From assembly GCF_900176565.1 (NCBI RefSeq), contig NZ_FXEH01000006.1:496001-560000 (forward strand): a stretch of DNA of 64,000 nucleotides, written 5' to 3'. The stretch's first letter is position 1; every line of letters starts with the position of its first letter. Below are positions 1 through 64,000 of this stretch, in pieces. The stretch comes from Thalassobacillus devorans (GTDB lineage: Bacteria > Bacillota > Bacilli > Bacillales > Halobacillaceae). Position numbers and translations under genes: made by a program. The notes under the pieces are model-generated. The model was given only the letters and a program-made list of their open reading frames with translations. It was not told the origin of the DNA and did no database searches.

Positions 1-1
1 A

Positions 2-193
2 CTCCCAGGTAACCTGACTGGCCTGCCATCCTTGTCTATCCCTTGCGGATTGAGCAACGGGCTGCCGGTAGGTATGCAGATCATGGGCAAAGCGTTTAAG
101 GAAGAAGATGTACTGAGAGCGGCGTATGCTTTTGAAAAAACGAATCCGATGAACGGAATGAAACCAAAGTTGTCCGAAAGCAAACTGGTTTAA
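2..193 (+). CDS. Amidase-signature family protein, C-terminal end (partial)
   Basis: The window opens inside a gene. About 63 residues read to a TAA at 191-193. They contain a [10 protein letters not shown] stretch followed by [12 protein letters not shown], the typical C-terminal part of amidase-signature enzymes such as GatA and related amidases. The catalytic Ser-Ser-Lys core lies outside the window, so substrate cannot be judged. The tail [10 protein letters not shown] is longer than the usual GatA end, which leaves a stand-alone amidase possible. A rho-independent terminator follows directly. Confidence 0.7.
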
Positions 194-211
194 AAAAGAG
201 GAAGATTTTTA

Positions 212-240
212 AAAGCCCAGCCTGCGTGCCGGGCTTTTTT
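212..240 (+). terminator. Rho-independent terminator after the amidase gene
   Basis: An AAAGCCC arm and a GGGCTTT arm surround a short loop, followed by a run of T. It ends the amidase transcript. Confidence 0.75.
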
Positions 241-870
241 CTGAATGGAAGGAGGGGGATTGCATTCAGTTATTATTGGGCAAAATTTGAACTGAGAAAT
301 AGCAACTTATATAGATTCGACACTAGAATATATTTGAACTCCATAGCAAGACCTTCGAATAAAGATAAATGTATTGGGGCTGTTGTAGGCAAAAATCCTG
401 GCTCTGCTAAACCTTGCGATAAAAATTCCTCATCCATTCAGGAAATAAAATTGGATAGGGATCAACTCTTAAGAAATATAAAATCAATATTAATTAAATC
501 TCACCAACGTATAAATAAGCCCATTCCAGAAAGTTCATACGTGCAAATGCTAAATTTATTTTATATTTGTGATAAAGACCTGAACCAAGCAATAAAAAAG
601 ATAGAAGTACATCATTCCAGTCAATCAATTTGTGGCACGGAAGCGAAGGATTTTCCATTCCTATGGTATGTTTGGGGTGGGGATAATAAGAAACTGAACT
701 TTTATAAGTCAAGAATTTTTAATATTAAAGCAGACAGGCATTTTTATCTAGATACGAAAACAAATAAAGTTGTCGATGGTGCTCCACAACTAAGTGATTG
801 TGCAAGGCATACGCAAGGAATGAAACATGACTTCATTGTCCCGTATATATCCTCAGTACTATATAAATGA
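226..870 (+). CDS. Hypothetical protein, possibly DUF1643-like
   Basis: This AT-rich open frame encodes about 200 residues. The segment IGAVVGKNPGSAKP near residues 51-64 and MLNLFYICDKDLNQAI near 108-123 resemble the NPS/NPG core and following helix of DUF1643-type proteins of unknown function. That match is from memory and is tentative. The start is unclear: the GTG at 226 lies inside the upstream terminator and gives an implausible N-terminus, while homology-like sequence begins near SYYWAKFE at about 265-288. A strong GGAGGGGG sits at 248-255, but no ATG, GTG or TTG follows it in frame. The gene may have lost its start codon. It stands alone between two hairpins. Confidence 0.45.
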   Translation: MPGFFLNGRRGIAFSYYWAKFELRNSNLYRFDTRIYLNSIARPSNKDKCIGAVVGKNPGSAKPCDKNSSSIQEIKLDRDQLLRNIKSILIKSHQRINKPIPESSYVQMLNLFYICDKDLNQAIKKIEVHHSSQSICGTEAKDFPFLWYVWGGDNKKLNFYKSRIFNIKADRHFYLDTKTNKVVDGAPQLSDCARHTQGMKHDFIVPYISSVLYK

Positions 871-938
871 ACAATTTTTATATTGTAAATAGGTTTGACT
901 TTAACAGACGGTAGCAAGTGTTGGAGTCAATTGAAAGT

Positions 939-987
939 GGCCTGACGCCCAATACGCTAATGCTTTAGCATGGCGGGGTTCAGGCAC
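939..987 (+). repeat. Family A hairpin repeat, copy 1
   Basis: Arms GCCTGACGCC and GGCGGGGTTCAGGC surround the family loop CTAATGCTTTAGCAT. Two T-runs follow, so it can terminate the upstream gene. Confidence 0.8.
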
Positions 988-1216
988 TGTTTTTAGGGCT
1001 TTTTTTATGAGAAATAGCATAACTATATATATAACCATTATTGTTCAGGCACACCCATTCTGATGGTGTGTCTATATTATTTAATGGAGGAAATTTCCTT
1101 TTTTTGGCGAAAGGTACAATTATAGTAGTGCCATCATTTATAGAGGTACCATTTTGTTATTGGGTGCTTTATACAACAAAGTTAGGCGAGTTTAAGGAGT
1201 AGAAAGGACGAGGATT

Positions 1217-1504
1217 ATGAAGAAAATAAAGGCAACCTATCTAATTAACACGATTGTGAGTGGAATACTAGCATTCCTTATTTCTACCTTTTTTGCTGGA
1301 GGCACGATCGCAGAAAACTATACGGACGAGACTTGGGTGGCACCAGAGTTCTTCGTGATTTTACCTATATGGGCTTTAGGATTCTTACTTGGATTACTTG
1401 TTTACAAAAGCAAATCCCCTGGAATGTATTTATTTATATCCATACTTATCACCTGGGCTTCTATTCCATTCGGAATACGATTGGGTTTTTATCTAGCTAC
1501 ATAA
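1217..1504 (+). CDS. Small membrane protein of unknown function
   Basis: The 95-residue product starts at an ATG preceded by GGACGAGG. It has three likely membrane segments: residues about 8-28, 45-64 and 69-92. A short polar stretch rich in acidic residues (ENYTDETW) lies between the first two. No family was recognised. The gene stands alone, with a hairpin rich in CACACC/GGTGTG about 150 bp upstream (1047-1071) and a family A hairpin downstream that faces the converging HAD gene. Confidence 0.6.
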   Translation: MKKIKATYLINTIVSGILAFLISTFFAGGTIAENYTDETWVAPEFFVILPIWALGFLLGLLVYKSKSPGMYLFISILITWASIPFGIRLGFYLAT

Positions 1505-1561
1505 GTTTCATGTCGAAATAGCGCTACAACTACAAATATAGCTGAAATAATTGTATATACT

Positions 1562-1610
1562 GGTGCCTTCCCCAGTGCGCTAATACTTTAGCGTGCTGGG
1601 GGTCGGCATC
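1562..1610 (+). repeat. Family A hairpin repeat, copy 2
   Basis: GTGCCTTCCCCAG and CTGGGGGTCGGCAT arms surround a CTAATACTTTAGC loop. It lies between two converging genes and probably ends transcription from both sides. Confidence 0.8.
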
Positions 1611-1612
1611 AG

Positions 1613-2272
1613 CTATTTGTGTAATTTAAGTAATATGGTTTGCAGCTCTGTCAAATCGTCAATTACGATATCAGCTTGAGAAAGTTCATCTTCTCGGGCA
1701 AAGTCAAAGTTGCATCCAATTGAAACTAAACCATTATCTTTGGCTGCATTTATATCTGAAAGTCTGTCTCCAACTACTGCTCCATTAGTGATGTTGTATT
1801 TTTTTATAATATTTTGGACTAAATCCGATTTATTTAATGATTTGATTTGTTGAATACTAAATGTTTCCGTAACCCATTCATCCAAATGATAGTAACTGAC
1901 AATCGCTTTTAAATATTCCGTTAAACCATTGCTTGCTATGTATATGGAACATTCATTCTCTTTTAAATAACTAAAGACTTCTTTTACGTTAGGATATAAA
2001 GCACCCTTCCCACTTCGTATATTTTCCATTAGTCTTTCTAGAAAATACGCATCTGTTTGTTCTCTTTCTTCTAAGGAATGGTTTGGTAACAAAGCCTCCC
2101 ACACTTTTGGTAAAGGAACTCCCATAATTTTACGGTATTTATCAATCGGCGTTTCTTCATCCCATTTGTTCAATGATTGTAAACGGCTGAAAGCGTCATC
2201 CAGTGATAATTCCAGTATCTTATCTGTTTGAAATAGTGTTCCATCCATATCAAAGATTAATGATTGTGCCAT
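1613..2272 (-). CDS. HAD-family phosphatase (Gph/PgmB-like)
   Basis: This is a 219-residue hydrolase of the haloacid dehalogenase superfamily. Motif I is DMDGTLF at residues 8-14, with the nucleophile Asp and the acid/base Asp two positions later. Motif II is IYIASNG around residues 110-116, and motif IV is the VVGDRLSDINAA stretch near 166-177. The cap is helical (C1 type), as in phosphoglycolate or sugar-phosphate phosphatases. The substrate cannot be deduced. The start ATG at 2272 follows GGGAGAG on the minus strand. No co-transcribed neighbour is seen. Confidence 0.85.
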   Translation of the reverse strand: MAQSLIFDMDGTLFQTDKILELSLDDAFSRLQSLNKWDEETPIDKYRKIMGVPLPKVWEALLPNHSLEEREQTDAYFLERLMENIRSGKGALYPNVKEVFSYLKENECSIYIASNGLTEYLKAIVSYYHLDEWVTETFSIQQIKSLNKSDLVQNIIKKYNITNGAVVGDRLSDINAAKDNGLVSIGCNFDFAREDELSQADIVIDDLTELQTILLKLHK

Positions 2273-2353
2273 TTTTTTCTCTCCCTTTTAAAATACTTAA
2301 CTTATTCCCTTACTCAGTTTAACAATAAATGTAGAAAAATTAACTAAAATGAC

Positions 2354-2397
2354 GTGCCTGACCCCACTACTGCTTAACATGCTGGGGGGCAGGCAAT
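2354..2397 (+). repeat. Family A hairpin repeat, copy 3
   Basis: GTGCCTGACCCCA and TGGGGGGCAGGCA arms surround a shorter TGCTTAACATG loop, followed by a T-run. Confidence 0.8.
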
Positions 2398-2527
2398 GTT
2401 TTTTTGTGAAACAGAAGAATTGATTATCCGGAAGAGAAGAATAATAATAAATGGTGTGTTACGCTCTTTTTTAATCGAGTGAAATCCTATGGATAATAAA
2501 TATGATTCTAGAAAAGGTGATATTTTT

Positions 2528-3569
2528 ATGAAAGCAGTGCAAGTAACAGGATATGGGGACGTAGATAAGTTAAAAATAGTCGACATTCCGATACCTGAAC
2601 CAAAAGAAAAGGAAGTCCTGGTGAAAGTAAAGGCATGTGCCATTAATAATACGGAAATCTGGATGCGAGAAGGTGCCTATGGTACGGGTTCTAAGTCTGG
2701 CTGGCGGCCAGAAGGGGTGCAATTCCCACGTATACCTGGATCCGATATTACTGGTGAGATCGTTAAAGTTGGGGCTCAAGTAGACGAAGCCATGGTAGGA
2801 AAAAGTGTAGTTTTGTTTCCTTTTACTTCTAGTGGCGAAGAAGGTAGCGAACATATCTCGGAGGATATGTCCTTTATCGGATCGGAATACGATGGGGGTT
2901 ATGCAGAATATGTGGTATGGCCCGCTGACCTTTGTTTTGATATGCCTCTTGCTGACTATTCAGAGAGTGCCGTTTTTTTCTGTAAGCGGGTTAACCGCTT
3001 GGCATATGGTACAACAACTGCAGGTTCAACCTGGAGAAACGGTTATGGTAACGGGGGCAAATGGTGGCGTCGGATCCTTAAATGTACAGATTGCCTCTCA
3101 AGTGTTTGGTGCTAAAGTTATTGCGATTGTCGGTGACTTGCATGCTGAGGAGACGATGAAGGAATTAGGGGCAACACATGTATTATCCTATCGATCCGAT
3201 AATCTTGCGGAAGAGACTTTAGAGGCCAATGGAGGACCGATCGACTCCGTGCTGGACGTGGTAGGGGATGCTTTGTTTCCTACATCTCTTCAAGTGTTGA
3301 AAAAAGGTGGCAAGTTCTGTATCTCCGGGTCTGCTGGCGGCCAAAAGACAAATCTTGATTTTAGAACCTTGTACCTCAAACATATTACCATGTATGGATC
3401 GGTACTGGGGACTAGGGCTGAGTTTAAGGATATGCTTCAGGCGATAGCTGAAGGAAAAATAAAGCCAGTCATCGACAAAAGTTTTCCATTGGAAGAGGCC
3501 AGAGAAGCGCAAGTATATTTTAAGAATAAGGGTAAATTAGGGAAAATCTTATTACTGCCTGAGGAATAA
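2528..3569 (+). pseudogene. Zinc-type alcohol dehydrogenase-like protein, frameshifted
   Basis: Two overlapping frames together encode one medium-chain dehydrogenase/reductase of about 346 residues. The N-terminal GroES-like half starts at ATG 2528, after AAAGGTGAT. It reads MKAVQVTGYGDVDKL and includes a FPRIPGSDITGEIVKVG segment. The C-terminal half carries the Rossmann motif VTGANGGVGS and ends at 3569. The frames meet at a run of seven T at 2973-2979. Removing one T joins them as ESAVF-SVSGLTAWHM. Either the gene is inactive or the homopolymer length is a sequencing error. The original enzyme would be an NADPH-dependent quinone or alcohol oxidoreductase. Confidence 0.8.
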
Positions 3570-3655
3570 CTCCATTCATTATTGCACCCGGCGAAATGTG
3601 CTGGTAAAGGATATTTTCAGACAAAGTGACAGGTTTTATATCCTTTATTTTATGG

Positions 3656-3661
3656 TATAAT
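3656..3661 (+). promoter_or_regulatory. Extended -10 promoter of the antitoxin RNA
   Basis: TATAAT preceded by TGG makes an extended -10 (TGGTATAAT). No good -35 is seen. Transcription would begin near 3668 and run into the hairpin terminator at 3763-3808. Confidence 0.5.
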
Positions 3662-3683
3662 AACTACAGAAGTAATATATATT

Positions 3684-3717
3684 AAAAAAGACCGCAGATG
3701 CGCCAACATCTACGGTC
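3684..3717 (-). terminator. Terminator of the toxin mRNA
   Basis: GACCGTAGATG and CATCTGCGGTC arms on the minus strand are followed by a run of T, ending the minus-strand toxin transcript inside the antisense RNA region. Confidence 0.6.
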
Positions 3718-3762
3718 GGTAATAGAATGGTTCCCTGCAAGGGGGATCGGCTCTACAGACGG

Positions 3763-3808
3763 AATAATCCACCTGAGTCCTCAGCTCAAGGGTGGATTAT
3801 TTTTTTTG
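3763..3808 (+). terminator. Terminator of the antitoxin RNA
   Basis: AATAATCCACC and GGTGGATTATT arms, with inner CTGAG/CTCAAG pairing, are followed by eight T. It overlaps the toxin stop codon on the other strand. Confidence 0.75.
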
Positions 3809-3880
3809 GTTAAACGACAGTATACCAATCACAAGTGTTGCGAATGCTACTGCAAACATCAACGCTTCGAATACTGTCAT
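3797..3880 (-). CDS. Small holin-like toxin of a type I toxin-antitoxin system
   Basis: A 27-residue peptide is encoded on the minus strand from ATG at 3880, behind a strong AGGGGGTGAGG ribosome binding site. It begins MTVFEALMFAVAFATLV, has one hydrophobic helix, and ends FNQKK. The MTV(F/Y)E(A/S)LM start, single membrane span and basic tail fit the holin-like toxin family (BsrG, TxpA and relatives). Such peptides act at the membrane when made in excess and are restrained by an antisense RNA. The plus strand carries a promoter and terminator placed to make such an RNA. It is too short for ordinary gene calling. No prophage genes lie nearby. Confidence 0.75.
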   Translation of the reverse strand: MTVFEALMFAVAFATLVIGILSFNQKK

Positions 3881-3998
3881 CGGCCTCACCCCCTTTCTTA
3901 GGGATGATGCCGACCATCCTTGAGTCACCTATTCTATTACATAGTGATATTATAATGGTTAAACTTTCCTGAAGAGGTGTGAATTAAGTATAAATAAT

Positions 3999-4043
3999 GC
4001 CTGGATCCACCGCGCTAATACTTTAGCATGATGGGGGACAGGC
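3999..4043 (+). repeat. Family A hairpin repeat, copy 4
   Basis: GCCTGGATCCACC and GATGGGGGACAGGC arms flank GCTAATACTTTAGCAT. A T-run follows. Confidence 0.75.
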
Positions 4044-4223
4044 TTCATTTTTTGTTTGTTATGGCATTTATCTTAATAGACTTTGGCGGTAGGTTTATTA
4101 GCACAGTGGTATCCGTAAAATGAGCTTTCGAATGAATGAAATGATCCGCAAGGGAATTCGCCTTTTTTATTAAATGGCAGGTTTATTAAAGAAGAAATTG
4201 CTAAAATGGAGGAAAGATAGAAA

Positions 4224-4676
4224 ATGGATTATGTTAAAAGTTTAAGAAAATTAGTCGGTCATAGACCCTTAATACTAACGGGTTCTGTGGTTTTAATATT
4301 AAACGAGTATAATGAACTATTATTACAACATAGGACTGATGGTGGTTGGGGGTTGCCTGGTGGACTTATGGAACTAGGTGAAAGTTTAGAAGATACTGCA
4401 CGAAGAGAAGTGAAAGAAGAAACTGGACTTGATATAGGAGAATTGACGCTGTTAGGTGTTTTTTCAGGGCAAGATTATTATTTTAAAGTATCAAATGGAG
4501 ATGAACTTTATTCAGTAACTGCTGTTTATGTTACAAAGGAAGTAGAAGGATATATCAAAATTGATAATACAGAATCATTAGCTGTTCAGTATTTTAAGCT
4601 CAATGAATTACCAAAAGGACTAACTGAAGAATATAGAAGTTATATAAATCCGTACATAAAACAATTAACTACTTAG
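4224..4676 (+). CDS. NUDIX hydrolase
   Basis: The 150-residue protein contains a full NUDIX box: GGLMELGESLEDTARREV followed by KEETGL, about residues 47-70. This matches Gx5Ex7REUxEExGU, with the Mg-binding REVKEE glutamates intact. NUDIX enzymes cleave a nucleoside diphosphate linked to another group; the substrate here is unknown. The start ATG follows GGAGGAAAG. The gene is more AT-rich than the thiamin and metE region and stands alone, with a family C element downstream. Confidence 0.85.
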   Translation: MDYVKSLRKLVGHRPLILTGSVVLILNEYNELLLQHRTDGGWGLPGGLMELGESLEDTARREVKEETGLDIGELTLLGVFSGQDYYFKVSNGDELYSVTAVYVTKEVEGYIKIDNTESLAVQYFKLNELPKGLTEEYRSYINPYIKQLTT

Positions 4677-4729
4677 CGTCTCCGTTCAATGATCATTATT
4701 CAACAAGCGGTGGAGTTAGTATAAGATCT

Positions 4730-4816
4730 ACTTCGAAATTTCTCCGCTATAGGGGGCGATTGTTCAATATAAACGTGCTTTTAAACTAACGGAGCGGGTT
4801 AGTTTAAGTAGATCAG
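4730..4816 (+). repeat. Family C intergenic element, copy 1
   Basis: It carries the family core CTATAGGGGGCGATTGTTCA and then AACGGAGCGGGTTAGTTTAA. It separates the NUDIX and aminopeptidase genes. Confidence 0.55.
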
Positions 4817-4863
4817 GGTTCCTTAGTAAATCTATACAAGAACATCACTGGGGGGGATATGGA

Positions 4864-6117
4864 ATGATTAAAGGAATATATGAATTTATAAGTGAAGAAC
4901 AGTTAAGAAAGTATGCAGAACTAGCTGTACGAGCTGGTGTAAATCTGCAAAAAAATCAATTGTTGATTATTCATAGTGATATACAAAATGCTACGTTTGC
5001 ACGTCTAATCCAAACGGTAGCCTACAAGGCAGGAGCTTCAAATGTATTTATAGATTGGACAGATGAACAATCTACCAAAGAATTTTACTTACATGCAGCA
5101 GATAGCGCCATCGATCACTTTCCTGATTGGCAGGCTGCCCGTTTTAAGGAGTGGGACGATAAAGGTGCTGCTTACATACATATCATTTCTGAAAACTTAG
5201 AGGTCTTTAAGGAGGTTTCTTCAGAAAGGATAAATCGTTTCCAAAAAGCTTCTCGTACCAAATTGAGGGAATATCATGCGAAAATTAGATCCCACGAGGT
5301 GCGCTGGTGTCTTCTAGCTGTCCCGAGCGTTGAATGGGCAACGAAAGTATTTCCCAACCTAAGTGAAGAAGAAGCTTTACAATCGTTATGGAGATTAATT
5401 TTAAAAGGTTCTCGGGCAGATGGAAAAAATCCTATAAAAGATTGGGAGAGTCACAATAGAGCCTTCGAGTCTCGAAAAAAGACCCTAAACGAGAGCCAAT
5501 TTGAATCCATGCACTTTACAAATAGCCGTGGAACTGATTTATTCGTTGGTCTACCTGAAAATCACCTCTATATCGGTGGGGGTGTCACAGATGAAAATGG
5601 AATACCTTTCTTTCCGAACATCCCTACGGAAGAAATATTTACTGCTCCCCATAAAAATAAGGTGAATGGCAAATTGGTAGGTACTAAACCTCTTATCTAT
5701 GGGGGAAGTGTCATCGATGAATTTTATCTGATTTTTAAAGATGGACGGATTACCGACTATTATGCTGTAAAGGGACAGGAAGTGTTACAAAATCTTATCG
5801 AAACAGACGAAGGTTCACATTATCTAGGTGAAATTGCCTTGGTCTCTAATAAATCTCCTCTTGCTCAGGCAGATACGCTTTTTTACAATACATTGTTTGA
5901 TGAAAATACATCCTGTCATATTGGAATTGGAAATGCATCTCCTTCTAATATTCAAAATGGCATGGACCAATCTGAGGAAGAGTTGAAGGCAGCGGGTCTG
6001 AATACTTCGCTTTTGTCAGTCAATGTGACCTTTGGTAGCGAAGATATGAAAGTAGTGGGGATTAAAGAAGGTGGAAGCGAAGTCCTGCTGATGAAGGATG
6101 GGGATTTCCAATTCTAA
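4864..6117 (+). CDS. M29-family aminopeptidase (AmpS-like)
   Basis: The 417-residue protein reads like a family M29 metallo-aminopeptidase. These clan enzymes of Bacillus and Thermus remove N-terminal residues using two metal ions. Recognisable blocks are the N-terminal LRKYAELAVRAGVNLQKNQ, the central GTDLFVGLPENHLYIGG and NIPTEEIFTAPHKNKVNG, and the C-terminal FDENTSCHIGIGNA with metal-binding His and Glu residues. Length is normal for the family. ATG 4864 follows GGGGGGATATGGA. The gene stands alone between two family C elements. Confidence 0.9.
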   Translation: MIKGIYEFISEEQLRKYAELAVRAGVNLQKNQLLIIHSDIQNATFARLIQTVAYKAGASNVFIDWTDEQSTKEFYLHAADSAIDHFPDWQAARFKEWDDKGAAYIHIISENLEVFKEVSSERINRFQKASRTKLREYHAKIRSHEVRWCLLAVPSVEWATKVFPNLSEEEALQSLWRLILKGSRADGKNPIKDWESHNRAFESRKKTLNESQFESMHFTNSRGTDLFVGLPENHLYIGGGVTDENGIPFFPNIPTEEIFTAPHKNKVNGKLVGTKPLIYGGSVIDEFYLIFKDGRITDYYAVKGQEVLQNLIETDEGSHYLGEIALVSNKSPLAQADTLFYNTLFDENTSCHIGIGNASPSNIQNGMDQSEEELKAAGLNTSLLSVNVTFGSEDMKVVGIKEGGSEVLLMKDGDFQF

Positions 6118-6224
6118 ATTTCTCCAACTTAAGAACAGAGAAAACCGATTTCTGGTAGATTATATATAGCATTCCTGTAACAAATGATGATTATGGTTAT
6201 GTATGTTAAAGAATGTACTTAAAC

Positions 6225-6290
6225 AAAAGGGTGCGATTATTCAATAAGAATAGTCGCCTTTTTATTAAGAAGCGGGCAGTTTAGTTTAAG
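6225..6290 (+). repeat. Family C intergenic element, copy 2 (with terminator hairpin)
   Basis: GCGATTATTC and GAATAGTCGC pair around AATAA, followed by five T, so part of the element (6232-6264) can terminate transcription. The second half, AAGCGGGCAGTTTAGTTTAAG, matches copy 1. Confidence 0.6.
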
Positions 6291-6494
6291 AAGGAAAATT
6301 ATACTTCAGTAGAGAAAGGGTATTAATTACAGATGTTAATTTAGAAAGGGAATGAAATCCCTCGGAATATTTTGGGCAGAAGTTATGTATTTAAGTTTAT
6401 GGAACGGGCATATAACCAAAACCAGGACCGTGTTTTAACATTCGATTGCAGCAAAAACTACTGAAAATATTATTTTGATAAAGGGTGTGTTGTT

Positions 6495-7139
6495 ATTAAA
6501 GCGATTATTTTTGATTTTGATGGTACACTTGCTGACACTTTGCCAGTTTGTTTTTATGCATTTCAATCTGTATTTAAGGACTTTGACAACAAAGAGGTTA
6601 CATCAGATGAGATAAAGGCTATGTTCGGTCCATCTGAGACTGGAATCATCAGAGAAAACCTTTTGGATTCAAATTACGACAAAGCAATTGAATTATATTA
6701 TGAGAAGTATAAGGAAAAACACCAAGAACTAGTTCTTGAGAATGAGGAGATTAACGATTTACTCCTGTTTTTAAAAAAAGAAGGTTATAAATTGGGGATT
6801 GTAACAGGAAAAGCTAGCAGAAGTTTGCTTATCTCTTTAGATTGCCTTAATATGAAGGACTTATTTGATGTGATCATCACTGGTGATGATGTTTCTAAAC
6901 CAAAGCCTCATCCCGAAGGATTGAACAAAGCAATGGCACAGCTTAATATAACTAATACCGATGCTATTTTTTTAGGAGATAGTGACGCTGACATTTTGGC
7001 TGGAAAACAAGCGAACGTACATACGATCGGCGTACAGTGGTTACCAAATTATCAGACATTAGAGTTTGGTGTTGAACCAGATCAGAGGTTAAGCAACATA
7101 AATGAATTTATACAAGTACTAAAGAATGTATATAAGTGA
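6495..7139 (+). CDS. HAD-family phosphatase (Gph-like) with non-canonical start
   Basis: The frame reads IKAIIFDFDGTLADTLPVC from 6495, a complete HAD motif I that lies upstream of the first ATG at 6540. Starting at 6540 would delete the nucleophile Asp. Between the in-frame TGA at 6462 and motif I there is no ATG, GTG or TTG. AAAGGG at 6480-6485 is placed to serve ATT 6495. Motif II (LGIVTGKAS), the motif III lysine region (SKPKPHP) and motif IV (FLGDSDADILAG) are intact. So this is either a rare ATT start, a lost start codon or a sequence error. It is probably a phosphoglycolate-type phosphatase. Confidence 0.75.
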   Translation: MKAIIFDFDGTLADTLPVCFYAFQSVFKDFDNKEVTSDEIKAMFGPSETGIIRENLLDSNYDKAIELYYEKYKEKHQELVLENEEINDLLLFLKKEGYKLGIVTGKASRSLLISLDCLNMKDLFDVIITGDDVSKPKPHPEGLNKAMAQLNITNTDAIFLGDSDADILAGKQANVHTIGVQWLPNYQTLEFGVEPDQRLSNINEFIQVLKNVYK

Positions 7140-7161
7140 AAGGGAAAAACTTAGAGATTGA

Positions 7162-7213
7162 GGTGCCTCTCCCTCCATTACGCTAACGTTTTAGCATGTG
7201 GGGGACAGGCACC
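7162..7213 (+). repeat. Family A hairpin repeat, copy 5
   Basis: GGTGCCTCTCCCTCCA and GTGGGGGACAGGCACC arms surround CGCTAACGTTTTAGCAT. Confidence 0.8.
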
Positions 7214-7238
7214 GCAATTTTAGTTCGAAAAAAATCAT

Positions 7239-7273
7239 ACAGAACTTCCAATTTTATGGAAGTTCTGTTTTTT
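7239..7273 (+). terminator. Rho-independent terminator
   Basis: ACAGAACTTCCA and TGGAAGTTCTGT arms are followed by a run of T. It lies between the HAD gene and the DUF1214 remnant. Confidence 0.8.
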
Positions 7274-7309
7274 TATAGATATCAATATTAAACTTCGAAC
7301 ACGGTATGG

Positions 7310-8167
7310 ATGAATATTCGTGTTTTAGTAGAAGGTGAAGATGATTTAGCTCATGCTCAAGCTATACAAAAGCAATTTGCACTGACGACACTGGATGGAA
7401 AAAAGGCTCCAGCCGTGATAAAACCTGCAAACACATTGCTTCTAGAGAATAAGGTGGAAGATCTTCCTGCCCTCGATTTCTTTAAAACGATGACAGATTT
7501 AATGATTCTAAACCCCACGATGAATAATGAGGCTCTTGAAAAGCAATTTGAGCCTATCGGTATTGATTTAACCTATGGCTTTGATGCGAATAAATTAGAT
7601 CCAGAAACAATTGCGGGGCTGGATCGTGCTGCCAAAGATGCATTTCAAATTATTACAAATGGTTTAGAAGAATCAAACCCTAAGAATGTTAATGGATGGT
7701 TGGTAGTTACCGGGTTGGGTACTTATGGGGACAGGTTTCTTTGGAGGGCATTTGTTGCTTTTAGCGGATTTGGTGTAAACGTGGATGAAGAGTCTACCTT
7801 GATCAGAGCTTTTACTGATGATCAGGGGAATGAGCTAAACGGGAAAAATAACTACATTCTTCATTTTAATAAAGACCAGCTGCCCCCAGTAGAAGCTTTC
7901 TGGTCCGTGACCATGTATGGTTCGGATTTCTACCTGGTGCCTAATGAAATAAACCGTTACGCTATTGGAGACCGCACCGAGGGGCTTGAGTACAATGAGG
8001 ATGGCTCACTTGATATCTATATTCAAAAAGACCGGCCAATAAATAATGTATCAAATTGGCTGCCTGCACCAGAAGGAGATTTTAATTTAGTATTAAGGAT
8101 GTATCAGCCATTTGCTAGAATATTAAATGGCACTTACGAAGTACCAGGGGTAAAACGTGTTCGATGA
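7310..8167 (+). pseudogene. DUF1254/DUF1214 protein lacking its N-terminal region
   Basis: The 285-residue product matches the C-terminal part of DUF1254/DUF1214 proteins. Residues 1-60 resemble the end of DUF1254. A segment with VEAFWSVTMYGSDFY and NRYAIGDRTEGL, then a PEGDFNLVLRMYQP stretch, is typical of DUF1214. Full proteins of this family are about 450 residues or more, so roughly 170-200 N-terminal residues are missing. The frame closes with TAA at 7289 just upstream, and the terminator at 7239-7273 shows no gene runs in. The best reading is a 5'-deleted remnant, though translation from ATG 7310 is possible. Confidence 0.65.
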
Positions 8168-8183
8168 CCAATTTTATAAGGGG

Positions 8184-8233
8184 CCTTCCATATACAATGA
8201 TTTATGCATCGGTTGTATGTGGAAGGTCTTTTT
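8184..8233 (+). terminator. Rho-independent terminator
   Basis: CCTTCCATATACAA and TTGTATGTGGAAGG form a long stem followed by CTTTTTAT. Confidence 0.8.
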
Positions 8234-8414
8234 ATATGCAAAAAATATTCCCCCATTTCAAACATGGCCTAAATGCCTAATTCAATATGTTACCATTGAT
8301 ATGAAAGTGTTTAACGAGTAAAACTGATGCTACTAACACTATTTATCAAAACCACTGACAGCTAAAAAGGGAAAAAAAGATATTTATTTTTGATGTATAA
8401 AGAGGAGAGTCCAT

Positions 8415-8885
8415 ATGGAAATCGTTTATTTTGCAGGTGGATGTTTGTGGGGAGTTCAGGCTTTTATAAAAACGTTACCTGGCGTCAAGTTTACGGAAGC
8501 CGGAAGAGCTAATGGGACCAGTCATACCCTTGAAGGGGAATATGATGGCTACGCCGAATGTGTTAAAACAGGATTTGATCCGTCGGTTGTAACAATCAGG
8601 GAATTAATGGGCTATTTTTTCGAAATCATTGATCCCTACAGTGTGAATAAACAAGGGGACGATGTTGGCGAGAAATACCGAACAGGTGTATATAGTGAAA
8701 ATCCTGACCATTTAAAAGAGGCGAAGGCGTTTATTCGTGACAGAGATGATTATGACCGTATAGTAGTTGAAGTATTACCGCTGACAAACTATGTAAGAAG
8801 TGCAGAAGAACATCAGGATCGGTTAGCCAGGTGTCCGGATGATTATTGTCATATTCCAGAAGAAATATTAAGTAAATATAAGTAA
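8415..8885 (+). CDS. msrA: Peptide methionine-S-sulfoxide reductase
   Basis: The 156-residue protein reduces methionine-S-sulfoxide in proteins. The active-site motif is GGCLWG at residues 8-13 (Cys10), where most MsrA proteins have GCFW. The leucine in place of phenylalanine marks a known subgroup. Downstream blocks include EYDGYAECVKTGFDP, FFEIIDPYSVNKQGDDVGEKYRTGVY and EVLPLTNYVRSAEEHQDRL. The C-terminal CPDDYC could provide resolving cysteines. ATG 8415 follows AGAGGAGAG. It may be read together with the DinB-like gene that starts about 50 bp later. Confidence 0.9.
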   Translation: MEIVYFAGGCLWGVQAFIKTLPGVKFTEAGRANGTSHTLEGEYDGYAECVKTGFDPSVVTIRELMGYFFEIIDPYSVNKQGDDVGEKYRTGVYSENPDHLKEAKAFIRDRDDYDRIVVEVLPLTNYVRSAEEHQDRLARCPDDYCHIPEEILSKYK

Positions 8886-8937
8886 GCGAGAAGTGTCGGT
8901 TGATGAGCCCAAGCGGTCTGAGATGAGGGGGCGTACC

Positions 8938-9486
8938 ATGGAGGTAGGCAATGAGTATCTACGTGTCGTAATAGAGCGGTTTGACAGCTTGAGGGATCTA
9001 GGGGTAAAAACTATCCATCAACTATCGGAAGAAGATATCCATTGGAACTACAATGACGATTCAAACAGCATTGCTGTTATTGTTAAACATATGAGCGGCA
9101 ATATGGTATCCAGGTGGACGGATTTTCTGACGACAGATGGGGAGAAACCAAGTCGAAAGCGCGATGAGGAATTTGAAAATGATATCACTTCTAAAAGTGA
9201 GCTGCTTAAGCTCTGGGACGCCGGGTGGGATACTTTATTTACGGCTTTGAAATCTTTGAATGAACAGGATTTATTACGCAATATAACTATCAGGGGAGAA
9301 AGCCACCTCGTCCTGGAGGCGATCGAGCGGCAGATGGCTCATTATGCGTATCATATCGGGCAAATTGTGTACGTAGGAAAGCAACTAAAAGGCGAAGAGT
9401 GGGAAAGCCTTAGTATTCCAAAAGGGAAGTCGGAGGAATACCTGAGAGAAATGCAAGAGAAGCATAAGGGAGCCTCAGAAGAGTAG
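8938..9486 (+). CDS. DinB-like / DUF1572 family protein
   Basis: The protein of about 182 residues starts at ATG 8938, behind GAGGGGG; an earlier GTG gives an unlikely N-terminus. It looks like a four-helix-bundle DinB-superfamily protein of the DUF1572 type, with the block SIAVIVKHMSGNMVSRW and a C-terminal AHYAYHIGQIVYVGKQL. The three widely spaced histidines (KHM, AHYAYH) fit the metal site of the superfamily. Members include thiol transferases and stress-induced proteins; a specific activity cannot be given. It follows msrA closely, which is consistent with a stress-related pair. Confidence 0.75.
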   Translation: MEVGNEYLRVVIERFDSLRDLGVKTIHQLSEEDIHWNYNDDSNSIAVIVKHMSGNMVSRWTDFLTTDGEKPSRKRDEEFENDITSKSELLKLWDAGWDTLFTALKSLNEQDLLRNITIRGESHLVLEAIERQMAHYAYHIGQIVYVGKQLKGEEWESLSIPKGKSEEYLREMQEKHKGASEE

Positions 9487-9531
9487 AGCTTTGCTTAATT
9501 ACATAACTAAATAGCAATAAAGGATGATGGT

Positions 9532-9651
9532 GTGGAACTTTCAAGTATTATTATGGTGATCTTTGGGATGATTTTGACTTAGGGACCGATCGTTTTAGGG
9601 ATATTTTTATTGGTCTGGTTGGTACGGAGAAAAGTGTCCAGAAATGGATAG
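9532..9651 (+). pseudogene. Small membrane protein with in-frame TAG
   Basis: From GTG 9532, after AAAGGATGATG, the frame encodes a small hydrophobic protein. ELSSIIMVIFGMILT is followed by a TAG at 9580-9582, then GPIVLGIFLLVWLVRRKVSRNG to a second stop at 9649. The continuing hydrophobic and then basic pattern after the TAG indicates one protein of about 39 residues that has been interrupted. No family was recognised. Confidence 0.4.
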
Positions 9652-9664
9652 AGATTTAAATAGC

Positions 9665-9716
9665 GGTGCTTGATTCCACCTGTGCTAATGGTCTGGCATG
9701 CTGGGGATCAGGCACC
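9665..9716 (+). repeat. Family A hairpin repeat, copy 6
   Basis: GGTGCTTGATTCCACC and a GGGGATCAGGCACC arm surround GCTAATGGTCTGGCATG. It lies 14 bp upstream of a 52-bp array, joined by TTTTATGCTTAGA. Confidence 0.8.
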
Positions 9717-9730
9717 GTTTTATGCTTAGA

Positions 9731-10026
9731 GGACAGGTTGTTGTAAGAAAAGGATAACTGTGTCCTCAAAGGTGGGCAATAAGGACAGGTTTGCGCTCGA
9801 GAAGGGAAAAGTTGTCCGAAGAGGATACTAATTAGGACAGGTTTGCGGTCGAATAGGGAAAAGTTGTCCGAAGAGGATGCCGATAAGGACAGGTTTACGC
9901 TCGAGAAGGGAAAAGTTGTCCGAAAAGGATGCCAATAAGGACAGGTTTACTCTGTCAAAAGAAAAAGTTGTACAGAAACAAGGTTAATTAGGACAGGTAG
10001 AGTTGGAAAATAGCCAATTGCTGTCC
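9731..10026 (+). repeat. Family B 52-bp tandem array 1 (6 units)
   Basis: Units start at GGACAGG 9731, 9783, 9835, 9887, 9939 and 9991, an exact period of 52. Each has GGACAGGTT on the left, AAAGTTGTCC (or a variant) about 35 nt later, then a spacer of about 17 nt. The first unit (GTTGTTGTAAGAAAAGG) and the last (AAAATAGCCAATTGCTGTCC) differ from the inner ones. Confidence 0.9.
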
Positions 10027-10160
10027 AATAAATGTTTTATAATGATGGTGCCATTTTTGTTTGAGATAAGATGGAAAAAAGAAGGAGTATGCAAGCAGCT
10101 GGTCGAATATAAATTCCGAGGGGATACATACAAGAATGAAATTTTTGAAGGAGGAAACAA

Positions 10161-10556
10161 ATGGGGAGAATCATTCATTTCGAAATTCATGTTGATGACA
10201 TGGAGCGGGCGAAGGGGTTTTATGGTGAGGTCTTTGGATGGAGGTTTGAAGACTGGAGTGAGTTTGCCGGGATGCCTTATTTCGGGGCTGTAACTGGCGA
10301 TGAAAAAGAGCCGGGAATTAACGGGGCTTTGATGCAACGGCAAAGTGCTCCTCCGGAAGTGAACCAGGCTGTCAATGGTTATGCGTGTACGATGGGCGTG
10401 GAAGATTACGACTCTATTGAAGCTAAAATTCTCGAGCAGGGAGGCAAGGTGGCCATGCCAAAATCTGCACTGCCTGGAATGGCATGGCAGGGATATTATA
10501 TCGATACCGAAGGAAATATTTTCGGCGTTCACCAGCCTGATGAAAACGCCAAATAG
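10161..10556 (+). CDS. VOC family protein (glyoxalase/bleomycin-resistance fold)
   Basis: The 131-residue protein is a single vicinal-oxygen-chelate domain. It has paired beta-alpha-beta modules: IIHFEIHVDDMERAKGFYGEVFGW at the N-terminus and an equivalent second module ending in GYYIDTEGNIFGVHQP. The His in HFEIH and the late Glu-like position are the usual metal ligands. The substrate is not predictable. ATG 10161 follows GAAGGAGGAAACAA. A hairpin terminator follows at 10563. Confidence 0.85.
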   Translation: MGRIIHFEIHVDDMERAKGFYGEVFGWRFEDWSEFAGMPYFGAVTGDEKEPGINGALMQRQSAPPEVNQAVNGYACTMGVEDYDSIEAKILEQGGKVAMPKSALPGMAWQGYYIDTEGNIFGVHQPDENAK

Positions 10557-10562
10557 AACCTA

Positions 10563-10590
10563 AGAACCCTTATACCACAGGGTTCTTTTT
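10563..10590 (+). terminator. Rho-independent terminator
   Basis: AGAACCCT and AGGGTTCT arms are followed by five T, directly after the VOC gene. Confidence 0.8.
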
Positions 10591-10620
10591 ATGAGTGATA
10601 ACTAACACAGGAGGGATACT

Positions 10621-11244
10621 TTGCTTAGACTCTACATAACAAGACACGGGGAAACAGAATGGAACGTACAAAAACGAATGCAAGGCTGGGCGAACTCTGA
10701 ACTGACGGATAATGGAGTGGAAAATGCAAGGATATTAGGGGAAAATCTCAAGTCTACCGCATTCGATGCCGTCTATTCCAGCCCCAGTAAGCGAACAAGA
10801 AAGACGACAGAACTGATTCTTGGAGGCCGCGAGCTTCCAGTTACCTATGAGGATAAGCTGAAAGAGATCCATGTCGGGGACTGGGAAGGTCAGACGAAAG
10901 AATTTATTGAAGAGAATTACGGCGATGCCTACCATTATTTTTTTAACAAGCCCCATCTCTATGAATCTTTCAATGGCGAAAGCTTCTTTGAATTACGGGA
11001 AAGAGTAGAAGAGTTTCTGGAGCAATTGAAGCGCACCCATTCATCTGGAAATATCCTGGTTGTCACACACTCGGTGTTTATTAAAAGTTTATTGGCAGTA
11101 GTGAAAGGACTTCCGGTAGAAAAGCTTTGGGGACCGCCGTATATCCAGGATACAAGTTTGAGTATCGTAGAAATGGATGGGGAAGCGTATCACGTGATTG
11201 TAGAAGGCGATGTCTCCCATAAGAAAAATACACTAGAAGCATAA
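10621..11244 (+). CDS. Histidine phosphatase family protein (phosphoglycerate mutase-like)
   Basis: The 207-residue protein carries the RHGETEWN motif at residues 8-15, where the histidine accepts the phosphate. It also has SSPSKRTRKTTEL, a conserved EIHVGDWEGQ, and the second catalytic histidine in VVTHS. This is the fold of GpmB, PhoE and CobC-type phosphatases. The exact substrate is open; broad-specificity phosphatase is the safest call. The start is TTG 10621 behind AGGAGGGATACT. A GNAT gene follows after 68 bp. Confidence 0.85.
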   Translation: MLRLYITRHGETEWNVQKRMQGWANSELTDNGVENARILGENLKSTAFDAVYSSPSKRTRKTTELILGGRELPVTYEDKLKEIHVGDWEGQTKEFIEENYGDAYHYFFNKPHLYESFNGESFFELRERVEEFLEQLKRTHSSGNILVVTHSVFIKSLLAVVKGLPVEKLWGPPYIQDTSLSIVEMDGEAYHVIVEGDVSHKKNTLEA

Positions 11245-11312
11245 TGGTAAAGTAATTGAGTATTTTTCGAAAGTTTGTAATAATAATGTTTAAATTTATG
11301 GGGGGGATGGAA

Positions 11313-11759
11313 ATGATTTATCGTGCTAGTATGGAAGATTTAGAAGGAGTAGCAAGGTTGTTTCAAGCATATCGTGAATTTTATCAACAGGAGTCAGACT
11401 TAGAAGTAGCAAAAAGATACATAAAAGAACGGTTGCAAAACAATGACTCTGTAATTTTTGTAGCCAAGAGTGAAGACATGTTAATAGGATTTGTTCAATT
11501 ATATCCTACATTTTCATCTGTTTCTGTTAGTAAAGCTTGGATCTTAAATGATCTGTATGTAGATAGAGCAGCTAGAAATCGAGGGATAGGTGCTGTGCTT
11601 TTGGATAAGGCAAAGGGCTACGCAATGGACACTGGAGCTAATAGTATTAGTTTGAGCACCGCACCCGATAACTTTAATGCTCAAAGATTATATGAAAAAC
11701 ATGGATACCAACTAGATACACAATTCTTACACTATGAATTAAATTTAGACAAGATTTGA
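11313..11759 (+). CDS. GNAT-family N-acetyltransferase
   Basis: The start is ATG 11313, behind GGGGGGG at 11300; upstream in-frame codons give a poor N-terminus. The product of about 148 residues begins MIYRASMEDLEGVARLF. The acetyl-CoA-binding motif A is LYVDRAARNRGIGAVLLDKA (R/Q-x-x-G-x-G/A form RNRGIG), and motif B follows as FNAQRLYEKHGY. GNAT proteins transfer acetyl to amines; the acceptor is unknown. Confidence 0.85.
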   Translation: MIYRASMEDLEGVARLFQAYREFYQQESDLEVAKRYIKERLQNNDSVIFVAKSEDMLIGFVQLYPTFSSVSVSKAWILNDLYVDRAARNRGIGAVLLDKAKGYAMDTGANSISLSTAPDNFNAQRLYEKHGYQLDTQFLHYELNLDKI

Positions 11760-11817
11760 GCTATAAAGCTGTAAAAGTTTTTTATAGATAGGGAGTTTAA
11801 GTTATTTTCTTAATTAT

Positions 11818-11838
11818 CGCATGCTGGGTTCAGGCACC
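11818..11838 (+). repeat. Family A half copy (copy 7)
   Basis: Only the right arm, GCATGCTGGGTTCAGGCACC, followed by a T-run, is left. The left arm is absent, so the hairpin cannot form. Confidence 0.6.
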
Positions 11839-11867
11839 ATTTTTTAAATAAGTTTTCATGCCGAACG

Positions 11868-11896
11868 TTGACACCCCTTCCTGGTCATGCTAGTAT
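11868..11896 (+). promoter_or_regulatory. Promoter of the metE leader
   Basis: TTGACA at 11868-11873 and TAGTAT at 11891-11896 are separated by 17 bp. Transcription would start a few bases before the SAM riboswitch. Confidence 0.75.
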
Positions 11897-11917
11897 GCTT
11901 GTAATCCATAGGAAAAA

Positions 11918-12031
11918 TCTCTTATTAAGAGTGGTGGAGGGACTGGCCCGATGAAGCCCGGCAACCATCCTGCCTATTGATGCGGGTACGGTGCTACTTC
12001 CAGCAAAGCAACCGCTTTGGGAAATGAGAGA
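11918..12031 (+). ncRNA. SAM (S-box, SAM-I) riboswitch
   Basis: The conserved S-box pieces are present in order: CTCTTATTAAGAGTGGTGGA, GGGACTGGCCCGATGAAGCC, CGGCAACC, then CAGCAAAGCAACC and a closing GAAATGAGAG that pairs with the 5' end. A terminator follows. SAM binding should stop transcription of metE. Confidence 0.95.
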
Positions 12032-12043
12032 GGTACGTGTCTG

Positions 12044-12068
12044 AACCTCTCTGATCGAGAGGTTTTTT
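12044..12068 (+). terminator. Terminator of the SAM riboswitch
   Basis: AACCTCTC and GAGAGGTT arms are followed by a T-run. It is the expression platform of the first riboswitch. Confidence 0.9.
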
Positions 12069-12104
12069 CATGTAGTGGATCAAGCTAATTGAATATTGTG
12101 TATC

Positions 12105-12290
12105 TTCAGGTGCTGTGTAAACTTATAAATGCTTATTCAGCTTAAAAGGGAAGTCCGGTGAAAATCCGGCACGGTCCCGCCACTGTAAATGGGAGCACCC
12201 TGCATCATGTCACTATCTTTGTAAAAAGGTGGGAAGGCGCAGAGGTGTGAAGATCATGAGTCAGGAGACCTGCCTGTCGATCGTACACTT
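12105..12290 (+). ncRNA. Cobalamin (B12) riboswitch
   Basis: The aptamer begins near TCAGGTGCTGTGTAAACTT, carries AAAATCCGGCACGGTCCCGC and CACTGTAAATGGGAGC in its middle, and ends with the B12 box AGTCAGGAGACCTGCC at 12259-12274. It lies directly after the SAM riboswitch terminator and before metE, so B12 would switch off the B12-independent enzyme. Confidence 0.95.
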
Positions 12291-12376
12291 AAACCTACGA
12301 GGAATAGGGAGGTGTTAGGCGCATAACGGGATCAGTCTGTCTTTGTTGACTGAAAATGGAACATGCTTACTTAACT

Positions 12377-12404
12377 ATCTCTCTTGTATAAGAGGGATTT
12401 TTTT
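12377..12404 (+). terminator. Terminator of the cobalamin riboswitch
   Basis: ATCTCTCTT and AAGAGGGAT arms are followed by seven T, about 30 bp before the metE ribosome binding site. Confidence 0.85.
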
Positions 12405-12436
12405 AATGGAATGAAAAAGTATCGGGAGGAATGGAG

Positions 12437-14737
12437 ATGACAAACGTAATAAGTTCGACAATCGGTTATCCAAGAATCGGTGAAAAAAGAGAATGGAAGA
12501 GGGCTCTCGAAAGTTTTTGGAAAGTTAAGATGGATAAAGAGGAATTTTTGTCCGAAATGAAAAAATACCGTCTCCATGCACTGAAGAAACAGAAAGAGCT
12601 GGGAGTAGATTTGATTCCAGTCGGTGATTTCAGTTTTTATGACCAGGTGCTCGATACAGCGGTTATGTTCGGATTTATCCCTGAGCGATTCCGGGATGGA
12701 GACGACCTTTTGAGCACGTATTTCGATATCGCCCGAGGCAATGATGAAGCGGTGGCGTCAGAGATGACAAAGTGGTTCAATACCAATTATCACTATATCG
12801 TACCTGAAATCGAAGCGGATGCAGTACCAGAATTGACGGAAAACCGGGCGCTCTTTTATTTCAATGAAGCGAAAGACGAACTCGGAATTACCGGGAAACC
12901 AGTCCTGCTTGGTCCGGTCACTTTTCTACATTTGGCGAAGGGGTTTGAGAAAAAAGATATTGACCAGCTTTTAGAAAAACTGGTGCCGCTTTATATACAA
13001 GTACTTCAGGAGTTAGAAGGTGCTGGTGCGGAATGGGTGCAGATCGAAGAGCCTATGTTGACTGGAGCAATTAAGGATATTGACCTTGCACGTTTCAACC
13101 GAGTATATGGAAAACTCCAACAGGAAGTTCCAGGTGTGAAAGTTCTACTGCAAACCTATTTCGAAGCCGTTGACCATTACGAGGCAGTCGTCTCCCTGCC
13201 GGTTGCAGGTGTCGGACTGGATTTCGTACATGATGATGGGGTTAATTTGGCTGCGGTGAAGCAGTACGGTTTCCCTGAAGATAAAACGCTGGCAGCCGGG
13301 GTTATTGACGGCCGGAATATTTGGCGGGAAGATTTAGGTGAAAAATTGACCCAGCTGGAGCGCCTGTTAGAAGTAGTTGACAAAGACCGTCTGATCATCC
13401 AGCAGTCCTGCAGCTTGCTGCACGTGCCAGTGACGGTGGATACGGAAGATGAATTGGATCCTTTGTTGAAAAATGCGCTGGCCTTTGCTGACCAGAAACT
13501 AGAGGAAGCTGCCATTTTGACAAAAGGAATCAATCAGGGAGAATCTACGATAAAGGATAAAATCATCGCACAGAAGCAAAATCGCGAAGCATTATGGAAT
13601 TCTGCTGCCAGAAACCGCCATGATGTCCGAAAAGAAGTGGAAAGTTGGGAGGGAGTAACACCTGAACGGTCTATGGCATATGCCTCCCGTCAGCAGGTTC
13701 AGCAACAATTTCTCAAGCTGCCGTTATTACCTACGACGACAATCGGCAGCCTGCCGCAAACAGCTGATATCAAACAGGGACGTCAAAATAGGCGGAGAGG
13801 AAAATGGTCGGATTCGGAATACCAGGCATTTATTGAAGAAAATATAGCGGAGTGGATTAGCAGACAAGAGGAAATCGGTCTGGATGTCCTGATCCATGGG
13901 GAATTCGAGCGCAATGACATGGTTGAATTTTTCGGTGAGAAGCTGGAAGGGTTCGCGTTTACACGATTCGCTTGGGTGCAGTCCTATGGCTCGCGCTGTG
14001 TAAAGCCACCGATTATTTTCGGTGACGTGGCTTTGACAGAGCCGATGACCGTGAAGGAAATCGCCTATGCCCAATCACTGACGGAAAAGCCGGTAAAAGG
14101 AATGCTAACAGGGCCAATTACGATTCTGAACTGGTCATTTGTTCATGAAGGCATCAGCAACTTTGATGTTACGAAGCAAATCGCCCTCGCGTTGCAAAAG
14201 GAAATCAAGTACCTGGAGGATGAAGGGATTCAGATGGTCCAGGTAGATGAACCTGCATTGCGTGAAGGCTTGCCGCTTAAACCGGAAAAGCAGGAACAGT
14301 ATTTACGTGACGCTGTCTACGCCTTCAAACTCGCCACTTCTTCCGTGAAAGATGAAACACAGATCCACACCCATATGTGTTACTCTGAATTTGGAGAGAT
14401 CATGGAGACGATCGATCAATTGGATGCGGATGTCATTTCGATTGAAGCTGCCCGAAGCCACGGTGAAATTATTTCTGATTTTGAGAAAAACTCCTACGAA
14501 AAAGGGATAGGGCTTGGCGTCTATGATATTCACAGCCCACGGGTACCAGCCGTGGAAGAGATGGAAAGGAATATTCTTCGCGCACTGAAGGTTCTCGAAC
14601 CCCGTCAATTCTGGGTTAACCCAGACTGCGGGTTGAAAACAAGAAGGGTAGAGGAAACCACTGCAGCTCTGACCAATATGGTGGAGGCGGCTCGAAGGAT
14701 ACGAGAGAAAGTGCCACAAAATTCAACTATATCTTAG
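12437..14737 (+). CDS. metE: Cobalamin-independent methionine synthase
   Basis: The 766-residue enzyme transfers the methyl group of 5-methyltetrahydropteroyl-triglutamate to homocysteine. The N-terminus has the IGYPRIGEKREWKRALE block. The C-terminal catalytic half has TTTIGSLPQT, a zinc site with HTHMCYSEFGEI (His and Cys) and NPDCGLKTR (Cys). ATG 12437 is six bases after GGGAGGA; ATG 12431 overlaps that site. Length is normal. Expression is under the SAM and cobalamin riboswitches in series, so it should be on only when both methionine-derived SAM and B12 are scarce. Confidence 0.97.
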   Translation: MTNVISSTIGYPRIGEKREWKRALESFWKVKMDKEEFLSEMKKYRLHALKKQKELGVDLIPVGDFSFYDQVLDTAVMFGFIPERFRDGDDLLSTYFDIARGNDEAVASEMTKWFNTNYHYIVPEIEADAVPELTENRALFYFNEAKDELGITGKPVLLGPVTFLHLAKGFEKKDIDQLLEKLVPLYIQVLQELEGAGAEWVQIEEPMLTGAIKDIDLARFNRVYGKLQQEVPGVKVLLQTYFEAVDHYEAVVSLPVAGVGLDFVHDDGVNLAAVKQYGFPEDKTLAAGVIDGRNIWREDLGEKLTQLERLLEVVDKDRLIIQQSCSLLHVPVTVDTEDELDPLLKNALAFADQKLEEAAILTKGINQGESTIKDKIIAQKQNREALWNSAARNRHDVRKEVESWEGVTPERSMAYASRQQVQQQFLKLPLLPTTTIGSLPQTADIKQGRQNRRRGKWSDSEYQAFIEENIAEWISRQEEIGLDVLIHGEFERNDMVEFFGEKLEGFAFTRFAWVQSYGSRCVKPPIIFGDVALTEPMTVKEIAYAQSLTEKPVKGMLTGPITILNWSFVHEGISNFDVTKQIALALQKEIKYLEDEGIQMVQVDEPALREGLPLKPEKQEQYLRDAVYAFKLATSSVKDETQIHTHMCYSEFGEIMETIDQLDADVISIEAARSHGEIISDFEKNSYEKGIGLGVYDIHSPRVPAVEEMERNILRALKVLEPRQFWVNPDCGLKTRRVEETTAALTNMVEAARRIREKVPQNSTIS

Positions 14738-14839
14738 ATAACCGGGAATCCCCGTGCTGAATCTGATTAAGTACTGGCCATCCATTTCCCTAATGCTTTC
14801 ATCCGGCGGGGAATAAGGCTGATCACCTTCATAATAACG

Positions 14840-14890
14840 GCGCCTGCCCCCACTGCGCTAATCATCTAGCATGCTTGGGAATCAGGCACC
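14840..14890 (+). repeat. Family A hairpin repeat, copy 8
   Basis: GCGCCTGCCCCCACTGCG and a CTTGGGAATCAGGCACC arm flank CTAATCATCTAGCATG. The joining TTTTTATGCTTAAA leads into array 2, as at copy 6. Confidence 0.8.
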
Positions 14891-14904
14891 TTTTTATGCT
14901 TAAA

Positions 14905-15043
14905 GGACAGGTTGATGTAAGAAAAGAACCACTGTGTCTTCAAAGGATACTAATAAGGGCAGGTTTGCGCTCGTAAAGGGAAAAGTTGTCCAGAAACAAG
15001 GTTGATTAGGACAGGCTGAGAGGAAAATAGCCAATTGCTGTCC
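14905..15043 (+). repeat. Family B 52-bp tandem array 2 (3 units)
   Basis: Units start at 14905, 14957 and 15009 (period 52). The first unit (GTTGATGTAAGAAAAG) and the last (AAAATAGCCAATTGCTGTCC) match the first and last units of array 1. Confidence 0.9.
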
Positions 15044-15132
15044 AATAATTAATTGAAAAAGTCAGATAACGGTATAGACGAATAAATAAAAATAATGTAT
15101 GGTATAAATTAAATCATTCCAAAATTTAATAG

Positions 15133-15237
15133 GTGCATTCACTAGGGGAGCCTTTCTTTTAAGGCTGAGATCAAAGTATAACTTTGGAACTCTTTGAACC
15201 TGAACTGGCTAAAAATCCAGCGGAGGAAAGTGTATTC
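15133..15237 (+). ncRNA. TPP riboswitch 1
   Basis: The thi-box is present: TCACTAGGGGAGCC, GGCTGAGA, GAACCTGAACTGG and CCAGCGGAGGAAAGTG. A terminator hairpin follows at 15263. Confidence 0.95.
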
Positions 15238-15262
15238 ATGAAATATTTCATCTATGATAGGT

Positions 15263-15299
15263 CATGCCACTTTTCTTTTCTGGAAAGTGGCATTTTTTA
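15263..15299 (+). terminator. Terminator of TPP riboswitch 1
   Basis: ATGCCACTTT and AAAGTGGCAT arms are followed by a T-run. Confidence 0.9.
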
Positions 15300-15382
15300 T
15301 GTTAAGAGAGTGCTGCTATAAGACTGACTCTTTGAGTGGCAGATTCTAACTTCCATTCAACAGATAACAATTGAATAAGAAT

Positions 15383-15475
15383 ACTTCACTAGGGGAGCCA
15401 TGAATTGGCTGAGAGAAGCTTGAAGCTTTGACCCTTATAACCTGATCTAGATCATACTAGCGGAGGGAAGTGAAG
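15383..15475 (+). ncRNA. TPP riboswitch 2
   Basis: A second complete thi-box: TTCACTAGGGGAGCC, GGCTGAGAGAAG, a TATAACCTGATCTAGAT stretch and AGCGGAGGGAAGTGAA. It lies 84 bp after the first terminator. Confidence 0.95.
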
Positions 15476-15511
15476 CGGGTGAAATCTTTCTTTAATATAT
15501 TCAAAAATAAT

Positions 15512-15550
15512 AGCTCGCTCCTTCGCATGAAGGGGCGGGCTATTTTATTT
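15512..15550 (+). terminator. Terminator of TPP riboswitch 2
   Basis: AGCTCGCTCCTT and AAGGGGCGGGCT arms are followed by ATTTTATTTT, before the ylmB start. Confidence 0.85.
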
Positions 15551-15624
15551 TACTTTTAAAGGCTTTCGACATAAGAACTTTGTCGATAAGCCAAGTTTGT
15601 CTAATGGAAAGGAGCGGATGGTTC

Positions 15625-16914
15625 ATGGATGACCAGTTAGTCCGTTTATGGAATGAAGTGGAAGAAAGAGAAGATGAACTGCTGGCACTATTGTCCGATT
15701 TAGTAGCCTATCCAACGTTGAGCCCGCCTGCCCGGAATGCGAAGGAGGCTCAGGAGTATGTGGCTAATAGACTGAAAGAATTGGACTTTACGATCGAGTC
15801 GTGGGATTTGTATCCCGGGGACCCCGTGGTGGTGGGGACTAAACGGGGACAAGACGAAGGCCAGGCGAAAAGTCTGATCATCAACGGCCATCTCGATGTA
15901 GCTGCCATCGAGGAAAATGAGCAATGGGCCTATAATCCATTCGAATGTACGGTAACGAAGGACAAAGTATTCGGGCGCGGGGTAGCCGATATGAAAGGAG
16001 GCATGGCTGGGGTTCTTTTTGCATTACAGGTGCTCCATGAAGCTGGTGTAGAACCTAAAGGGAACCTCTATGTCCAATCCGTTGTTGGCGAGGAGGTTGG
16101 AGAAGCAGGGACTAAGTCTTGCTGTGAAAGGGGATATCATGCTGATTTAGCGCTAGTAGTCGATACAAGTGACTGTCAAATCCAGGGACAGGGTGGTGTG
16201 ATCACTGGCTGGATAACAATCGAAAGCAGTGAAACACTGCATGATGCCCAAAGGCGGTCGATGATCCATGCTGGCGGTGGTATCCATGGGGCGAGTGCGA
16301 TAGAAAAAATGATGAAAATAATTACTGCGTTGCAAGAATTGGAGAGGCATTGGGCAGTTACGAAATCGAGTCCTGGATTTCCTTCGGGGTCCAATACAAT
16401 CAACCCGGCTGTCATTGAAGGCGGCCGACATGCTGCTTTCATTGCTGACCGATGCTCGTTATGGATCACTGTACATTACTATCCGGAAGAACACTATGAA
16501 GATGTGATCAGAGAGATAGAAGCGCACATAAATCATGCAGCTAAAGCAGATCCCTGGTTAAGAGATCACCCACCTCAATTTTCATGGGGCGGCACGTCGA
16601 TGATAGAAGAGCAAGGAGAAATTTTCCCTGCATTCTCAGTGGACACCAGCCATGTAGGGGTTGAGTTGTTGGCAAACGCACATCAACGTATTTTCCAAAC
16701 TCCGGTTGATTATTCCATGTCTCCTACTGTTACAGATGGGGGATGGTTAGCGGAGGCCGGCATCCCTACTGTTCTGTATGGCCCAGGCACACTCGATCAG
16801 GCACATGCCGTTAATGAGTCGCTTGATCGAAACCAGCTTCAACGATTCACCAAAACCATTGTTGCTTTCTTAAATGAGTGGTTTCAACAATCTGAGCGAA
16901 AGGATGAGATGTGA
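15625..16914 (+). CDS. N-formyl-aminopyrimidine deformylase (YlmB-type M20 hydrolase)
   Basis: The start is ATG 15625 after AAAGGAG. The protein of about 429 residues is an M20/ArgE-DapE-type zinc hydrolase: metal ligands in NGHLDV and GVADMKGG, the general-base Glu in VGEEVGEAG, and a late ligand His in YGPGTLDQAHAVNE. Members beside TenA and thiamin riboswitches remove the formyl group from the degraded thiamin pyrimidine before TenA acts. That role is inferred from position: it is the first gene after two TPP riboswitches, and its stop codon overlaps the tenA start. Amino-acid deacylase activity cannot be excluded from sequence alone. Confidence 0.85.
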   Translation: MDDQLVRLWNEVEEREDELLALLSDLVAYPTLSPPARNAKEAQEYVANRLKELDFTIESWDLYPGDPVVVGTKRGQDEGQAKSLIINGHLDVAAIEENEQWAYNPFECTVTKDKVFGRGVADMKGGMAGVLFALQVLHEAGVEPKGNLYVQSVVGEEVGEAGTKSCCERGYHADLALVVDTSDCQIQGQGGVITGWITIESSETLHDAQRRSMIHAGGGIHGASAIEKMMKIITALQELERHWAVTKSSPGFPSGSNTINPAVIEGGRHAAFIADRCSLWITVHYYPEEHYEDVIREIEAHINHAAKADPWLRDHPPQFSWGGTSMIEEQGEIFPAFSVDTSHVGVELLANAHQRIFQTPVDYSMSPTVTDGGWLAEAGIPTVLYGPGTLDQAHAVNESLDRNQLQRFTKTIVAFLNEWFQQSERKDEM

Positions 16915-17600
16915 TGTTTACCGATCGTCTTTATAATCATGCTAAACCGATTTGGGATGCCTACCTTGAACACCCATTTGTTAAGGGCATCGGAGATGGA
17001 AGTTTAGATATTGAAAAGTTCAAGTTTTTTATGGAGCAGGATTACTTATATTTAATCGATTATTGCCGGGTATTTGCGTTGGGAAGCGTGAAGGCAACTC
17101 GCTTAGATACTATGACCATGTTTGCTGATTTACTGCATTCGACACTGAACGAAGAAATGGATCTGCATCGAAACTATGCAGAAAGACTGGGAATCAGTAA
17201 GGAAGCATTAGAAAATACCAAACCATCTTCTACACTTCTAGCCTATACGAGCTACATGCTGAATAAGGCTCATCAAGGATCGGAGGCTGAGGTAGTGGCA
17301 TGCGTGCTTGCCTGTACGTGGAGCTACAATGTTATCGGGCTGGCATTGAATGAAAATGAAGGGGCCAGTGACCATGAATTCTATGGGGATTGGATAAAGA
17401 TGTACGCTTCGGACGAATTTACAGAGCTTGCGGAAGCTATGAAAAAACTGATGAATGAACTTGCGGATGGTAAGCCGGAACGAGAAAAAGCTCAGTTAGA
17501 AGAAATCTTCCTTCATACGAGTAAACTGGAATATTTATTCTGGGACATGTCTTACCACAAGAAAATGTGGCTGGAGAATTCGGATCTATTGAACAGCTGA
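16914..17600 (+). CDS. tenA: TenA aminopyrimidine aminohydrolase (thiaminase II)
   Basis: The 228-residue all-helical protein releases ammonia from aminomethylpyrimidine, giving HMP for thiamin synthesis. The active-site region ACVLACTWSYNVIG, about residues 130-143, holds the catalytic Cys. Other conserved pieces are FFMEQDYLYLIDYCRVFA and LEYLFWDMSY near the C-terminus. ATG 16914 is used, or GTG 16911; the previous gene ends with TGA at 16912-16914, so the two are translationally coupled. This fits the salvage route YlmB then TenA. Confidence 0.95.
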   Translation: MFTDRLYNHAKPIWDAYLEHPFVKGIGDGSLDIEKFKFFMEQDYLYLIDYCRVFALGSVKATRLDTMTMFADLLHSTLNEEMDLHRNYAERLGISKEALENTKPSSTLLAYTSYMLNKAHQGSEAEVVACVLACTWSYNVIGLALNENEGASDHEFYGDWIKMYASDEFTELAEAMKKLMNELADGKPEREKAQLEEIFLHTSKLEYLFWDMSYHKKMWLENSDLLNS

Positions 17601-17659
17601 AACGATTGACAGAAAAGAACCTATTTAAAAATTAACCTAGCAAAGGAGATGGAGGAAAC

Positions 17660-18238
17660 ATGGAAAAAGGATTAAAGTTGACAGATATTTTAGTAACCAT
17701 CATCATCGCACTGATATTTGGGGTGATATATAAATTGTGGGGCCCGCTATATGGAGTAGTTGCCACACTAGGGATACATCTGGAGCAGCTGATTTATGGC
17801 ATGTGGTTCATAGCGGCGGTAGTGGCTTATTTGATCATACGAAAACCTGGCGTAGCTTTATTAGCAGAGGTCGCTGCTGCCCAGGGTGAGTTTATTTTTG
17901 GCGGGGAATGGGGAGTCGCCACCCTTATATTCGGAATTGGCCAGGGACTTGCTGCTGAATTGATTTTCGCGGCGTTCCGTTATAAGCGCTATGATATGCT
18001 GGTTGCCTCATTAGCAGGTGTCGCAGCTGCGTTTGCTTCCATCGGCATTGACTTTTATTACGGTTACATCGGAGATTTGGCACTCTGGAACTTACTTATT
18101 TTGTTTGGAACCAGAATAGCGGGAGCGATTCTTATTTCCGGTATTTTCGCTCATCTTCTTGTCCAGGCCTTAGAAAAGACAGGTGTTACCAACCTTGTAC
18201 GTCCAGCTACGAAAGAAGATTATCAGGCTTTAGGCTAG
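17660..18238 (+). CDS. ykoE: Thiamin/HMP ECF transporter, substrate-binding S component (YkoE)
   Basis: The 192-residue membrane protein has about six hydrophobic segments. It starts KGLKLTDILVTIIIALIFG and contains LLAEVAAAQGEFIFGGEWG, a stretch typical of YkoE. ECF S components bind the vitamin and pair with an EcfT protein and ATPases. The two next genes supply those parts, so a complete transporter is encoded. ATG follows AAAGGAGATGGAGG. Control by the upstream TPP riboswitches limits uptake when TPP is high. Confidence 0.9.
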   Translation: MEKGLKLTDILVTIIIALIFGVIYKLWGPLYGVVATLGIHLEQLIYGMWFIAAVVAYLIIRKPGVALLAEVAAAQGEFIFGGEWGVATLIFGIGQGLAAELIFAAFRYKRYDMLVASLAGVAAAFASIGIDFYYGYIGDLALWNLLILFGTRIAGAILISGIFAHLLVQALEKTGVTNLVRPATKEDYQALG

Positions 18239-18251
18239 CAGGAGGGATAGT

Positions 18252-19721
18252 ATGACAACGATTGCCAGTATGACAAACATGCGGTTGAAGTTCCCCGGAG
18301 TGGACTCGTTGTTATTCGAAGACTTCTCTCTTTCTATTGACAGGGGAGAGAAGGTGTTGATACTGGGGCCATCCGGGTCTGGTAAATCAACCCTTTTACA
18401 AGTATTAACAGGACTGATACCTCATGCGGTGGAAGTGCCAATGAAAGCAGATGCGCTAACCATTCCAGAGTCCTGGGGATTTTTATTCCAGGATCCGGAC
18501 GCTCAATTTTGTATGCCCTATGTAGATGAGGAAATTGCGTTTGTATTAGAAAACCTTCAGATTCCCCGGGAAAGAATGGATTACTATATTAATCATTATC
18601 TCCAGCAGGTTGGACTGAATTTCGATGATACCCATACGAAAATCCAGACGTTATCCGGGGGGATGAAACAGCGGCTGGCCATTGCCTCGGTGCTTGCCCT
18701 GGAACCTGAGGTATTATGTTTAGATGAGCCGACAGCCATGCTGGATCCGGAGGGTACTAAGCTTGTTTGGGACACAATCAAAAATGTGGGAGAAGATAAG
18801 ACCGTAGTGATAGTCGAACATAAAATTGACCAGGTGGTCGATTTTGTCGATCGTGTCATTCTTCTCGATGAAAATGGGACGATCATTACCGACGGACCTA
18901 AACAGCAGGTGTTTGATCACCATAAACATGTACTCATCGAACAGGGGATTTGGTACCCAGGCGTTTGGGAGGACTACATGCAGGACAAAAGCAGGCATAT
19001 TACAACACCAGGCAATACAGAGGATACAAAACCAGCGGTTCATCTATCCGATTTTTCTGCTTTTAGAGGTAAAGTCAAAGCCCTCCAAGTCGAGGAGGCA
19101 TATGCTCATCCCGGGGAATGGGTGACGATACTTGGCGAAAACGGGGCAGGAAAAAGTACCCTGCTGCTCGCCATGATGAACCTTTTAAAGACCACGGGCA
19201 CTTACACCATTCTTGAACAAGATTACAAGCGGATCAAACATTTGGCTGAGTATGTCAGCTTTGTCTTCCAAAACCCGGAATTTCAATTCGTCACGAATTC
19301 TGTCTATGAGGAAATTGCATTCAGCCTTCATTTAGCGAAATGGGACCAGGAGAAAATTGCCCGGCGCGTCAACGAGATGCTGGAGTTGTATCATTTGGAA
19401 GATCATCGACACACACACCCTTACCAGTTATCCATGGGTCAAAAGCGGAGGTTGAGTGTCGCTGCTTCAATTGTAAAAGAACAGCCGATTATCCTGTTGG
19501 ATGAACCTACCTTCGGCCAGGATGCAAAAAATACATTTGCCATTTTAGAGCAACTGGACCAGTTAAGGGCTCAAGGGACGACCATTATTATGGTGACACA
19601 TGACCTGAATATAGTGAAAAACTTTGCAACGAAAGTGTGGAGGATGGAAGACGGGGAACTCGTCATGGAATCTCCTGCTCCGAACTATTTAGAAATGTTA
19701 CAGCCAGCAGTCATTTCATAG
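18252..19721 (+). CDS. ykoD: Thiamin/HMP ECF transporter, double ATPase (YkoD)
   Basis: The 489-residue protein has two ABC ATPase domains in one chain. The first has Walker A GPSGSGKST (about residues 37-45), signature LSGGMKQR and Walker B VLCLDEPT. The second has GENGAGKST (about 296-304), LSMGQKRR and IILLDEPT. Both Q-loops (LFQDPD, VFQNPE) are intact. It powers the YkoE/YkoC transporter. The start follows the ykoE stop by 13 bp, with GGAGGGATAGT as ribosome binding site. Confidence 0.95.
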   Translation: MTTIASMTNMRLKFPGVDSLLFEDFSLSIDRGEKVLILGPSGSGKSTLLQVLTGLIPHAVEVPMKADALTIPESWGFLFQDPDAQFCMPYVDEEIAFVLENLQIPRERMDYYINHYLQQVGLNFDDTHTKIQTLSGGMKQRLAIASVLALEPEVLCLDEPTAMLDPEGTKLVWDTIKNVGEDKTVVIVEHKIDQVVDFVDRVILLDENGTIITDGPKQQVFDHHKHVLIEQGIWYPGVWEDYMQDKSRHITTPGNTEDTKPAVHLSDFSAFRGKVKALQVEEAYAHPGEWVTILGENGAGKSTLLLAMMNLLKTTGTYTILEQDYKRIKHLAEYVSFVFQNPEFQFVTNSVYEEIAFSLHLAKWDQEKIARRVNEMLELYHLEDHRHTHPYQLSMGQKRRLSVAASIVKEQPIILLDEPTFGQDAKNTFAILEQLDQLRAQGTTIIMVTHDLNIVKNFATKVWRMEDGELVMESPAPNYLEMLQPAVIS

Positions 19722-19733
19722 GGGGGGGAAGCG

Positions 19734-20537
19734 ATGGCAATGGACTTTTCTTATAAGGAAACATGGCTCCACAAAATTAATCCGAGCTTGAAATTACTCA
19801 TTATGGTTTTCTTATTCATTCATCTGTTGATGATTCATAATACTAATATACTCATCAACTATATGGTAGGAATGCTCGTTCTTTACTTGTTTTTTACCGG
19901 ACATCCGTGGAAGCGGTTATTGGTAATTTCCATTCCTTTTCTATTAATTTTTCTTACATCTTCCACTTCGATGATATTCTTCGGGAAAGGGGAGATCACG
20001 TGGGCCAAGTGGGGGTTGGTCCATATTACCGAAGAGAGTTTCTTCCGGGGATTACATTTAGGCTTCCGGGGGATTAGCTTTGCCATCTTAGGAATTGTGT
20101 TTGCACTGACAACTCGTCCTGTTTATCTGTTTTATTCCTTAATGCAGCAATTCAAACTGAAACCGAAATATGCCTATAGCTTTATGGCTGCCATACGGTT
20201 GATTCCGCTGATGATCGAAGAGATGCAAACGTTGCATTATGCATTGCAAGTACGTGGTGTCCAAGGAGAAAGAGGGATAAAGGAGTTTTATAAAAAAATT
20301 AAAGCCTATTCGATTCCCCTGCTATCTCAAAGTATCCGAAGAGCCTATCGGATTGCGGTGGCGATGGAAGCCAAGCGTTTTACTAATCATGGAAATCGAA
20401 CGTATTTCTATCGATTAAGTTTTTCTAAATTTGATGTCATCTTTCTGTGCTACCTACTTGTAATCATTCCATTATCCTATGTGACCGCTACCCACTTTCC
20501 CTATTTTTCCATCACTGATGTTCGATTTGGCAGTTAG
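19734..20537 (+). CDS. ykoC: Thiamin/HMP ECF transporter, transmembrane T component (YkoC)
   Basis: The 267-residue protein of the EcfT/CbiQ family has several membrane segments and two cytoplasmic coupling motifs: ALQVRGVQGERG (about residues 163-174) and the AMEAKRF region (about 206-212). These link the T component to the ATPase domains. It starts 12 bp after ykoD, with GGGGGGAAGCG. It completes the riboswitch-controlled ylmB-tenA-ykoEDC operon. The last 30 residues form a further hydrophobic helix. Confidence 0.9.
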   Translation: MAMDFSYKETWLHKINPSLKLLIMVFLFIHLLMIHNTNILINYMVGMLVLYLFFTGHPWKRLLVISIPFLLIFLTSSTSMIFFGKGEITWAKWGLVHITEESFFRGLHLGFRGISFAILGIVFALTTRPVYLFYSLMQQFKLKPKYAYSFMAAIRLIPLMIEEMQTLHYALQVRGVQGERGIKEFYKKIKAYSIPLLSQSIRRAYRIAVAMEAKRFTNHGNRTYFYRLSFSKFDVIFLCYLLVIIPLSYVTATHFPYFSITDVRFGS

Positions 20538-20550
20538 ACGGGATGAATAT

Positions 20551-20592
20551 ATGAACGATTTTTACTTTTTTAGTTTAAATGTTCGTTTTTTA
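20551..20592 (+). promoter_or_regulatory. Candidate PurR operator (paired PurBoxes) before purT
   Basis: ATGAACGATTTTTA at 20551 and, on the opposite strand, AAAAACGAACATTT ending at 20578 are two inverted CGAA-type PurBoxes separated by about 16 bp, as in B. subtilis PurR targets. A promoter-like TTGATG-18-TAGAAT lies at 20605-20634. Confidence 0.5.
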
Positions 20593-20668
20593 ACCTGAAA
20601 AAGCTTGATGTTTCTCCGTGAGGCACGATAGAATAGCTGTAAATTAAAATGTTCAGGGGGATTGCAAC

Positions 20669-21862
20669 ATGTATGGAGCACCGAACCAAAATCATGCGAA
20701 AAAAATGATGCTATTAGGGTCAGGAGAGTTGGGGAAAGAAGTAGTGATCGAGGCCCAGCGATTAGGAATAGAGACCATTGCAGTCGATCGATATAAAGGT
20801 GCGCCTGCCATGCAGGTAGCTCATCGTTTTCATTTAGTGGATATGCTTGACGGTGATGCGCTGCGTAGTGTGATCGAGCAGGAACAGCCGGATTATATTG
20901 TTCCGGAGATAGAAGCGATTGCTACTGCAACACTGCTAGAGTTGGAACAGGAGGGCTACAATGTCATCCCAACTGCCTACGCCACTCAATTGACGATGGA
21001 CCGCGAAGGTATTCGGAGGCTGGCAAGTGAAAAACTGGGACTTCCGACAGCGAAATACGAATTTGCCAACTCTTTAGAAGAATTAAAAGAAGCGGTTGAT
21101 ACTATTGGTACCCCGTGTGTAATCAAACCGATTATGAGTTCTTCCGGAAAGGGACAAAGCCTGTGCCGGACAGAATCAGATATCGAGAAGTCCTGGCAGG
21201 AAGCCATGAATAGCGGGCGGGGGAAAAGTACCCGTGTGATTGTAGAGGAATTCATTCATTTTGATTCGGAAATCACGCTGTTAACGGTTCGCTCTGCTAA
21301 TGGAACGTTTTTCTGTCCGCCAATCGGCCACCTGCAGCAGGATGGGGATTATATCCAATCCTGGCAGCCCCATGCCATGAGTGAGGAACATATTAAGGAA
21401 GCCGAAAACCTGGCAAAGCAAGTCACCGATGAAATAGGCGGCTTCGGCGTCTTTGGTGTAGAGCTGTTTATTACAGAAAATGGCGTGTATTTCAGTGAAG
21501 TCTCCCCACGACCGCATGATACCGGGATGGTTACCTTAATTAGCCAGGAGCTATCGGAATTTGCGCTTCATGTCCGGGCGATATTAGGGTTTCCAATAGA
21601 GGAGATTGCCCTTGTTTCCCCGGGAGCCAGTCATGCAATCAAAGCAACAGAGGAAAGCAACGACTACCAAATCTCCGGAATTGAAGAAGCGTTAGCTGTA
21701 CCTGACACGCAAGTGCGTTTATTTGGAAAGCCTTCTACAAAAGTCGGCCGTCGCATGGCTGTGATACTGAATAAAGGAGAAAGTGTAACGGCTGCGTGCA
21801 AACAAGCGGAGGAGGCAGCTTCCAAGCTTGATGTAGTGAACGTTCATTCGAAAACGTATTGA
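20669..21862 (+). CDS. purT: Formate-dependent phosphoribosylglycinamide formyltransferase
   Basis: The 397-residue ATP-grasp enzyme makes formyl-GAR from GAR, formate and ATP in purine synthesis, an alternative to folate-dependent PurN. It has the N-terminal [20 protein letters not shown]-binding [16 protein letters not shown], and [17 protein letters not shown]. It also has the catalytic block [20 protein letters not shown] and PHDTGMVTL. Length is normal. ATG 20669 follows AGGGGGATTGCAAC. It is a single-gene unit, with possible PurR boxes upstream, and is separate from the thiamin operon despite the shared direction. Confidence 0.95.
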
Positions 21863-21979
21863 GAAAGTATAATAAGTAGGGCCAAATTTTGATGTGGTTA
21901 CATGAATAGTTTTACGGTAAGTTTATAAACGCTTTTTAATTAGAATCTGATGATTCCTGCACCTGTAAATGCGAATAAC

Positions 21980-22032
21980 GGAGCCTGAACCCCTATGAGG
22001 TAATGCATTAGCATGCTGGGGATCGGGCTCCG
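21980..22032 (+). repeat. Family A hairpin repeat, copy 9
   Basis: CGGAGCCTGAACCCC and a TGGGGATCGGGCTCCG arm flank AATGCATTAGCAT. A T-run follows, so it likely terminates purT. Confidence 0.8.
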
Positions 22033-22188
22033 TTTTTAATTTATTTTTCGAGTAGTTTTAATCCATATTAGGGCAGATTAATAGAAGAATTGAATTCGAG
22101 ATAATGCAGTATTTGAAAATATTTAGTAATGTTTTAGTATTGAATATGGACTTGAGGCATTTTCTAATAAAAGTATGGGGGAACTCTA

Positions 22189-23121
22189 ATGAACATACAG
22201 ACTATACTGGTTGCAGGAAACTATGAAAAGGAATTTCAAGAACTGTTACCTGCTGAAACACCTCAGAGCTTTCGTTTTAAACAGATGGATGAAATTACCG
22301 AAGAGGATTTGTCATGGGCAGATGCCTATGTCGGTTTCAAGCCATGCCCTGGCTTCCATTTTGCCGGAATTAAATGGGTTCATTCTTTTAATGCGGGTGT
22401 AAATAACTATTTGGAAATTGATGGATGGAAGGAACGTGATGTTCTTCTAACCCGTACGGTTAGCACGTTTGGACAAAAAATAAGCGAGTATTGTTTAAGC
22501 TATGTATTAAGGGATCTTCAGTTTCATCATTACTTTGGAATAAGACAATGGGAGAAGAAGTGGGCTCCCAAAACTCCCCAAATGGTGAAGGACCAAACGA
22601 TTGTTATATTTGGTACAGGGGAGATTGGACAGGAGATTGCCAAGGTATTTTCAAGCTTTGGAGCCACCGTTTTCGGCGTCTCACACAGCGGCAAACAAAA
22701 GGAGTACTTTCAAAAAGTGACGAAAACCAGCTCTGCAAACACTCTGACTGCCCAGGCAGATTGGATTATTAGCACATTGCCTTTGACAAATGAAACGAGT
22801 AAGTTATTTGCTCGTGCGTTTTTCAGCAAGTTGAACGGCGCTGCCTTTATCAATGTCGGTAGAGGTCATACGGTAGACGAGCAAGCGCTCCTGGAAGCGT
22901 TAAATTCCGGAAAGGTTCGTTACGCAGTGTTAGATGTGCTTGAAACAGAACCGCTGCCAGAGAGTTCCCAGCTATGGGAAAGAGACGATATCATCATCAC
23001 TCCTCATATATCGGCTGTGACCGAGTTGAACGAAGCGATCGCCTGCTTTTGGGACACATTGGAAAGAATTGAAAATAATGAAGATTTACCTAATAGGGTG
23101 GATTTTTTGAAAGGGTATTAA
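22189..23121 (+). CDS. D-2-hydroxyacid dehydrogenase family protein
   Basis: The 310-residue NAD(P)-dependent enzyme has the Rossmann motif FGTGEIGQEIAKVFSSFGA (GxGxxG, about residues 142-160). It also has the family blocks ADWIISTLPLTNET, FINVGRGHTVDEQALLEAL and AVLDVLETEPLPESSQLW. The active-site Arg, Glu and His are placed as expected (GRG, LETEP, TPHIS). The substrate is probably a 2-hydroxy/2-keto acid such as glyoxylate or hydroxypyruvate, but it cannot be fixed. ATG 22189 follows GGGGGAACTCTA. It is flanked by two family A hairpins. Confidence 0.85.
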   Translation: MNIQTILVAGNYEKEFQELLPAETPQSFRFKQMDEITEEDLSWADAYVGFKPCPGFHFAGIKWVHSFNAGVNNYLEIDGWKERDVLLTRTVSTFGQKISEYCLSYVLRDLQFHHYFGIRQWEKKWAPKTPQMVKDQTIVIFGTGEIGQEIAKVFSSFGATVFGVSHSGKQKEYFQKVTKTSSANTLTAQADWIISTLPLTNETSKLFARAFFSKLNGAAFINVGRGHTVDEQALLEALNSGKVRYAVLDVLETEPLPESSQLWERDDIIITPHISAVTELNEAIACFWDTLERIENNEDLPNRVDFLKGY

Positions 23122-23141
23122 TAACGTTTCATCACAAATGA

Positions 23142-23193
23142 TGGTGCCTGACCCACTGCTGTAATGCTTTAGCATACTGGGGGTCAGGCACCA
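23142..23193 (+). repeat. Family A hairpin repeat, copy 10
   Basis: TGGTGCCTGACCCAC and a GGGGGTCAGGCACCA arm flank TAATGCTTTAGCATAC. The short piece GGCACCATTTAA repeats just after it. Confidence 0.85.
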
Positions 23194-23315
23194 TTTAAAG
23201 GCACCATTTAATATAACAACATTGAGGACGGCGGTTTGATTAAAAAGTTAAAGGAATAGCTGCAAATTTTATTACATAAGTATGGGGAGGAGATGTTTAA
23301 AGAGGAGGGGGCATC

Positions 23316-24107
23316 ATGAGTAATCCGATTGTCGAGAGGTCCTTGGATGAAATTCGATTTTGGTCCAGAATCATGAAGGAACATGCTTTATTTCTCAGTT
23401 TAGGATTTACTTATGAACAAGCGCAATTGATAGCGGAAGCTCAACAGTTTATTACCCTTTTTGAGCGGATAGAGGAGAAGTTAGCGAGGTTTAATGTAAA
23501 CTCGGATATCCAACAAGTTAAATCCTTCAACAATGAAGTTTATCAAGCGGCTGTTGCTATTTGGGGTTATAAGAGAAAAGTCTTAGGTTTAACGTTGCGC
23601 TGTGAAATAACGACAAATAACTACCCATTATTAGTGGACCATATCAGCAGAGAAGCTGCTTACTTTGCCAATCGTCTAAGGGATCTTAATGAGGGAAAGT
23701 TGGCACCCGAACCTGATACCATCATTCAGGAAAATTTATTCTTTCTCAGGATAATGGCCGATCATGCCAAGTTTATCGGACACCTTTTAGATCCATCTGA
23801 AAGAAAACTGGTGGACCAGGCAAGAGAATTCAGTCATGATTTTGACCAATTAGTTTTTCAAGCCATTGATTTAGATTCGATGCGCCCCCAATCTGAAACT
23901 GTACCGCTGATGGATCAGTTTCTGGATCAAAACAGGGTATCGGTTGTGTCTTTAAGGGATTTTAAGAAGACAGCTAGAGAGTTAATAGAGGCTTGTCGTA
24001 TTAAGAGTAATATACATCCACTACTGGCCGATCACACATTTAGAGAAGCGGAGAGATTCTTAGAAATTATAGACTTATTCGATTCTCACCTCTCAGGAGG
24101 AAGATAG
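23316..24107 (+). CDS. DUF2935 protein (two tandem helical domains)
   Basis: The 263-residue protein has two related halves. Each begins with an (R/L)xEIRFW or ENLFFLRIM helix followed by a KEHALF or DHAKFIGH motif, and each ends with HISREAAYF or DHTFREAERF. This His/Glu-rich helical repeat is the DUF2935 family of Bacilli, which is likely to bind metal in a ferritin or hemerythrin-like way. No catalytic role is established. ATG 23316 follows GAGGAGGGGGC. It stands alone between two family A hairpins. Confidence 0.8.
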   Translation: MSNPIVERSLDEIRFWSRIMKEHALFLSLGFTYEQAQLIAEAQQFITLFERIEEKLARFNVNSDIQQVKSFNNEVYQAAVAIWGYKRKVLGLTLRCEITTNNYPLLVDHISREAAYFANRLRDLNEGKLAPEPDTIIQENLFFLRIMADHAKFIGHLLDPSERKLVDQAREFSHDFDQLVFQAIDLDSMRPQSETVPLMDQFLDQNRVSVVSLRDFKKTARELIEACRIKSNIHPLLADHTFREAERFLEIIDLFDSHLSGGR

Positions 24108-24161
24108 CTGCTTTTGTCGCCTTATCAGGTGATTTTTTTACTTAAAAAAATAAATATAAAT

Positions 24162-24217
24162 AAGTTGCCTGCCCCCTACTGCGATTATGTATTAACATGC
24201 TAGGGGGCAGGCAACTT
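24162..24217 (+). repeat. Family A hairpin repeat, copy 11
   Basis: AAGTTGCCTGCCCCCTA and a TAGGGGGCAGGCAACTT arm surround CTGCGATTATGTATTAACATG. A T-run follows. Confidence 0.85.
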
Positions 24218-24358
24218 TTTGTTTGGTGGTAGATTTTTTATAAGAGATGAAAAGTTCCTATCATTTCTACCATACATATGTTCTAAAGTAGATTCTCTCA
24301 TATATTTTTTCTCAAAAACTCTTCTTTTTGATAGAGGAATATATAAAGGAGGAATAGA

Positions 24359-24544
24359 ATGGTATATTCACACGACCCTCAAAACCAGGTGGATGCCGTG
24401 GTACTCGGTGTCGGGTTTTCTGGTTTGTACATGCTGTATCGTTTGTGTGAAGTCCGTTTAGTTGATGTAAAAGCGTCTTCGATCGAATCGATTGCTCCGA
24501 AAGGGATTCGTACGGCAGATAATGAATATGGATTGACGACGTAG
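24359..24544 (+). pseudogene. Remnant of a flavin-containing (Baeyer-Villiger type) monooxygenase
   Basis: The 61-residue frame has an N-terminal DAVVLGVGFSGLYMLYRL, the FAD-binding GxGxSG segment that opens Baeyer-Villiger monooxygenases. It then runs for only about 35 more residues, with no catalytic domain. Full enzymes exceed 500 residues, so a large internal deletion is likely. ATG 24359 still has AAAGGAGGAATAG in front. The next gene is an esterase, and monooxygenase-esterase pairs are a known way to break down ketones, so the pair was probably functional once. Confidence 0.6.
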
Positions 24545-24578
24545 CGAATGGGTATAAAGGGTTTTCTTTCAAGTAATT

Positions 24579-24592
24579 TGAAAGCGTTACAA
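24579..24592 (+). promoter_or_regulatory. Candidate cre site (CcpA binding)
   Basis: TGAAAGCGTTACAA lies just before the esterase ribosome binding site and matches the catabolite-responsive element consensus at most positions. Binding here would repress the esterase when preferred sugar is present. Confidence 0.5.
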
Positions 24593-24607
24593 AAAGGAGG
24601 CTATTAT

Positions 24608-25537
24608 ATGGTTCTTGATCCTCAAGCGAAGTTTCTGTTAGAACAAATGGAAGCGGCGGGTGACCCGCCGATGCACGAGTTAACACCGGAAGAAGCGAGG
24701 GCTTCTACTGATTTTTCTCCTCTTGCAGGGGAACCGGTAGAAGTAGCAAAGGTGGAAAATCGTACGGTTCCAAGTACAGCAGGAGATATTCCTGTCCGTA
24801 TCTACACGCCAGAAGGGGAAGGACCGTTTCCGGCACTGGTTTTCTATCATGGCGGCGGCTGGGTCATCGGCGATTTGGATACCGTTGATGTTCCGTGTCG
24901 TCTGCTTGCCAACCAAAGTAATTGTGTCGTTATTTCGGTAGATTATCGATTGGCACCGGAGCATAAATTCCCAGCGGCAGCTGACGATGCTTATGCGGTA
25001 GCAAAATGGGCGGTGGAACATGGCGCATCAATTGATGTGGACAGTAATCGTATAGCGGTTGGCGGAGATAGCGCCGGTGGAAACCTAGCTGCTGTTGTCG
25101 CCTTGATGGCGCGCGACCGAGGGGATTTCTCGTTAGCTTATCAATTATTGATCTACCCGGTTACCCACCATTCCTATGAGACGAAATCCTACAAAGACAA
25201 CGCAGATGGCTACCTGCTGACCAAAGATTCAATGGAATGGTTCTGGGATCACTACTTACGGACAGAATCGGATGGGAGGCATCCGTATGCATCGCCTTTA
25301 CTTGCCGAGAACCTGAACGGGCTTCCCCCGGCACTGGTCGTTACTGCAGGGTATGATCCGTTGCGTGATGAAGGCCAGGCTTACGCTAAGCGATTGACAG
25401 AAGCTGGTGTTGCTGTTGAAGCGAAGTGTTATGTAGGAATGATTCATGGGTTCTTCTGGATGCCTGGTGTACTGGAGCAAGGGAAGCAATGTATCGATCA
25501 GGCCTCCTCGGCATTGAAGCGGGCTTTTGAAAAATAG
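24608..25537 (+). CDS. Alpha/beta hydrolase, hormone-sensitive-lipase family esterase
   Basis: The 309-residue protein has the oxyanion-hole motif FYHGGGWVIGD, the nucleophile motif GGDSAGGN, the acid in GYDPLRDEG and the His in MIHGFFWMPG. This is the HSL (family IV) esterase pattern. It should hydrolyse short-chain esters. ATG 24608 has an ideal AAAAAGGAGG; the frame starting 20 codons earlier is not needed. The gene follows the monooxygenase remnant and lies under a possible cre site. Confidence 0.9.
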   Translation: MVLDPQAKFLLEQMEAAGDPPMHELTPEEARASTDFSPLAGEPVEVAKVENRTVPSTAGDIPVRIYTPEGEGPFPALVFYHGGGWVIGDLDTVDVPCRLLANQSNCVVISVDYRLAPEHKFPAAADDAYAVAKWAVEHGASIDVDSNRIAVGGDSAGGNLAAVVALMARDRGDFSLAYQLLIYPVTHHSYETKSYKDNADGYLLTKDSMEWFWDHYLRTESDGRHPYASPLLAENLNGLPPALVVTAGYDPLRDEGQAYAKRLTEAGVAVEAKCYVGMIHGFFWMPGVLEQGKQCIDQASSALKRAFEK

Positions 25538-25550
25538 GATTGGAATAAGA

Positions 25551-25586
25551 GAAAAACACTTCTTGTGACGGGAGTGTTTTTCTCTT
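25551..25586 (+). terminator. Rho-independent terminator
   Basis: GAAAAACACT and AGTGTTTTTC arms are followed by TCTTTTTA, downstream of the esterase. Confidence 0.8.
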
Positions 25587-25595
25587 TTTAATGAG

Positions 25596-25641
25596 GTACC
25601 TGCCACTGCGCTATTGTTTTGCATGCTGTGAGGGTCAGGCA
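25596..25641 (+). repeat. Family A hairpin repeat, copy 12 (degraded)
   Basis: GTACCTGCCACTGCG and CTGTGAGGGTCAGGCA arms flank CTATTGTTTTGCATG. The pairing is weaker than in other copies. The linker AAGATAGCATGCTTAAGT leads into array 3. Confidence 0.65.
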
Positions 25642-25679
25642 TTGGAAACGAAAGAAGAATTAAGATAGCATGCTTAAGT

Positions 25680-25818
25680 GGACAGGTTGTTGTAAGAAAA
25701 GCACACCTGTGTCTTCAAAGGTGTCTAATAAGGACAGGGTTGCCCTGTCGAAAGAAAAAGTTGTCCAGAAACAAGGTTAATAAGGACAGGTTTTGTTAAA
25801 AAAGAACAAGATTAGTCC
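25680..25818 (+). repeat. Family B 52-bp tandem array 3 (3 units)
   Basis: Units start at 25680, 25732 and 25784. The first unit repeats GTTGTTGTAAGAAAAG from array 1. The last unit is a different end type (GTTTTGTTAAAAAAGAACAA). Confidence 0.85.
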
Positions 25819-26006
25819 ATAACCTTACTTATGGAGCGTGGTGTTACTCGGGCTAATCCAGTAAAACCCCAAGACGTCCAAACAGACAGGAGAATTCCAA
25901 TGATGATAGTAGCGAATGTCTATTCTCTTAAGATGGTTGTAGAGAGTTGAGTGGATCACCTATCGGAGAATTTATAAATAATTATAATTGTTAAAGGAAG
26001 TTTTTA

Positions 26007-26174
26007 ATGGCACTGTTATTTCAATCGCTTGTAATTGGTTTTATATTTGGATTAGTTATCTTACTGGTAAATCGCGATAAACCTAAGAAATTCTTGATTT
26101 TTATTAAATACTTTTTCGTAGGTATGGCTGGTAATTTTTTATATGAATGGATAATGAATAATCTGTTCAGCTAA
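26007..26174 (+). CDS. Small membrane protein (55 residues)
   Basis: This short gene starts at ATG 26007, behind TTAAAGGAAG. It begins MALLFQSLVIGFIFGLVILL, a membrane segment, continues with the basic NRDKPKKF stretch, and has a second hydrophobic stretch IKYFFVGMAGNFLYEW. It ends at TAA 26172. No family is recognised. The 25.8-26.3 kb stretch otherwise holds array 3, the possible remnant noted separately and a family C piece. Confidence 0.5.
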   Translation: MALLFQSLVIGFIFGLVILLVNRDKPKKFLIFIKYFFVGMAGNFLYEWIMNNLFS

Positions 26175-26201
26175 CGAGGGCATTAGCTGGAATTCTGTTT
26201 C

Positions 26202-26239
26202 AGTATCTCGAAATCAAACCTTCCTTATAGGGGGGCGAT
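26202..26239 (+). repeat. Family C intergenic element, copy 3 (partial)
   Basis: AGTATCTCGAAATCAAACC and CCTTATAGGGGGGCGAT match the family core. The later GATTATTC hairpin is missing. Confidence 0.5.
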
Positions 26240-26344
26240 GATAGAGGGAATGAAAGAATTGATGTGCTGGCTAGAAACAGATTTCTTTCGTTTCTTTCTT
26301 TCATCTGTAATAATTACCTACATCGTTGAAAAAGGAGGCAGATT

Positions 26345-27445
26345 ATGACAAATCAAACTACAACGAAACCTTTATTTGAACCTTTTACTAGTGATAAATT
26401 AAACCTTCCGAACCGTACCGTGATGGCACCGATGACACGCGGATTCTCACCTGGAAATGTTCCTGATGAGGAAGTGGCGGCGTATTACCGCAGACGGGCG
26501 GAGAATGAAGTCGGGTTGATTATTACAGAAGGAACAGGGATTGACCATCCTGCTTCTGTGTCTGGTGCGAGTATTCCTGTGTTTCATGGAGAGAAGGCAT
26601 TGAACGGCTGGGCCAATGTGGTGAAAGAAGTGCATGAGGCCGGCTGTAAAATTGCACCGCAGCTGTGGCATGTAGGAATGACTCGCAGCAAGGGAGACCT
26701 TCCCAATGAAGAGGCACAGCCGGTGGGACCATCAGGTCTAAGCTTAGATGGGGAGAAAGTGAATGAACCATTATCTACAGAAGAGGTAGAGGCGTTGGTG
26801 GATTCCTATGCCAAAGCAGCAGCGGATGCGAAACGCCTCGGCTTTGATGCTATTGAAATCCATGGGGCTCATGGTTACTTGATCGACCAATTCTTCTGGG
26901 AAAACACCAATAAACGCACCGACCGTTATGGCGGAGGTTTCGTTCAGCGCACGCAGTTTGCCGTAGAGATTGTAGAAGCGTGCCGTCGTGAAGTCGGGGA
27001 AGACTTCACGATTATTTTCCGTTTCTCCCAGTGGAAAATGAATGACTTCCAAGCGAAATTGGTTCATACGGCTGATGAGCTGGAACGCTTCTTACAGCCG
27101 CTTGTTGAAGCTGGTGTTGATATTTTCCACTGCTCCACACGCAGGTTCTGGGAGCCTGAATTTGAGGGTTCCGACTTAAACCTTGCAGGCTGGACGAAAA
27201 AACTATCAGGCAAGCCGGTCATTTCTGTCGGTTCTGTCGGTCTTGATGGTGTCTTTACGGACTTCTCTGGTGCCGAAACAACAAAACTTGACGGATTAAT
27301 GGACAAATTGGATCGTGATGAGTTCGACCTTATAGCAATCGGCCGTTCGTTATTAATGGATCCAGAATGGGTGAAGAAAATCCATGAAGGCAGAGCGGAT
27401 GATCTGTTAGCCTTTAATAAAGAAGCGCTGCAAAAACTATATTAA
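26345..27445 (+). CDS. Old Yellow Enzyme family NADH:flavin oxidoreductase
   Basis: The 366-residue TIM-barrel flavoenzyme reduces activated C=C bonds with NAD(P)H. It has the N-terminal LPNRTVMAPMTRG, the substrate-binding/active-site block FDAIEIHGAHGYLIDQFFW, and TNKRTDRYGG. It also has the FMN phosphate-binding end GKPVISVGSVG and the DLIAIGRSLLMDPEW block. The His in HGAHGY region and the Tyr after it are intact. ATG 26345 follows AAAAAGGAGGCAG. It is transcribed alone, with terminators downstream. Confidence 0.9.
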   Translation: MTNQTTTKPLFEPFTSDKLNLPNRTVMAPMTRGFSPGNVPDEEVAAYYRRRAENEVGLIITEGTGIDHPASVSGASIPVFHGEKALNGWANVVKEVHEAGCKIAPQLWHVGMTRSKGDLPNEEAQPVGPSGLSLDGEKVNEPLSTEEVEALVDSYAKAAADAKRLGFDAIEIHGAHGYLIDQFFWENTNKRTDRYGGGFVQRTQFAVEIVEACRREVGEDFTIIFRFSQWKMNDFQAKLVHTADELERFLQPLVEAGVDIFHCSTRRFWEPEFEGSDLNLAGWTKKLSGKPVISVGSVGLDGVFTDFSGAETTKLDGLMDKLDRDEFDLIAIGRSLLMDPEWVKKIHEGRADDLLAFNKEALQKLY

Positions 27446-27462
27446 TGTAAAGTTCGAACACA

Positions 27463-27490
27463 GGCGTCCTGATAGCAGGGCGTCTTTTTT
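27463..27490 (+). terminator. Possible terminator after the Old Yellow Enzyme gene
   Basis: GCGTCCT and AGGGCGT pair with some G-T wobble, followed by seven T. Confidence 0.5.
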
Positions 27491-27536
27491 TACTGTTATT
27501 TTATACATGGACGATATGGCAAATCCAGGTCTTAAC

Positions 27537-27573
27537 AAAAGCGCAAATCCCTACTAAGGAATTGCGCTTTTTT
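27537..27573. terminator. Bidirectional terminator
   Basis: AAAAGCGCAA and TTGCGCTTTT arms, with inner TCC/GGA pairing and T-runs on both strands, lie between two converging genes. Confidence 0.75.
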
Positions 27574-27656
27574 AGTAATTGGAAAAATATTTTATCGTCT
27601 TTATACCAACGGATAAGATGAAGATACTAGCATAGAAAGAGTCCCTTCTATTTCAA

Positions 27657-28058
27657 TCAAACAGGTATTTTGTTGTTAATGATCTCCCTATCACTCGAAG
27701 TCTCGAAGCTTTGTTTTTTGTGGTAGCAGAAGTAGGAACCGAATAATAACAGGTAAAAGATCAAGAAAGAACTTACAGGATCTCCCACAGAAAAAGTCGA
27801 GTACATCGCTCCTGTGAGATCAATCGCAAACCCGGCGTACGCCCATTCTGTAATTCGAGGAAAACCAGGGACTAATATCGCAATCACACCCAGTAATTTG
27901 GCAACTCCGATAAATGGAATAATGTAATCAGGGTAGCCCAAGTGATTGAATAAGGTAATGGCATCGGGATGAGAAAGAATATTAGTAATCGCACTAAAAA
28001 GCATCAAAGCTGTCAGAAGACCTGTGGAAATCCAATAAGCAATTGAAAGTTTTTTCAT
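27657..28058 (-). CDS. DoxX-like membrane protein
   Basis: The 133-residue protein has four hydrophobic segments and a DoxX/DUF4870-like pattern: IAYWISTGLLTALMLFSAI, a helix with YIIPFIGVAKLLGVIAIL, and RITEWAYAGFAIDLTGA. DoxX proteins of Bacilli (for example CatD) are induced by quinones and thiol stress. It is transcribed away from the marR gene at 28239 and shares its promoter region, so joint control is likely. The start follows AAGGAGGAAAG on the minus strand. Confidence 0.75.
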   Translation of the reverse strand: MKKLSIAYWISTGLLTALMLFSAITNILSHPDAITLFNHLGYPDYIIPFIGVAKLLGVIAILVPGFPRITEWAYAGFAIDLTGAMYSTFSVGDPVSSFLIFYLLLFGSYFCYHKKQSFETSSDREIINNKIPV

Positions 28059-28195
28059 GTTTTCTTTCCTCCTTTCGTTTACTACGTTGTAAATTTTACC
28101 ATTGATAATAACGGGAGATTTCTTCTGAATTGCTAACTTTTTATGAAGGCTTGTACCGGATCATTACTTGAAATGAAGATGTTTTTTTCATATAA

Positions 28196-28207
28196 TTGAC
28201 TAGTCAA
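28196..28207. promoter_or_regulatory. Palindromic operator for the MarR regulator
   Basis: TTGACTAGTCAA is a perfect 12-bp palindrome. It lies immediately before TATAAT (28209-28214) of the marR promoter and between the divergent doxX and marR genes, an ideal place for autorepression. Confidence 0.6.
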
Positions 28208-28238
28208 CTATAATGTCGGAACTACTGAGGTGGTAGCA

Positions 28239-28676
28239 GTGAATTCCTATGAGAATATTGGGATTTTTATTCGAGATGTAGATTTAACCATTATCAATGC
28301 TGTTACAGATCAACTAAAGCCGTTCAACCTTGCTCCAGAACAGAACCTTATTATGCTTCTGCTTTGGGAGCAGGAAGGATACACACCAAATGAAATTGCT
28401 GAACAGTTAAAAAAAGATCGAGGCAGTATTACCCGTATGATTTATCGGCTTGAAACAAAAGATTATATCCGAAGAGAAAGTGATAAGAAGGATCGTCGAT
28501 CTTTCAAAGTCTATCTTACGGAGAAAGGAAAAGAACTTGGAAAAGAAGTTATCCCATTCACACAAAGTATTGGCGAATGCTTAACAAATGGGATCACGGA
28601 GGAAGAGCTAAATACTTTAACAAGGACACTAATGAAGATTAAACAGAATGCTCTTAATATTGGAGCTGAAAATTAA
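28239..28676 (+). CDS. MarR-family transcriptional regulator
   Basis: The protein of about 145 residues starts at GTG 28239, with GAGGTGG in front; GTG 28230 would overlap that site. The winged helix reads LLWEQEGYTPNEIAEQLKK, then DRGSITRMIYRLETKDYIRR, followed by the wing SDKKDRRSFKVYLTEKGKE. Its dimer-forming ends are intact. It likely represses itself, the FMN reductase downstream and the divergent doxX through the palindrome at 28196. The trigger is probably an electrophile or quinone, by analogy with YodB/MhqR, but no sensing Cys is obvious. Confidence 0.85.
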   Translation: MNSYENIGIFIRDVDLTIINAVTDQLKPFNLAPEQNLIMLLLWEQEGYTPNEIAEQLKKDRGSITRMIYRLETKDYIRRESDKKDRRSFKVYLTEKGKELGKEVIPFTQSIGECLTNGITEEELNTLTRTLMKIKQNALNIGAEN

Positions 28677-28689
28677 GGAGGGTAATGGA

Positions 28690-29235
28690 ATGAAATTTGT
28701 CGTTATTGCCGGAAGTATCAGGAAGGAATCTTATAACAAGAAACTTGCTAATTATATCCGACTACGTTATCAGCAGAAAGCTGAAATCAAACTTTTACAT
28801 ATTGAAGAACTGCCTTTTTTTAACCAGGATGAAGAGGAAAATCCAGTAGCGACTGTAAGAGAATTTAAACAGAAGATAGTGGAGGCTGATGGTATTATCA
28901 TTGTTACACCTGAGTACAATCATTCTGTGCCGGGTGTTTTGAAAAATGCGATAGACTGGTGTTCCAGGGTAGACAAAGTCATGACGAATAAACCAGTGAT
29001 GATTGCGGGCGGTACGATGGGTGCACTAGGAACGGTCCGTGCCCAAATGCATCTGCGTCAGATCCTTAATGCTCCAGGTGTAGCCGCGCTTACTTTACCG
29101 GGAAATGAGGTTTTGATTGGCGCCATTCATCAAAAGATGGATGAAGAAGGAAAATTAATTGATGAACCAACGATTCAATTCTTAGATGACGTGATGAGTA
29201 ATTTTATCGGCTGGATAGAAAAAACAAATAAATAA
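28690..29235 (+). CDS. NADPH-dependent FMN reductase family protein
   Basis: The protein of about 181 residues starts at ATG 28690 behind AAGGAGGGTAATGG. It has the FMN phosphate loop GSIRKESYNKKLA, the VTPEYNHSVPGVLKNAIDW motif, and the isoalloxazine-contacting AGGTMGALGTVRAQMHLR. This is the flavodoxin-like azoreductase/quinone reductase group. It follows marR by about 14 bp and would be released from repression together with it. Confidence 0.9.
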   Translation: MKFVVIAGSIRKESYNKKLANYIRLRYQQKAEIKLLHIEELPFFNQDEEENPVATVREFKQKIVEADGIIIVTPEYNHSVPGVLKNAIDWCSRVDKVMTNKPVMIAGGTMGALGTVRAQMHLRQILNAPGVAALTLPGNEVLIGAIHQKMDEEGKLIDEPTIQFLDDVMSNFIGWIEKTNK

Positions 29236-29261
29236 ATAGATAGAATACGATGTTTTCGCTT

Positions 29262-29294
29262 GCTATTGCCTGAACTACTTTAGCATGCTCGGCA
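29262..29294 (+). repeat. Family A hairpin repeat, copy 13 (short)
   Basis: TTGCCTGA and TCGGCAGGCA arms flank ACTACTTTAGCATGC. The middle of the left arm is deleted. Confidence 0.6.
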
Positions 29295-29387
29295 GGCATT
29301 ATTTATGAATAAGTATGGAAAAAATGTGTAAATTGCATGTCCTTTTGATTACATCCGGCATTTCGGCCAAAATTTTTGTTAGTATAG

Positions 29388-29490
29388 AACCGTAGCACCC
29401 AGCTACCCAACGCCCGCCCCCTGGCGTTCGGTGAAATAACTTTCCAACATGAGCAGGGACGCAGACACTATGGTGTCTGCGTCTTCTTTT
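29388..29490 (+). ncRNA. Candidate structured leader or small RNA
   Basis: Three hairpins lie in a row: GTAGC/GCTAC (29392-29406), AACGCC/GGCGTT (29409-29428), and a strong terminator GACGCAGACAC/GTGTCTGCGTC followed by TTCTTTT (29458-29490). The block ends about 77 bp before pncA. It matches no riboswitch class I can recognise. It may be an attenuator for pncA or a stand-alone small RNA. Confidence 0.4.
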
Positions 29491-29566
29491 GTATATTTGT
29501 ATAGGTGAAAGTGTCTTTACAACTATACATACATATGTAAAATTATATCTGAGAGGAGGCGTTTGG

Positions 29567-30142
29567 ATGAACAGGTGTTTACTTGTGATTGATTATACGA
29601 ATGACTTTGTGGCAGATGATGGGGCGTTAACCTGTGGAAAGCCGGGACAGGAAATTGAAGGTGACATACAAGGGTTAGTGAAACAGTGGGTGGAAGACAA
29701 GGATGCTGTCGTTTTTGCAGTGGACTTGCATCACCAGGACGATCGGTATCATCCCGAACATAAACTATTTCCTCCCCATAACATTGAGGGAACCGATGGC
29801 AGGGAACTGTATGGTTCACTTCAGGGCTTGTATGAAAAAAACAAGGACTTGTCCCATGTGAAATGGATGGATAAAACACGTTATAGTGCGTTTGCAGGAA
29901 CTGACCTTGATCTTTATTTAAAAGAAAGAGGCATCCATGAAATTCACCTTATTGGCGTCTGCACGGATATTTGTGTGCTCCATACAGCGATGGATGCATA
30001 CAACTTAGGGTATTCCATCGTTGTACATGAGCGTGCGGTAGCCAGTTTTAATGAAGAGGGGCACCAATGGGCGCTTGGTCATTTTGAACATGTGCTTGGT
30101 GCCAACGTCATAAAAAGCAACGAACGAGCTGAAAAAGCTTGA
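29567..30142 (+). CDS. pncA: Nicotinamidase / isochorismatase-family cysteine hydrolase
   Basis: The start is ATG 29567 behind GAGAGGAGG, giving 191 residues. The catalytic triad is visible: Asp in IDYTNDFV, Lys in MDKTRYSAF and Cys in IGVCTDICVLHTAMDAY. The metal-binding DLHHQDDRYHPEHKLFPPH stretch points to nicotinamidase rather than other isochorismatase relatives. The enzyme turns nicotinamide into nicotinate for NAD salvage. A structured region with a terminator lies upstream, and a family A hairpin closes the gene. Confidence 0.85.
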   Translation: MNRCLLVIDYTNDFVADDGALTCGKPGQEIEGDIQGLVKQWVEDKDAVVFAVDLHHQDDRYHPEHKLFPPHNIEGTDGRELYGSLQGLYEKNKDLSHVKWMDKTRYSAFAGTDLDLYLKERGIHEIHLIGVCTDICVLHTAMDAYNLGYSIVVHERAVASFNEEGHQWALGHFEHVLGANVIKSNERAEKA

Positions 30143-30162
30143 GTTGGATAAGATGAATAAAG

Positions 30163-30205
30163 ACCTGCCCCCAGTGCGTTCATGTTTTCGTGCACTGGGG
30201 GCAGC
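30163..30205 (+). repeat. Family A hairpin repeat, copy 14
   Basis: CCTGCCCCCAGTGCG and a CACTGGGGGCAG arm flank TTCATGTTTTCG. It lies between converging genes and can end both. Confidence 0.75.
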
Positions 30206-30210
30206 CTCGT

Positions 30211-31737
30211 TTATTTAGCTTTTTTCTTATTGGGCGGGTGGAACCGTCCAATACCTAATTCTCTTCCCTCTTTATAAATAGCTTTGACAAAGCTGATGAC
30301 CATTAACAGCATGATAATAGAGAAAGGCAGAGCGGCAATAATCATCGTGTTCTGCAAGGCTTGCAGTCCGCCTGTATAGAGAAGGGCAAGTGCAGTAGCC
30401 GACAGCAGGACTCCCCAGGTCAGTTTGATCGTAGTTCCGGGAGTTTCAGAACCTCCGGTTGTCATCATCCCCAAAACGAAGGTTCCTGAATCAGCTGAGG
30501 TGATGAAAAAGGTGCCAATCAGGGTCATGGCTACAATCGAAGCAATCATTCCTAATGGCATATTGGAAAAAACACCGAAAAGTGACTCTTCTGTTGCCAG
30601 GGAGGAAATTGTGTCCACACCATTATGTTCCAGTGAGATTGCAGCACCTCCGAAGGTAGCAAACCATAAAAAGCCGATGACGGACGGGACGACCAACACC
30701 GTAAATACAAATTCCCGGATGCTACGGCCGCGGGAAACCCGAGCGATGAATACGCCGACAAACGGAGACCAGGCGATCCACCAGGCCCAATAAAAAATCG
30801 TCCAATTATTGATCCATTCCCGTGTTTCTTCATCTAACGGCGCGATGCGAAAACTCATAGTCGGAAGGTGTTGAAAATATGCTCCGATTGAGCTTGTAAA
30901 TAAGTTCAAAATGAATAAAGTCGGGCCTACGGAGAAAACAAGCAAGAATAAAAGACCTGCCAATCCCATGTTGACATTGCTGAGTATTCTGATCCCTTTC
31001 CCCAGGCCGGTCCAGGCTGAAATCATAAATAATACGGTGACGACCGCGACAATGATAAACTGCACCAGAATGCCCGTTGGGACATTAAACAAGTAGGATA
31101 AGCCGCCATTAATCTGTACTGCTCCAAAGCCAAGGGTGGTCGCAACACCGATAACTGTGGCAATAACGGCGAGGATATCAATAACTTTGCCAGTCACTCC
31201 ATCCGCTTTATCTCCAATGATGGGTTTCAACGTGGCACTAATCAATCCGGCATGTCCATGGCGGAAATTGAAGTAAGCCAACACAAGTGCCACTATCCCA
31301 TAGATCGCCCAGGCATGAATGCCCCAGTGGAAGAAGGTGTACTGCATCGCATCTTTGATTGCTTGATCTGTCCCCGTTTCTACGGTTGGCGAATTGATGG
31401 CATAGTGACTGATTGGCTCTGCTGTTCCCCAAAAGACAATTCCAATTCCCATACCTGCGCTGAATAACATAGCAATCCATGTTGGTCTGGAAAACTCGGG
31501 TTTCTCGTCTGCTTTTCCCAGCTTTATTCTCCCCAGTGGCGTCAGCAAAAAAGCGAGGCATACGAGCACGAATAAAGTGACGGCGATTAAGTAATACCAC
31601 CCTAGTTTGTTAGAAATGAATGCCTGTACATTCTCTGTTGTCTTTTCTAAGCCATCTGGCCATACAACCCCAATAATTACGAGCACCAGCATTATTCCTA
31701 CCGATATTTTAAAAACCGTTGTGAATTTTTCCTTCAC
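30211..31737 (-). CDS. BCCT-family osmolyte transporter (OpuD-like)
   Basis: The protein of about 508 residues has 12 hydrophobic segments and the BCCT signature MGIGIVFWGTAEPISHY. It also has FYWAWWIAWSPFVGVFIARV and the DSGTFVLGMMTTGG block. BCCT carriers import glycine betaine or choline with Na+ or H+. The likely start is GTG 31737, preceded by AAGGGGA; ATG 31755 is an upstream alternative. The gene fits salt-stress adaptation. The exact solute cannot be told. No regulator is adjacent. Confidence 0.9.
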   Translation of the reverse strand: MKEKFTTVFKISVGIMLVLVIIGVVWPDGLEKTTENVQAFISNKLGWYYLIAVTLFVLVCLAFLLTPLGRIKLGKADEKPEFSRPTWIAMLFSAGMGIGIVFWGTAEPISHYAINSPTVETGTDQAIKDAMQYTFFHWGIHAWAIYGIVALVLAYFNFRHGHAGLISATLKPIIGDKADGVTGKVIDILAVIATVIGVATTLGFGAVQINGGLSYLFNVPTGILVQFIIVAVVTVLFMISAWTGLGKGIRILSNVNMGLAGLLFLLVFSVGPTLFILNLFTSSIGAYFQHLPTMSFRIAPLDEETREWINNWTIFYWAWWIAWSPFVGVFIARVSRGRSIREFVFTVLVVPSVIGFLWFATFGGAAISLEHNGVDTISSLATEESLFGVFSNMPLGMIASIVAMTLIGTFFITSADSGTFVLGMMTTGGSETPGTTIKLTWGVLLSATALALLYTGGLQALQNTMIIAALPFSIIMLLMVISFVKAIYKEGRELGIGRFHPPNKKKAK

Positions 31738-31905
31738 GGTTTGGTCCCCTTCCATTTATGAAGATAGTTATATTATCTTGAAGGGAAACCGTTCTTATTC
31801 TTTATTTTCTGTTTTTGTAAAGGGTTTTTGCTTAATAAGAAAGAACTAAACTTTAAGGATAAACTTTTTATTGTAGCAGAGGGTGTCCATAAAGCAGTGT
31901 CAAAA

Positions 31906-32044
31906 GGACAAGTTAGCACTGTGAAGAGGAAGAGTTGTCCTTTAAGGAGTTCCAAAAGGACAAGTTAGCACCGTCAAGGGGAAAAGTTGTCCTCAAAGCA
32001 GGCAAATAAAGACAGGTTTTGATGAAAAAGAATGAGAGCTGTAG
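31906..32044 (+). repeat. Family B 52-bp tandem array 4 (3 units)
   Basis: Units start at 31906 (GGACAAGTTAGC), 31958 and 32010 (AGACAGGTT). The spacing is again 52. The last unit (GTTTTGATGAAAAAGAA) resembles the last unit of array 3. No family A hairpin is adjacent. Confidence 0.8.
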
Positions 32045-32069
32045 CAAAATTATAAAGGAGGTCATCACC

Positions 32070-32543
32070 GTGAGTATACGATTTGATGTGACAAGAAATA
32101 TCCAGGTACCTCAGCAAAAAGCTTACACATCTCTACTTGATCTGGATGCTGCTGAACATTGGATGAAAGGCTTAGTCCGGATGGAACGTTTGGATGAGGG
32201 GCCACTCAAAGAGGGAAGTGAATGGAAGGAAACAAGAAAGATGTTCGGAAAAGAGGCTTCTGAACATTTTGAGGTAGTCGAGCTTTCTGAGCCCGACAAA
32301 ATCGTCCTTCGCTGTGATGGTACGAAAGGAACAACCGGTAAAGGAGAATTTGTGTTTACATACCTTATCCATTCCTCAGGAGATTCTTCTGATATAAGAC
32401 TTAAAGGTGAGATAAATGAGCTTACTGGCTTGTCAAAACTATTTGGTAAGCTGATGGCCGGGTCCTTTAAGAACGCTTGTGCAAAAGATATGGATGCGTT
32501 AAAAGCTTATTTGGAGGGTGAAGAAAAGCGCCATTCAGGTTAA
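32070..32543 (+). CDS. SRPBCC (START-like) family protein
   Basis: The start is GTG 32070 behind AAAGGAGG; the upstream ATG lies inside the repeat array. The product of about 157 residues begins SIRFDVTRNIQVPQQKAY and has the WKETRKMFGKEASEHFEVVE and GKGEFVFTYL strands of the Bet v 1/SRPBCC fold. Members bind hydrophobic ligands or act as polyketide cyclase-like proteins. No specific ligand is predictable. An NAD(P)H oxidoreductase follows after 70 bp. Confidence 0.8.
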   Translation: MSIRFDVTRNIQVPQQKAYTSLLDLDAAEHWMKGLVRMERLDEGPLKEGSEWKETRKMFGKEASEHFEVVELSEPDKIVLRCDGTKGTTGKGEFVFTYLIHSSGDSSDIRLKGEINELTGLSKLFGKLMAGSFKNACAKDMDALKAYLEGEEKRHSG

Positions 32544-32613
32544 CGATGGTGAAGGCAGTACATAGCTCTCTGGTTTTCAATTTAGAACGGATGATGAATA
32601 GGAGGTGGTTGAA

Positions 32614-33159
32614 ATGAAAGTTTGCGTAATATATGGCAGTACAAGAGAAAATGGAAATACAGAACTTTTAACAGAAGAAGTCGTCAAAAACTTACCAGAC
32701 GTTACACGAATTGATTTGAAACGGTATCGGTACCACGATATTGTTGATCAACGACATGACATCAATGGATTCTCCCCAGTAGATGATGAGTATGATCAGA
32801 TCATTGATCAAATCATGGATTGTGAAGTTTTAATTTTTGCTACACCAATTTATTGGTATGGCATGAGCAGTGTAATGAAACGCTTTATCGATCGCTGGTC
32901 GCAAACGGTAAGGGATGAAAAATATCCGGACTTTAAAGAACAAATGAGTCAGAAAGAAGCATATTTGGTCGCAGTCGGTGGAGATGAGCCGCGAGTAAAG
33001 GGCCTCCCGCTTGTCCAACAGTTCCAGTACATCTGCGAATTTATCGGTTTGAATTATAAAGGATATCTCATAGGGGAAGGCGGTAAGCCTAAAGATATTC
33101 TTACCGATAAGAAGGCTATTGAGGATGCACAGAAGTTAGGGGAATTGATAAAAGGTTAA
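32614..33159 (+). CDS. Flavodoxin-fold NAD(P)H-dependent oxidoreductase
   Basis: The protein of about 181 residues starts at ATG 32614 after TAGGAGGTGG. It has the FMN-binding loop YGSTRENGNTELL and the motif FATPIYWYGMSSVMKRFIDRW. It also has the AYLVAVGGDEPRV strand of NADPH-dependent FMN reductases in the iron-sulfur flavoprotein-like group, but lacks the cysteine cluster for iron-sulfur binding. The role may be quinone or flavin reduction. Confidence 0.85.
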   Translation: MKVCVIYGSTRENGNTELLTEEVVKNLPDVTRIDLKRYRYHDIVDQRHDINGFSPVDDEYDQIIDQIMDCEVLIFATPIYWYGMSSVMKRFIDRWSQTVRDEKYPDFKEQMSQKEAYLVAVGGDEPRVKGLPLVQQFQYICEFIGLNYKGYLIGEGGKPKDILTDKKAIEDAQKLGELIKG

Positions 33160-33364
33160 ATGTACGGTTTTGAGACGACATTTCAGAAGCTAATTCTTTA
33201 TCCATGAACGATTGGCTTCTATTTTTATGAATAAGTGGCAGCACTTTGAAAATGTTAAGCTTCCCATAGTGGACCATTCTACTTTGGAAATTATTTATAC
33301 GGGTAGACAGCTCTTTTTGGCTTACATTAAAAAAGATTAAGTTTTATCAAAAGGAGCTAACCAC

Positions 33365-34222
33365 ATGTTTTCACATATTAAAGAATTACAGTATAATGCC
33401 AAGCCTTCCCAGCCTGATGCTGTTTATGCGAAAAAGCTGCAGGAAATATTAGGTGGGCAATTCGGCGAGATTTCCGTCATGATGCAATACCTTTTCCAGG
33501 GGTGGAACTGTAGAGGAAACAGTAAATACAGGGACATGCTGTTGGATATTGGCACCGAAGAAATTGCCCATGTCGAAATGATTGCTACCATGATTGCTCA
33601 ATTACTCGATGGTGCTCCCGCCCATGATCAGGAGCAGGCAGCCGAGGATCCTGTTGTGGAAGCTGTGCTTGGCGGAATGAATCCGCAGCATGCGATTGTG
33701 AATGGCTTAGGCGCGCAGCCAAATGACAGTTCTGGTTATCCATGGAATGCCCGTTATACCATTGCCAGCGGCAACTTACTTGCTGACTTCCGTGCTAATT
33801 TGAATGCAGAAACCCAAGGAAGACTGCAGGCGGTTCGTTTATATGAGATGACCACTGACCCTGGAGTCCGGGATATGCTTTCTTTCTTAATTGCCAGGGA
33901 TAAAATGCATCAAAACCAATGGATGGCTGCTATTGAGGAACTGGAGCAGACACAGGGAGCGGTCGTTCCGAGCACGTTTAATCCGGAATATGAAAAGCAG
34001 GATGTTGCCTATTCGTTCATGAACTTCTCGGAAGGGGAGGAAAGCAGCACAGGACGCTGGGCTAATGGTGCTGCCATGGATGGAAAAGGAACATTTGAAT
34101 ATGTCCAATCGCCTCAGGCCAATGGTCAAAAACCGGCCTTGACTCCGGCTCCGGCATTTATTCACGGTACGCCTCCTGGGCAGGCTGAACTAGCACAGGA
34201 TATGCCTTTACAAACGAATTAA
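33365..34222 (+). CDS. Manganese catalase
   Basis: The 285-residue protein breaks down hydrogen peroxide with a dimanganese centre. The ligands lie in GGQFGEISVMMQYLFQ, GTEEIAHVEMIATMI, AETQGRLQAVRLYEM and the FLIARDKMHQNQWMAA block. It resembles the vegetative YdbD/KatN-type proteins in length and has a Pro/Ala-rich tail (HGTPPGQAEL). ATG follows AAAAGGAGCTAACC. It is a single-gene unit ended by the terminator at 34231. In spore formers, related CotJC is a coat protein, but no cotJ neighbours are present. Confidence 0.92.
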   Translation: MFSHIKELQYNAKPSQPDAVYAKKLQEILGGQFGEISVMMQYLFQGWNCRGNSKYRDMLLDIGTEEIAHVEMIATMIAQLLDGAPAHDQEQAAEDPVVEAVLGGMNPQHAIVNGLGAQPNDSSGYPWNARYTIASGNLLADFRANLNAETQGRLQAVRLYEMTTDPGVRDMLSFLIARDKMHQNQWMAAIEELEQTQGAVVPSTFNPEYEKQDVAYSFMNFSEGEESSTGRWANGAAMDGKGTFEYVQSPQANGQKPALTPAPAFIHGTPPGQAELAQDMPLQTN

Positions 34223-34230
34223 TTATGATA

Positions 34231-34263
34231 AAAAGCTTGAATCAGCTGTGGTTCAAGCTTTTT
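34231..34263 (+). terminator. Rho-independent terminator
   Basis: AAAAGCTTGAA and TTCAAGCTTTTT arms form a strong hairpin after the catalase gene. Confidence 0.85.
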
Positions 34264-34355
34264 GTCGTTTTACATGGGGAGTCTTTAAGGGCGGGGTGTT
34301 GTGATAGGAACCATTTTCTATTACGCTTATTTTAACAGGAAGTAATAGAAAGCGA

Positions 34356-36269
34356 GTGAACATTGTGGAGAAAGTCGGTAGAAATGAACCGTGTCCATGT
34401 GGGAGCGGAAAGAAATATAAAAAGTGCTGCGGGAAATCGAATGTAGTGACATTCCCTACCCAGCAGATAGATGAAGAACTAAAAAACTTTCAACAACAAT
34501 TCCAGGAATATATGTTTGAATCTTATCCTTACCTGTTGCCTCATCGGGAACCTGAAACGGACGAAGATCAAATCCTGTTTTTGGTGAGCCTGCTATATCG
34601 TGGCATATTTGAACAGCTGAAGGATGGCATGACGCCTTATCAACATTTTTTATCGAAGCGTAAGAAAAATATTGTTCGGCCTGCGACGAGAAAAGCGGTT
34701 GAAAATTGGGAAAATACCATACCTGGATTTTTCTATCTGGAAGAAGTGGAAAGCGAAAGTGTTGTGGTGGTCCGTGATTATTTTCACGATCAAACCTATC
34801 GAGTGGATAGAGTAAGTATTCCGTTAGAAACAGAATACTTTGAAGAATTTCCGTTTTATCTCGGCCTATTATTCAACTGGGGGGAAAATTATAGTTTCCT
34901 TCCGATTGCTATGCCGGGTAGTGATGAGCTCAAAGATTATTATATCCAACAGCTCGAGAGGCGGAGAAAACAAGGTAATGCTATGATATCTGCGCCTGAC
35001 TATATAAAAGAGCATTTTTTACAGGAAGTGGAACATTGGCTCCATGATATGCCGAACTCGGTGCAGGATATATGGGATGGAAGACCGGAAGAACTGGAGG
35101 TATTGTTCCTGCTTGATGAACATGTTCCCCCTCACGTGCAAGGAAAGGAGGGGTATCATGGGCTAAAACACTTCTGGCAGAGTTTTTGTCAGGAGCACCA
35201 ACCGCAAATCAGAAAACCAGCTGTCCTTGCAGCTGCACTTGAATATTTCATGGTGGCGACGCCATTTTTCGAGCTGGAGGACTACGATGTCACGCAAAAG
35301 GAGATCGCTGAAAAATATCGTGTCAGTACCGGCAGTATCGTCCGCAGGTTTGATGAGTTTGAAGATTTCATTTTCCAGATGATGGATGAGAAGATGGGCG
35401 AGCATCAAGACGCGGTAGTTCGTAATGTGGAACCGGGGAAAAATATCGACATGGAAAAAAGCATTTATGAAATGCACAAAAAGATCGAAGCGTCAGGGCT
35501 TACGAATGAAGATGATATCAATCGCTTTATGAAGGAGCAGCACCACGAGCCTTTTACCCCAGCCAATGATAAGGAACGCGCCCAAATCCTTGCTTATAAT
35601 GCCATGCAGGTCGAGGACATCGACTTAAAGGAGGAGCTCGTAAACAAAGCGTTGGAGTATGATGATAAAAATATTGATGCGCTCGTCCTCCAGGCGCAAA
35701 TGGAAGAAGACGTTCTGAAGAAAGAAGTAGGCTTGTTAAAGGCAGAGAATACCGGGCTTCGTTCGATGCGACCGGAATGGAGACAGGATGATGACCACAG
35801 TATCTGGGGATTTATCGAAGCACGTCCGATGCTCCGAGCACAGGAAGCGACTGCGGATTTTTATGTAGAAAAAGGTGAAGTGGAAAAAGCGATCGAGGGT
35901 TATGAATATCTGTTGCACTATAACCCAAATGATAATCAGGGTATTCGCTTTAAACTGATGACGCTCTATTTAGAACAGAGAAAGGTTAAGAAGGCGCGTG
36001 AGCTGTTGGAGAAGTATCCGGAAGATCATACGGTGGATTTTTATTATGCAGAAGTGTTAATTGAAATTTTAGAAGGAAGTTCCTATGAAGAGATAAAGGA
36101 ATTGCTGGACAGAGCATTTGAGGCTAATTTATATATCATGGGTTTTATTACAGGGAGAACAGATCTGCCTGAAGAAATACCGGATCAGTATACACCAGGA
36201 TCACTGGAAGAGGCTACCGTCTATTATCATCGACATAAACATATCTGGGAGTCCGTGGGGCTACCTTAA
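34356..36269 (+). CDS. SEC-C metal-binding and TPR-containing protein
   Basis: The 637-residue protein opens with a SEC-C zinc motif, [19 protein letters not shown] (CxCx8CC), as found at the end of SecA. The rest is long and soluble. A helix-turn-helix-like stretch ([21 protein letters not shown]) lies near residues 313-333. A C-terminal set of tetratricopeptide helices begins near residue 415, including [20 protein letters not shown]. Function is unknown. The start is GTG 34356 or GTG 34365. The HTH-like stretch suggests nucleic-acid binding, but this is inference. Confidence 0.75.
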
Positions 36270-36348
36270 CTTTATGACGCCAGGTATATATCAAAATGCC
36301 AGTCCCCTATGAAGATTCGGAGCCTGCCGAATAAACACAGTTAATATA

Positions 36349-36397
36349 AGTGCCAGACCCTATGTTGCAAATGCTTTAACAGGCAGGGGGTGGCACT
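36349..36397 (+). repeat. Family A hairpin repeat, copy 15
   Basis: AGTGCCAGACCCT and CAGGGGGTGGCACT arms flank TTGCAAATGCTTTAAC, followed by a T-run. It lies 26 bp upstream of array 5. Confidence 0.75.
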
Positions 36398-36422
36398 TTT
36401 TTCGTGAGAAGAAGGCTAACTA

Positions 36423-36682
36423 GGACAGGTTAGCCTCGGCGAGGGAAAAAGTTGTCCTTAAAGCAGGCGAATAAGGACAGGTTAGTCCCGGTGAAGGAAA
36501 AAGCTGTTCTTAAAGCAGTTGAATAAGGACGGGTTAGCCTCGGCGAGGGAAAAAGTTGTCCTTAAAGCAGGCGAATAAGGACAGGTTAGCCCCGGCGAGG
36601 GAAAAAGTTGTCCTTAAAGCAGGCGAATAAGGACAGGTTAGTTCCGGTGAAGGAAAAAGCTGTCCTTAAAGTAGGCGAATAA
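36423..36682 (+). repeat. Family B 52-bp tandem array 5 (5 units)
   Basis: Units start at 36423, 36475, 36527, 36579 and 36631, period 52. Inner units are nearly identical, with GGACAGGTTAGCC, GGGAAAAAGTTGTCC and TTAAAGCAGGCGAATAA. Confidence 0.92.
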
Positions 36683-36695
36683 GAGGGTGGGACTC

Positions 36696-36723
36696 AGGAC
36701 CTTCATCAAAAAGGTCCTTTTTT
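36696..36723. terminator. Terminator between array 5 and the gntR gene
   Basis: AGGACCTT and AAGGTCCT arms are followed by T on the plus strand. It sits at the 3' end of the minus-strand regulator and can stop readthrough. Confidence 0.6.
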
Positions 36724-37393
36724 ACTGCAATTCTTTAGCTGGCGAATATTGCTCATCAATCGTATCCATCTGTTTCAATACTTCATCTCTTCCGTGATAA
36801 ATATGTTCATGCATGGCGACACGAGCCCGTTCCATATCCTGTTCTTCGATTGCTTTTAACAGTGTCTTGTGAGCTTCCAGCGAATGCCTGAGCTGCTCTT
36901 CATTGAACCAGTAGAAGGAACGGAAAATCAGTGGAACGACGACCACTTTCGTGATGTGGGAATAAATATGCGGGTTTTGTGAGGCGTTGATGACGGCGTT
37001 ATGGAACTGGTGATTGATATCCAGAATATTCTCGATTGTCGTCTCGCCTGTTTTGATATAGTTGTCGATTGCCTTTTCATAGGAGTCGTTCGCCAGTCGC
37101 ATATTTTCAAGATCGGCTTCGGTCCGGTGGGTGGCTGCCTGGGAAGCGGCATAGCCTTCCAACAGTGTCCGCAGGTCATAGATTTGCTGGATGTCCTTTT
37201 TCGTGAAATGACGGACGCGGACGCCTCGTTTCATGGAAACGGTAAGCCCTTCTGATTCTAATTGTTTTAAAGCTTCCCGGATTGGTGTCCGGCTCGTCTC
37301 TAGTTTTTTTGCTAAAAACTCTTCTGTCAGCCGCATTTTGGGCGGAAACTCTCCGTGTAAAATGGAACGTTTGATTGATTCATAGATGGTCAT
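36722..37393 (-). CDS. GntR-family regulator with FCD domain
   Basis: The 223-residue protein has an N-terminal winged helix (EEFLAKKLETSRTPIREALK, then QLESEGLTV) and a C-terminal helical FCD ligand domain. His and Asp residues in LDINHQFHNAVINAS and the ARVAMHEHIYHGRD block are the usual metal/acid-binding positions. It is divergent from the CoA-transferase operon, and three identical TTGTATACAA palindromes lie in the gap, so it almost certainly controls both. The effector is likely the carboxylic acid degraded by the operon. Confidence 0.9.
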   Translation of the reverse strand: MTIYESIKRSILHGEFPPKMRLTEEFLAKKLETSRTPIREALKQLESEGLTVSMKRGVRVRHFTKKDIQQIYDLRTLLEGYAASQAATHRTEADLENMRLANDSYEKAIDNYIKTGETTIENILDINHQFHNAVINASQNPHIYSHITKVVVVPLIFRSFYWFNEEQLRHSLEAHKTLLKAIEEQDMERARVAMHEHIYHGRDEVLKQMDTIDEQYSPAKELQ

Positions 37394-37416
37394 TCGTTCA
37401 ACCTCCCCTTACTTCA

Positions 37417-37427
37417 TTGTATACAAA
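37417..37427. promoter_or_regulatory. GntR operator 1
   Basis: The palindrome TTGTATACAA lies 24 bp before the gntR start, where it would block gntR transcription. Confidence 0.75.
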
Positions 37428-37458
37428 CAGGGTGGCTTCATCAAACGAATATAGGTCA

Positions 37459-37469
37459 TTGTATACAAA
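37459..37469. promoter_or_regulatory. GntR operator 2
   Basis: A second TTGTATACAA, 42 bp from the first, lies just upstream of TATAAT at 37475-37480. Confidence 0.75.
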
Positions 37470-37519
37470 GAAGGTATAATAAGCTTATTTTTTGTAATTT
37501 TAACAGACTGGGTTGAAAG

Positions 37520-37531
37520 TTTGTATACAAA
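37520..37531. promoter_or_regulatory. GntR operator 3
   Basis: TTTGTATACAAA, a perfect 12-bp palindrome, lies about 62 bp from operator 2 on the operon side. Confidence 0.75.
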
Positions 37532-37573
37532 CTGTTAGCATATAACACAACATTCTGAAAATTAATCCAATTT

Positions 37574-37587
37574 CGAAAGCGCTTTTA
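37574..37587 (+). promoter_or_regulatory. Candidate cre site (CcpA binding)
   Basis: CGAAAGCGCTTTTA has the symmetric AAAGCGCTTT core of catabolite-responsive elements with mismatches at two outer positions. It lies between the GntR operators and the first operon gene. Confidence 0.5.
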
Positions 37588-37630
37588 TCCGAAGGAAGCA
37601 AAAGACCAGCAGCTATAAAAAGACAAAGAG

Positions 37631-38836
37631 GTGTATGGCATGATGCAAAGTTTAGAAGGTATCAAGGTATTGGAGATGGGAAGCTTGATTGCCGGGCCGT
37701 TCGCGGGCAGGCTGATGGCTGAAAACGGGGCCGATGTCATTAAAGTGGAACCGCCGAAGAAAGGCGACCCGCTCCGTGATTGGAGACATGTGTACGAAGG
37801 GACTTCATTATGGTGGAGACTCCAGTCGAGAAATAAGAAGTCGATCACTGTTGATTTGAAAAGTGAGGAAGGGCAGGAAATCATCAAGTCCTTGATCATG
37901 GAATGCGATATCCTGATTGAAAATTTCCGGCCGGGGACCTTGGAAAAATGGAACCTTAGCTATGAGGAATTGTCGGCGATCAATCCCGGACTGATTATGG
38001 TGAGAGTTTCCGGATACGGTCAGACGGGGCCATATCGTGACAAGCCGGGATTTGGCAGTGTCGGGGAATCGATGGGAGGCCTTCGCCATCTGACCGGCTA
38101 TCCGGATCAGGCGCCGACGCGGGTCGGTGTCAGCCTTGGGGATTCTGTTGCTGCCATGTATGCCGTAATTGGCGCCATGATGGCGATTTATCACCGGGAC
38201 GTGAAAGGTACAGGAAAAGGGCAGGTCATTGATGTGGCGTTATACGAAGCAGTATTCAGCCTGCTGGAAGGTGCGCTTCCTGAATTCGATAAGGTAGGTG
38301 CAGTCCGTGAGCGTACAGGAACTTCCTTGCCGGGCATCGCTCCTTCAAATACATACGAATGCAGCGATGGTAAGTATGTTGTCATCGGTGGTAATGGCGA
38401 TGCGATTTTCAAGCGACTGATGGATGTGGTTGGACGTCCGGAGCTGGGTGAAGATGAGCGTTATCAGAGTAACAGCGGACGCGCGGCTGATGCTGATTTT
38501 CTCGATGAAGTGATTGAAGCCTGGACAAAAACGGTCGATTTTGAAACCGCTTTAGCGAAACTTGATGAAGCGCGTGTGCCAGCGGGGCCTATATACAGCA
38601 TCGAAGATATCGTGAAGGATCCGCATTACTTGAGCAGGGAAATGATCCAGAACTTCCAGCTGGGTGAGGGCGAAACTCTGAAAGTTCCTGGTGTAGTTCC
38701 TAAAATGAGTGAAACACCAGGGGAGACGAAGTGGCTCGGACCTGAACTTGGACAGCATACCGATGAAGTGATGAAGGACTGGCTGACGTATGATGAAGAA
38801 AAAATTGCAGCTTTGAAAGCCCAGGGCATCATTTAG
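37631..38836 (+). CDS. Class III (CaiB/BaiF) CoA-transferase
   Basis: The start is ATG 37640 or 37643 behind GAGGTGTATGGC; the first ATG at 37631 overlaps that site. The protein of about 398 residues has the family start LEGIKVLEMGSLIAGPFAGR and NKKSITVDLKSEEGQEI. It also has GYGQTGPYRDKPGFG and the catalytic Asp in GVSLGDSVAAMYAV. Class III enzymes move CoA between carboxylic acids. As first gene of a GntR-controlled operon with an HMG-CoA-lyase-type enzyme, it likely activates a 3-hydroxy-acid such as citramalate or HMG before cleavage. Confidence 0.9.
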   Translation: MYGMMQSLEGIKVLEMGSLIAGPFAGRLMAENGADVIKVEPPKKGDPLRDWRHVYEGTSLWWRLQSRNKKSITVDLKSEEGQEIIKSLIMECDILIENFRPGTLEKWNLSYEELSAINPGLIMVRVSGYGQTGPYRDKPGFGSVGESMGGLRHLTGYPDQAPTRVGVSLGDSVAAMYAVIGAMMAIYHRDVKGTGKGQVIDVALYEAVFSLLEGALPEFDKVGAVRERTGTSLPGIAPSNTYECSDGKYVVIGGNGDAIFKRLMDVVGRPELGEDERYQSNSGRAADADFLDEVIEAWTKTVDFETALAKLDEARVPAGPIYSIEDIVKDPHYLSREMIQNFQLGEGETLKVPGVVPKMSETPGETKWLGPELGQHTDEVMKDWLTYDEEKIAALKAQGII

Positions 38837-38851
38837 AAAGGAGGAGGAAAC

Positions 38852-39757
38852 TTGACACGGATTTATATTCAGGAAGTTGCAACAAGGGACGGTTTCCAAA
38901 TGGAAGATCGTTTCGTACCGACAGATGACAAAATTGCATTGATCGATCAGTTGAGTAATTCCGGAGTAGACAAAATTGAAGTCACCTCGTTCGTTTCACC
39001 GAAGGCCATTCCAAATCTAAGGGATGCGGAGGAAGTGATGAATGGGATCAAGCGTAAGGAAGATGTCACTTACACGACTTTGATACCGAACGTCCGTGGA
39101 GCAGAGCGGGCAGCAGCGTGTCAGGCGGATGAAGTCAACCTCGTCGCTTCTGTCAGTGAAACGCATAACAGGAAAAACGTAAGGCGTACTGTCGATGAGT
39201 CGTTTGCCAGTTTTAAAGAGATTGCCGACTACTTATCCGGGACAGGAATTGATATTAATGGAACGCTTGCTACGACATTCGGCTGCCCGTTTGAAGGATC
39301 GATAGCTGAGGACCGTGTCCTGGAGCTTGCGGAAGTGTACCTTGAATTAGGAGCAGGTGGGATCACCCTTGCTGATACGACAGGGATGGCAACGCCGAAT
39401 CAGGTACATGGCTTATGTGAAAAAGTGCGTGACCGCTGGCCGGATCTTCCGGTAACCCTTCATTTCCATAATACAAGAGGGATGGGGCTCGCCAATGTCA
39501 TTGAAGGAATTCGCGCAGGTGTGACCCGATATGATGCTTCGCTTGGAGGTCTGGGCGGCTGTCCATTTGCTCCGGGGGCAACCGGAAATATTTGCACGGA
39601 GGACCTTGTCCATATGCTCGCCTTTATGGGCTATGACGTGAATGCGGATTTGGACAAGCTGATGGACTTATCCAAACATCTGGAAACGTTAGTAGGTCAC
39701 GAAGTTCCAGGTCAGGTTATCAAAGCAGGCAAAATCACGGACTTGCATGAGCAGTAA
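38852..39757 (+). CDS. HMG-CoA lyase family enzyme (possible citramalyl-CoA lyase)
   Basis: The 301-residue TIM-barrel protein carries the DRE-TIM metallolyase start EVATRDGFQMEDRFVPTDDK, the metal-binding LHFHNTRGMGLANV, and the catalytic Cys loop in GLGGCPFAPGATGN. Such enzymes cleave 3-hydroxy-3-methyl acyl-CoAs to acetyl-CoA and a keto acid. Pairing with a class III CoA-transferase is seen for (R)-citramalate breakdown. That makes citramalyl-CoA a reasonable but unproven substrate; HMG-CoA is the other. The start is TTG 38852 after AAAGGAGGAGG. Confidence 0.85.
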   Translation: MTRIYIQEVATRDGFQMEDRFVPTDDKIALIDQLSNSGVDKIEVTSFVSPKAIPNLRDAEEVMNGIKRKEDVTYTTLIPNVRGAERAAACQADEVNLVASVSETHNRKNVRRTVDESFASFKEIADYLSGTGIDINGTLATTFGCPFEGSIAEDRVLELAEVYLELGAGGITLADTTGMATPNQVHGLCEKVRDRWPDLPVTLHFHNTRGMGLANVIEGIRAGVTRYDASLGGLGGCPFAPGATGNICTEDLVHMLAFMGYDVNADLDKLMDLSKHLETLVGHEVPGQVIKAGKITDLHEQ

Positions 39758-39834
39758 ACAGTTTCTAAGTAAGCAAAGTCTTTTTTTTTACACTTTTAAA
39801 TCTGAAAATTTTGAAATAAAAGGAGGCAACACAC

Positions 39835-40086
39835 GTGGGCAGCGAAAAAAGAGAACCGATCAAAAACCCGAGAATTTGGATCATATTAGGAATCTTGCTT
39901 GCGATGATTACCCCTTGGTATTTCCCGGACAGCTTCGGTGAGATACTCGTTTATGGTGTACCGCTCTGGGCTGTGATCATCATTTTGTCGTCATTATTAT
40001 TGTCTGCTTATTTATCGTATGTGCTGAAGTATCACTGGATGCTGGAAGAAGACGAGGAAGAAGCCGAACAGAAAGGAGCGAAATAA
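39835..40086 (+). CDS. Small membrane partner of SSS symporter (DUF3311-like)
   Basis: The 83-residue protein has two membrane segments, IWIILGILLAMITPWYF and VPLWAVIIILSSLLLSAYL. It ends in an acidic tail (EEDEEEAEQKGAK). The start is GTG 39835 behind AAAGGAGGCAAC. Its stop is 3 bp before the symporter gene. Small two-helix proteins of this sort precede sodium:solute symporters in many Bacilli operons and probably assist the carrier. Confidence 0.8.
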   Translation: MGSEKREPIKNPRIWIILGILLAMITPWYFPDSFGEILVYGVPLWAVIIILSSLLLSAYLSYVLKYHWMLEEDEEEAEQKGAK

Positions 40087-40089
40087 GCT

Positions 40090-41577
40090 ATGGAATTAGC
40101 ATTCTCCGGTTGGTCCGGTATTTTAATTTTGGCCATGTATGGGTTGATCATGCTTGGTGTCGGGGTTGTCACTTTTTTGCGCAACCGACATATCCATCAA
40201 AGTCTTGATGAGTATTACCTTGGCGGCAGGGGACTTGGTGTCATGGTCCTGTTTTTCACTTTTTTTGCAACACAGTACAGCGGAAATACCGTTGTCGGTT
40301 ATCCGCCGTCCGCTTATCGGATGGGGTATGAATACTTAGTTTCTGTACCATTTTTTATTACCATTATTATGGCATACTTATTGTTCGCTCCACGGTTATA
40401 TCGACTGGGCAAAAAATACCGTCTCGTAACCCCTGCTCAGTGGTTTGAAAAACGATATAAGTCAAAAGCAGTTACGATTCTGGCGTCGCTATTGATGCTT
40501 TATGGCTTGGGTAATTACCTGCTGGAGCAGCTCGTTGCCATCGGTCAAGGGGTTTCCGGTCTGACTGGCGGTACGATTCCTTATCAGGTAGGCGTTGTCT
40601 TCTTCGTCATCATTATGGTCATTTACGGCTGGCTTGGAGGAATGCGTTCGGTTGCCTATACAGATACAATGCAAGGGATCGCGCTGTTATTCGGTGTGTT
40701 CATGCTGTTGATCGGTTCGATTATTTATTTTGGCGGCCTGCCTACATCAGCTGATTACATGCAAGCCTACTCTCCAGAAAAGTTAGGTGTACCTGATGGT
40801 CCGGGCGTCATGAACTGGTTCAGCCTTCTTGTAATGATCGGTATCGGTGCGGCTGTCTATCCACATGCAATCCAGCGGATTTTTGCAGCCAAAAGTGAGC
40901 GGACACTGAAACGCTCATTCAGCAGAATGGCCTGGATGCCTTTTTTGACTGCCGGTGTTGTATTCATCATTGGAATTATCGGAATTAACGCTTACCCTGG
41001 GTTGACCGAGGGTGAATCCGAGCAGCTGGTCGGGATGATGGCCAGTGCTGTCGCAAGTCAGAACGTTATATTCTATTGGGCAATGGTTCTCTTGTTTGGC
41101 GGCGTCATTGCAGCTATTGTGTCGACGGCTGATTCCGTATTGCTTACTTTTTCTTCGATTATTTCGAACGACTTGTACGGCAGCTATATTAACCCGGATG
41201 CATCCGAGAAGAAGAAGCTATTAGTAGGGAAATTGGTAGGGCTGGTTGCTGTAGGAATTCTAATTTTGGTAGCCTGGTTCCCGCCTGGCACGTTGTATCA
41301 GATTTTCGTTCTGAAATTTGAATTGCTCGTGCAAATCGCACCCGGTCTGATCATCGGGTTATATTGGAACCGTCTTCATACGAAAGCGGTGTTCGCCGGT
41401 ATGCTGGTCGGTACGATTATCGCTTCTTCCATGACGTTGTTCGGCCTTTCTTACTTTGGAATCGCCAACGGCCTCTGGGGTCTTTTGGTCAACGTAGGAA
41501 TCTGTGTCGTTGGCAGTCTGTTTATGACTGTATCTGTTGTGGAGGAAAAAGAAGCGAAGCAAGTCATTGGCATGTAG
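40090..41577 (+). CDS. Sodium:solute symporter (SSS family)
   Basis: The 495-residue membrane protein has about 13 hydrophobic segments. It contains DEYYLGGRGLGVMVLFFTFFA, the GNTVVGYPPSAYRMGY block, and the sodium-site region STADSVLLTFSSIISNDLYG. SSS carriers use the sodium gradient to import acids, sugars or amino acids. As part of the GntR-controlled operon it should take up the acid that the CoA-transferase uses. The start is ATG 40090. Confidence 0.9.
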   Translation: MELAFSGWSGILILAMYGLIMLGVGVVTFLRNRHIHQSLDEYYLGGRGLGVMVLFFTFFATQYSGNTVVGYPPSAYRMGYEYLVSVPFFITIIMAYLLFAPRLYRLGKKYRLVTPAQWFEKRYKSKAVTILASLLMLYGLGNYLLEQLVAIGQGVSGLTGGTIPYQVGVVFFVIIMVIYGWLGGMRSVAYTDTMQGIALLFGVFMLLIGSIIYFGGLPTSADYMQAYSPEKLGVPDGPGVMNWFSLLVMIGIGAAVYPHAIQRIFAAKSERTLKRSFSRMAWMPFLTAGVVFIIGIIGINAYPGLTEGESEQLVGMMASAVASQNVIFYWAMVLLFGGVIAAIVSTADSVLLTFSSIISNDLYGSYINPDASEKKKLLVGKLVGLVAVGILILVAWFPPGTLYQIFVLKFELLVQIAPGLIIGLYWNRLHTKAVFAGMLVGTIIASSMTLFGLSYFGIANGLWGLLVNVGICVVGSLFMTVSVVEEKEAKQVIGM

Positions 41578-41634
41578 GGGCAAATAGGTTTACTCTCTAT
41601 TTATAGCAGTTTGATAGAAAAGAGATGACATACT

Positions 41635-42891
41635 ATGGAAAAACCTGCAACAGCACTCTCACCAGCGAACAAGTTCGAGCCGTGGCGGATGTTGCTGTGG
41701 CTATTGATGGCACAGATCATGGTCGCGTTCATCGGCCGCAGCCTCGGACCGCTTGGTGTATTGATTGAAGAAGATCTTTCCTTAACAAAAGCACAAGTCG
41801 GACTGCTGCCGTCTGCCCTTTTTCTCGGGCAGGCGGTTGCCTCTATTCCGACCGGTTTCTTGGCGGACCGCTTCGGTTCCCGGCCATTACTGATGGTAAT
41901 GTCGGTGACACTCGGTGTCAGTTTTTTATTGATGACACTGCAGCATAACTATGTCCTGGTATTGCTGTTAATTGTCATTGGCGGGATCGGCTATGGCGGG
42001 ATGCATCCGACGACCAATCGCGGGATCGTATATTGGCATGAACAAAAACAGCGAGGTACCGCGATGGGTATCAAGCAGATGGGAATCACGTTCGGTTCGG
42101 CATTGGCTGCGATTTTACTGTTGCCGCTTGCCGAGACGCATGGCTGGAGAGTTGTCGTCTTGCTTGCCTGTATCGGGCTGATTGTGACGGGAGTAATTGC
42201 TTACTTTTTATACAGTGACCCCGAGCAGGAGAAGGATTACAACCGGGTAAAGGGGGCGCCAGGCAGTACGTTTAAATCGATTGCCGCAATGGCAAAAAAC
42301 AAAGCATTGTTGTTGATCAGTCTGTGTGCGATGGGCATCAATGGCTCGCAAATGGCATTAAATACATATCTTGTTCTGTTTGCCTATGAACAGCTTGGCA
42401 TCAATCTTGTGTTAGCCGGATTATTGCTGGTTGTTTCTGAGGTTGGCGGCTCGTTTGGACGGATCGGCTGGGGCGTTATCAGTGACCGTGTCTTTGGTGG
42501 GGAGCGGCTGAAAGTGATGGCGATTATTGTGACGATTACACTGGTAGCCAGCGCAGTCGTGGCCTTTTTACCGTCGGGAACGCCGTATGGTCTGCTCGTC
42601 CCGCTGTTTTTTGTATTCGGATTTGCGGTATCCGGTTTCAATGGCATCTGGATGAACCTGGCGTCAGAGCTGGTGCCGAAAGAGCAGGCCGGCTTATCGA
42701 GCGGCTTCAGCATTACGCTCGGCTCCATGGGGGTCATTTTTCTGCCGCCATTGTTCGGACTCGTTGTTGACCAGACACAAGGGTATATGTTCGGCTGGCT
42801 GTTGATTTCCTTCTTGATGATTGTCGTCATGTTTTTATTAACGTTATTGAATAAGTTGAAAAAAGAGCAGGAAAGGAGCTATGGACAGTGA
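41635..42891 (+). CDS. MFS transporter
   Basis: The 418-residue protein has 12 membrane segments and the MFS loop motif GFLADRFGSRPLL between helices 2 and 3. It reads GRSLGPLGVLIEEDLSLTKAQ near the N-terminus, similar to organic-acid and nitrate-type MFS carriers. It is the second carrier in the operon and may handle a related acid or export a product. ATG 41635 follows AAAAGAGATGACATACT. Its end overlaps the next gene by 4 bp, showing coupled translation. Confidence 0.85.
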   Translation: MEKPATALSPANKFEPWRMLLWLLMAQIMVAFIGRSLGPLGVLIEEDLSLTKAQVGLLPSALFLGQAVASIPTGFLADRFGSRPLLMVMSVTLGVSFLLMTLQHNYVLVLLLIVIGGIGYGGMHPTTNRGIVYWHEQKQRGTAMGIKQMGITFGSALAAILLLPLAETHGWRVVVLLACIGLIVTGVIAYFLYSDPEQEKDYNRVKGAPGSTFKSIAAMAKNKALLLISLCAMGINGSQMALNTYLVLFAYEQLGINLVLAGLLLVVSEVGGSFGRIGWGVISDRVFGGERLKVMAIIVTITLVASAVVAFLPSGTPYGLLVPLFFVFGFAVSGFNGIWMNLASELVPKEQAGLSSGFSITLGSMGVIFLPPLFGLVVDQTQGYMFGWLLISFLMIVVMFLLTLLNKLKKEQERSYGQ

Positions 42892-43496
42892 AATTCAATC
42901 CATCAGAACTAGAAACGAACCAAGTATATAAACTACTGTCGGGGTCAGTCGTGCCGCGTCCGATCGCCTGGGTGTCGACGATTTCAAACGATGGCATCCT
43001 GAACCTGGCCCCTTACAGCTTTTTTACCGTTGCTTCACGGAAACCGCCAATGCTTTGTATCTCGGTGGGTCCAGGTGTAGGGGAGCGTGTGGGAACGGTC
43101 AAAGATACACTGACCAACACTCGTGATAATGGTGAATTCGTGATCAATATAGCGACGACTCCGTTAGGGAATGAACTGCAAAAGACAGCGGAGCATGTCC
43201 CGGCTGAAATTGATGAATTCGCCGAAGCGGGACTGACTGCGGTTGAGAGTGAACTCGTGAAGCCGAGGCGCGTGAAGGAAGCACCGATTCAAATGGAGTG
43301 CCGGCTGCACCAGATCGTCCCACTTGGCAGTGATCATCTAGTGATTGGCGAGTTGGTCATGTATCACATTAAGGAAGAGTTTTATCAGGAAGCCTATAAA
43401 GTGAACCTGGAACAGCTGCGTCCCCTCGGCCGGCTTGCGAATCAGTTCAGCGAAAGCAAGGACTTTTTCACATTGCCGAAAGAGGATCTGGAATAG
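42888..43496 (+). CDS. Flavin reductase family protein (FMN-binding split barrel)
   Basis: The 202-residue protein begins KFNPSELETNQVYKLLSG. It carries PRPIAWVSTISNDGILNLAP and the YSFFTVASRKPPMLCISV block, the FMN-binding core of this family. Such proteins reduce FMN or act with monooxygenases. No monooxygenase is in the operon, so the role is unclear. The start is GTG 42888, overlapping the MFS stop. It is the last gene of the operon. Confidence 0.85.
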   Translation: MKFNPSELETNQVYKLLSGSVVPRPIAWVSTISNDGILNLAPYSFFTVASRKPPMLCISVGPGVGERVGTVKDTLTNTRDNGEFVINIATTPLGNELQKTAEHVPAEIDEFAEAGLTAVESELVKPRRVKEAPIQMECRLHQIVPLGSDHLVIGELVMYHIKEEFYQEAYKVNLEQLRPLGRLANQFSESKDFFTLPKEDLE

Positions 43497-43506
43497 ACCC
43501 GCTATG

Positions 43507-43890
43507 CTAGGAAGGAAAGTGGTTTTCTTTTATATTCCTTATGATTTTTGCAATCAAACGGACCACCAATTTTCCTATTAAGAGGACAATTCCTGTGAAA
43601 ATTACTACTGAATCCTGAGTCAAGGGTTTAAACCAGGTCACATTAGGTGGAGTGATCCATTCTTTTCCCAGCAATACCGACACCATGATAGTTACGAGAT
43701 TTACGGCCATGATATAACGGAGTTTGACCTTTACAGACAACAAACCGACCACAATCACGAATAAAATTGTGCCAGGAAACAGGAAAGGAGCTTCTCCTCC
43801 ATTTATGTATTGAGTGGTTTCGTAGTAATGAAATAAAAACGGTAGTGGCACTAAAGAAAGCAACAGCCATATTAACTTGATGATGAACAC
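43507..43890 (-). CDS. Hypothetical membrane protein
   Basis: The 127-residue product has four hydrophobic segments: residues about 2-18, 37-53, 59-75 and 94-114. It ends in a basic tail (KIIRNIKENHFPS). No family was recognised. It converges on the flavin reductase gene with only 10 bp between them and no clear terminator. The minus-strand ribosome binding site is AGGAGGTG before 43890. Confidence 0.55.
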   Translation of the reverse strand: MFIIKLIWLLLSLVPLPFLFHYYETTQYINGGEAPFLFPGTILFVIVVGLLSVKVKLRYIMAVNLVTIMVSVLLGKEWITPPNVTWFKPLTQDSVVIFTGIVLLIGKLVVRLIAKIIRNIKENHFPS

Positions 43891-43981
43891 CTCCTTTTTA
43901 CTTGATATAAATTATAAATGTTCATGGTACCACATAAAAATGCCTAACACCCACTCTGTTATCGAAAAGACGTGCCTAAGA

Positions 43982-44320
43982 GGAGAGGTTGTTGTTAAAA
44001 AAGCGCGAGCGTGTCCTCAATGATGACTTATAAGGACAGGTTAGCCTTGTCCAAGCAAAAAGTTGTCCGAAATGGGGGCAAATAAGGACAGGTTAGCGCC
44101 GGTAAAGGAAAAAGTTGTCCGAATAGGGGGCAAATAAGGACAGGTTAGCCCGGGAAAAGGCAAAAGTTGTCCAAAAGAGGGTAAATAAGGACAGGTTAGC
44201 CCGGGAAGAAGCAAAAGTTGTCCAAAAAGAGGGTAAATAAGGACAGGTTAGTCCCTGGAAAAGCAAAATTTGTCCTTAAAGAAGGCTAATAATGCCAGGT
44301 TAGCTCTGGCAAAGCAAGCA
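43982..44320 (+). repeat. Family B 52-bp tandem array 6 (7 units)
   Basis: Units start at 43982, 44034, 44086, 44138, 44189, 44241 and 44293. All steps are 52 except one of 51. The first unit (GTTGTTGTTAAAAAAG) is the shared leader type. Inner units carry GGGAAAAGGCAAAAGTTGTC or a close variant. Confidence 0.92.
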
Positions 44321-44324
44321 ATAC

Positions 44325-44360
44325 CTGCCCCATTGAGAGAATATTTACTTTTATGGGGCA
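44325..44360 (+). repeat. Family A hairpin repeat, copy 16 (short)
   Basis: CCTGCCCCAT and ATGGGGCA arms flank TGAGAGAATATTTACTTTT, followed by six T. It lies directly after array 6. Confidence 0.65.
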
Positions 44361-44439
44361 TTTTTTATGAGAGGAACTAGAGGAGTATCGTCGGGGGTGT
44401 AGAAATTAATAAACGAACTATTTATTAAGGAGGAACCTG

Positions 44440-44814
44440 ATGATTAATCAACTCGGACAAGTGATGGTGTATGTCAATGATCAGGATAAGGCAGTCAGTT
44501 TCAGGACGGAGAAAATTGGGTTTCGGGTGATTGCGGATGAAAGTAATGGGGACATGAGGTGGATTGAGATGGCGCCAGCAGAAGGCGCGGGGTCAAGCAT
44601 TGTTCTTCATGATAAACAATTGATTGCAAAAATGTATCCTGACATGAATCTCGACACGCCGTCTTTAATGTTTTTTTCGGATAACCTCGATCAGTTACAT
44701 AAGGACTTATCCGGTAAAAATATGACGGTCGGGGAAATTGTTGAGATGCCTTCTGGAAGCGTGTTTAATTTTGCCGACGAGGAAGAGAATTATTTTGCTG
44801 TGATGGAAAAGTGA
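44440..44814 (+). CDS. VOC family protein
   Basis: The 124-residue single-domain protein reads QLGQVMVYVNDQDKAVSF, then KIGFRVIADES, with RWIEMAPAEGAG and FNFADEEENYFAV at the end. This is a glyoxalase-fold extradiol/bleomycin-type family, with the late FxD.E...F block typical of YdhE-like VOC proteins of Bacilli. Metal ligands are only partly clear. ATG 44440 follows AAGGAGGAACCTG. A terminator at 44831 closes the unit. Confidence 0.8.
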   Translation: MINQLGQVMVYVNDQDKAVSFRTEKIGFRVIADESNGDMRWIEMAPAEGAGSSIVLHDKQLIAKMYPDMNLDTPSLMFFSDNLDQLHKDLSGKNMTVGEIVEMPSGSVFNFADEEENYFAVMEK

Positions 44815-44830
44815 AGAGGATGAAGAGGTA

Positions 44831-44869
44831 AGAGTCTGGCAGGCATTGGTGTTAGTCAGACTCTTTTTT
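44831..44869. terminator. Terminator between converging genes
   Basis: AGAGTCTG and CAGACTCT arms are followed by six T. It ends the VOC gene and faces the minus-strand membrane protein. Confidence 0.8.
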
Positions 44870-45140
44870 ATTGAAAATAAATGGTTGCCCACACCATTCC
44901 TCCTATAATGAAGGTGGTTATAAGCGTAGCCTTGCCAATCCACAACAGCCGATGGTTATCATCCGATCGCCGATGGAGCAAAGCGATATAGTCGGCGATT
45001 ATCCAAGTCGCCAGTGAAAACAAGACGATTCCTAAAACAGGAAAGGAGTCTTGTACATGAAGTTCAACAAAAGCATAGATAGCAAGTATTGCAAATGAAA
45101 AGTTTCCCAGAATGGTATAAATTAGTAACTTTTTATCCAA
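44868..45140 (-). CDS. Small membrane protein
   Basis: The 90-residue protein has three hydrophobic segments: LLIYTILGNFSFAILAIYAF, FPVLGIVLFSLATWIIADYI and TLITTFIIGGMVWATIYF. A charged HRRSDDNHR loop lies before the last one. No family was recognised. The start ATG at 45140 follows AGGCGAGTACC on the minus strand. Confidence 0.55.
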   Translation of the reverse strand: MDKKLLIYTILGNFSFAILAIYAFVELHVQDSFPVLGIVLFSLATWIIADYIALLHRRSDDNHRLLWIGKATLITTFIIGGMVWATIYFQ

Positions 45141-45318
45141 TGGTACTCGCCTCCACCGTTCATCATAGATTAATAAAGTATGTGGTGTTATGTAACAATA
45201 GTATAATTATGGCAAAAAATCCCTACTGTGACAATTAAGAATGGGAAAAAGTTGAAACGATTTAGTGAGTGGTTCGTAGAATGTATAACAGCAGAAACGG
45301 TTGGGAGATGATCTAGGG

Positions 45319-45516
45319 ATGTGGGACCGGTGGGAAGAAAAGAAGAAAAAGACGAGGAGAGCGCGGAAGAAGAAAGGTGATTATACGTTTTGGGATGGTT
45401 TCTTCGATCTTTTATTCTGGGTGCCTGAGTTATTGATTTTACCGCTCCGTCTGATTTTCTTTCTTTTCCGAGGCGTCGGAAAGCTGTTTAAGGATGCGTT
45501 TGATTTTATTCCGTGA
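45319..45516 (+). CDS. Small basic membrane-associated protein
   Basis: The product of about 65 residues begins MWDRWEEKKKKTRRARKKK, a very basic head. It continues with the hydrophobic FFDLLFWVPELLILPLRLIF and FLFRGVGKLF stretches. ATG 45319 is placed after GGGAGATGATC; TTG 45301 is an alternative. No family was recognised. It opens a run of three closely spaced small genes, probably one operon. Confidence 0.5.
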   Translation: MWDRWEEKKKKTRRARKKKGDYTFWDGFFDLLFWVPELLILPLRLIFFLFRGVGKLFKDAFDFIP

Positions 45517-45535
45517 AATGGGGGGGTGGTTTTGA

Positions 45536-45820
45536 ATGGTATTTGCCGTCCCAATTGGAGTGATTTTGGCAACTGTGTTCTTTGCTCACTTTTTGAGTGC
45601 TGGAAAGTCCGTGAAACGTAAATATGTCGTGTGGGGTACGACGGTATTATTCGTCATCGCACCCTTTTTGTCATTCCTTATTGGTATCATTTTTGCGAAC
45701 ATCGTAGGAGACGGGTTCGCCGGAGGAATGATGATGGCAGTATGTTTTGCGGTTATTTTTTTGATCGGGCTGGTCGTACTGTTGATGGGTATTGTTAAGA
45801 AGCAGGTAAGAAGCGAGTAA
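45536..45820 (+). CDS. Small membrane protein
   Basis: The 94-residue protein has three hydrophobic segments: VPIGVILATVFFAHFLSAG, VWGTTVLFVIAPFLSFLIG and the stretch around AVCFAVIFLIGLVVLLMGIV. Short basic KSVKRK and KKQVRSE pieces are present. It starts 20 bp after the previous gene, behind GGGGGGGTGG. No family was recognised. Confidence 0.55.
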   Translation: MVFAVPIGVILATVFFAHFLSAGKSVKRKYVVWGTTVLFVIAPFLSFLIGIIFANIVGDGFAGGMMMAVCFAVIFLIGLVVLLMGIVKKQVRSE

Positions 45821-45838
45821 ATATTGGAGGGACTATCG

Positions 45839-46126
45839 ATGATGTGGATAGCTTTAGGTATCGCTGCAGCAGGATTTTTTATTGGAGAAGGGCTGAAGAA
45901 TTTCAAAGAGCCTGATGGGAAAAGTCTGCTGGATGCGTTTGAAGATGAGGATCGGGCACATGAACTGATTCCTGAAAAAGATGTACATAATTTTATGGGG
46001 ATTTCTAAGAAGGATGCCAATGCTTTAAGACAAGAACATCCTGATATTCCGCACCTTTCAATTAATGGGAATGTTTACTTTCCAAAAGAAAAGCTGCGGG
46101 AGTGGCTGTTGAACTTAGCAAAATGA
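45839..46126 (+). CDS. Membrane-anchored protein with excisionase-like helix-turn-helix
   Basis: The start is ATG 45839 behind TTGGAGGGAC. The product of about 95 residues has one N-terminal membrane segment (MWIALGIAAAGFFIGEGL). A linker follows, then a C-terminal HTH-17/MerR-like domain: EKDVHNFMGISKKDANALRQ followed by PHLSINGNVYFPKEKLREWL. An excisionase-type domain on a membrane anchor is unusual. The arrangement suggests a structural or sensing role rather than recombination, but that is inference. Confidence 0.6.
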   Translation: MMWIALGIAAAGFFIGEGLKNFKEPDGKSLLDAFEDEDRAHELIPEKDVHNFMGISKKDANALRQEHPDIPHLSINGNVYFPKEKLREWLLNLAK

Positions 46127-46209
46127 GGGGGTTTTTAGAGTGGTAGGGGAACTTTCCAGGTGAGTGCCGTAAGTAGGAGTTAGCGAGATAACTGCAAGGA
46201 GGAATAGCG

Positions 46210-46587
46210 TTGTCATTAAAAGCAGGGGATACGATCACCTTCGAACGGACATTTACAAAAGAAGACGTGGAGTTATTTACGAATATTTCCGGGGATGAGG
46301 GCGTGCATCATTTAACCCCGGATGAGCAGGGGAGGCTTGTCGTGCAAGGATTACTTACGGCCACCCTTCCGACGAAAATCGGTGGAGATTATAACGTCCT
46401 CGCCCGGACGATGAACTTCGAGTTTATGAGGCCGGTATTTACCGGGGACACCATCGTTTGTGAAGCGACCATTGACAACTTTGAAAAGACAGAGAACAAT
46501 CGAACAGAGATTATGGCTTCCTTTTCCTGTACCAATCAAAAGGAAAAGGAAGTGCTGAAAGGGAATTTTGCTGGAGTTATTCTATAA
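46210..46587 (+). CDS. MaoC-like hotdog-fold dehydratase
   Basis: The 125-residue protein starts at TTG 46210 after AAGGAGGAATAGCG. It begins SLKAGDTITFERTFTKEDVE and continues with LFTNISGDEGVHHLTPDEQG, close to the MaoC hydratase motif, where Asp and His act on enoyl-CoA. Here the usual DxNPxH is changed to DEGVHH, so catalytic activity is uncertain. No fatty-acid genes are adjacent. Confidence 0.75.
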   Translation: MSLKAGDTITFERTFTKEDVELFTNISGDEGVHHLTPDEQGRLVVQGLLTATLPTKIGGDYNVLARTMNFEFMRPVFTGDTIVCEATIDNFEKTENNRTEIMASFSCTNQKEKEVLKGNFAGVIL

Positions 46588-46703
46588 AAAATATTATGGT
46601 TTGTTTTAGGTGGGGAGGTCTAAGCCCACAAATTTAGCCTGGAGTGATTGTGTTATTCTTGTGGTATAATATGAATAAATACTACTTATGTGGTGGTGGA
46701 TTC

Positions 46704-46955
46704 ATGAAAAAACTTGAAGGTAATGAGGCAAAATTATTCAAAGAAATTATTCAGGAAGATGAAATGATCGTTGAGGTTGATGGGAAAAATTATTATTTAT
46801 CGGTAATTGAAACCTCAGAAACAACAGTTAAAGAAGATGTGGAAATAGATCCTCATTTAAAGCAAAAGTTGCTACAAGCCAAAAAGGATATTATGGACGA
46901 AAATATATATTCAACTGAAGAAGTATTGGAATTGATTGATCAAGGTAAAGTTTAA
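46704..46955 (+). CDS. Antitoxin of a type II toxin-antitoxin pair
   Basis: The protein of about 83 residues starts at ATG 46704 with GGTGGTGG in front. It begins MKKLEGNEAKLFKEIIQED, has a short beta part (GKNYYLSVIE) and an acidic helical C-terminus (ILQAKKDIMDEN-like, EEVLELIDQGKV). Its stop codon touches the start of the toxin gene, as expected for a coupled antitoxin. An extended -10 (TGGTATAAT) lies at 46662-46670. The DNA-binding fold is not clear. Confidence 0.7.
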   Translation: MKKLEGNEAKLFKEIIQEDEMIVEVDGKNYYLSVIETSETTVKEDVEIDPHLKQKLLQAKKDIMDENIYSTEEVLELIDQGKV

Positions 46956-47234
46956 ATGGAAATAAAGTGGACAAAACAAGCTTTCCAGGCTTTTCAAAAT
47001 ATTAAAAGTAACCGTTTCACTTTGCAAGAGACTAAAGAATACAAAAAGAGATTAGTGAAAAAGATAGATAAAAAGATTCCTTTACTAGGCACAAGTATTC
47101 CAGTGCAAGACCACCATGGATGGGAAGGTAGCTATAAAGTAATTATCGATAACTTTGTAGTGTACTATTCTTTTTCACCTGACAAAAAGACATGCTATAT
47201 AGAATATTTTAAGCATTTTAGACAAGAAAAATAG
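46956..47234 (+). CDS. RelE/ParE-family toxin
   Basis: The 92-residue protein reads EIKWTKQAFQAFQNIKSN at the N-terminus and ends YKVIIDNFVVYYSF, CYIEYFKHFRQEK. This is the RelE/ParE toxin fold, with helices first and a beta-sheet carrying late basic or aromatic residues. RelE types cut mRNA in the ribosome and ParE types act on gyrase; the sequence does not decide which. It starts right after the antitoxin stop. A terminator follows at 47255. Confidence 0.8.
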   Translation: MEIKWTKQAFQAFQNIKSNRFTLQETKEYKKRLVKKIDKKIPLLGTSIPVQDHHGWEGSYKVIIDNFVVYYSFSPDKKTCYIEYFKHFRQEK

Positions 47235-47254
47235 CTTCACATAAGAATCAAAAG

Positions 47255-47296
47255 AAATGGTTTGCCCTTCCTAAACGGCTGGGGCAGACCATTTTT
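47255..47296. terminator. Terminator between converging genes
   Basis: AAATGGTTTGCCC and GGGGCAGACCATTT arms are followed by T on the plus strand. Confidence 0.8.
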
Positions 47297-47297
47297 A

Positions 47298-47606
47298 TTA
47301 TCGATCTCTTGATTGCAACAAAAATAGAAATGCAATCAGTGATGCAGGAATGTTATCTCGTTTTTTCCATTCTACTAAGTATCCGGGCATACGTTCGAAG
47401 CGATCGACCGCTTCTGTGGGAATGGCTCCCCGCTTGATGATCGCCCATGTTGCGCCATCCTGATCAGTAATGGTGAAATGGCCGATGACGGCATCACCCT
47501 CGGCGCTCCAGCGCCACTGGTCGTGCTCGATGTATTGTGTGATTTGCTTCCCTTTATTTTTCGTATCTTTCGTATAGGCCACGTAGTGCCCCTGCCTGTT
47601 CTGCAC
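47298..47606 (-). CDS. Hypothetical protein
   Basis: The protein of about 102 residues reads MQNRQGHYVAYTKDTKNKG from GTG 47606. Strands rich in Trp and charged residues follow (QWRWSAEGDAVIGHF, TWAIIKRGAIP). No family was recognised. The frame stays open further upstream into the end of the next minus-strand gene, so the real start may lie earlier. It is probably co-transcribed with the membrane protein at 47639-48112. Confidence 0.5.
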   Translation of the reverse strand: MQNRQGHYVAYTKDTKNKGKQITQYIEHDQWRWSAEGDAVIGHFTITDQDGATWAIIKRGAIPTEAVDRFERMPGYLVEWKKRDNIPASLIAFLFLLQSRDR

Positions 47607-47638
47607 GTAACCCCGCCACGAGAACCCACCTTTCTTTT

Positions 47639-48112
47639 CTACTTTATATAACAGGCTTCCGTTTTATCTTTTAATAGGAAATCAGCTGAACGCACGGTAT
47701 CAAACGACATAATAGCGGTGATACTTGTCAGAATTTTTTGTTTGAGGCCGACTTCTTCCTGAATTTCCCCATAAAGCTCGCCATCCATAGCAAATAAACC
47801 CGCCTGATAGGATTTCATCGGCTTTTGTCCGAGGTACATCCGGGCAGGAACGCATTCGTACGTGGCATTTGAGTCATCGGTTTCGAAATCGACTTCTGTC
47901 TGCTTGGCTTTTTGCCAGTCCAGATAGCCGGTCCGCAACAAACCGAGCCCGCTTATCGTAAAGATGGCGCTATACACGAGAGAAATAAGTATTCCGCTTG
48001 GGTTCATGGTAATGAAGCCGATGATAAAGATAAGAGCAATAAAAGATAAAGCAGCGCCTGTAATCAGTTGGCGCCTGGCGTCTTGAAAAATGAGTTCTTT
48101 TACTTGAGTCAT
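47639..48112 (-). CDS. Hypothetical membrane protein
   Basis: The 157-residue protein has two or three hydrophobic segments in its first half: LITGAALSFIALIFIIGFIT, then LISLVYSAIFTISGLGLL. A soluble C-terminal half contains ARMYLGQKPMKSYQAGLF. No family was recognised. The start ATG at 48112 follows AAGGAGGTAGATC on the minus strand. Only about 30 bp separate it from the next minus-strand gene. Confidence 0.55.
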   Translation of the reverse strand: MTQVKELIFQDARRQLITGAALSFIALIFIIGFITMNPSGILISLVYSAIFTISGLGLLRTGYLDWQKAKQTEVDFETDDSNATYECVPARMYLGQKPMKSYQAGLFAMDGELYGEIQEEVGLKQKILTSITAIMSFDTVRSADFLLKDKTEACYIK

Positions 48113-48193
48113 CCGATCTACCTCCTTACATAAGGTACGTTTGAAATTGGAAAAAGTTTCACTATCTATTGATGGAGGTGGATCTCATGATTC

Positions 48194-48385
48194 GGACAGG
48201 AAGAGGGCGGAAGAGCGTGAAGTTGTTCGAATTGGGGTGGTGTTCGGACAGGAAGAGGGGGAAAGAGCGTGAAGTTGTCCGAATTGGGGTGGTGTTTGGA
48301 CAGGAAGAGGGGAAAAGAGCGAGAAGTTGTCCGAAAAGGGGCGGTATTCGGACAGTATGAAGGAGAAAGAGCAGGAAGCTGTCCG
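48194..48385 (+). repeat. Family B 52-bp tandem array 7 (4 diverged units)
   Basis: Units start at 48194, 48246, 48298 and 48350, period 52. The unit has changed to GGACAGGAAGAGGGGGAAAG, ending GTGAAGTTGTCCG, but GGACA, TTGTCC and the spacing are kept. It lies in a 550-bp gap before the LPDTA protein. The rest of that gap (48400-48650) shows no recognised element. Confidence 0.88.
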
Positions 48386-48664
48386 GATGTGGTAATTATG
48401 TCTAAGAACCTGCGCGTTTGGCGCATATCATTTTCAAAGATTATTTGTATTATCAGTTATTCCTTGAAAATTATGTCATATTATGGATAATTAACCATAT
48501 AGCCTTCCTGGTGTTTCGACATCAGGAAAATGTCACCTTCTGAAAACTTAAAGGGGTTCTTTTCTTATGGTTCTGTGGCCCTTGATTAACAAACCGGTTC
48601 ACCTTTACAGTGCTGTTGTCAAACAACAATCATAAGCGATTATCTCTAGGAGGCGATTAAGAAG

Positions 48665-49120
48665 ATGGAAGTAAAAAAGTTATTATCCAGTACAATTTTA
48701 GTTTCCGCTTTAACTGTTGGAGGTTCTACGACAGTATTTGCTGACCACTCGGGAGATAGGAATTGCAGTGATTTTGATACCCAGCCGGAAGCGCAGGAAC
48801 ATATGGATGCTCATGAAGGGGATCCGGACGGCCTGGACCGTGACGGAGACGGCATCGCCTGTGAAAGTCTCCCAGGTGGGGACACGAACAGGAATGACAA
48901 CGGTAATGATTCTGCTTCTGAAACAGAAGATGGCTCCACGGAAGATGATACTACAGCTGAAGAAGAAACCAGCGATGAAGGTACCACGGAAGATACAGAA
49001 GAAGTGACAGAAGAACAGGGTGGAAAGCTTCCTGATACGGCAAGCCCACTTCCACTTGGCATTCTTGGCGGCCTTGGTGCCATGGCTCTCGGTGCGCTTG
49101 GAATGCGTAAGCGAAAATAA
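48665..49120 (+). CDS. LPDTA-type cell-wall-anchored protein with Excalibur domain
   Basis: The 151-residue secreted protein has a signal peptide (about residues 1-26). An Excalibur calcium-binding domain follows (NCSDFDTQPEAQEHMDAH, then DRDGDGIACE, residues about 33-67). A long acidic Ser/Thr/Glu/Asp linker comes next. The sorting signal is LPDTA (122-126), a hydrophobic helix and an MRKRK tail. LPDTA/LPDTS is the signal read by class D sortases in B. subtilis, and a sortase gene follows after 26 bp, so the pair is self-contained. ATG 48665 follows AGGAGGCGATTAAG. Confidence 0.85.
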   Translation: MEVKKLLSSTILVSALTVGGSTTVFADHSGDRNCSDFDTQPEAQEHMDAHEGDPDGLDRDGDGIACESLPGGDTNRNDNGNDSASETEDGSTEDDTTAEEETSDEGTTEDTEEVTEEQGGKLPDTASPLPLGILGGLGAMALGALGMRKRK

Positions 49121-49146
49121 GTCTGGTACCACGTTGGAGGGTGTAC

Positions 49147-49764
49147 ATGATTCGCAAATTTGCGATGGTACTTTTTGTGAGCGGCTTTATAATTTTCGCG
49201 TATAGCGGCTGGCAGTTTTACGAATCCAGGCAATCGGTGGAAGATATTCCACAGGATACAGAAGCCGGGACTCCAGATGAGCCAGTGGATAGTATAGAAA
49301 CCGGAAGTGTTGATCCGGTGACCCCGTCGATAGATCCGTCGACATTGAATTACAACATAGATAAAGGCGAAAAAGTGGCTGCTCTTGATATCCCTGGTAT
49401 CGGGAAGCGGTTTTCAACCTTTTGGGGCACCGATGACCAGACACTTGGCCAGGGAGTAGGCATGTACGTAAGCGAATGGACCACCGTCCCTAACCGGGAA
49501 GGCGGGCATACGGTACTTTCCGGTCATCGGGACACGGTATTTACCGGTTTAGGTGAACTGGGTGAAGGTGATACCCTGGAGCTTCAATATGACGGGGAAA
49601 CCTACACCTATGCGATTGAAAAAACGTGGATCACGGATGCCGATGATCGGTCGGTCATTGTCGAAAAAGACGAGCCGACGCTGACTTTGACGACTTGTTA
49701 TCCATTTGATTACATCGGTTATGCCCCGGATCGTTATATCGTCGAGGCTAAGCTGATAGAGTAG
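49147..49764 (+). CDS. Sortase (class D-like)
   Basis: The 205-residue transpeptidase has an N-terminal membrane anchor (residues about 5-21). It has the catalytic His127 in HTVLSGHRDTVFTGLGEL, Cys184 in TLTTCYPFDYIGY and Arg196 in APDRYIV. The pattern with TxTTCYPF and the LPDTA substrate just upstream fits class D. It would cut the LPDTA signal and link the Excalibur protein to the wall. ATG 49147 follows TTGGAGGG. A terminator at 49810 closes the two-gene operon. Confidence 0.9.
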   Translation: MIRKFAMVLFVSGFIIFAYSGWQFYESRQSVEDIPQDTEAGTPDEPVDSIETGSVDPVTPSIDPSTLNYNIDKGEKVAALDIPGIGKRFSTFWGTDDQTLGQGVGMYVSEWTTVPNREGGHTVLSGHRDTVFTGLGELGEGDTLELQYDGETYTYAIEKTWITDADDRSVIVEKDEPTLTLTTCYPFDYIGYAPDRYIVEAKLIE

Positions 49765-49809
49765 TATAGTTGTTGGTAGCGTGACTGGTTTTCAGAAGGT
49801 ATGAATGAA

Positions 49810-49844
49810 ACCCGGGCTTATGGCAGCCCGGGCTTTCTTTTTTT
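49810..49844 (+). terminator. Rho-independent terminator
   Basis: CCCGGGCT and AGCCCGGG arms are followed by CTTTCTTTTTTT, after the sortase gene. Confidence 0.9.
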
Positions 49845-49959
49845 AATGCACTATGAAAATAACCAAAGCAGCTTCTCTTTAATAGTAAATTAGGACAAGT
49901 TGATGTGAAAAAAGAAAAACACTTTAAATGAAAATCCTTGAATGAAGAAAGGGGATTCT

Positions 49960-50085
49960 ATGAATCAAGTAATCTCAGCCATTTACATATCGGTTTCTAT
50001 TTTACTTTTCACCTTAATAGGAATAGCGACATCTTTTCCTTACGTCAGCTTAAGTTATTCCCATAGCATAGTCTGCCATGGGTGA
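49960..50085 (+). CDS. Possible small membrane peptide
   Basis: A 41-residue frame starts at ATG 49960 behind AAAGGGGATTC. It has one hydrophobic segment (AIYISVSILLFTLIGIA) and ends CHG. The ribosome binding site is good and the length fits small membrane peptides. No family, antisense RNA or partner is clear. A single degenerate start of a family B unit (GGACAAGTT) lies at 49893. Confidence 0.35.
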   Translation: MNQVISAIYISVSILLFTLIGIATSFPYVSLSYSHSIVCHG

Positions 50086-50200
50086 CAATGGGGCTGGGTG
50101 TTTTTTATTTGGTGAAAAAAGAGACCTGACACAACAAAGCAGAAAATGACCGGAGAAGCAGGAAGGCTTTTGCTACCATGAAAGTAAGGGAGTGAGGGGC

Positions 50201-51052
50201 ATGACTTGGGTGGAGTCTTTACAAAAAGCGATTGACTACATGGAAGATTATTTACTGGAGGATATCTCTGTCTCATCTATTGCTGAACAAGCGAATGTTT
50301 CCGTCTTTCACTTTCAGAGAATTTTTTCTTTGTTGACGGATACCTCTGTAGGGGAATATCTGAGAAGACGACGGTTAACGTTAGCGGCAGAGGAATTGAA
50401 CCGGACAGAGTCGCGGATTATTGATATCGCCTATAAGTATGGCTACGACACTCCTGAGGCTTTCTCGAAGGCCTTCCGCAGACAACATGGTATTACCCCA
50501 AGCAAAGCAAGAACAAATTCGGGAAAGCTGCAATCTTATAACCGCCTGGTCATCCAGGTGAGTCTGAAGGGAGCAGAACCAATGCAATACAAAATGGTAG
50601 AAAAAGAGGAATTTCAAGTGGTTGGTCTCAATCGGGAGTTTTCCATCAATGATGAAGGTAACCTGAAAGGGATTCCGGAAATGTGGGATGATTTCAATGC
50701 AAAAGGTACAAGTGCAGGATTGGCTTCTTTGAATAATGGTCCGGTTGAAGGCCTGTTGGGCCTATGTGTCGATAAAAAAGATAACCACATGGACTATTGG
50801 ATTGCAGCTGCACATGACGGGGATATCCCGGAAGGATTTTCAAGCCTGGAGATTCCTGCTTCTAGATGGGCGGTTTTCGAAGTGCATGGTGCAATGCCAG
50901 ATGCGATGCCTAAAGTCTGGAAGCAGATCTTTTCGGAGTGGTTTCCATCCAGTGGTTATGAGCATGCAGGTACGCCTGAGATGGAAGTATATTTAGAAGG
51001 TAATCCTTTCTCTCCTGACTATTATTGTGAGATATGGATTCCGGTTAAATAG
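50201..51052 (+). CDS. AraC-family regulator with GyrI-like effector domain
   Basis: The protein of about 283 residues has an N-terminal AraC DNA-binding domain: two helix-turn-helix parts, SVSSIAEQANVSVFHFQRIF and IIDIAYKYGYDTPEAFSKAF. A C-terminal GyrI/BmrR-like ligand domain follows (from about residue 125, MVEKEEFQVVGLNREFSIND). The latter binds drug-like or other small molecules. ATG 50201 follows AGGGAGTGAGGGG. No target gene is directly adjacent on the same strand. Confidence 0.9.
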   Translation: MTWVESLQKAIDYMEDYLLEDISVSSIAEQANVSVFHFQRIFSLLTDTSVGEYLRRRRLTLAAEELNRTESRIIDIAYKYGYDTPEAFSKAFRRQHGITPSKARTNSGKLQSYNRLVIQVSLKGAEPMQYKMVEKEEFQVVGLNREFSINDEGNLKGIPEMWDDFNAKGTSAGLASLNNGPVEGLLGLCVDKKDNHMDYWIAAAHDGDIPEGFSSLEIPASRWAVFEVHGAMPDAMPKVWKQIFSEWFPSSGYEHAGTPEMEVYLEGNPFSPDYYCEIWIPVK

Positions 51053-51056
51053 GGTA

Positions 51057-51117
51057 ATCTCTCGGAACTGAGTCTTCCGCATAAGGGCAGGTTTGTGTAA
51101 GACTCAGTTTCGAGATA
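51057..51117 (+). repeat. Family C-like element forming a long hairpin (copy 4)
   Basis: CTCGGAACTGAGTCTT (51061-51076) and AAGACTCAGTTTCGAG (51099-51114) pair almost fully. The GAGTCTTCCG piece is the family C core. It lies between the two araC genes. Confidence 0.55.
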
Positions 51118-51200
51118 ATATGAAGCTACGGAATAAAGTTGCTTGCCATATTAAGGTGTATATTTAAGTTCAGATATATATTTTAAAAGGAGGAATTTGG

Positions 51201-51905
51201 ATGGATAACAGTAACCAGGTGATTTGTGATAAAAGGTCTTACTCTAGTGAGACTAAATCTCATAAACATAATTTTGGTCAGTTTCTTTTTCCTTTACAAG
51301 GTTCCTTAGAAATAAGTGCTCCTCTTCAAGAAATAAATCTTACTTCCGATTATTGCTTTTATCTTCCCCCTGCGCATAATCATGAATTTCGTTCAAAAGT
51401 CAGGAACGAATTTCTTATCTTAGACATTCCCGAAAGTTTTTTATTGTGGGATACAGAAAGCATGTATTTACCGTTGGATGAGCAGTGGACTTCGATTCGT
51501 TTCTTACTATTAAACGAGATTGGTAATAGGGGTAAAGAGTCAGCTTCACTCAGAGATTTAACCAGATATGTAGCACATAAATTAAAAAGCTCTAACCCCG
51601 CGTCAATTGAATATATTCACCGTCATTATAAAGAAACTATTACATTAGATACATTAGCTGGAATAGAAAATTATCATCCTATTTATTATTCTACATGGTT
51701 TAAACGAACAACAGGTAAAAGTCCCAAAGTATATATAACGGAGTTAAGGCTAAAAGAAGCGAAAAAATTATTAATGAACACTTCTTCGACCATATCGTAT
51801 GTTAGCCAGGAAATAGGTTTTGAAAACTCTTCTTCCTTCACAAGGTGGTTTGTTAAATGGGAAGGGGTGACTCCACAAAACTACAGAATGCTTAAGAATG
51901 GATAA
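51201..51905 (+). CDS. AraC-family transcriptional regulator
   Basis: The 234-residue protein has an N-terminal cupin-like sensing part (HKHNFGQFLFPLQGSLEISA). A C-terminal AraC domain follows, with ETITLDTLAGIENYHPIYYS and SYVSQEIGFENSSSFTRWF. The EamA exporter gene follows after 80 bp, with a terminator in between, so a local regulator-exporter pair is likely. ATG follows AAAAGGAGGAATTTGG. The gene is clearly more AT-rich than the first araC. Confidence 0.88.
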   Translation: MDNSNQVICDKRSYSSETKSHKHNFGQFLFPLQGSLEISAPLQEINLTSDYCFYLPPAHNHEFRSKVRNEFLILDIPESFLLWDTESMYLPLDEQWTSIRFLLLNEIGNRGKESASLRDLTRYVAHKLKSSNPASIEYIHRHYKETITLDTLAGIENYHPIYYSTWFKRTTGKSPKVYITELRLKEAKKLLMNTSSTISYVSQEIGFENSSSFTRWFVKWEGVTPQNYRMLKNG

Positions 51906-51909
51906 AAAG

Positions 51910-51972
51910 AACCTTAAACTCAGTAAAGATGAAGCAGTAAGATTCATCTACAATGGGTTTAAGGTCTTTTTA
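51910..51972 (+). terminator. Terminator after the second araC gene
   Basis: ACCTTAAACTCA and TGGGTTTAAGGT arms surround a second hairpin, followed by CTTTTTATT. Confidence 0.75.
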
Positions 51973-51986
51973 TTGAGGTGATTTAA

Positions 51987-52889
51987 ATGGAAAAGAAATG
52001 GTCTCCATTCTTAGTTTTACTAGCCGCCACTTTATGGGGGACAGCAGGTACGGCCCAGGCTCTCGCTCCAGATACTGCACACCCAGTTGTAATTGGAGTC
52101 ACCCGCTTAGCGTTAGGTGGTATTCCTTTATTAATTCTTCTTCTTCTATTAGGGAAGTTAAATTTTAAAATGCCAGTAAAAGAAACGCTTCTAGCCTCTT
52201 TAAGCATGGCATGTTATCAACCATTCTTTTTTTCTGCCGTAATGTTGACAGGTGTGGCTATAGGAACAGTCGTAGCTATTGGAAGTGCACCTGTTTTATC
52301 CGGAATTATTGAGTGGGTTTTTTTAAAGAAAAGACCTACAAGAGTATGGTGGTATTCAACTGCTTTATCGATAATAGGGTGCTTTATGATTTTTATAAAT
52401 AGAGAATCTGTAATTGTACACCCTTATGGCATAGTAATGGCTTTGGTAGCAGGATTATCTTTTGCGAGTTATACTTTGGTTAGTGGAAAATTAGTTAAGA
52501 AAAATTCATCCATTTCAATAGTGGCGATTGTATTTACACTTAGTGCAATCTTTCTATCCCCATTGTTATTTATCTATGACATGACATGGATTACTAAAGG
52601 GGATGGCATTGCAGTAAGTCTCCATCTTGGAATTGTTGCAACCGGCGTTGCCTATTTTCTGTTTGCCAGAGGTCTGATAAATGTTCCTTCATCAACAGCC
52701 GTTACTCTTTCATTGGCAGAACCCCTAACTGCTGCACTGTTGGGCGTATTTTTCCTTGGAGAGCATTTATCTTTAACTTCTTGGGTAGGTATCTGTTTCT
52801 TATTATTAGGGATTGGTTCGTTAATTCTGAATTCAAAGTATTCCAGTAAAAACATAAAGCTAAGATCCGGTTCCAATGTAAGTAAATAA
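51987..52889 (+). CDS. EamA/DMT-family exporter
   Basis: The 300-residue protein has ten hydrophobic segments in two EamA repeats. It starts WSPFLVLLAATLWGTAGTAQ, and the second repeat ends PLTAALLGVFFLGEHLSLTSW. Such carriers export amino acids, metabolites or drugs. It is the likely target of the AraC regulator just upstream. ATG 51987 follows TTGAGGTGATTTAA. Confidence 0.88.
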   Translation: MEKKWSPFLVLLAATLWGTAGTAQALAPDTAHPVVIGVTRLALGGIPLLILLLLLGKLNFKMPVKETLLASLSMACYQPFFFSAVMLTGVAIGTVVAIGSAPVLSGIIEWVFLKKRPTRVWWYSTALSIIGCFMIFINRESVIVHPYGIVMALVAGLSFASYTLVSGKLVKKNSSISIVAIVFTLSAIFLSPLLFIYDMTWITKGDGIAVSLHLGIVATGVAYFLFARGLINVPSSTAVTLSLAEPLTAALLGVFFLGEHLSLTSWVGICFLLLGIGSLILNSKYSSKNIKLRSGSNVSK

Positions 52890-52931
52890 GAGCAGAAAAA
52901 ATATTGGGTCAGTATTTAAGTAACCAATATA

Positions 52932-52973
52932 ATCTCGAATCCGAGTCTTAATGAAAAGGGGGCTTTACTATTA
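52932..52973 (+). repeat. Family C intergenic element, copy 5
   Basis: ATCTCGAATCCGAGTCTTAA and AAAAGGGGGCTTTACTATTAA match the family core. Confidence 0.6.
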
Positions 52974-52992
52974 AAGAGGAAAGGATATTTCA

Positions 52993-53313
52993 ATGAATTT
53001 CAGTTTTGTGAAGTTTGAAGTGTTATTACCAGAAGAATACATTGTACCTTTACGTGACCAATTGAACAAAAATAAAGTATTAACTGTTGGAGAGTATGAT
53101 CATGTAGTATCTTATACTGAGACCAAAGGGTATTGGAGGCCCCTAGAATCTTCAGAACCTTATTCAGGTGAAAAGAATAAAGTAACATTTGGATCAGAGT
53201 GCAAAATGGAATTTAAGTCGCCTTACAAGAGAATAGAGGAGATAAGAAATATTATTAAAAATATTCATCCATATGAGGAACCTGTAATTAATGTCGTGCC
53301 ATTAATTACGTAG
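52993..53313 (+). CDS. NIF3/YqfO insert-domain-like protein
   Basis: The 106-residue protein matches the small CutA-like domain inserted in bacterial YqfO/NIF3 proteins. It begins FVKFEVLLPEEYIVPLRDQL and ends EIRNIIKNIHPYEEPVINVV, with the conserved HPYEEP. Here it is a stand-alone protein. Function is unknown, possibly metal binding. ATG 52993 follows AAAGAGGAAAGG. It sits between two family C elements. Confidence 0.75.
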   Translation: MNFSFVKFEVLLPEEYIVPLRDQLNKNKVLTVGEYDHVVSYTETKGYWRPLESSEPYSGEKNKVTFGSECKMEFKSPYKRIEEIRNIIKNIHPYEEPVINVVPLIT

Positions 53314-53331
53314 CTTTTAGAATGATTTTTT

Positions 53332-53391
53332 GATATCGAGTTTTAAAGTATAGGGGGCTTATCTGGAGTAAAGATAAGTCTCTTTTTAGTG
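53332..53391 (+). repeat. Family C intergenic element, copy 6 (with terminator hairpin)
   Basis: GATATCGAGTTTTAAAG and TATAGGGGGCTTATCT match the core. ACTTATCT-type arms around GGAGTA, followed by CTCTTTTT, give a terminator. Confidence 0.55.
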
Positions 53392-53488
53392 AAAAAGGAT
53401 TGAGTTCCTGAAGATGATTTGAAATAATTGGAATTATGTATAGGGTGACTTTATCAATAAATACACTACCATCAATTAAGGAGGTACT

Positions 53489-53764
53489 ATGAAGAAAACA
53501 TTATTAGCTATATCAGCAATTGTTAACCTACTTTACTTAATAAACGTGCTTGTTGATTTCGGTATCAGGCTGTCCAGTGTAATGAATGTTGTCTTGGGGT
53601 TGATATTTGTAGTAAGTATTTTGGGGTCATTATTTTTCCTAATACAATCTAAAAAAAATTCGGGCTATCACCCTTATCTCTCACTTACGGTGCTTACATT
53701 AAGTATAGCTTCCTTTGGATGGTTTACTTTTATAAATTATTTATCATTAATAATGGAAGTGTAA
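53489..53764 (+). CDS. Small membrane protein
   Basis: The 91-residue protein has three hydrophobic segments: LLAISAIVNLLYLINVLVDF, the region from SVMNVVLGLIFVVSILGSLF, and LTVLTLSIASFGWFTFINYL. A QSKKNSGYHP loop lies between. No family was recognised. ATG 53489 follows AAGGAGGTACT. It lies between two family C elements. Confidence 0.6.
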   Translation: MKKTLLAISAIVNLLYLINVLVDFGIRLSSVMNVVLGLIFVVSILGSLFFLIQSKKNSGYHPYLSLTVLTLSIASFGWFTFINYLSLIMEV

Positions 53765-53780
53765 AGTCTCTTATAAGGTC

Positions 53781-53841
53781 GATATCTTGAAATCGAGTCT
53801 TCATGTAACGGGGGCAAATCTTGAATAAGACATGCTTTTTT
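53781..53841 (+). repeat. Family C intergenic element, copy 7
   Basis: GATATCTTGAAATCGAGTCT and AACGGGGGCAAATCTTGAAT follow the family consensus closely. Confidence 0.65.
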
Positions 53842-53888
53842 TGTATGGGAAAAGGTCATTTTATTAATAAATACAATCTGAAAAAGGA

Positions 53889-54746
53889 ATGGGGACTTGT
53901 ATGACTGAAATTAAAGAAATAGGATCTTTATGTTCTTTAGACGACAAAGGCTATATCATAAACCAGTCTGATAACAAAAATATCAATAAGAAATTCAGAG
54001 AAGTCATCCAACTTATAAAGGAAAGCTGTCTTTACGCTTTACCAAAGGAAATTCACAGCATTTACATAAGAGGTTCTGTGCCAAGAGGGTTAGACATTGA
54101 AGGTGTATCGGATGTGGACGTAATAATCGTAACCTATTCCAATCCTCAAGAACTTGACCTGAATTGGGTGGAGGAGACGGAACAATTTATTGATCAAAAA
54201 TTTTCTTTTATCAACGGTATAGAATTAGGATTCAGCCCTTTAAGTGAGGTTGAAGAGTCAAAATATTGCTCTATGATCCCTTTTATTCTAAAAACCTATG
54301 GAATTTGTGTTTATGGTGAAAACCTAATAAGTAAGCTTCCTGATTATAAACCCGACAGCTCCTTGGCGAACGAACACCTCATTCACTTAACATCTCTAAT
54401 TAGTAAAGCCAAGCATGATTTAACGGGAAATGAAGACATTGAGGACATTAAGGATTGCTGTTCATGGATCATGAGAATTATTGTGAGGGCTGGTTGTGCG
54501 CTTGTCATTGTTCAAGAAGAGTCGTATACAAGGGATCTATTCCCAGCCTATGAACTATTTTCGAAGCACTATCCTGAAAAAGAGCAAGAGATGAGAACAG
54601 CCCTTTGGTACGCAATCAACCCCTTATCAAGCTCAGAAGAGATATTGAAATTCTTGGGTCACTTTGGAAACTGGATAGAGGCGGAAACAGAAAATTGGCT
54701 TGACGTTTATAACCCAACAAGGAAAATGCATCTACCACTTCAGTGA
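53889..54746 (+). CDS. Nucleotidyltransferase-domain protein
   Basis: The product starts at GTG/ATG near 53889-53901; the first good ATG is 53901, behind GGAATGGGGAC. The protein of about 281 residues has a nucleotidyltransferase motif: YIRGSVPRGLDIEGVSDVDV, with the GS and DVD positions that hold two metal ions. The remainder is helical. Relatives include aminoglycoside adenylyltransferases, but the resistance role is not established. It is a single gene between two family C elements. Confidence 0.75.
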   Translation: MGTCMTEIKEIGSLCSLDDKGYIINQSDNKNINKKFREVIQLIKESCLYALPKEIHSIYIRGSVPRGLDIEGVSDVDVIIVTYSNPQELDLNWVEETEQFIDQKFSFINGIELGFSPLSEVEESKYCSMIPFILKTYGICVYGENLISKLPDYKPDSSLANEHLIHLTSLISKAKHDLTGNEDIEDIKDCCSWIMRIIVRAGCALVIVQEESYTRDLFPAYELFSKHYPEKEQEMRTALWYAINPLSSSEEILKFLGHFGNWIEAETENWLDVYNPTRKMHLPLQ

Positions 54747-54795
54747 TATAGTTACTGTTTCTTTTTTATTTAAATTAAAGGGTAAACAACAAAGT

Positions 54796-54882
54796 TATCT
54801 CGAATTCAAGTCTTCTGTTAAAGGGGCGATTATTCAATAAGAATTAATCGCCTTTTCTCTACTTAAGAATGGGATAGGTTTG
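54796..54882 (+). repeat. Family C intergenic element, copy 8 (best full copy)
   Basis: TATCTCGAATTCAAGTCTTC, then AAAGGGGCGATTATTCAATA, then GAATTAATCGCCTTTTCTCT, and a trailing AAGAATGGGATAGGTT. The GGCGATTATTC/GAATTAATCGCC hairpin (54824-54852) with T-run can terminate transcription. Confidence 0.7.
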
Positions 54883-54920
54883 TTGAAGACACAGGTTTGA
54901 GAACCGTTTTAAAAAAACTA

Positions 54921-54949
54921 TTTACAAATTTGGTAGATAAAAGGATAAT
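54921..54949 (+). promoter_or_regulatory. Promoter of the T-box leader
   Basis: TTTACA at 54921-54926 and GATAAT at 54944-54949 are separated by 17 bp. Confidence 0.6.
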
Positions 54950-54965
54950 GTAGAGAAATATCTAA

Positions 54966-55250
54966 CTGCGATGAAGAGAAGAGTAGGTAAATCAATTTTC
55001 TTACAGAGAGCCCCGTTAGGTGAGAAGGGGTAGGAATTGTTTACTGAACCAAGCCTCAGAGCATCATATTGGAACCTTTTGAAGGGGATAGTGTGACGGG
55101 AGCTCCCGTTATAGAGCTAGGGTATAAACAACGATAAAGTCTGTCGTACCCGACAAGATTAATATGGTGACATATTAATAAACTGGGGTGGCACCGCGAT
55201 AAAATACAATCTCGCCCCCAAGACACATGTCTTGGGGGTGGGATTTTTTA
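54966..55250 (+). ncRNA. T-box leader controlling an MFS transporter
   Basis: Stem I pieces include GATGAAGAGAAGAGTAGG (the AGTA bulge) and CAGAGAGCC. The T-box core is ACTGGGGTGGCACCGCG at 55183-55199, and the terminator CGCCCCCAAGACA / TGTCTTGGGGGTG plus T-run lies at 55211-55250. The specifier lies in TTTACTGAACC. ACT (Thr) fits best because a purine follows, but TAC (Tyr) cannot be excluded. The leader lies 52 bp before the MFS gene. Confidence 0.92.
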
Positions 55251-55302
55251 TTTACCAAAATCATTTTACTGATAATCAGTCAATAATGAAGGAGGATTTG
55301 AT

Positions 55303-56568
55303 GTGGATATAAAGAAAGTATTTTATACGTGGAAGAACCCCTTTCTCCTACTATTCGGTATCGGATTATCAAATATAGGGGATTGGATCTATTTAATTGC
55401 ATTGAATTTGATTGTTTTAGATATGACGGGTTCACCTCTCGCTGTGGCAGCCCTATACATTCTAAAGCCTTTAGCGACAATATTCACTAACTTCTGGTCT
55501 GGAACCATCATCGACCGTCTGAATCAGCGAGACCTTATGGTGAGGTTGGATTTAGTAACGGCAGTTCTAATCTTTATTCTTCCTTCGATATCATCCCTTT
55601 GGCTGATTTATTTGGTTGTTTTCTTAATCAATATGGGAAGTTCAGTTTTCGAGCCTACTTCTATGACATACATAACTAAATTGATACCTTCAGAAAAGAG
55701 AAAAAGGTTTAATTCCCTTAGAAGTCTCATTGATTCTGGTGGCTTTCTGATTGGTCCTGCCATAGCTGGTCTGCTTTTTATGTTAGGAACTCCTTACATG
55801 GCAATCTATATAAATGCATTAACATTTTTAGGATCAGGATTAATTACCTTATTACTCCCCCAACTAGATGATTCAACATGGAAACAAAAAAGTTTTCCTG
55901 ACCTATCCTTCGGGCTTCTAAAGAAGGACTGGAATATAGTTAGGATTTTCACTCATAACTTTCCTTTTGTAATGGTGATCTATTTCTTGTTTAGCCTGAT
56001 GATGGTAATGGCTACGGCTTTAGATTCACTCGAGGCAGCTTTCTCTAAGGAGGTTTTACAGTTATCTGATTCGGAGTATGGCTTTTTGGTAAGTATTGCA
56101 GGGTTTGGTATTGCAGTGGGCGCAGTTGTAAACACCTTATTTGCTAAGAAAATATCTACTTCATTATTGATTGGGTTGGGACCGTTATTTGTTTCCGTTG
56201 GATATATTGTTTACGCTTTTTCATCAAGTTTTGAAATAGCTGCGTTAGGGTTTGTAGTGCTATCATTTTCACTTGCATTTGCAAATACAGGCTTTCACAC
56301 CTTCTATCAAAATAATATTCCTGTTAATGTTATGGGGAGGGTAGGAAGTATTTATGGTCTTATCGAAGCGTTTATTATCATAGTAGCAACTATTTCTATT
56401 GGTATAGCTGCTCAATTATTATCTGTTAAGTTGGCTGTAATTATTGGTTCATTTTTAATGCTTTTAGTTACAGGCGCATTGTGTTTGATGAGTTTTTACT
56501 TTGAGAAAAAGTTTGATGAACCCGTATATGAGACTGAAACAAATGAAGGTTTATGGGAAGTAAATTAA
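55303..56568 (+). CDS. MFS transporter (DHA3/MefA-like), T-box controlled
   Basis: The 421-residue protein has 12 membrane segments. It starts with FLLLFGIGLSNIGDWIYLIA and has FWSGTIIDRLNQRDLMVRLD, the loop 2-3 motif of DHA3-type exporters such as macrolide efflux proteins. A T-box leader upstream means it is made when one tRNA is uncharged. That is unusual for a drug exporter and suggests an amino-acid-linked substrate or a response to a synthetase inhibitor. The start is GTG 55303 after GGAGGATTTGAT. Confidence 0.85.
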   Translation: MDIKKVFYTWKNPFLLLFGIGLSNIGDWIYLIALNLIVLDMTGSPLAVAALYILKPLATIFTNFWSGTIIDRLNQRDLMVRLDLVTAVLIFILPSISSLWLIYLVVFLINMGSSVFEPTSMTYITKLIPSEKRKRFNSLRSLIDSGGFLIGPAIAGLLFMLGTPYMAIYINALTFLGSGLITLLLPQLDDSTWKQKSFPDLSFGLLKKDWNIVRIFTHNFPFVMVIYFLFSLMMVMATALDSLEAAFSKEVLQLSDSEYGFLVSIAGFGIAVGAVVNTLFAKKISTSLLIGLGPLFVSVGYIVYAFSSSFEIAALGFVVLSFSLAFANTGFHTFYQNNIPVNVMGRVGSIYGLIEAFIIIVATISIGIAAQLLSVKLAVIIGSFLMLLVTGALCLMSFYFEKKFDEPVYETETNEGLWEVN

Positions 56569-56618
56569 TGCTTTTACATTGCAAACTTCATGGTAATCCT
56601 TAGTTGGGAGTCCTGTTT

Positions 56619-56682
56619 TATCTTGATTACAAGTACTCCAGAAAAAGGAGCGATCGTTTAATTAAGAGGTATTCGTCACTAC
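56619..56682 (+). repeat. Family C intergenic element, copy 9 (degraded)
   Basis: TATCTTGATTACAAGTACTC and AAAAAGGAGCGATCGTTTAA partly match the core; the second hairpin is lost. Confidence 0.45.
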
Positions 56683-56717
56683 CTGTATTATTTTGATGTG
56701 GAAAGGAAGTATTTCAA

Positions 56718-57229
56718 ATGGATGTGAAAATAGAGCCATTAAAAGGATTTACTCCACAAATAGGTCACTTAGTGTCGCAAATGAACTATGTGCGAAAAAC
56801 AACATTAGAAGCTGTATTAGGACTAACAACCTCCGAATTGGATTTTTTACCAAGTAAGGAGGGGAATAGTATTGGAGCCCTTTTATTACATATAGCTGCT
56901 GTAGAGAAAGGATTTCAAATAGAAATTTTTGATGGCCGAAGACCAAATGAGCAGGAAATGTTGGAATGGGGAGCTCCATATAGTCTTGGAGAAAAAGGAA
57001 GAAAAAATATTAATGGATATCCATTAGAATTTTATATCACCAAACTTGAAGAAGTTAACATAGAACACTTCAGAAATTTGCAACGTTGACTGATGATTGG
57101 TTATACGAAAACAGGCTATGGGATAATAATCCATCTAATAACTACTTTATTTGGTTTCACGTATTTGAAGATGAAATTAATCATAGAGGGCAAATAAGAA
57201 TAATTAGAAAAATGTTGTTAAAAGAATAA
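56718..57229 (+). pseudogene. DinB-family protein, frameshifted
   Basis: The first frame gives 123 residues with the DinB/YfiT pattern: LVSQMNYVRKTTLEAVLGL and NSIGALLLHIAAVEKGFQ. It then stops at TGA 57087. The second frame, one base back, continues from 57086 with TDDWLYENRLWDNN and WFHVFEDEINHRGQIRIIRK, and ends at TAA 57227. The joined protein would be about 170 residues with a normal His-metal site. A 1-bp loss near 57080 explains it. A family C element lies on each side. Confidence 0.7.
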
Positions 57230-57268
57230 TCATTTATTTCATTGTTTATCATGTATGTTTTATCAGAT

Positions 57269-57318
57269 TATCTTGAAACCGAGTCTTCCGTTATTGGGGG
57301 GCGATTCCGTAATAGTAA
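57269..57318 (+). repeat. Family C intergenic element, copy 10
   Basis: TATCTTGAAACCGAGTCTTC and CGTTATTGGGGGGCGATTCC match the core; only the terminator half is missing. Confidence 0.6.
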
Positions 57319-57423
57319 ATTATGATGCCTCATCATTTACGAAAAAGAAATGGTTTTAAGCAATCGAAAAGAATTCTTTAGAAGACATATATGTAAAACT
57401 TAGGAATATAGGAGGTAAGAGAT

Positions 57424-57609
57424 ATGAAGATTCATAGAATGAATCATGTAGGTATAATCGTAAATGTTCTATCTCCTGCTTCTTAACCTTGAATTTAGAG
57501 AGCTAGGGGAAAACGAGGGCCAGAAGGGATTATTTTAGAGTATGCGGAGCAAATAAATATTGAGGGGACTTTGTTAAGCAAAAAGGGACGAAATCTATCT
57601 GTTGATTAA
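57424..57609 (+). pseudogene. VOC-family remnant with internal deletion
   Basis: ATG 57424, after AGGAGGTAAGAGAT, starts MKIHRMNHVGIIVN, a typical first strand of a VOC protein. It runs into a stop after about 20 residues. Further on, another frame gives RGPEGIILEYAEQI, the usual last strand of such proteins, to TAA 57607. The middle is gone, so the gene has been deleted internally. Confidence 0.5.
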
Positions 57610-57659
57610 CCACTTCATCCTCCTATTTCTTAATGATCCCTCAGTAAGGAGGTTAATAT

Positions 57660-58214
57660 TTGAAGAAGCAAGTGTTGTTTATTCACAGTGCAGGTCCTCA
57701 GGAAGGGAAGCAAGGAAGTAGTCACCTAATCGCATACTTACAAAAATCTATTAGTGCGGATTACCACTTTTCCTCTCCTGCCATGCCAGATCCTGAAAAC
57801 CCGAGTTATGCTTTGTGGAAGGACGTACTGAAAGAGAAACTTTCTGAATTGAAGGGTAATGTCATTCTGATCGGCCATTCACTTGGTGGCTCTGTACTAT
57901 TAAAATATCTTTCAGAAGAATCTTGTGACTTATCGATATCTGGCTTAATTGTGATGGGAACACCATACTGGGGCCTAGATAAAGAGTGGCCATTTAAAGA
58001 ATTTGACCTCTCTGATGATTTTGCTTCGAGACTTCCTAAAATCTCACAAATCTATCTTTATCATAGCCGTAATGATGAAGTGGTCCCTTTTAGTCATTTA
58101 GAGCACTATGCCTATAAGCTTCCACATGCGAACACTAGGATCTTCGAGTACTACGGGCATTTATTTCAGGATGATTTGCCTGAACTTGTACAAGATATCG
58201 AGTCTTCCGGGTAG
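57660..58214 (+). CDS. RBBP9/YdeN-like alpha/beta hydrolase
   Basis: The 184-residue protein starts at TTG 57660 behind AAGGAGG. It reads QVLFIHSAGPQEGKQGSSHL and has the nucleophile motif IGHSLGGSVLLKYL (Ser in GHSLGG). The late acid and His appear as YHSRNDEVVPF and YGHLFQDDL. This is the small serine hydrolase group of RBBP9 and YdeN. Substrate is unknown. A GNAT gene follows after 44 bp. Confidence 0.85.
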   Translation: MKKQVLFIHSAGPQEGKQGSSHLIAYLQKSISADYHFSSPAMPDPENPSYALWKDVLKEKLSELKGNVILIGHSLGGSVLLKYLSEESCDLSISGLIVMGTPYWGLDKEWPFKEFDLSDDFASRLPKISQIYLYHSRNDEVVPFSHLEHYAYKLPHANTRIFEYYGHLFQDDLPELVQDIESSG

Positions 58215-58258
58215 TGCGTGTTTGTTTTCAGTAATTTTACTACAAAGGGGGAAATTTG

Positions 58259-58732
58259 GTGAGCAATATAATGCTGCGAGACGTAATGGAAGATGATCTT
58301 CCGTTTTTCTTCAAACACCAACAGGATCGGGATGCCAATCATATGGCGGCATTTACAAGTGAGGACCCGCGAGATTGGAACAGCTTCTTAACACAGTGGA
58401 ATAAAATTCTGGCGGATGAAGACATCATCAAGCAAACCATCACTGTTCAGAATAATGTTGCTGGAAATATTCTGTGTTTCGAACAGTTCGGCGTACCAGG
58501 AGTCAGCTACTGGATAGGTAAAGAATATTGGGGCAAAGGAATCGCTACCGATGCTTTAAGGGAATTTCTAAAACAGGTTACCATTCGTCCACTTTATGCG
58601 CGTGCTGCCAAGGACAACATTAGGTCACTCAAGGTATTGGAGAAATGTGGTTTTACAATCTCTGGGGAAGACAGTGGGTTTTCTAACGCACGAGGTCAAG
58701 ATGTAGAAGAATTTGTTCTTATACTTGAATAA
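58259..58732 (+). CDS. GNAT-family N-acetyltransferase (RimJ/RimL type)
   Basis: The start is GTG 58259 behind AAAGGGGGAAA; the TTG one codon earlier is less likely. The 157-residue product begins SNIMLRDVMEDDLPFFFKHQ. The acetyl-CoA motif is YWIGKEYWGKGIATDALREF, followed by NIRSLKVLEKCGF. It is an N-terminal or small-molecule acetyltransferase of unknown target. Confidence 0.87.
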   Translation: MSNIMLRDVMEDDLPFFFKHQQDRDANHMAAFTSEDPRDWNSFLTQWNKILADEDIIKQTITVQNNVAGNILCFEQFGVPGVSYWIGKEYWGKGIATDALREFLKQVTIRPLYARAAKDNIRSLKVLEKCGFTISGEDSGFSNARGQDVEEFVLILE

Positions 58733-58885
58733 AGATTATTTGCACTACGAAATTGCGCTCGTTATTCTTAATCCTGCTAAATGATTTTTAGAAACTTTAG
58801 GGTTTCTGTAGGATGGAGGAACCCAACTTCGGGGTGAGTAAAATGTGCTCATTTAAGAAATTAATTGCTAAAGGTGACAGATAAG

Positions 58886-59035
58886 ATGATAATTCTTCTA
58901 TTTACAGCTGTTCATATATTGTTAGGCTAAATATTAATTTATTTCAAAGGGAAATTGCCAAAACCACTAAGTACTTTTTCTATTATCTTACTTGGTATGA
59001 GTTTCTTATATCTTGTCAAAGGATTTTTTATATAA
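58886..59035 (+). pseudogene. Small membrane protein with in-frame TAA
   Basis: ATG 58886, after AAAGGTGACAGATAAG, begins MIILLFTAVHILLG. A TAA at 58928 interrupts it. The frame then continues ILIYFKGKLPKPLSTFSIIL, LGMSFLYLVKGFFI to TAA 59033. Two clear membrane segments joined by a basic loop indicate one protein of about 49 residues, now broken. Confidence 0.45.
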
Positions 59036-59175
59036 AGCACGTACTTGCGTTCGAAAAATATTTATGGTGGCGAGTGTTCAAGGATAGGAGATGATACGGT
59101 ATCTCCTTTCGAATACAGGAATATTGAACAGAGAAGTGAAGTTTATATGGGATGACGGTGAAAGGTTGAGGAGGG

Positions 59176-59664
59176 GTGTGTTTGGGTAAAGCCTGGAATT
59201 TATTTTTAGGAATGTTTGTTATCTTTGCACTGACAGGGTGTATTGCGGAAGATTATGATGTTGGTGTTCCAACCGCTCATTTAAATACAGAATCTCACCT
59301 AGTTGCAGGGAGTCAATACATACAATTAACAGAAGCAAATATTGACTGGCGTTCCTCAAGTGGAGAAGTAGAGAAAAACATAGGTAATGTTGAAGAATTT
59401 GGGTTGTCTCAAGAGGAAATAAATGTTTTTCCAAACCAGGAAGCTTCTATAGAGTTTGAAGAGAATAAAGAAAATGGGGGAGATATTTGGACTGACCCCA
59501 CGATAACAGCTGCATTATGGATGAATGGAGAAAAAACCGACATCAAATGGAATGAATATAGAGAATTTCGATTTCCAACGAACAAGGGAAATTATGTTTT
59601 AGAAGTTACGTTTGCAAATGGAAACAAAACTGCTCAATATGTAGGGAATATTGTTATTCGATGA
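59176..59664 (+). CDS. Predicted lipoprotein of unknown function
   Basis: The start is GTG 59176 or TTG 59182, after GAGGAGGGG. The protein of about 160 residues has a lipobox LTGC at about residues 19-22 after a short hydrophobic signal (LFLGMFVIFA). It should be lipid-anchored on the outer face of the membrane. The mature part is polar and ends in two strand-like stretches: EYREFRFPTNKGNYVLEVTF, then TAQYVGNIVIR. No family was recognised. Confidence 0.65.
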   Translation: MCLGKAWNLFLGMFVIFALTGCIAEDYDVGVPTAHLNTESHLVAGSQYIQLTEANIDWRSSSGEVEKNIGNVEEFGLSQEEINVFPNQEASIEFEENKENGGDIWTDPTITAALWMNGEKTDIKWNEYREFRFPTNKGNYVLEVTFANGNKTAQYVGNIVIR

Positions 59665-59712
59665 TTATTTCACCAAAAATTTCAAATAAGCTAATTACGA
59701 TGGAATTAGTAG

Positions 59713-59768
59713 AAAGTGCCTCCCTCTCGTCGCATTAAGCTAATACTCAGGGGGGGGGCAGGCACTTT
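59713..59768 (+). repeat. Family A hairpin repeat, copy 17
   Basis: AAAGTGCCTCCCTC and GGGGGGGCAGGCACTTT arms flank GTCGCATTAAGCTAATACTC. Confidence 0.75.
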
Positions 59769-59789
59769 ATCAATTATGGATGTTGAAGA

Positions 59790-60206
59790 TTAATCGTGTA
59801 TAATAGCTTTTCCTTGTTCCCGTAGCGTTTTTAAAGAAGTAAGCATATGGTTTATTTCTTCATCGGAATGTCTTTCCCATGACTTTAATTCGGCTACTAT
59901 TTTCAAAGGCGATTTAGACCTGTAAGATCGCGTGGGATTCCCTGGGAATTTTTTGTCGGTTACGTTTGGATCGTTATCAAAATCACCTAATGGTTCTACC
60001 AAATAGATTCTTTCTTTTGAATTAGATTTTGCTAATTCAGCACCCCATTTCGCAGCATCTAATGTGGCAGTGAAATAGATATAGTTTGATTTTTTGTCCT
60101 GGTAGTTGGATAAGTGTTGCGGTTCCAATAGGTCTCCAATGTTTAGTGCTGCTTTCGTACCGTGAAAGAATGGTCCTTTATCTAAGACATCTTTTTTTTC
60201 ATCCAT
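59790..60206 (-). CDS. arr: Rifampin ADP-ribosyltransferase
   Basis: The 138-residue protein matches Arr along its whole length: GPFFHGTKAALNIGDLLEPQ at the N-terminus. It also has NYIYFTATLDAAKWGAELA, RIYLVEPLGDFDNDPNVTDK and KFPGNPTRSYRSKSPLKIV. Arr inactivates rifampin by ADP-ribosylation using NAD. It is a single minus-strand gene with its own start behind AGGGGTATC. Environmental Bacilli often carry chromosomal arr genes; no mobile element is adjacent. Confidence 0.93.
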   Translation of the reverse strand: MDEKKDVLDKGPFFHGTKAALNIGDLLEPQHLSNYQDKKSNYIYFTATLDAAKWGAELAKSNSKERIYLVEPLGDFDNDPNVTDKKFPGNPTRSYRSKSPLKIVAELKSWERHSDEEINHMLTSLKTLREQGKAIIHD

Positions 60207-60328
60207 ACAGATACCCCTCTTTTTTTAGATTTGTGTATAACAGTATAGGCCAGGAACTTTAGAAAGAGTAGTCTATAAATAATATCTATTTAGGAGTATA
60301 ATGGAAGTAGAAAGAATCATTTGACGAA

Positions 60329-60380
60329 AATACCTGACCCCCACTCCGTTATAACACTAACAGGGTGGGGGTCAGGTATT
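60329..60380 (+). repeat. Family A hairpin repeat, copy 18
   Basis: AATACCTGACCCCCACT and GGTGGGGGTCAGGTATT arms flank CCGTTATAACACTAACA, a different loop type shared with copy 20. It lies between the arr promoter side and the converging membrane gene. Confidence 0.8.
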
Positions 60381-60404
60381 GTTTTGTATAAAGTAAATGT
60401 TCCG

Positions 60405-60881
60405 CTATATTCCAGTCTCTTTTTTTGTCAGCAACCGGTAACTGGACGAAATTTTGATATACAGGAGGCACAGGCCAAACCCTACAATGTAAGTGATACC
60501 AGTCCACAACATATTCCAACCCGTGTGATACACAACCTTGCCAGTAAGCAGAAAAATATATTCAATAAATGACACTACAAAAGTAAACAAAAGAACCAGA
60601 TAAAACGGATGAATCCGCCTCTTTTTCAGCACATAAGCGAAAATAATCGCTATCATAGGAAAGTAACCAATGTTATAAGGGACTATCGATAAAGAAGGAT
60701 TTAGATAGACTGGGTTTACCGTCCAAAACTGCACCAGACCTAAATCGTTAAATAAAAAGGCGATGGTGGCGCCCAAGGGAAATAACATGATAACTAACCG
60801 AGGTTCTTTCGTAAAGAAGTAAATGCAGATCATCCAGGGGATAATCATACCGAACATAATATTAAATAACATTGGAATCAC
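60405..60881 (-). CDS. CBO0543-like membrane protein
   Basis: The 158-residue protein has five or six hydrophobic segments and the aromatic GKVVYHTGWNMLWTGITYIV stretch typical of the CBO0543 family of Firmicute membrane proteins (tentative). The function is unknown. It starts 4 bp after the marR stop and is probably co-transcribed with it, under MarR control. Confidence 0.65.
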   Translation of the reverse strand: MIPMLFNIMFGMIIPWMICIYFFTKEPRLVIMLFPLGATIAFLFNDLGLVQFWTVNPVYLNPSLSIVPYNIGYFPMIAIIFAYVLKKRRIHPFYLVLLFTFVVSFIEYIFLLTGKVVYHTGWNMLWTGITYIVGFGLCLLYIKISSSYRLLTKKETGI

Positions 60882-60885
60882 TTCT

Positions 60886-61401
60886 TTATATTTGATAATC
60901 TAATGCCTCTTCTGTACGTTCACCTAATCCTATTCTTCCATTAATAACCTTCTGTTTAAATGGTTCCCCTATGTTTACATCCAAAATTTTCTGAGCATAG
61001 GCCAGGAAATTGACTATTTCTTCTTTCGAGAGACAGCTGGTGTCGCAGGGGAAATTCTCTATGTCTTTAACAGCGCCAACCAGTTGTTTCAGCAAGACGC
61101 TTCCTTCTGGAGTAATTTCTACTTTTTTGAACCTTGGTTTCTCCTTATCAATGCCTATACGAATCAAGCCCCGCTCTTTTAGTGGTTTCAATAGTCTAGT
61201 AACAGTGGAGTTGTGCCAGCATCCTAACTCCCCAATCTCTGTTGGCGTAAGAACATTCTGATTCGTAGACAGTAAAAATAAAATATGCTGTTGGGCAGGG
61301 GTGATATCATATCTACGACCCAGTTCAGCCCACTGTTCTTCCATACAAAAGTACAATGCTCTGATCATTAGAAGTAAATTTCTTTTCAGCCAAACGTCCA
61401 C
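60886..61401 (-). CDS. MarR-family transcriptional regulator
   Basis: The start is GTG 61401, with GTGAGG in front; upstream frame sequence overlaps the operators. The product of about 171 residues begins DVWLKRNLLLMIRALYF. It has a winged helix, TPTEIGELGCWHNSTVTRLL and KPLKERGLIRI, with wing KEKPRFKKVEITPEG. It likely represses its own operon through the TACAA(T/C)TGTA palindromes just upstream. Confidence 0.85.
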   Translation of the reverse strand: MDVWLKRNLLLMIRALYFCMEEQWAELGRRYDITPAQQHILFLLSTNQNVLTPTEIGELGCWHNSTVTRLLKPLKERGLIRIGIDKEKPRFKKVEITPEGSVLLKQLVGAVKDIENFPCDTSCLSKEEIVNFLAYAQKILDVNIGEPFKQKVINGRIGLGERTEEALDYQI

Positions 61402-61423
61402 TTTTTTCAACCTCACTTGTAAG

Positions 61424-61445
61424 TACAATTGTAGATACAACTGTA
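61424..61445. promoter_or_regulatory. Two palindromic operators before marR
   Basis: TACAATTGTA (61424-61433) and TACAACTGTA (61436-61445) lie side by side, 12 bp apart centre to centre, upstream of the marR start. Confidence 0.55.
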
Positions 61446-61481
61446 GTATTCGTTAGTTTCTATTCTTTATTCATGTCAATA

Positions 61482-61538
61482 GAAAGTGCCGGGTCCCTGC
61501 CCATTGATGCATTGTTGAGGTGGGGGTTAGGCACTTTT
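61482..61538 (+). repeat. Family A hairpin repeat, copy 19
   Basis: AAAGTGCCGGGTCCCTGCCC and a GGTGGGGGTTAGGCACTTT arm flank ATTGATGCATTGTTGA. Confidence 0.7.
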
Positions 61539-61673
61539 TACTGTAGTCATATTTTTAAGACCATTACATGATAGAATAATCAGGTTGTCATTCCTAATTT
61601 AAAAAAAAGGAATTTACTCCCATCTTGTTTAATTACCAATAGGAGCACTATGTGAAAATGGGAGGCAGCAAAT

Positions 61674-62066
61674 ATGTTGTTAGAGGACTTTAAGGATTTT
61701 TTAGTAAAATACAGAACGTCTTGGAATAGCTTAAATTCCAAGAGGATGCTAGCGCACCATTCAAAGGATTTGGAAGTCAGGTGGGCTGGCCCTGAAACCA
61801 TTGTTTCTGATTGGGGTTTTGATGAGGCTGAACATGGCTGAATTCAGGCATATAAGCAATATCAAGGTAGAAACCCTAAATGGTTTTTTGATGACGTTTT
61901 AATAGAAATCAATAAGCACAAAGAAGGTGTAGCTATCTTTTGGGTGAGCTTAGAAGTGGATGGGGAAATGACTGATGTAAAATTACTTTTTATAGAGACT
62001 TTCCGTAAAGAAAACTATGGATGGAAGAAAATTAGGGAGTATGTTGAAAATAGCTTTACTAGATAA
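61674..62066 (+). pseudogene. Hypothetical protein with in-frame TGA
   Basis: ATG 61674, behind GGGAGGCAGC, opens a frame of 130 codons that is broken only by a TGA at 61839-61841. The first part ends DWGFDEAEHG; the second begins IQAYKQYQGRNPKWFFDDVL and ends REYVENSFTR. Both halves have matching composition, so a Trp codon (TGG) mutated to TGA is likely. No family is recognised. Decoding of TGA as an amino acid is not supported by any neighbouring element. Confidence 0.55.
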
Positions 62067-62115
62067 AAGTGAAACATGTGTTTAAAGTTCTCTTCAGGGA
62101 TGATGGGAACAAAGA

Positions 62116-63483
62116 ATGCTGGATAGGGGATGTTATGGTTTGGAGCGAAGGGAAAAGGCTGTGGTTGTAGGGGGAGGCATATCTGGAAAATTGGCAGCAC
62201 GTGTATTGGCTGATTTTTTTAAAGAAGTAATTATTCTGGAACGTGATGCAGAACCACAAGGTCCATTGCCGAGGAAAGGAGCACCTCAAGGCGAGCATAT
62301 CCATGCCCTGCTTTTTGCCGGCGCGAATGGTCTCGAAGAACTGTTTCCTGGTATTACGGAGAAATTTAATGCAAGCGGAGCCGTGAAAATCAATGCCACC
62401 AAGGACATTGCGTGGTTTCACCATGGAGTTTGGAAACTCCGTTATGATGGGGAATACGCAACGATTCTGCAAACACGGCCGCATTTAGAATGGCTTCTGG
62501 AGCAATACATAAAAAAGATTACGAATGTGACGATCCAGTACAGCCAAAAGGTCAGTGATTTTCTATATAATGAAAAAGAAAATCAAATGACTGGAGTGGA
62601 AATAAGGGATGGCAGCGACTCGATTACTTTGCATGCCGATTTGATTGTAGATGCCAGTGGTGTTAGTAGCCTTTCTTCCAGGTGGCTGAGGAAACGAGGA
62701 GTCCCTATTCCGGAAGAGAAAGTTAATATTGATTTGTGTTATTTTACAAAAACAATCGAACTTCCCGACAACCCAGACAGAGACTGGGCGATTAAACTTG
62801 TCTATCCTAACCCTCCTTCTGAAAAAATCGGTGGAGGTATTTCGAAGGTAGAGGGGAATCGTTATTTAGTTACCTTTATGGGCTACCATAACGAAATAAA
62901 TGAAAAGGAAGTACGGAAGAGTGATGCTAACTTAATAGATATCGCGAAACAATTGCCGAAACTGGACCTTTATCATGAACTGCAGGATGCTACGGCATTA
63001 TCATCAACCTCCACCTTCCGAGTTCCGAATATCACGTGGAGAAGGTTTGATAAGGTGAGCAAATTTCCAAACGGTCTTCTGACGATTGGGGATACGATTT
63101 GCAGGATTGATCCCTTTTTTGGCCAAGGGATGAGCATTGCCGTCCTGGAAGCTTTAGCATTGAAAAAGCTGCTGGCTAACCGGGATAGGTCGACTCAACA
63201 TCTAGTTGATCGCTTTCACCGTGAGGTTAGGAAAATCATTTCACCTATTTGGAACATGGTGCTAACCGAAGATTTCCGTTACCCGGAAACGGTGGGGAGG
63301 AAGCCAGCAGGTCTTTCTATCCAGCAGTGGTATGCGAAAAATATTTTTCTTCTATCCTCTGAAGATAAAGGGACCTACAATTCTTTTATCCAGGTCATGC
63401 ATCTGCTTCGCCCAACTTCCACTTTGATGCACCCGAAAATTATAAAAAATGTCTGGAAGCGGAAGTTTATCAATAAGCGTTAA
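62116..63483 (+). CDS. FAD-dependent oxidoreductase/monooxygenase
   Basis: The protein of up to 455 residues has an N-terminal FAD-binding Rossmann motif, AVVVGGGISGKLAARVLADF. It also has EVIILERDAEP, the middle GDG-like block LLTIGDTICRIDPFFGQGMS, and the ADLIVDASG strand. This is the phenol hydroxylase/2-polyprenylphenol-type monooxygenase fold. TTG 62140, with AGGGGATG in front, is an alternative to ATG 62116. The substrate is unknown. Two hairpins flank it. Confidence 0.85.
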   Translation: MLDRGCYGLERREKAVVVGGGISGKLAARVLADFFKEVIILERDAEPQGPLPRKGAPQGEHIHALLFAGANGLEELFPGITEKFNASGAVKINATKDIAWFHHGVWKLRYDGEYATILQTRPHLEWLLEQYIKKITNVTIQYSQKVSDFLYNEKENQMTGVEIRDGSDSITLHADLIVDASGVSSLSSRWLRKRGVPIPEEKVNIDLCYFTKTIELPDNPDRDWAIKLVYPNPPSEKIGGGISKVEGNRYLVTFMGYHNEINEKEVRKSDANLIDIAKQLPKLDLYHELQDATALSSTSTFRVPNITWRRFDKVSKFPNGLLTIGDTICRIDPFFGQGMSIAVLEALALKKLLANRDRSTQHLVDRFHREVRKIISPIWNMVLTEDFRYPETVGRKPAGLSIQQWYAKNIFLLSSEDKGTYNSFIQVMHLLRPTSTLMHPKIIKNVWKRKFINKR

Positions 63484-63498
63484 TGTTGTTTTCACAAA

Positions 63499-63546
63499 AT
63501 GCCTGCCCCTCACTCTGTTACCAAACTAACAGGTTGGGGGCAGGCA
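63499..63546 (+). repeat. Family A hairpin repeat, copy 20
   Basis: TGCCTGCCCCTCAC and GTTGGGGGCAGGCA arms flank TCTGTTACCAAACTAACAG, the same loop type as copy 18. Confidence 0.8.
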
Positions 63547-63667
63547 CGTTTCGGAAACGTGTCCAATTGGTTTCTTTTCTATTTATCTGTTACTTTATTG
63601 GTAGTAGGAGACATCTTATTGGAAATAAGTCTATCAATGGCTTTGTTTTATAGAAAAGGAGATACAT

Positions 63668-64000
63668 ATGCGAAAAATCGGTAAATCATTTTTGATCTAT
63701 TTTATTGGGATTTCGATATTAACATTAGGAATTACGCTCACCATTCAATCCCGATTAGGGACGTCACCATTTGATGCCTTACTCGTTGGTTTATATCGCA
63801 CATTTGGATTAACCATTGGAACGTGGGAAATCGTGGTTGGTTCGACTATGGTGTTGCTTAATGCAGCGGCTTTAAAAGCAAGACCGGAATTTTTAGCTAT
63901 ATTAACTTCCATTATTACAGGGATGGGAATTGATACCTGGCTTTTTTTATTAGGAGATTGGTTAATACCTACTCATTTAATTGAACAAGTATTATTAGTC
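63668..64000 (+). CDS. yczE: YczE-like membrane protein (partial)
   Basis: The gene starts at ATG 63668 behind AAAAGGAGATAC and runs off the window. The first 111 residues show three or four membrane segments. They include SFLIYFIGISILTLGITLTI, SRLGTSPFDALLVGLYRTFG and TIGTWEIVVGSTMVLLNAAA, the pattern of the YczE/YitT-like family. In B. subtilis, yczE lies beside the surfactin genes and affects lipopeptide production, but the molecular role is unclear. Confidence 0.8.
   Translation, partial: MRKIGKSFLIYFIGISILTLGITLTIQSRLGTSPFDALLVGLYRTFGLTIGTWEIVVGSTMVLLNAAALKARPEFLAILTSIITGMGIDTWLFLLGDWLIPTHLIEQVLLV

Follow-up and report, generated by a model that had tools for sequence, protein, structure and literature searches.

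Intergenic repeats are common in bacteria and mostly unexplained. Among described systems, the STAR elements of Staphylococcus carry the core T(G/A/T)TGTTG(G/T)GGCCC(C/A) (PMC3532100), the stem-loop repeat families described for B. halodurans include Bhal-1 and Bhal-2 (PMC2267715), and the sucB-sucC intergenic region of E. coli is given as a BIME-2 that gyrase cuts at several places (PMC6379681). Gyrase sites of E. coli and B. anthracis are reported to favour a 10-11 bp period of G+C, and the gyrase pinwheel to wrap about 48 bp; wrapping is also described for RemA and LrpC (PMC6379681, PMC12393610, PMC12324340, PMC8481266). Here, we describe a family of 52-bp tandem arrays in a 64,000-nucleotide stretch of Thalassobacillus devorans DNA (the window) and in related genomes.

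Seven arrays of a 52-bp unit

The window holds 31 units in seven intergenic arrays, a few of the units being degenerate, laid out at 52-bp steps with a single step of 51 bp (44138 to 44189). This layout confirmed the counts and steps given in an earlier note on this DNA, along with its unit dimensions of 35 nt from GGACA through the end of GTTGTCC and a 17-nt spacer; we reframed the unit as a palindrome of 27 bp (TGTCC...GGACA) followed by a linker of 25 bp. TRF called period 52 in the arrays at 9731, 36423, 43982 and 48194, but not in the other three. The features are as follows:

9659..9730, + strand: leader, an imperfect long inverted repeat GGTGCTTGATTCC...GGGGATCAGGCACC, immediately 5' of the array at 9731
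9731..10042, + strand: array of six units, the first (9731) and last (9991) divergent
14905..15060, + strand: array of three units, with tandem TPP riboswitches downstream
25680..25835, + strand: array of three units
31906..32061, + strand: array of two full units and a degenerate third, flanked by divergent ORFs
36423..36682, + strand: array of five units, flanked by convergent ORFs
43982..44344, + strand: array of seven units, the first and last degenerate, with one 51-bp step
48194..48401, + strand: array of four units with a variant consensus, the unit being GGACAGGAAGAGGG

A related copy of the leader inverted repeat precedes the array at 14905 and a weaker one that at 25680. The element is also present without any array at about 21974 and 23141 and, because it occurs away from arrays, it is probably a separate repeat.

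Distribution, orientation and gene context

Searching the 4.07-Mb genome for TGTCC-N17-GGACA-N25-TGTCC with at most one mismatch gave 32 forward and 34 reverse matches, two counts that overlap since inner units are matched once per strand, at C4:505-622 kb, C1:1,120 kb and C1:1,157 kb. The control, this pattern read backwards, gave 0 + 0 matches in the same genome, and the spacing is not random genome-wide. All units in the window point the same way, as the earlier note had it; on contig C1 the polar unit is inverted.

Beyond this genome, the family is patchy in Bacillaceae and Trichococcus: among 398 genomes in the class, 11 carried arrays, two of them with a single match, and G139 was the richest that we found. 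A scan of genome contigs for two adjacent perfect palindromes yielded at least 117 stretches, 80 of them among the matches listed, and the same palindrome arrays numbered 0 in the viral contigs scanned. Within a single genome, similar units recur at many loci, and several subfamilies with differing half-sites coexist. Within a genus, arrays differ from one species to the next, and some are absent. The comparison of array lengths, which the earlier note had proposed between strains, was run between related genomes and showed that unit number does vary: the array at 48194 has two units in G002 and about one remnant in G003, the site orthologous to 43982 holds a different 52-bp array in G002, and the site orthologous to 36423 has no array in G003.

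Arrays were found in all three types of intergenic gap and were over-represented in convergent ones, which made up 33 of 94 gaps with arrays versus 168 of 1063 without (p=1e-5). More than half the length of 54 of the 173 arrays overlapped a called ORF (at least 90 aa), and we presume these to be spurious frames. Since purine content does not separate array orientation from strand composition, we checked orientation through homology. Homologous array pairs, which are not mutually independent, had the same orientation to replication in 27 of 27 cases in G298 and in 109 of 124 overall, and 43 of 49 pairs on opposite skew kept it. The orientations are therefore no even mix and mostly track replication.

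Length is kept while letters change

Step lengths were almost constant, at 52 bp in 776 of 837 cases, 51 or 53 in 59 and 50 in two. Arrays showed 96 substitutions per indel, compared with 7.2 for intergenic alignments within the genus, with indels depleted about tenfold. A palindrome spacer of N17 was counted 601 times and no other length between 3 and 45 more than seven times, and the linker measured 25 in 587, 24 in 30 and 26 in 24, counts taken over 122 loci of which 80 had been retrieved by this same pattern. Between neighbouring units, changes per site amounted to about 0.17 in the linker and about 0.10 in the palindrome; positions 1-4 and 7-9 with their mirrors changed in 0.01-0.06 of pairs, and all others in 0.09-0.26.

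The period also extends to arrays with other letters. In 400 kb of G298 picked regardless of arrays, 11 of 20 arrays with a period of at least 25 had 52 or a multiple of it, within 1; six of these 11 have other arms, one of them (L296) close (TGTC...GACA). When a detector of structure only (10-bp stem, 7-nt loop) was run on the named loci, non-GGACA pairs numbered 53 at spacing 52, most of them near variants of TGTCC or from L215, and at most nine at any one other spacing; with the same detector, 52 was not prominent in the 400 kb of G298 nor in the genus of the window. Among 13 other-arm 52-bp arrays, an automatic dyad scorer gave 27+25 for two, five fitted 27+25/26 by eye only (L103, L173, L215:463, L296 and L306) and six did not fit it.

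Helical phasing and dyad symmetry

Along the unit, A+T-rich and G+C-rich stretches follow one another with a period of 10.4 bp, or five turns per 52 bp. For 85 non-redundant units, this harmonic held 10.9% of the power compared with 3.8% in shuffles (z=16) and 5.0% in native intergenic windows (z=10), and it was seen in the linker alone (z=3.1) and in the inner 17 bp (z=4.7). For the seven arrays described above, 14 overlapping 156-bp windows had a mean power of 9.96, while 289 intergenic windows averaged 1.38 and none exceeded 5.55. Six of the seven arrays in the window had a best A+T period of 10.3-10.5, and in five of them the signal exceeded that of 483 or more of 500 column shuffles. The period was 10.4 at 9731 (10 of 500 shuffles equally strong), 14905 (17), 43982 (0, five inner units) and 48194 (0), 10.5 at 31906 (11, two full units) and a weak 10.3 at 25680 (101). 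The array at 36423 does not favour phasing, with a best period of 13.1 and a power near 10.4 that 40 of 500 shuffles matched. As a positive control, the single BIME-2 region of E. coli sucB-sucC failed, its strongest A+T period being 9.1 and not 10.4. Only five of the 13 other-arm 52-bp arrays had a best period of 10.4-10.6. There is a second family of tandem arrays, with a period of about 40-42. Of all 19 arrays that TRF called at period 38-46 in these loci, 11 had their best A+T period at 10.1-10.6 (eight of ten lying mostly outside ORFs, three of nine inside); among a hand-picked nine of 41-42 bp, all did so. The five-turn phasing proposed in the earlier note is supported by the A+T period, the 10.4-bp harmonic and the indel depletion.

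The arms of the palindrome covary between arrays. Across 131 arrays, stem positions 6-10 were paired in 79, 82, 89, 67 and 52%, as against 42, 43, 38, 34 and 29% when arms were swapped between arrays. The linker is usually purine-rich on one strand, and on that strand of 94 oriented arrays G-T mismatches (161) were about as frequent as A-C (178), which gives no sign of a folded transcript.

A proposed wrapping platform and its alternatives

As the best explanation, in which our confidence is evenly balanced, the arrays would be double-stranded, helically phased dyad sites that bend or wrap around a candidate protein. This reading draws on properties computed from the DNA, namely the geometry of the units, the covariation of the dyads, the 10.4-bp alternation, the scarcity of indels, the orientation linked to replication and the excess in convergent gaps. 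The arrays would act as double-stranded DNA between genes, each 52-bp unit making five helical turns, with a 27-bp dyad of two putative half-sites of about 10 bp flanking a 7-bp centre, to which the 25-bp linker is added. Repetition of the unit would place the dyads on one face of the DNA, and such a stretch should bend or wrap easily. The constancy of spacing and mirror symmetry under changing letters suggests a docking or wrapping platform, and we infer that some protein docks there or wraps the DNA. DNA gyrase would be the first candidate, followed by an Lrp/AsnC-type wrapper or an unknown dimeric protein. Unit number probably rises and falls through tandem duplication, and the arrays therefore differ between related species. 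Taken as a whole, the earlier interpretation of a protein-binding or DNA-bending array is partly supported.

Gyrase is to our knowledge nearly universal, whereas the arrays are patchy, and a symmetric enzyme leaves the orientation bias unexplained. Wrapping, moreover, needs no dyad covariation, which requires a second reason such as a dimeric reader, a cruciform or templated correction of the palindrome.

Stem covariation, orientation that tracks replication and the recurrence of similar units at many places in a genome are also consistent with single-strand hairpins. On this view the 27-nt palindromes would form hairpins in the template of the lagging strand, and an enzyme recognising these (REP/RAYT-like, or through attC-like recombination) would copy or move them, spreading the arrays and setting their orientation. 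We consider this unlikely: array-bearing G000 and G139 have no match to Y1_Tnp (PF01797), a single-stranded tether would not need a linker fixed at 25 plus or minus 1, and the averaged unit has no conserved tetranucleotide at the hairpin foot. Similarly improbable are candidate sites for a lineage-specific dimeric helix-turn-helix regulator or nucleoid protein that would read the TGTCC half-sites without wrapping; the symmetric conservation within arrays and the linker tolerance of only 1 bp fit such sites, but subfamilies with different half-sites in one genome would require several readers, and no regulon is apparent because the flanking genes examined in the window belong to unrelated metabolism.

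Were the arrays mere products of neutral tandem duplication, without function and periodic through shared ancestry of their units, their variation and absence between species of one genus would be expected, but the tenfold depletion of indels and the sharing of period 52 by arrays of unlike sequence in G298 make this less probable still. Least probable of all is an RNA element, in which transcribed arrays would act through 27-nt hairpins. Stem pairing and purine-rich linkers would suit it; against it, G-U is not in excess over A-C on the purine-rich strand, arrays occupy all three gap types, no Rfam family covers them at gathering score in the window and eight related loci, and L215:6400-7700 gave only two sub-threshold Rfam matches at E<=1, one being a trpB motif on the minus strand at the array end (29.9 of 59 bits).

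Returning to the wrapping platform, we tentatively raise, as possible yet rather doubtful, a structural superfamily of bacterial intergenic DNA that would pass on its geometry and leave its letters free to vary. Its members would have in common five helical turns made up of a 27-bp dyad and a 25-bp linker, bendability at 10.4 bp and a preferred orientation to the fork, evolving as a shape rather than a sequence in the manner of a satellite-like platform (gyrase docking or a nucleoid protein spool). A sister family of about 41 bp, its four turns built from two-turn halves, would accompany it in these genomes. With spacing, dyad symmetry and helical phase kept across arrays of differing letters, the shape itself is a testable hypothesis. 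Should the arrays serve a topoisomerase or nucleoid protein, they would be fixed wrapping or relaxing sites on Bacillus-type chromosomes, in excess between converging genes, and their orientation to the fork would be a testable question.

Comparison with known systems

No described element was recognised in the earlier note, and a match to a named repeat was likewise absent from our searches. At gathering score, Rfam 15 gave no array match in the window and eight related loci; the STAR core TGTTGKGGCCC, at most one mismatch allowed, had 0 matches in the window. STAR pairs, sought for a comparison of phasing, numbered 0 in 20 genomes presumed Staphylococcus-like from their size and group. A literature search, with subscription papers mostly outside its scope, found no recognised account of 52-bp palindromic arrays in Bacillaceae. 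The arrays do not fit CRISPR, as linkers recur within an array in place of unique spacers. RAYT was rejected as a requirement on the Y1_Tnp result in G000 and G139; in all, 18 of 24 genomes were positive for Y1_Tnp, both with and without arrays. RemA was rejected as a requirement too: PF04025 was found in 13 of 16 genomes and in none of the three array-bearing Trichococcus genomes, whose completeness is not given.

As described in the cited accounts, RemA repeats of Bacillus resemble the arrays in being AT-rich, periodic and proposed to wrap on a protein ring (PMC8481266). Strong gyrase sites share an alternation of G+C and A+T of about 10 bp over flanks of about 47 bp, and the arrays show such 10-11 bp G+C periodicity on the unit average and, by best period, in six of seven window arrays; they differ in being 52-bp tandem repeats with dyads and a period of 10.4 rather than 10.75 (PMC6379681). 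REP/BIME elements with RAYT transposases are likewise clustered, lineage-specific palindromes in intergenic space, some of them cut by gyrase (PMC12306157, PMC6379681), whereas the 52-bp arrays have a fixed period and units that all point one way within an array. STAR elements are also intergenic direct repeats with recurring spacers, a copy number that varies by locus and lineage and no known function, but their core is 14 bp, GC-rich and repeated at least 40 bp apart (PMC3532100). On the best reading, the 52-bp arrays are STAR/BIME-like intergenic palindromic repeats.

Geometry, phasing and symmetry of the arrays

The seven arrays with 31 units that the earlier note had described in the window were recovered in the same number and at the same places, and TRF reported a period of 52 for four of the seven. 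Upon carrying out a genome-wide search of the kind that the same note had called for, here with the pattern TGTCC-N17-GGACA-N25-TGTCC at up to one mismatch, we obtained 32 forward and 34 reverse matches in the 4.07-Mb source genome (inner units match on both strands) versus 0+0 for the pattern read backwards. In 122 loci with 131 distinct arrays, 80 of these loci having been fetched by the pattern itself, the spacing TGTCC-Nk-GGACA was k=17 in 601 places and occurred at most seven times at every other k between 3 and 45, and the linker GGACA-Nk-TGTCC was k=25 in 587 places, k=24 in 30 and k=26 in 24. In an enlarged set of loci, 837 unit steps were measured: 776 of 52 bp, 35 of 51, 24 of 53 and 2 of 50. 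Step chaining accepts 50-54 only, so that larger indels split an array and go uncounted. Neighboring units differed by a mean of 6.96 substitutions, and we counted 96 substitutions per indel in arrays versus 7.2 in intergenic alignments from the same genus that exclude arrays (106 gap openings, 60 of length 1 and 18 of length 2). Given this excess of 52-bp steps and of substitutions over indels, array length is far more strictly kept than sequence, about tenfold when missed larger indels are allowed for.

In 85 non-redundant units, the fifth A+T harmonic of 52 bp (10.4 bp) held 10.9% of power versus 3.8% in shuffles, and among harmonics 1-12 none besides the fifth exceeded z=1. Native 52-bp intergenic windows gave 5.0% at this harmonic (n=5,659; arrays at z=10 against these) and coding windows 4.1% (n=37,551), and the signal was found in the linker alone (z=3.1) as well as in the inner 17 bp (z=4.7). 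The best A+T period was 10.3-10.5 in six of the seven window arrays, supporting the five-turn phasing proposed before; array 36423 (named, like the others, by its window start) had a best period of 13.1, and array 25680 was not clearly above its own shuffles, 101 of 500 being as strong.

Palindrome positions 6-10 were paired in 79, 82, 89, 67 and 52% of arrays versus 42, 43, 38, 34 and 29% when halves were swapped between arrays, with no pairing excess over swapped halves from position 11 on. As mismatches in 94 oriented arrays were about equally G·T (161) and A·C (178), with more G·T in 33 arrays and more A·C in 39, the dyad points to a symmetry of the DNA duplex rather than to folding of a transcript.

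Orientation and gene context

The comparison of orientation with replication direction suggested in the earlier note came out positive: orientation by linker composition agreed with the local G+C skew in 84 of 95 scorable arrays (from 131, weak margins and weak skew excluded). Because linker composition and strand bias are entangled, orientation was re-tested by homology, and 109 of 124 homologous pairs, which are not independent of each other, agreed. Agreement was 27/27 within the array-rich genome G298, 43/49 for arrays on opposite skew, and 28/30 for pairs with both arrays in convergent or divergent gaps. Sorted into 27 clusters, 88 of 99 arrays took the majority orientation of their cluster.

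With gap classes taken from simple ORF calls, a called ORF covering more than half of 54 of 173 arrays, convergent gaps were enriched (33/94 with arrays versus 168/1,063 without, p=1e-5) and divergent gaps depleted (11/94 versus 239/1,063, p=0.013). Eighteen of 20 window ORFs compared with Pfam, many of them adjoining arrays, were assigned to ordinary families of metabolism, transport, regulation or the cell surface; two had no Pfam match.

Distribution and turnover

All matches in the source genome were confined to C4:505-622 kb and C1:1,120-1,157 kb on two of its contigs; the window itself spans C4:496001-560000. The C1 stretch holds two inverted arrays; a second RemA-like gene (C1:1210189) lies 50-90 kb away, and its counterpart is ~4.2 kb from the contig start in two other genomes, perhaps near oriC. 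Exact pattern matches occurred in 2/5 genomes of the genus, 2/44 of the family and 11/398 of the class, where two of the 11 have one match each that may be due to chance, and one other genome of the class set matched the control pattern. Array-rich genomes carried 187+190 matches (G139) and 120+114 (G298, one contig of 4.70 Mb). Two adjacent perfect palindromes were found in at least 117 stretches of named genomes, which among the 80 matches listed were, going by record title, mostly Bacillaceae (Mesobacillus, Neobacillus, Cytobacillus, Robertmurraya, Evansella, Ureibacillus, Texcoconibacillus and others), plus Trichococcus; viral contigs gave 0 matches to this pattern. Records labeled Chryseobacterium and Sedimentibacter (L176, L221, L206, L211) hold units of Bacillaceae or Trichococcus type, and their labels or assemblies may be wrong.

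Among related genomes of the genus, G003 is without array 36423 at the orthologous place, and of array 48194, G002 carries 2 units and G003 roughly one remnant. At the site orthologous to array 43982, G002 (L173:15541-15950) has a different array, CGGTC-N17-GACCG with a 25-bp linker and period 52.

Arrays with other arms and a shorter period

In 400 kb of G298, picked without regard to arrays, 11 of 20 TRF arrays of period at least 25 had a period of 52 or a multiple of it (±1), and arms other than TGTCC/GGACA occurred in six of the 11 (one near it, TGTC/GACA). Seven of 13 other-arm arrays drawn from all loci could be framed as 27+25/26, two via the automatic scorer and five by eye; their sharing of the 52-bp geometry is the boldest and least secure component of the finding. 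Nineteen TRF arrays of period 38-46 were present in the studied loci, and a best A+T period of 10.1-10.6 was seen in 8/10 mostly outside ORFs versus 3/9 inside. The ~40-42-bp arrays look like a second phased family with halves of 20-21 bp and two-turn phasing.

Arrays of period ~40-42, often with two 20-21-bp halves, and A+T period 10.1-10.6
L090:13654
L098:10040
L098:14482
L139:6627
L210:2224
L210:5973
L212:2980
L295:9952
L296:2901
L299:7410

Tentatively, and with more doubt than confidence, these arrays could be read as a bacterial intergenic structural superfamily in which geometry is inherited and letters are free, with a ~41-bp sister family; we rate this no higher because phasing was found in 5/13 other-arm arrays (10.4-10.6) and 11/19 of the sister family.

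Other elements in the window

3693-3939 (- strand): BsrG RNA match (Rfam, 116.7 bits)
9659-9730, 14833-14904, 21974-22036, ~23141-23195 and 11826: long imperfect inverted repeat, probably separate from the array units
11919-12291: SAM riboswitch, then directly a cobalamin riboswitch, preceding the gene (12431) for cobalamin-independent methionine synthase
15134-15485: two tandem TPP riboswitches upstream of an M20 peptidase gene (15580)

BsrG is an RNA of the toxin/antitoxin type, and the SAM-cobalamin tandem is of a type known from Bacillus. The inverted repeat (GGTGCCTGA..CCC...GGG.TCAGGCACC, then T-rich sequence) precedes arrays 9731 and 14905, also occurs without an array, and looks like a repeated terminator-like palindrome.

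Candidate partners and comparison with known repeats

The arrays fit a bendable or wrappable double-stranded platform with a putative protein partner, in which dyad sites would be held on one face of readily bent or wrapped DNA. DNA gyrase is the candidate best supported from the literature, which describes a 130-bp motif with a G+C period of 10.75 bp and over-represented cuts in BIME-2 (PMC6379681), a similar preference of B. anthracis gyrase for a 10-11 bp G+C period (PMC12324340), and ~48 bp wrapped on the gyrase pinwheel (PMC12393610). Against gyrase stand the patchy distribution of arrays, their orientation bias, and a strongest A+T period of 9.1 in one BIME-2 region. RemA has also been proposed to wrap AT-rich periodic repeats (PMC8481266), and it had no match in 3/3 array-bearing Trichococcus genomes.

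No Rfam family reached gathering score over the window arrays or in eight related loci, and we recognized no description of such 52-bp arrays among the open-access papers that literature searches listed. The nearest kinds are STAR elements (PMC3532100), of which one defining feature, a GC-rich core, had no match in the window at up to one mismatch, and REP/BIME, of which one defining feature is a Y1 transposase, for which array-bearing G000 (the source genome) and G139 gave no match.
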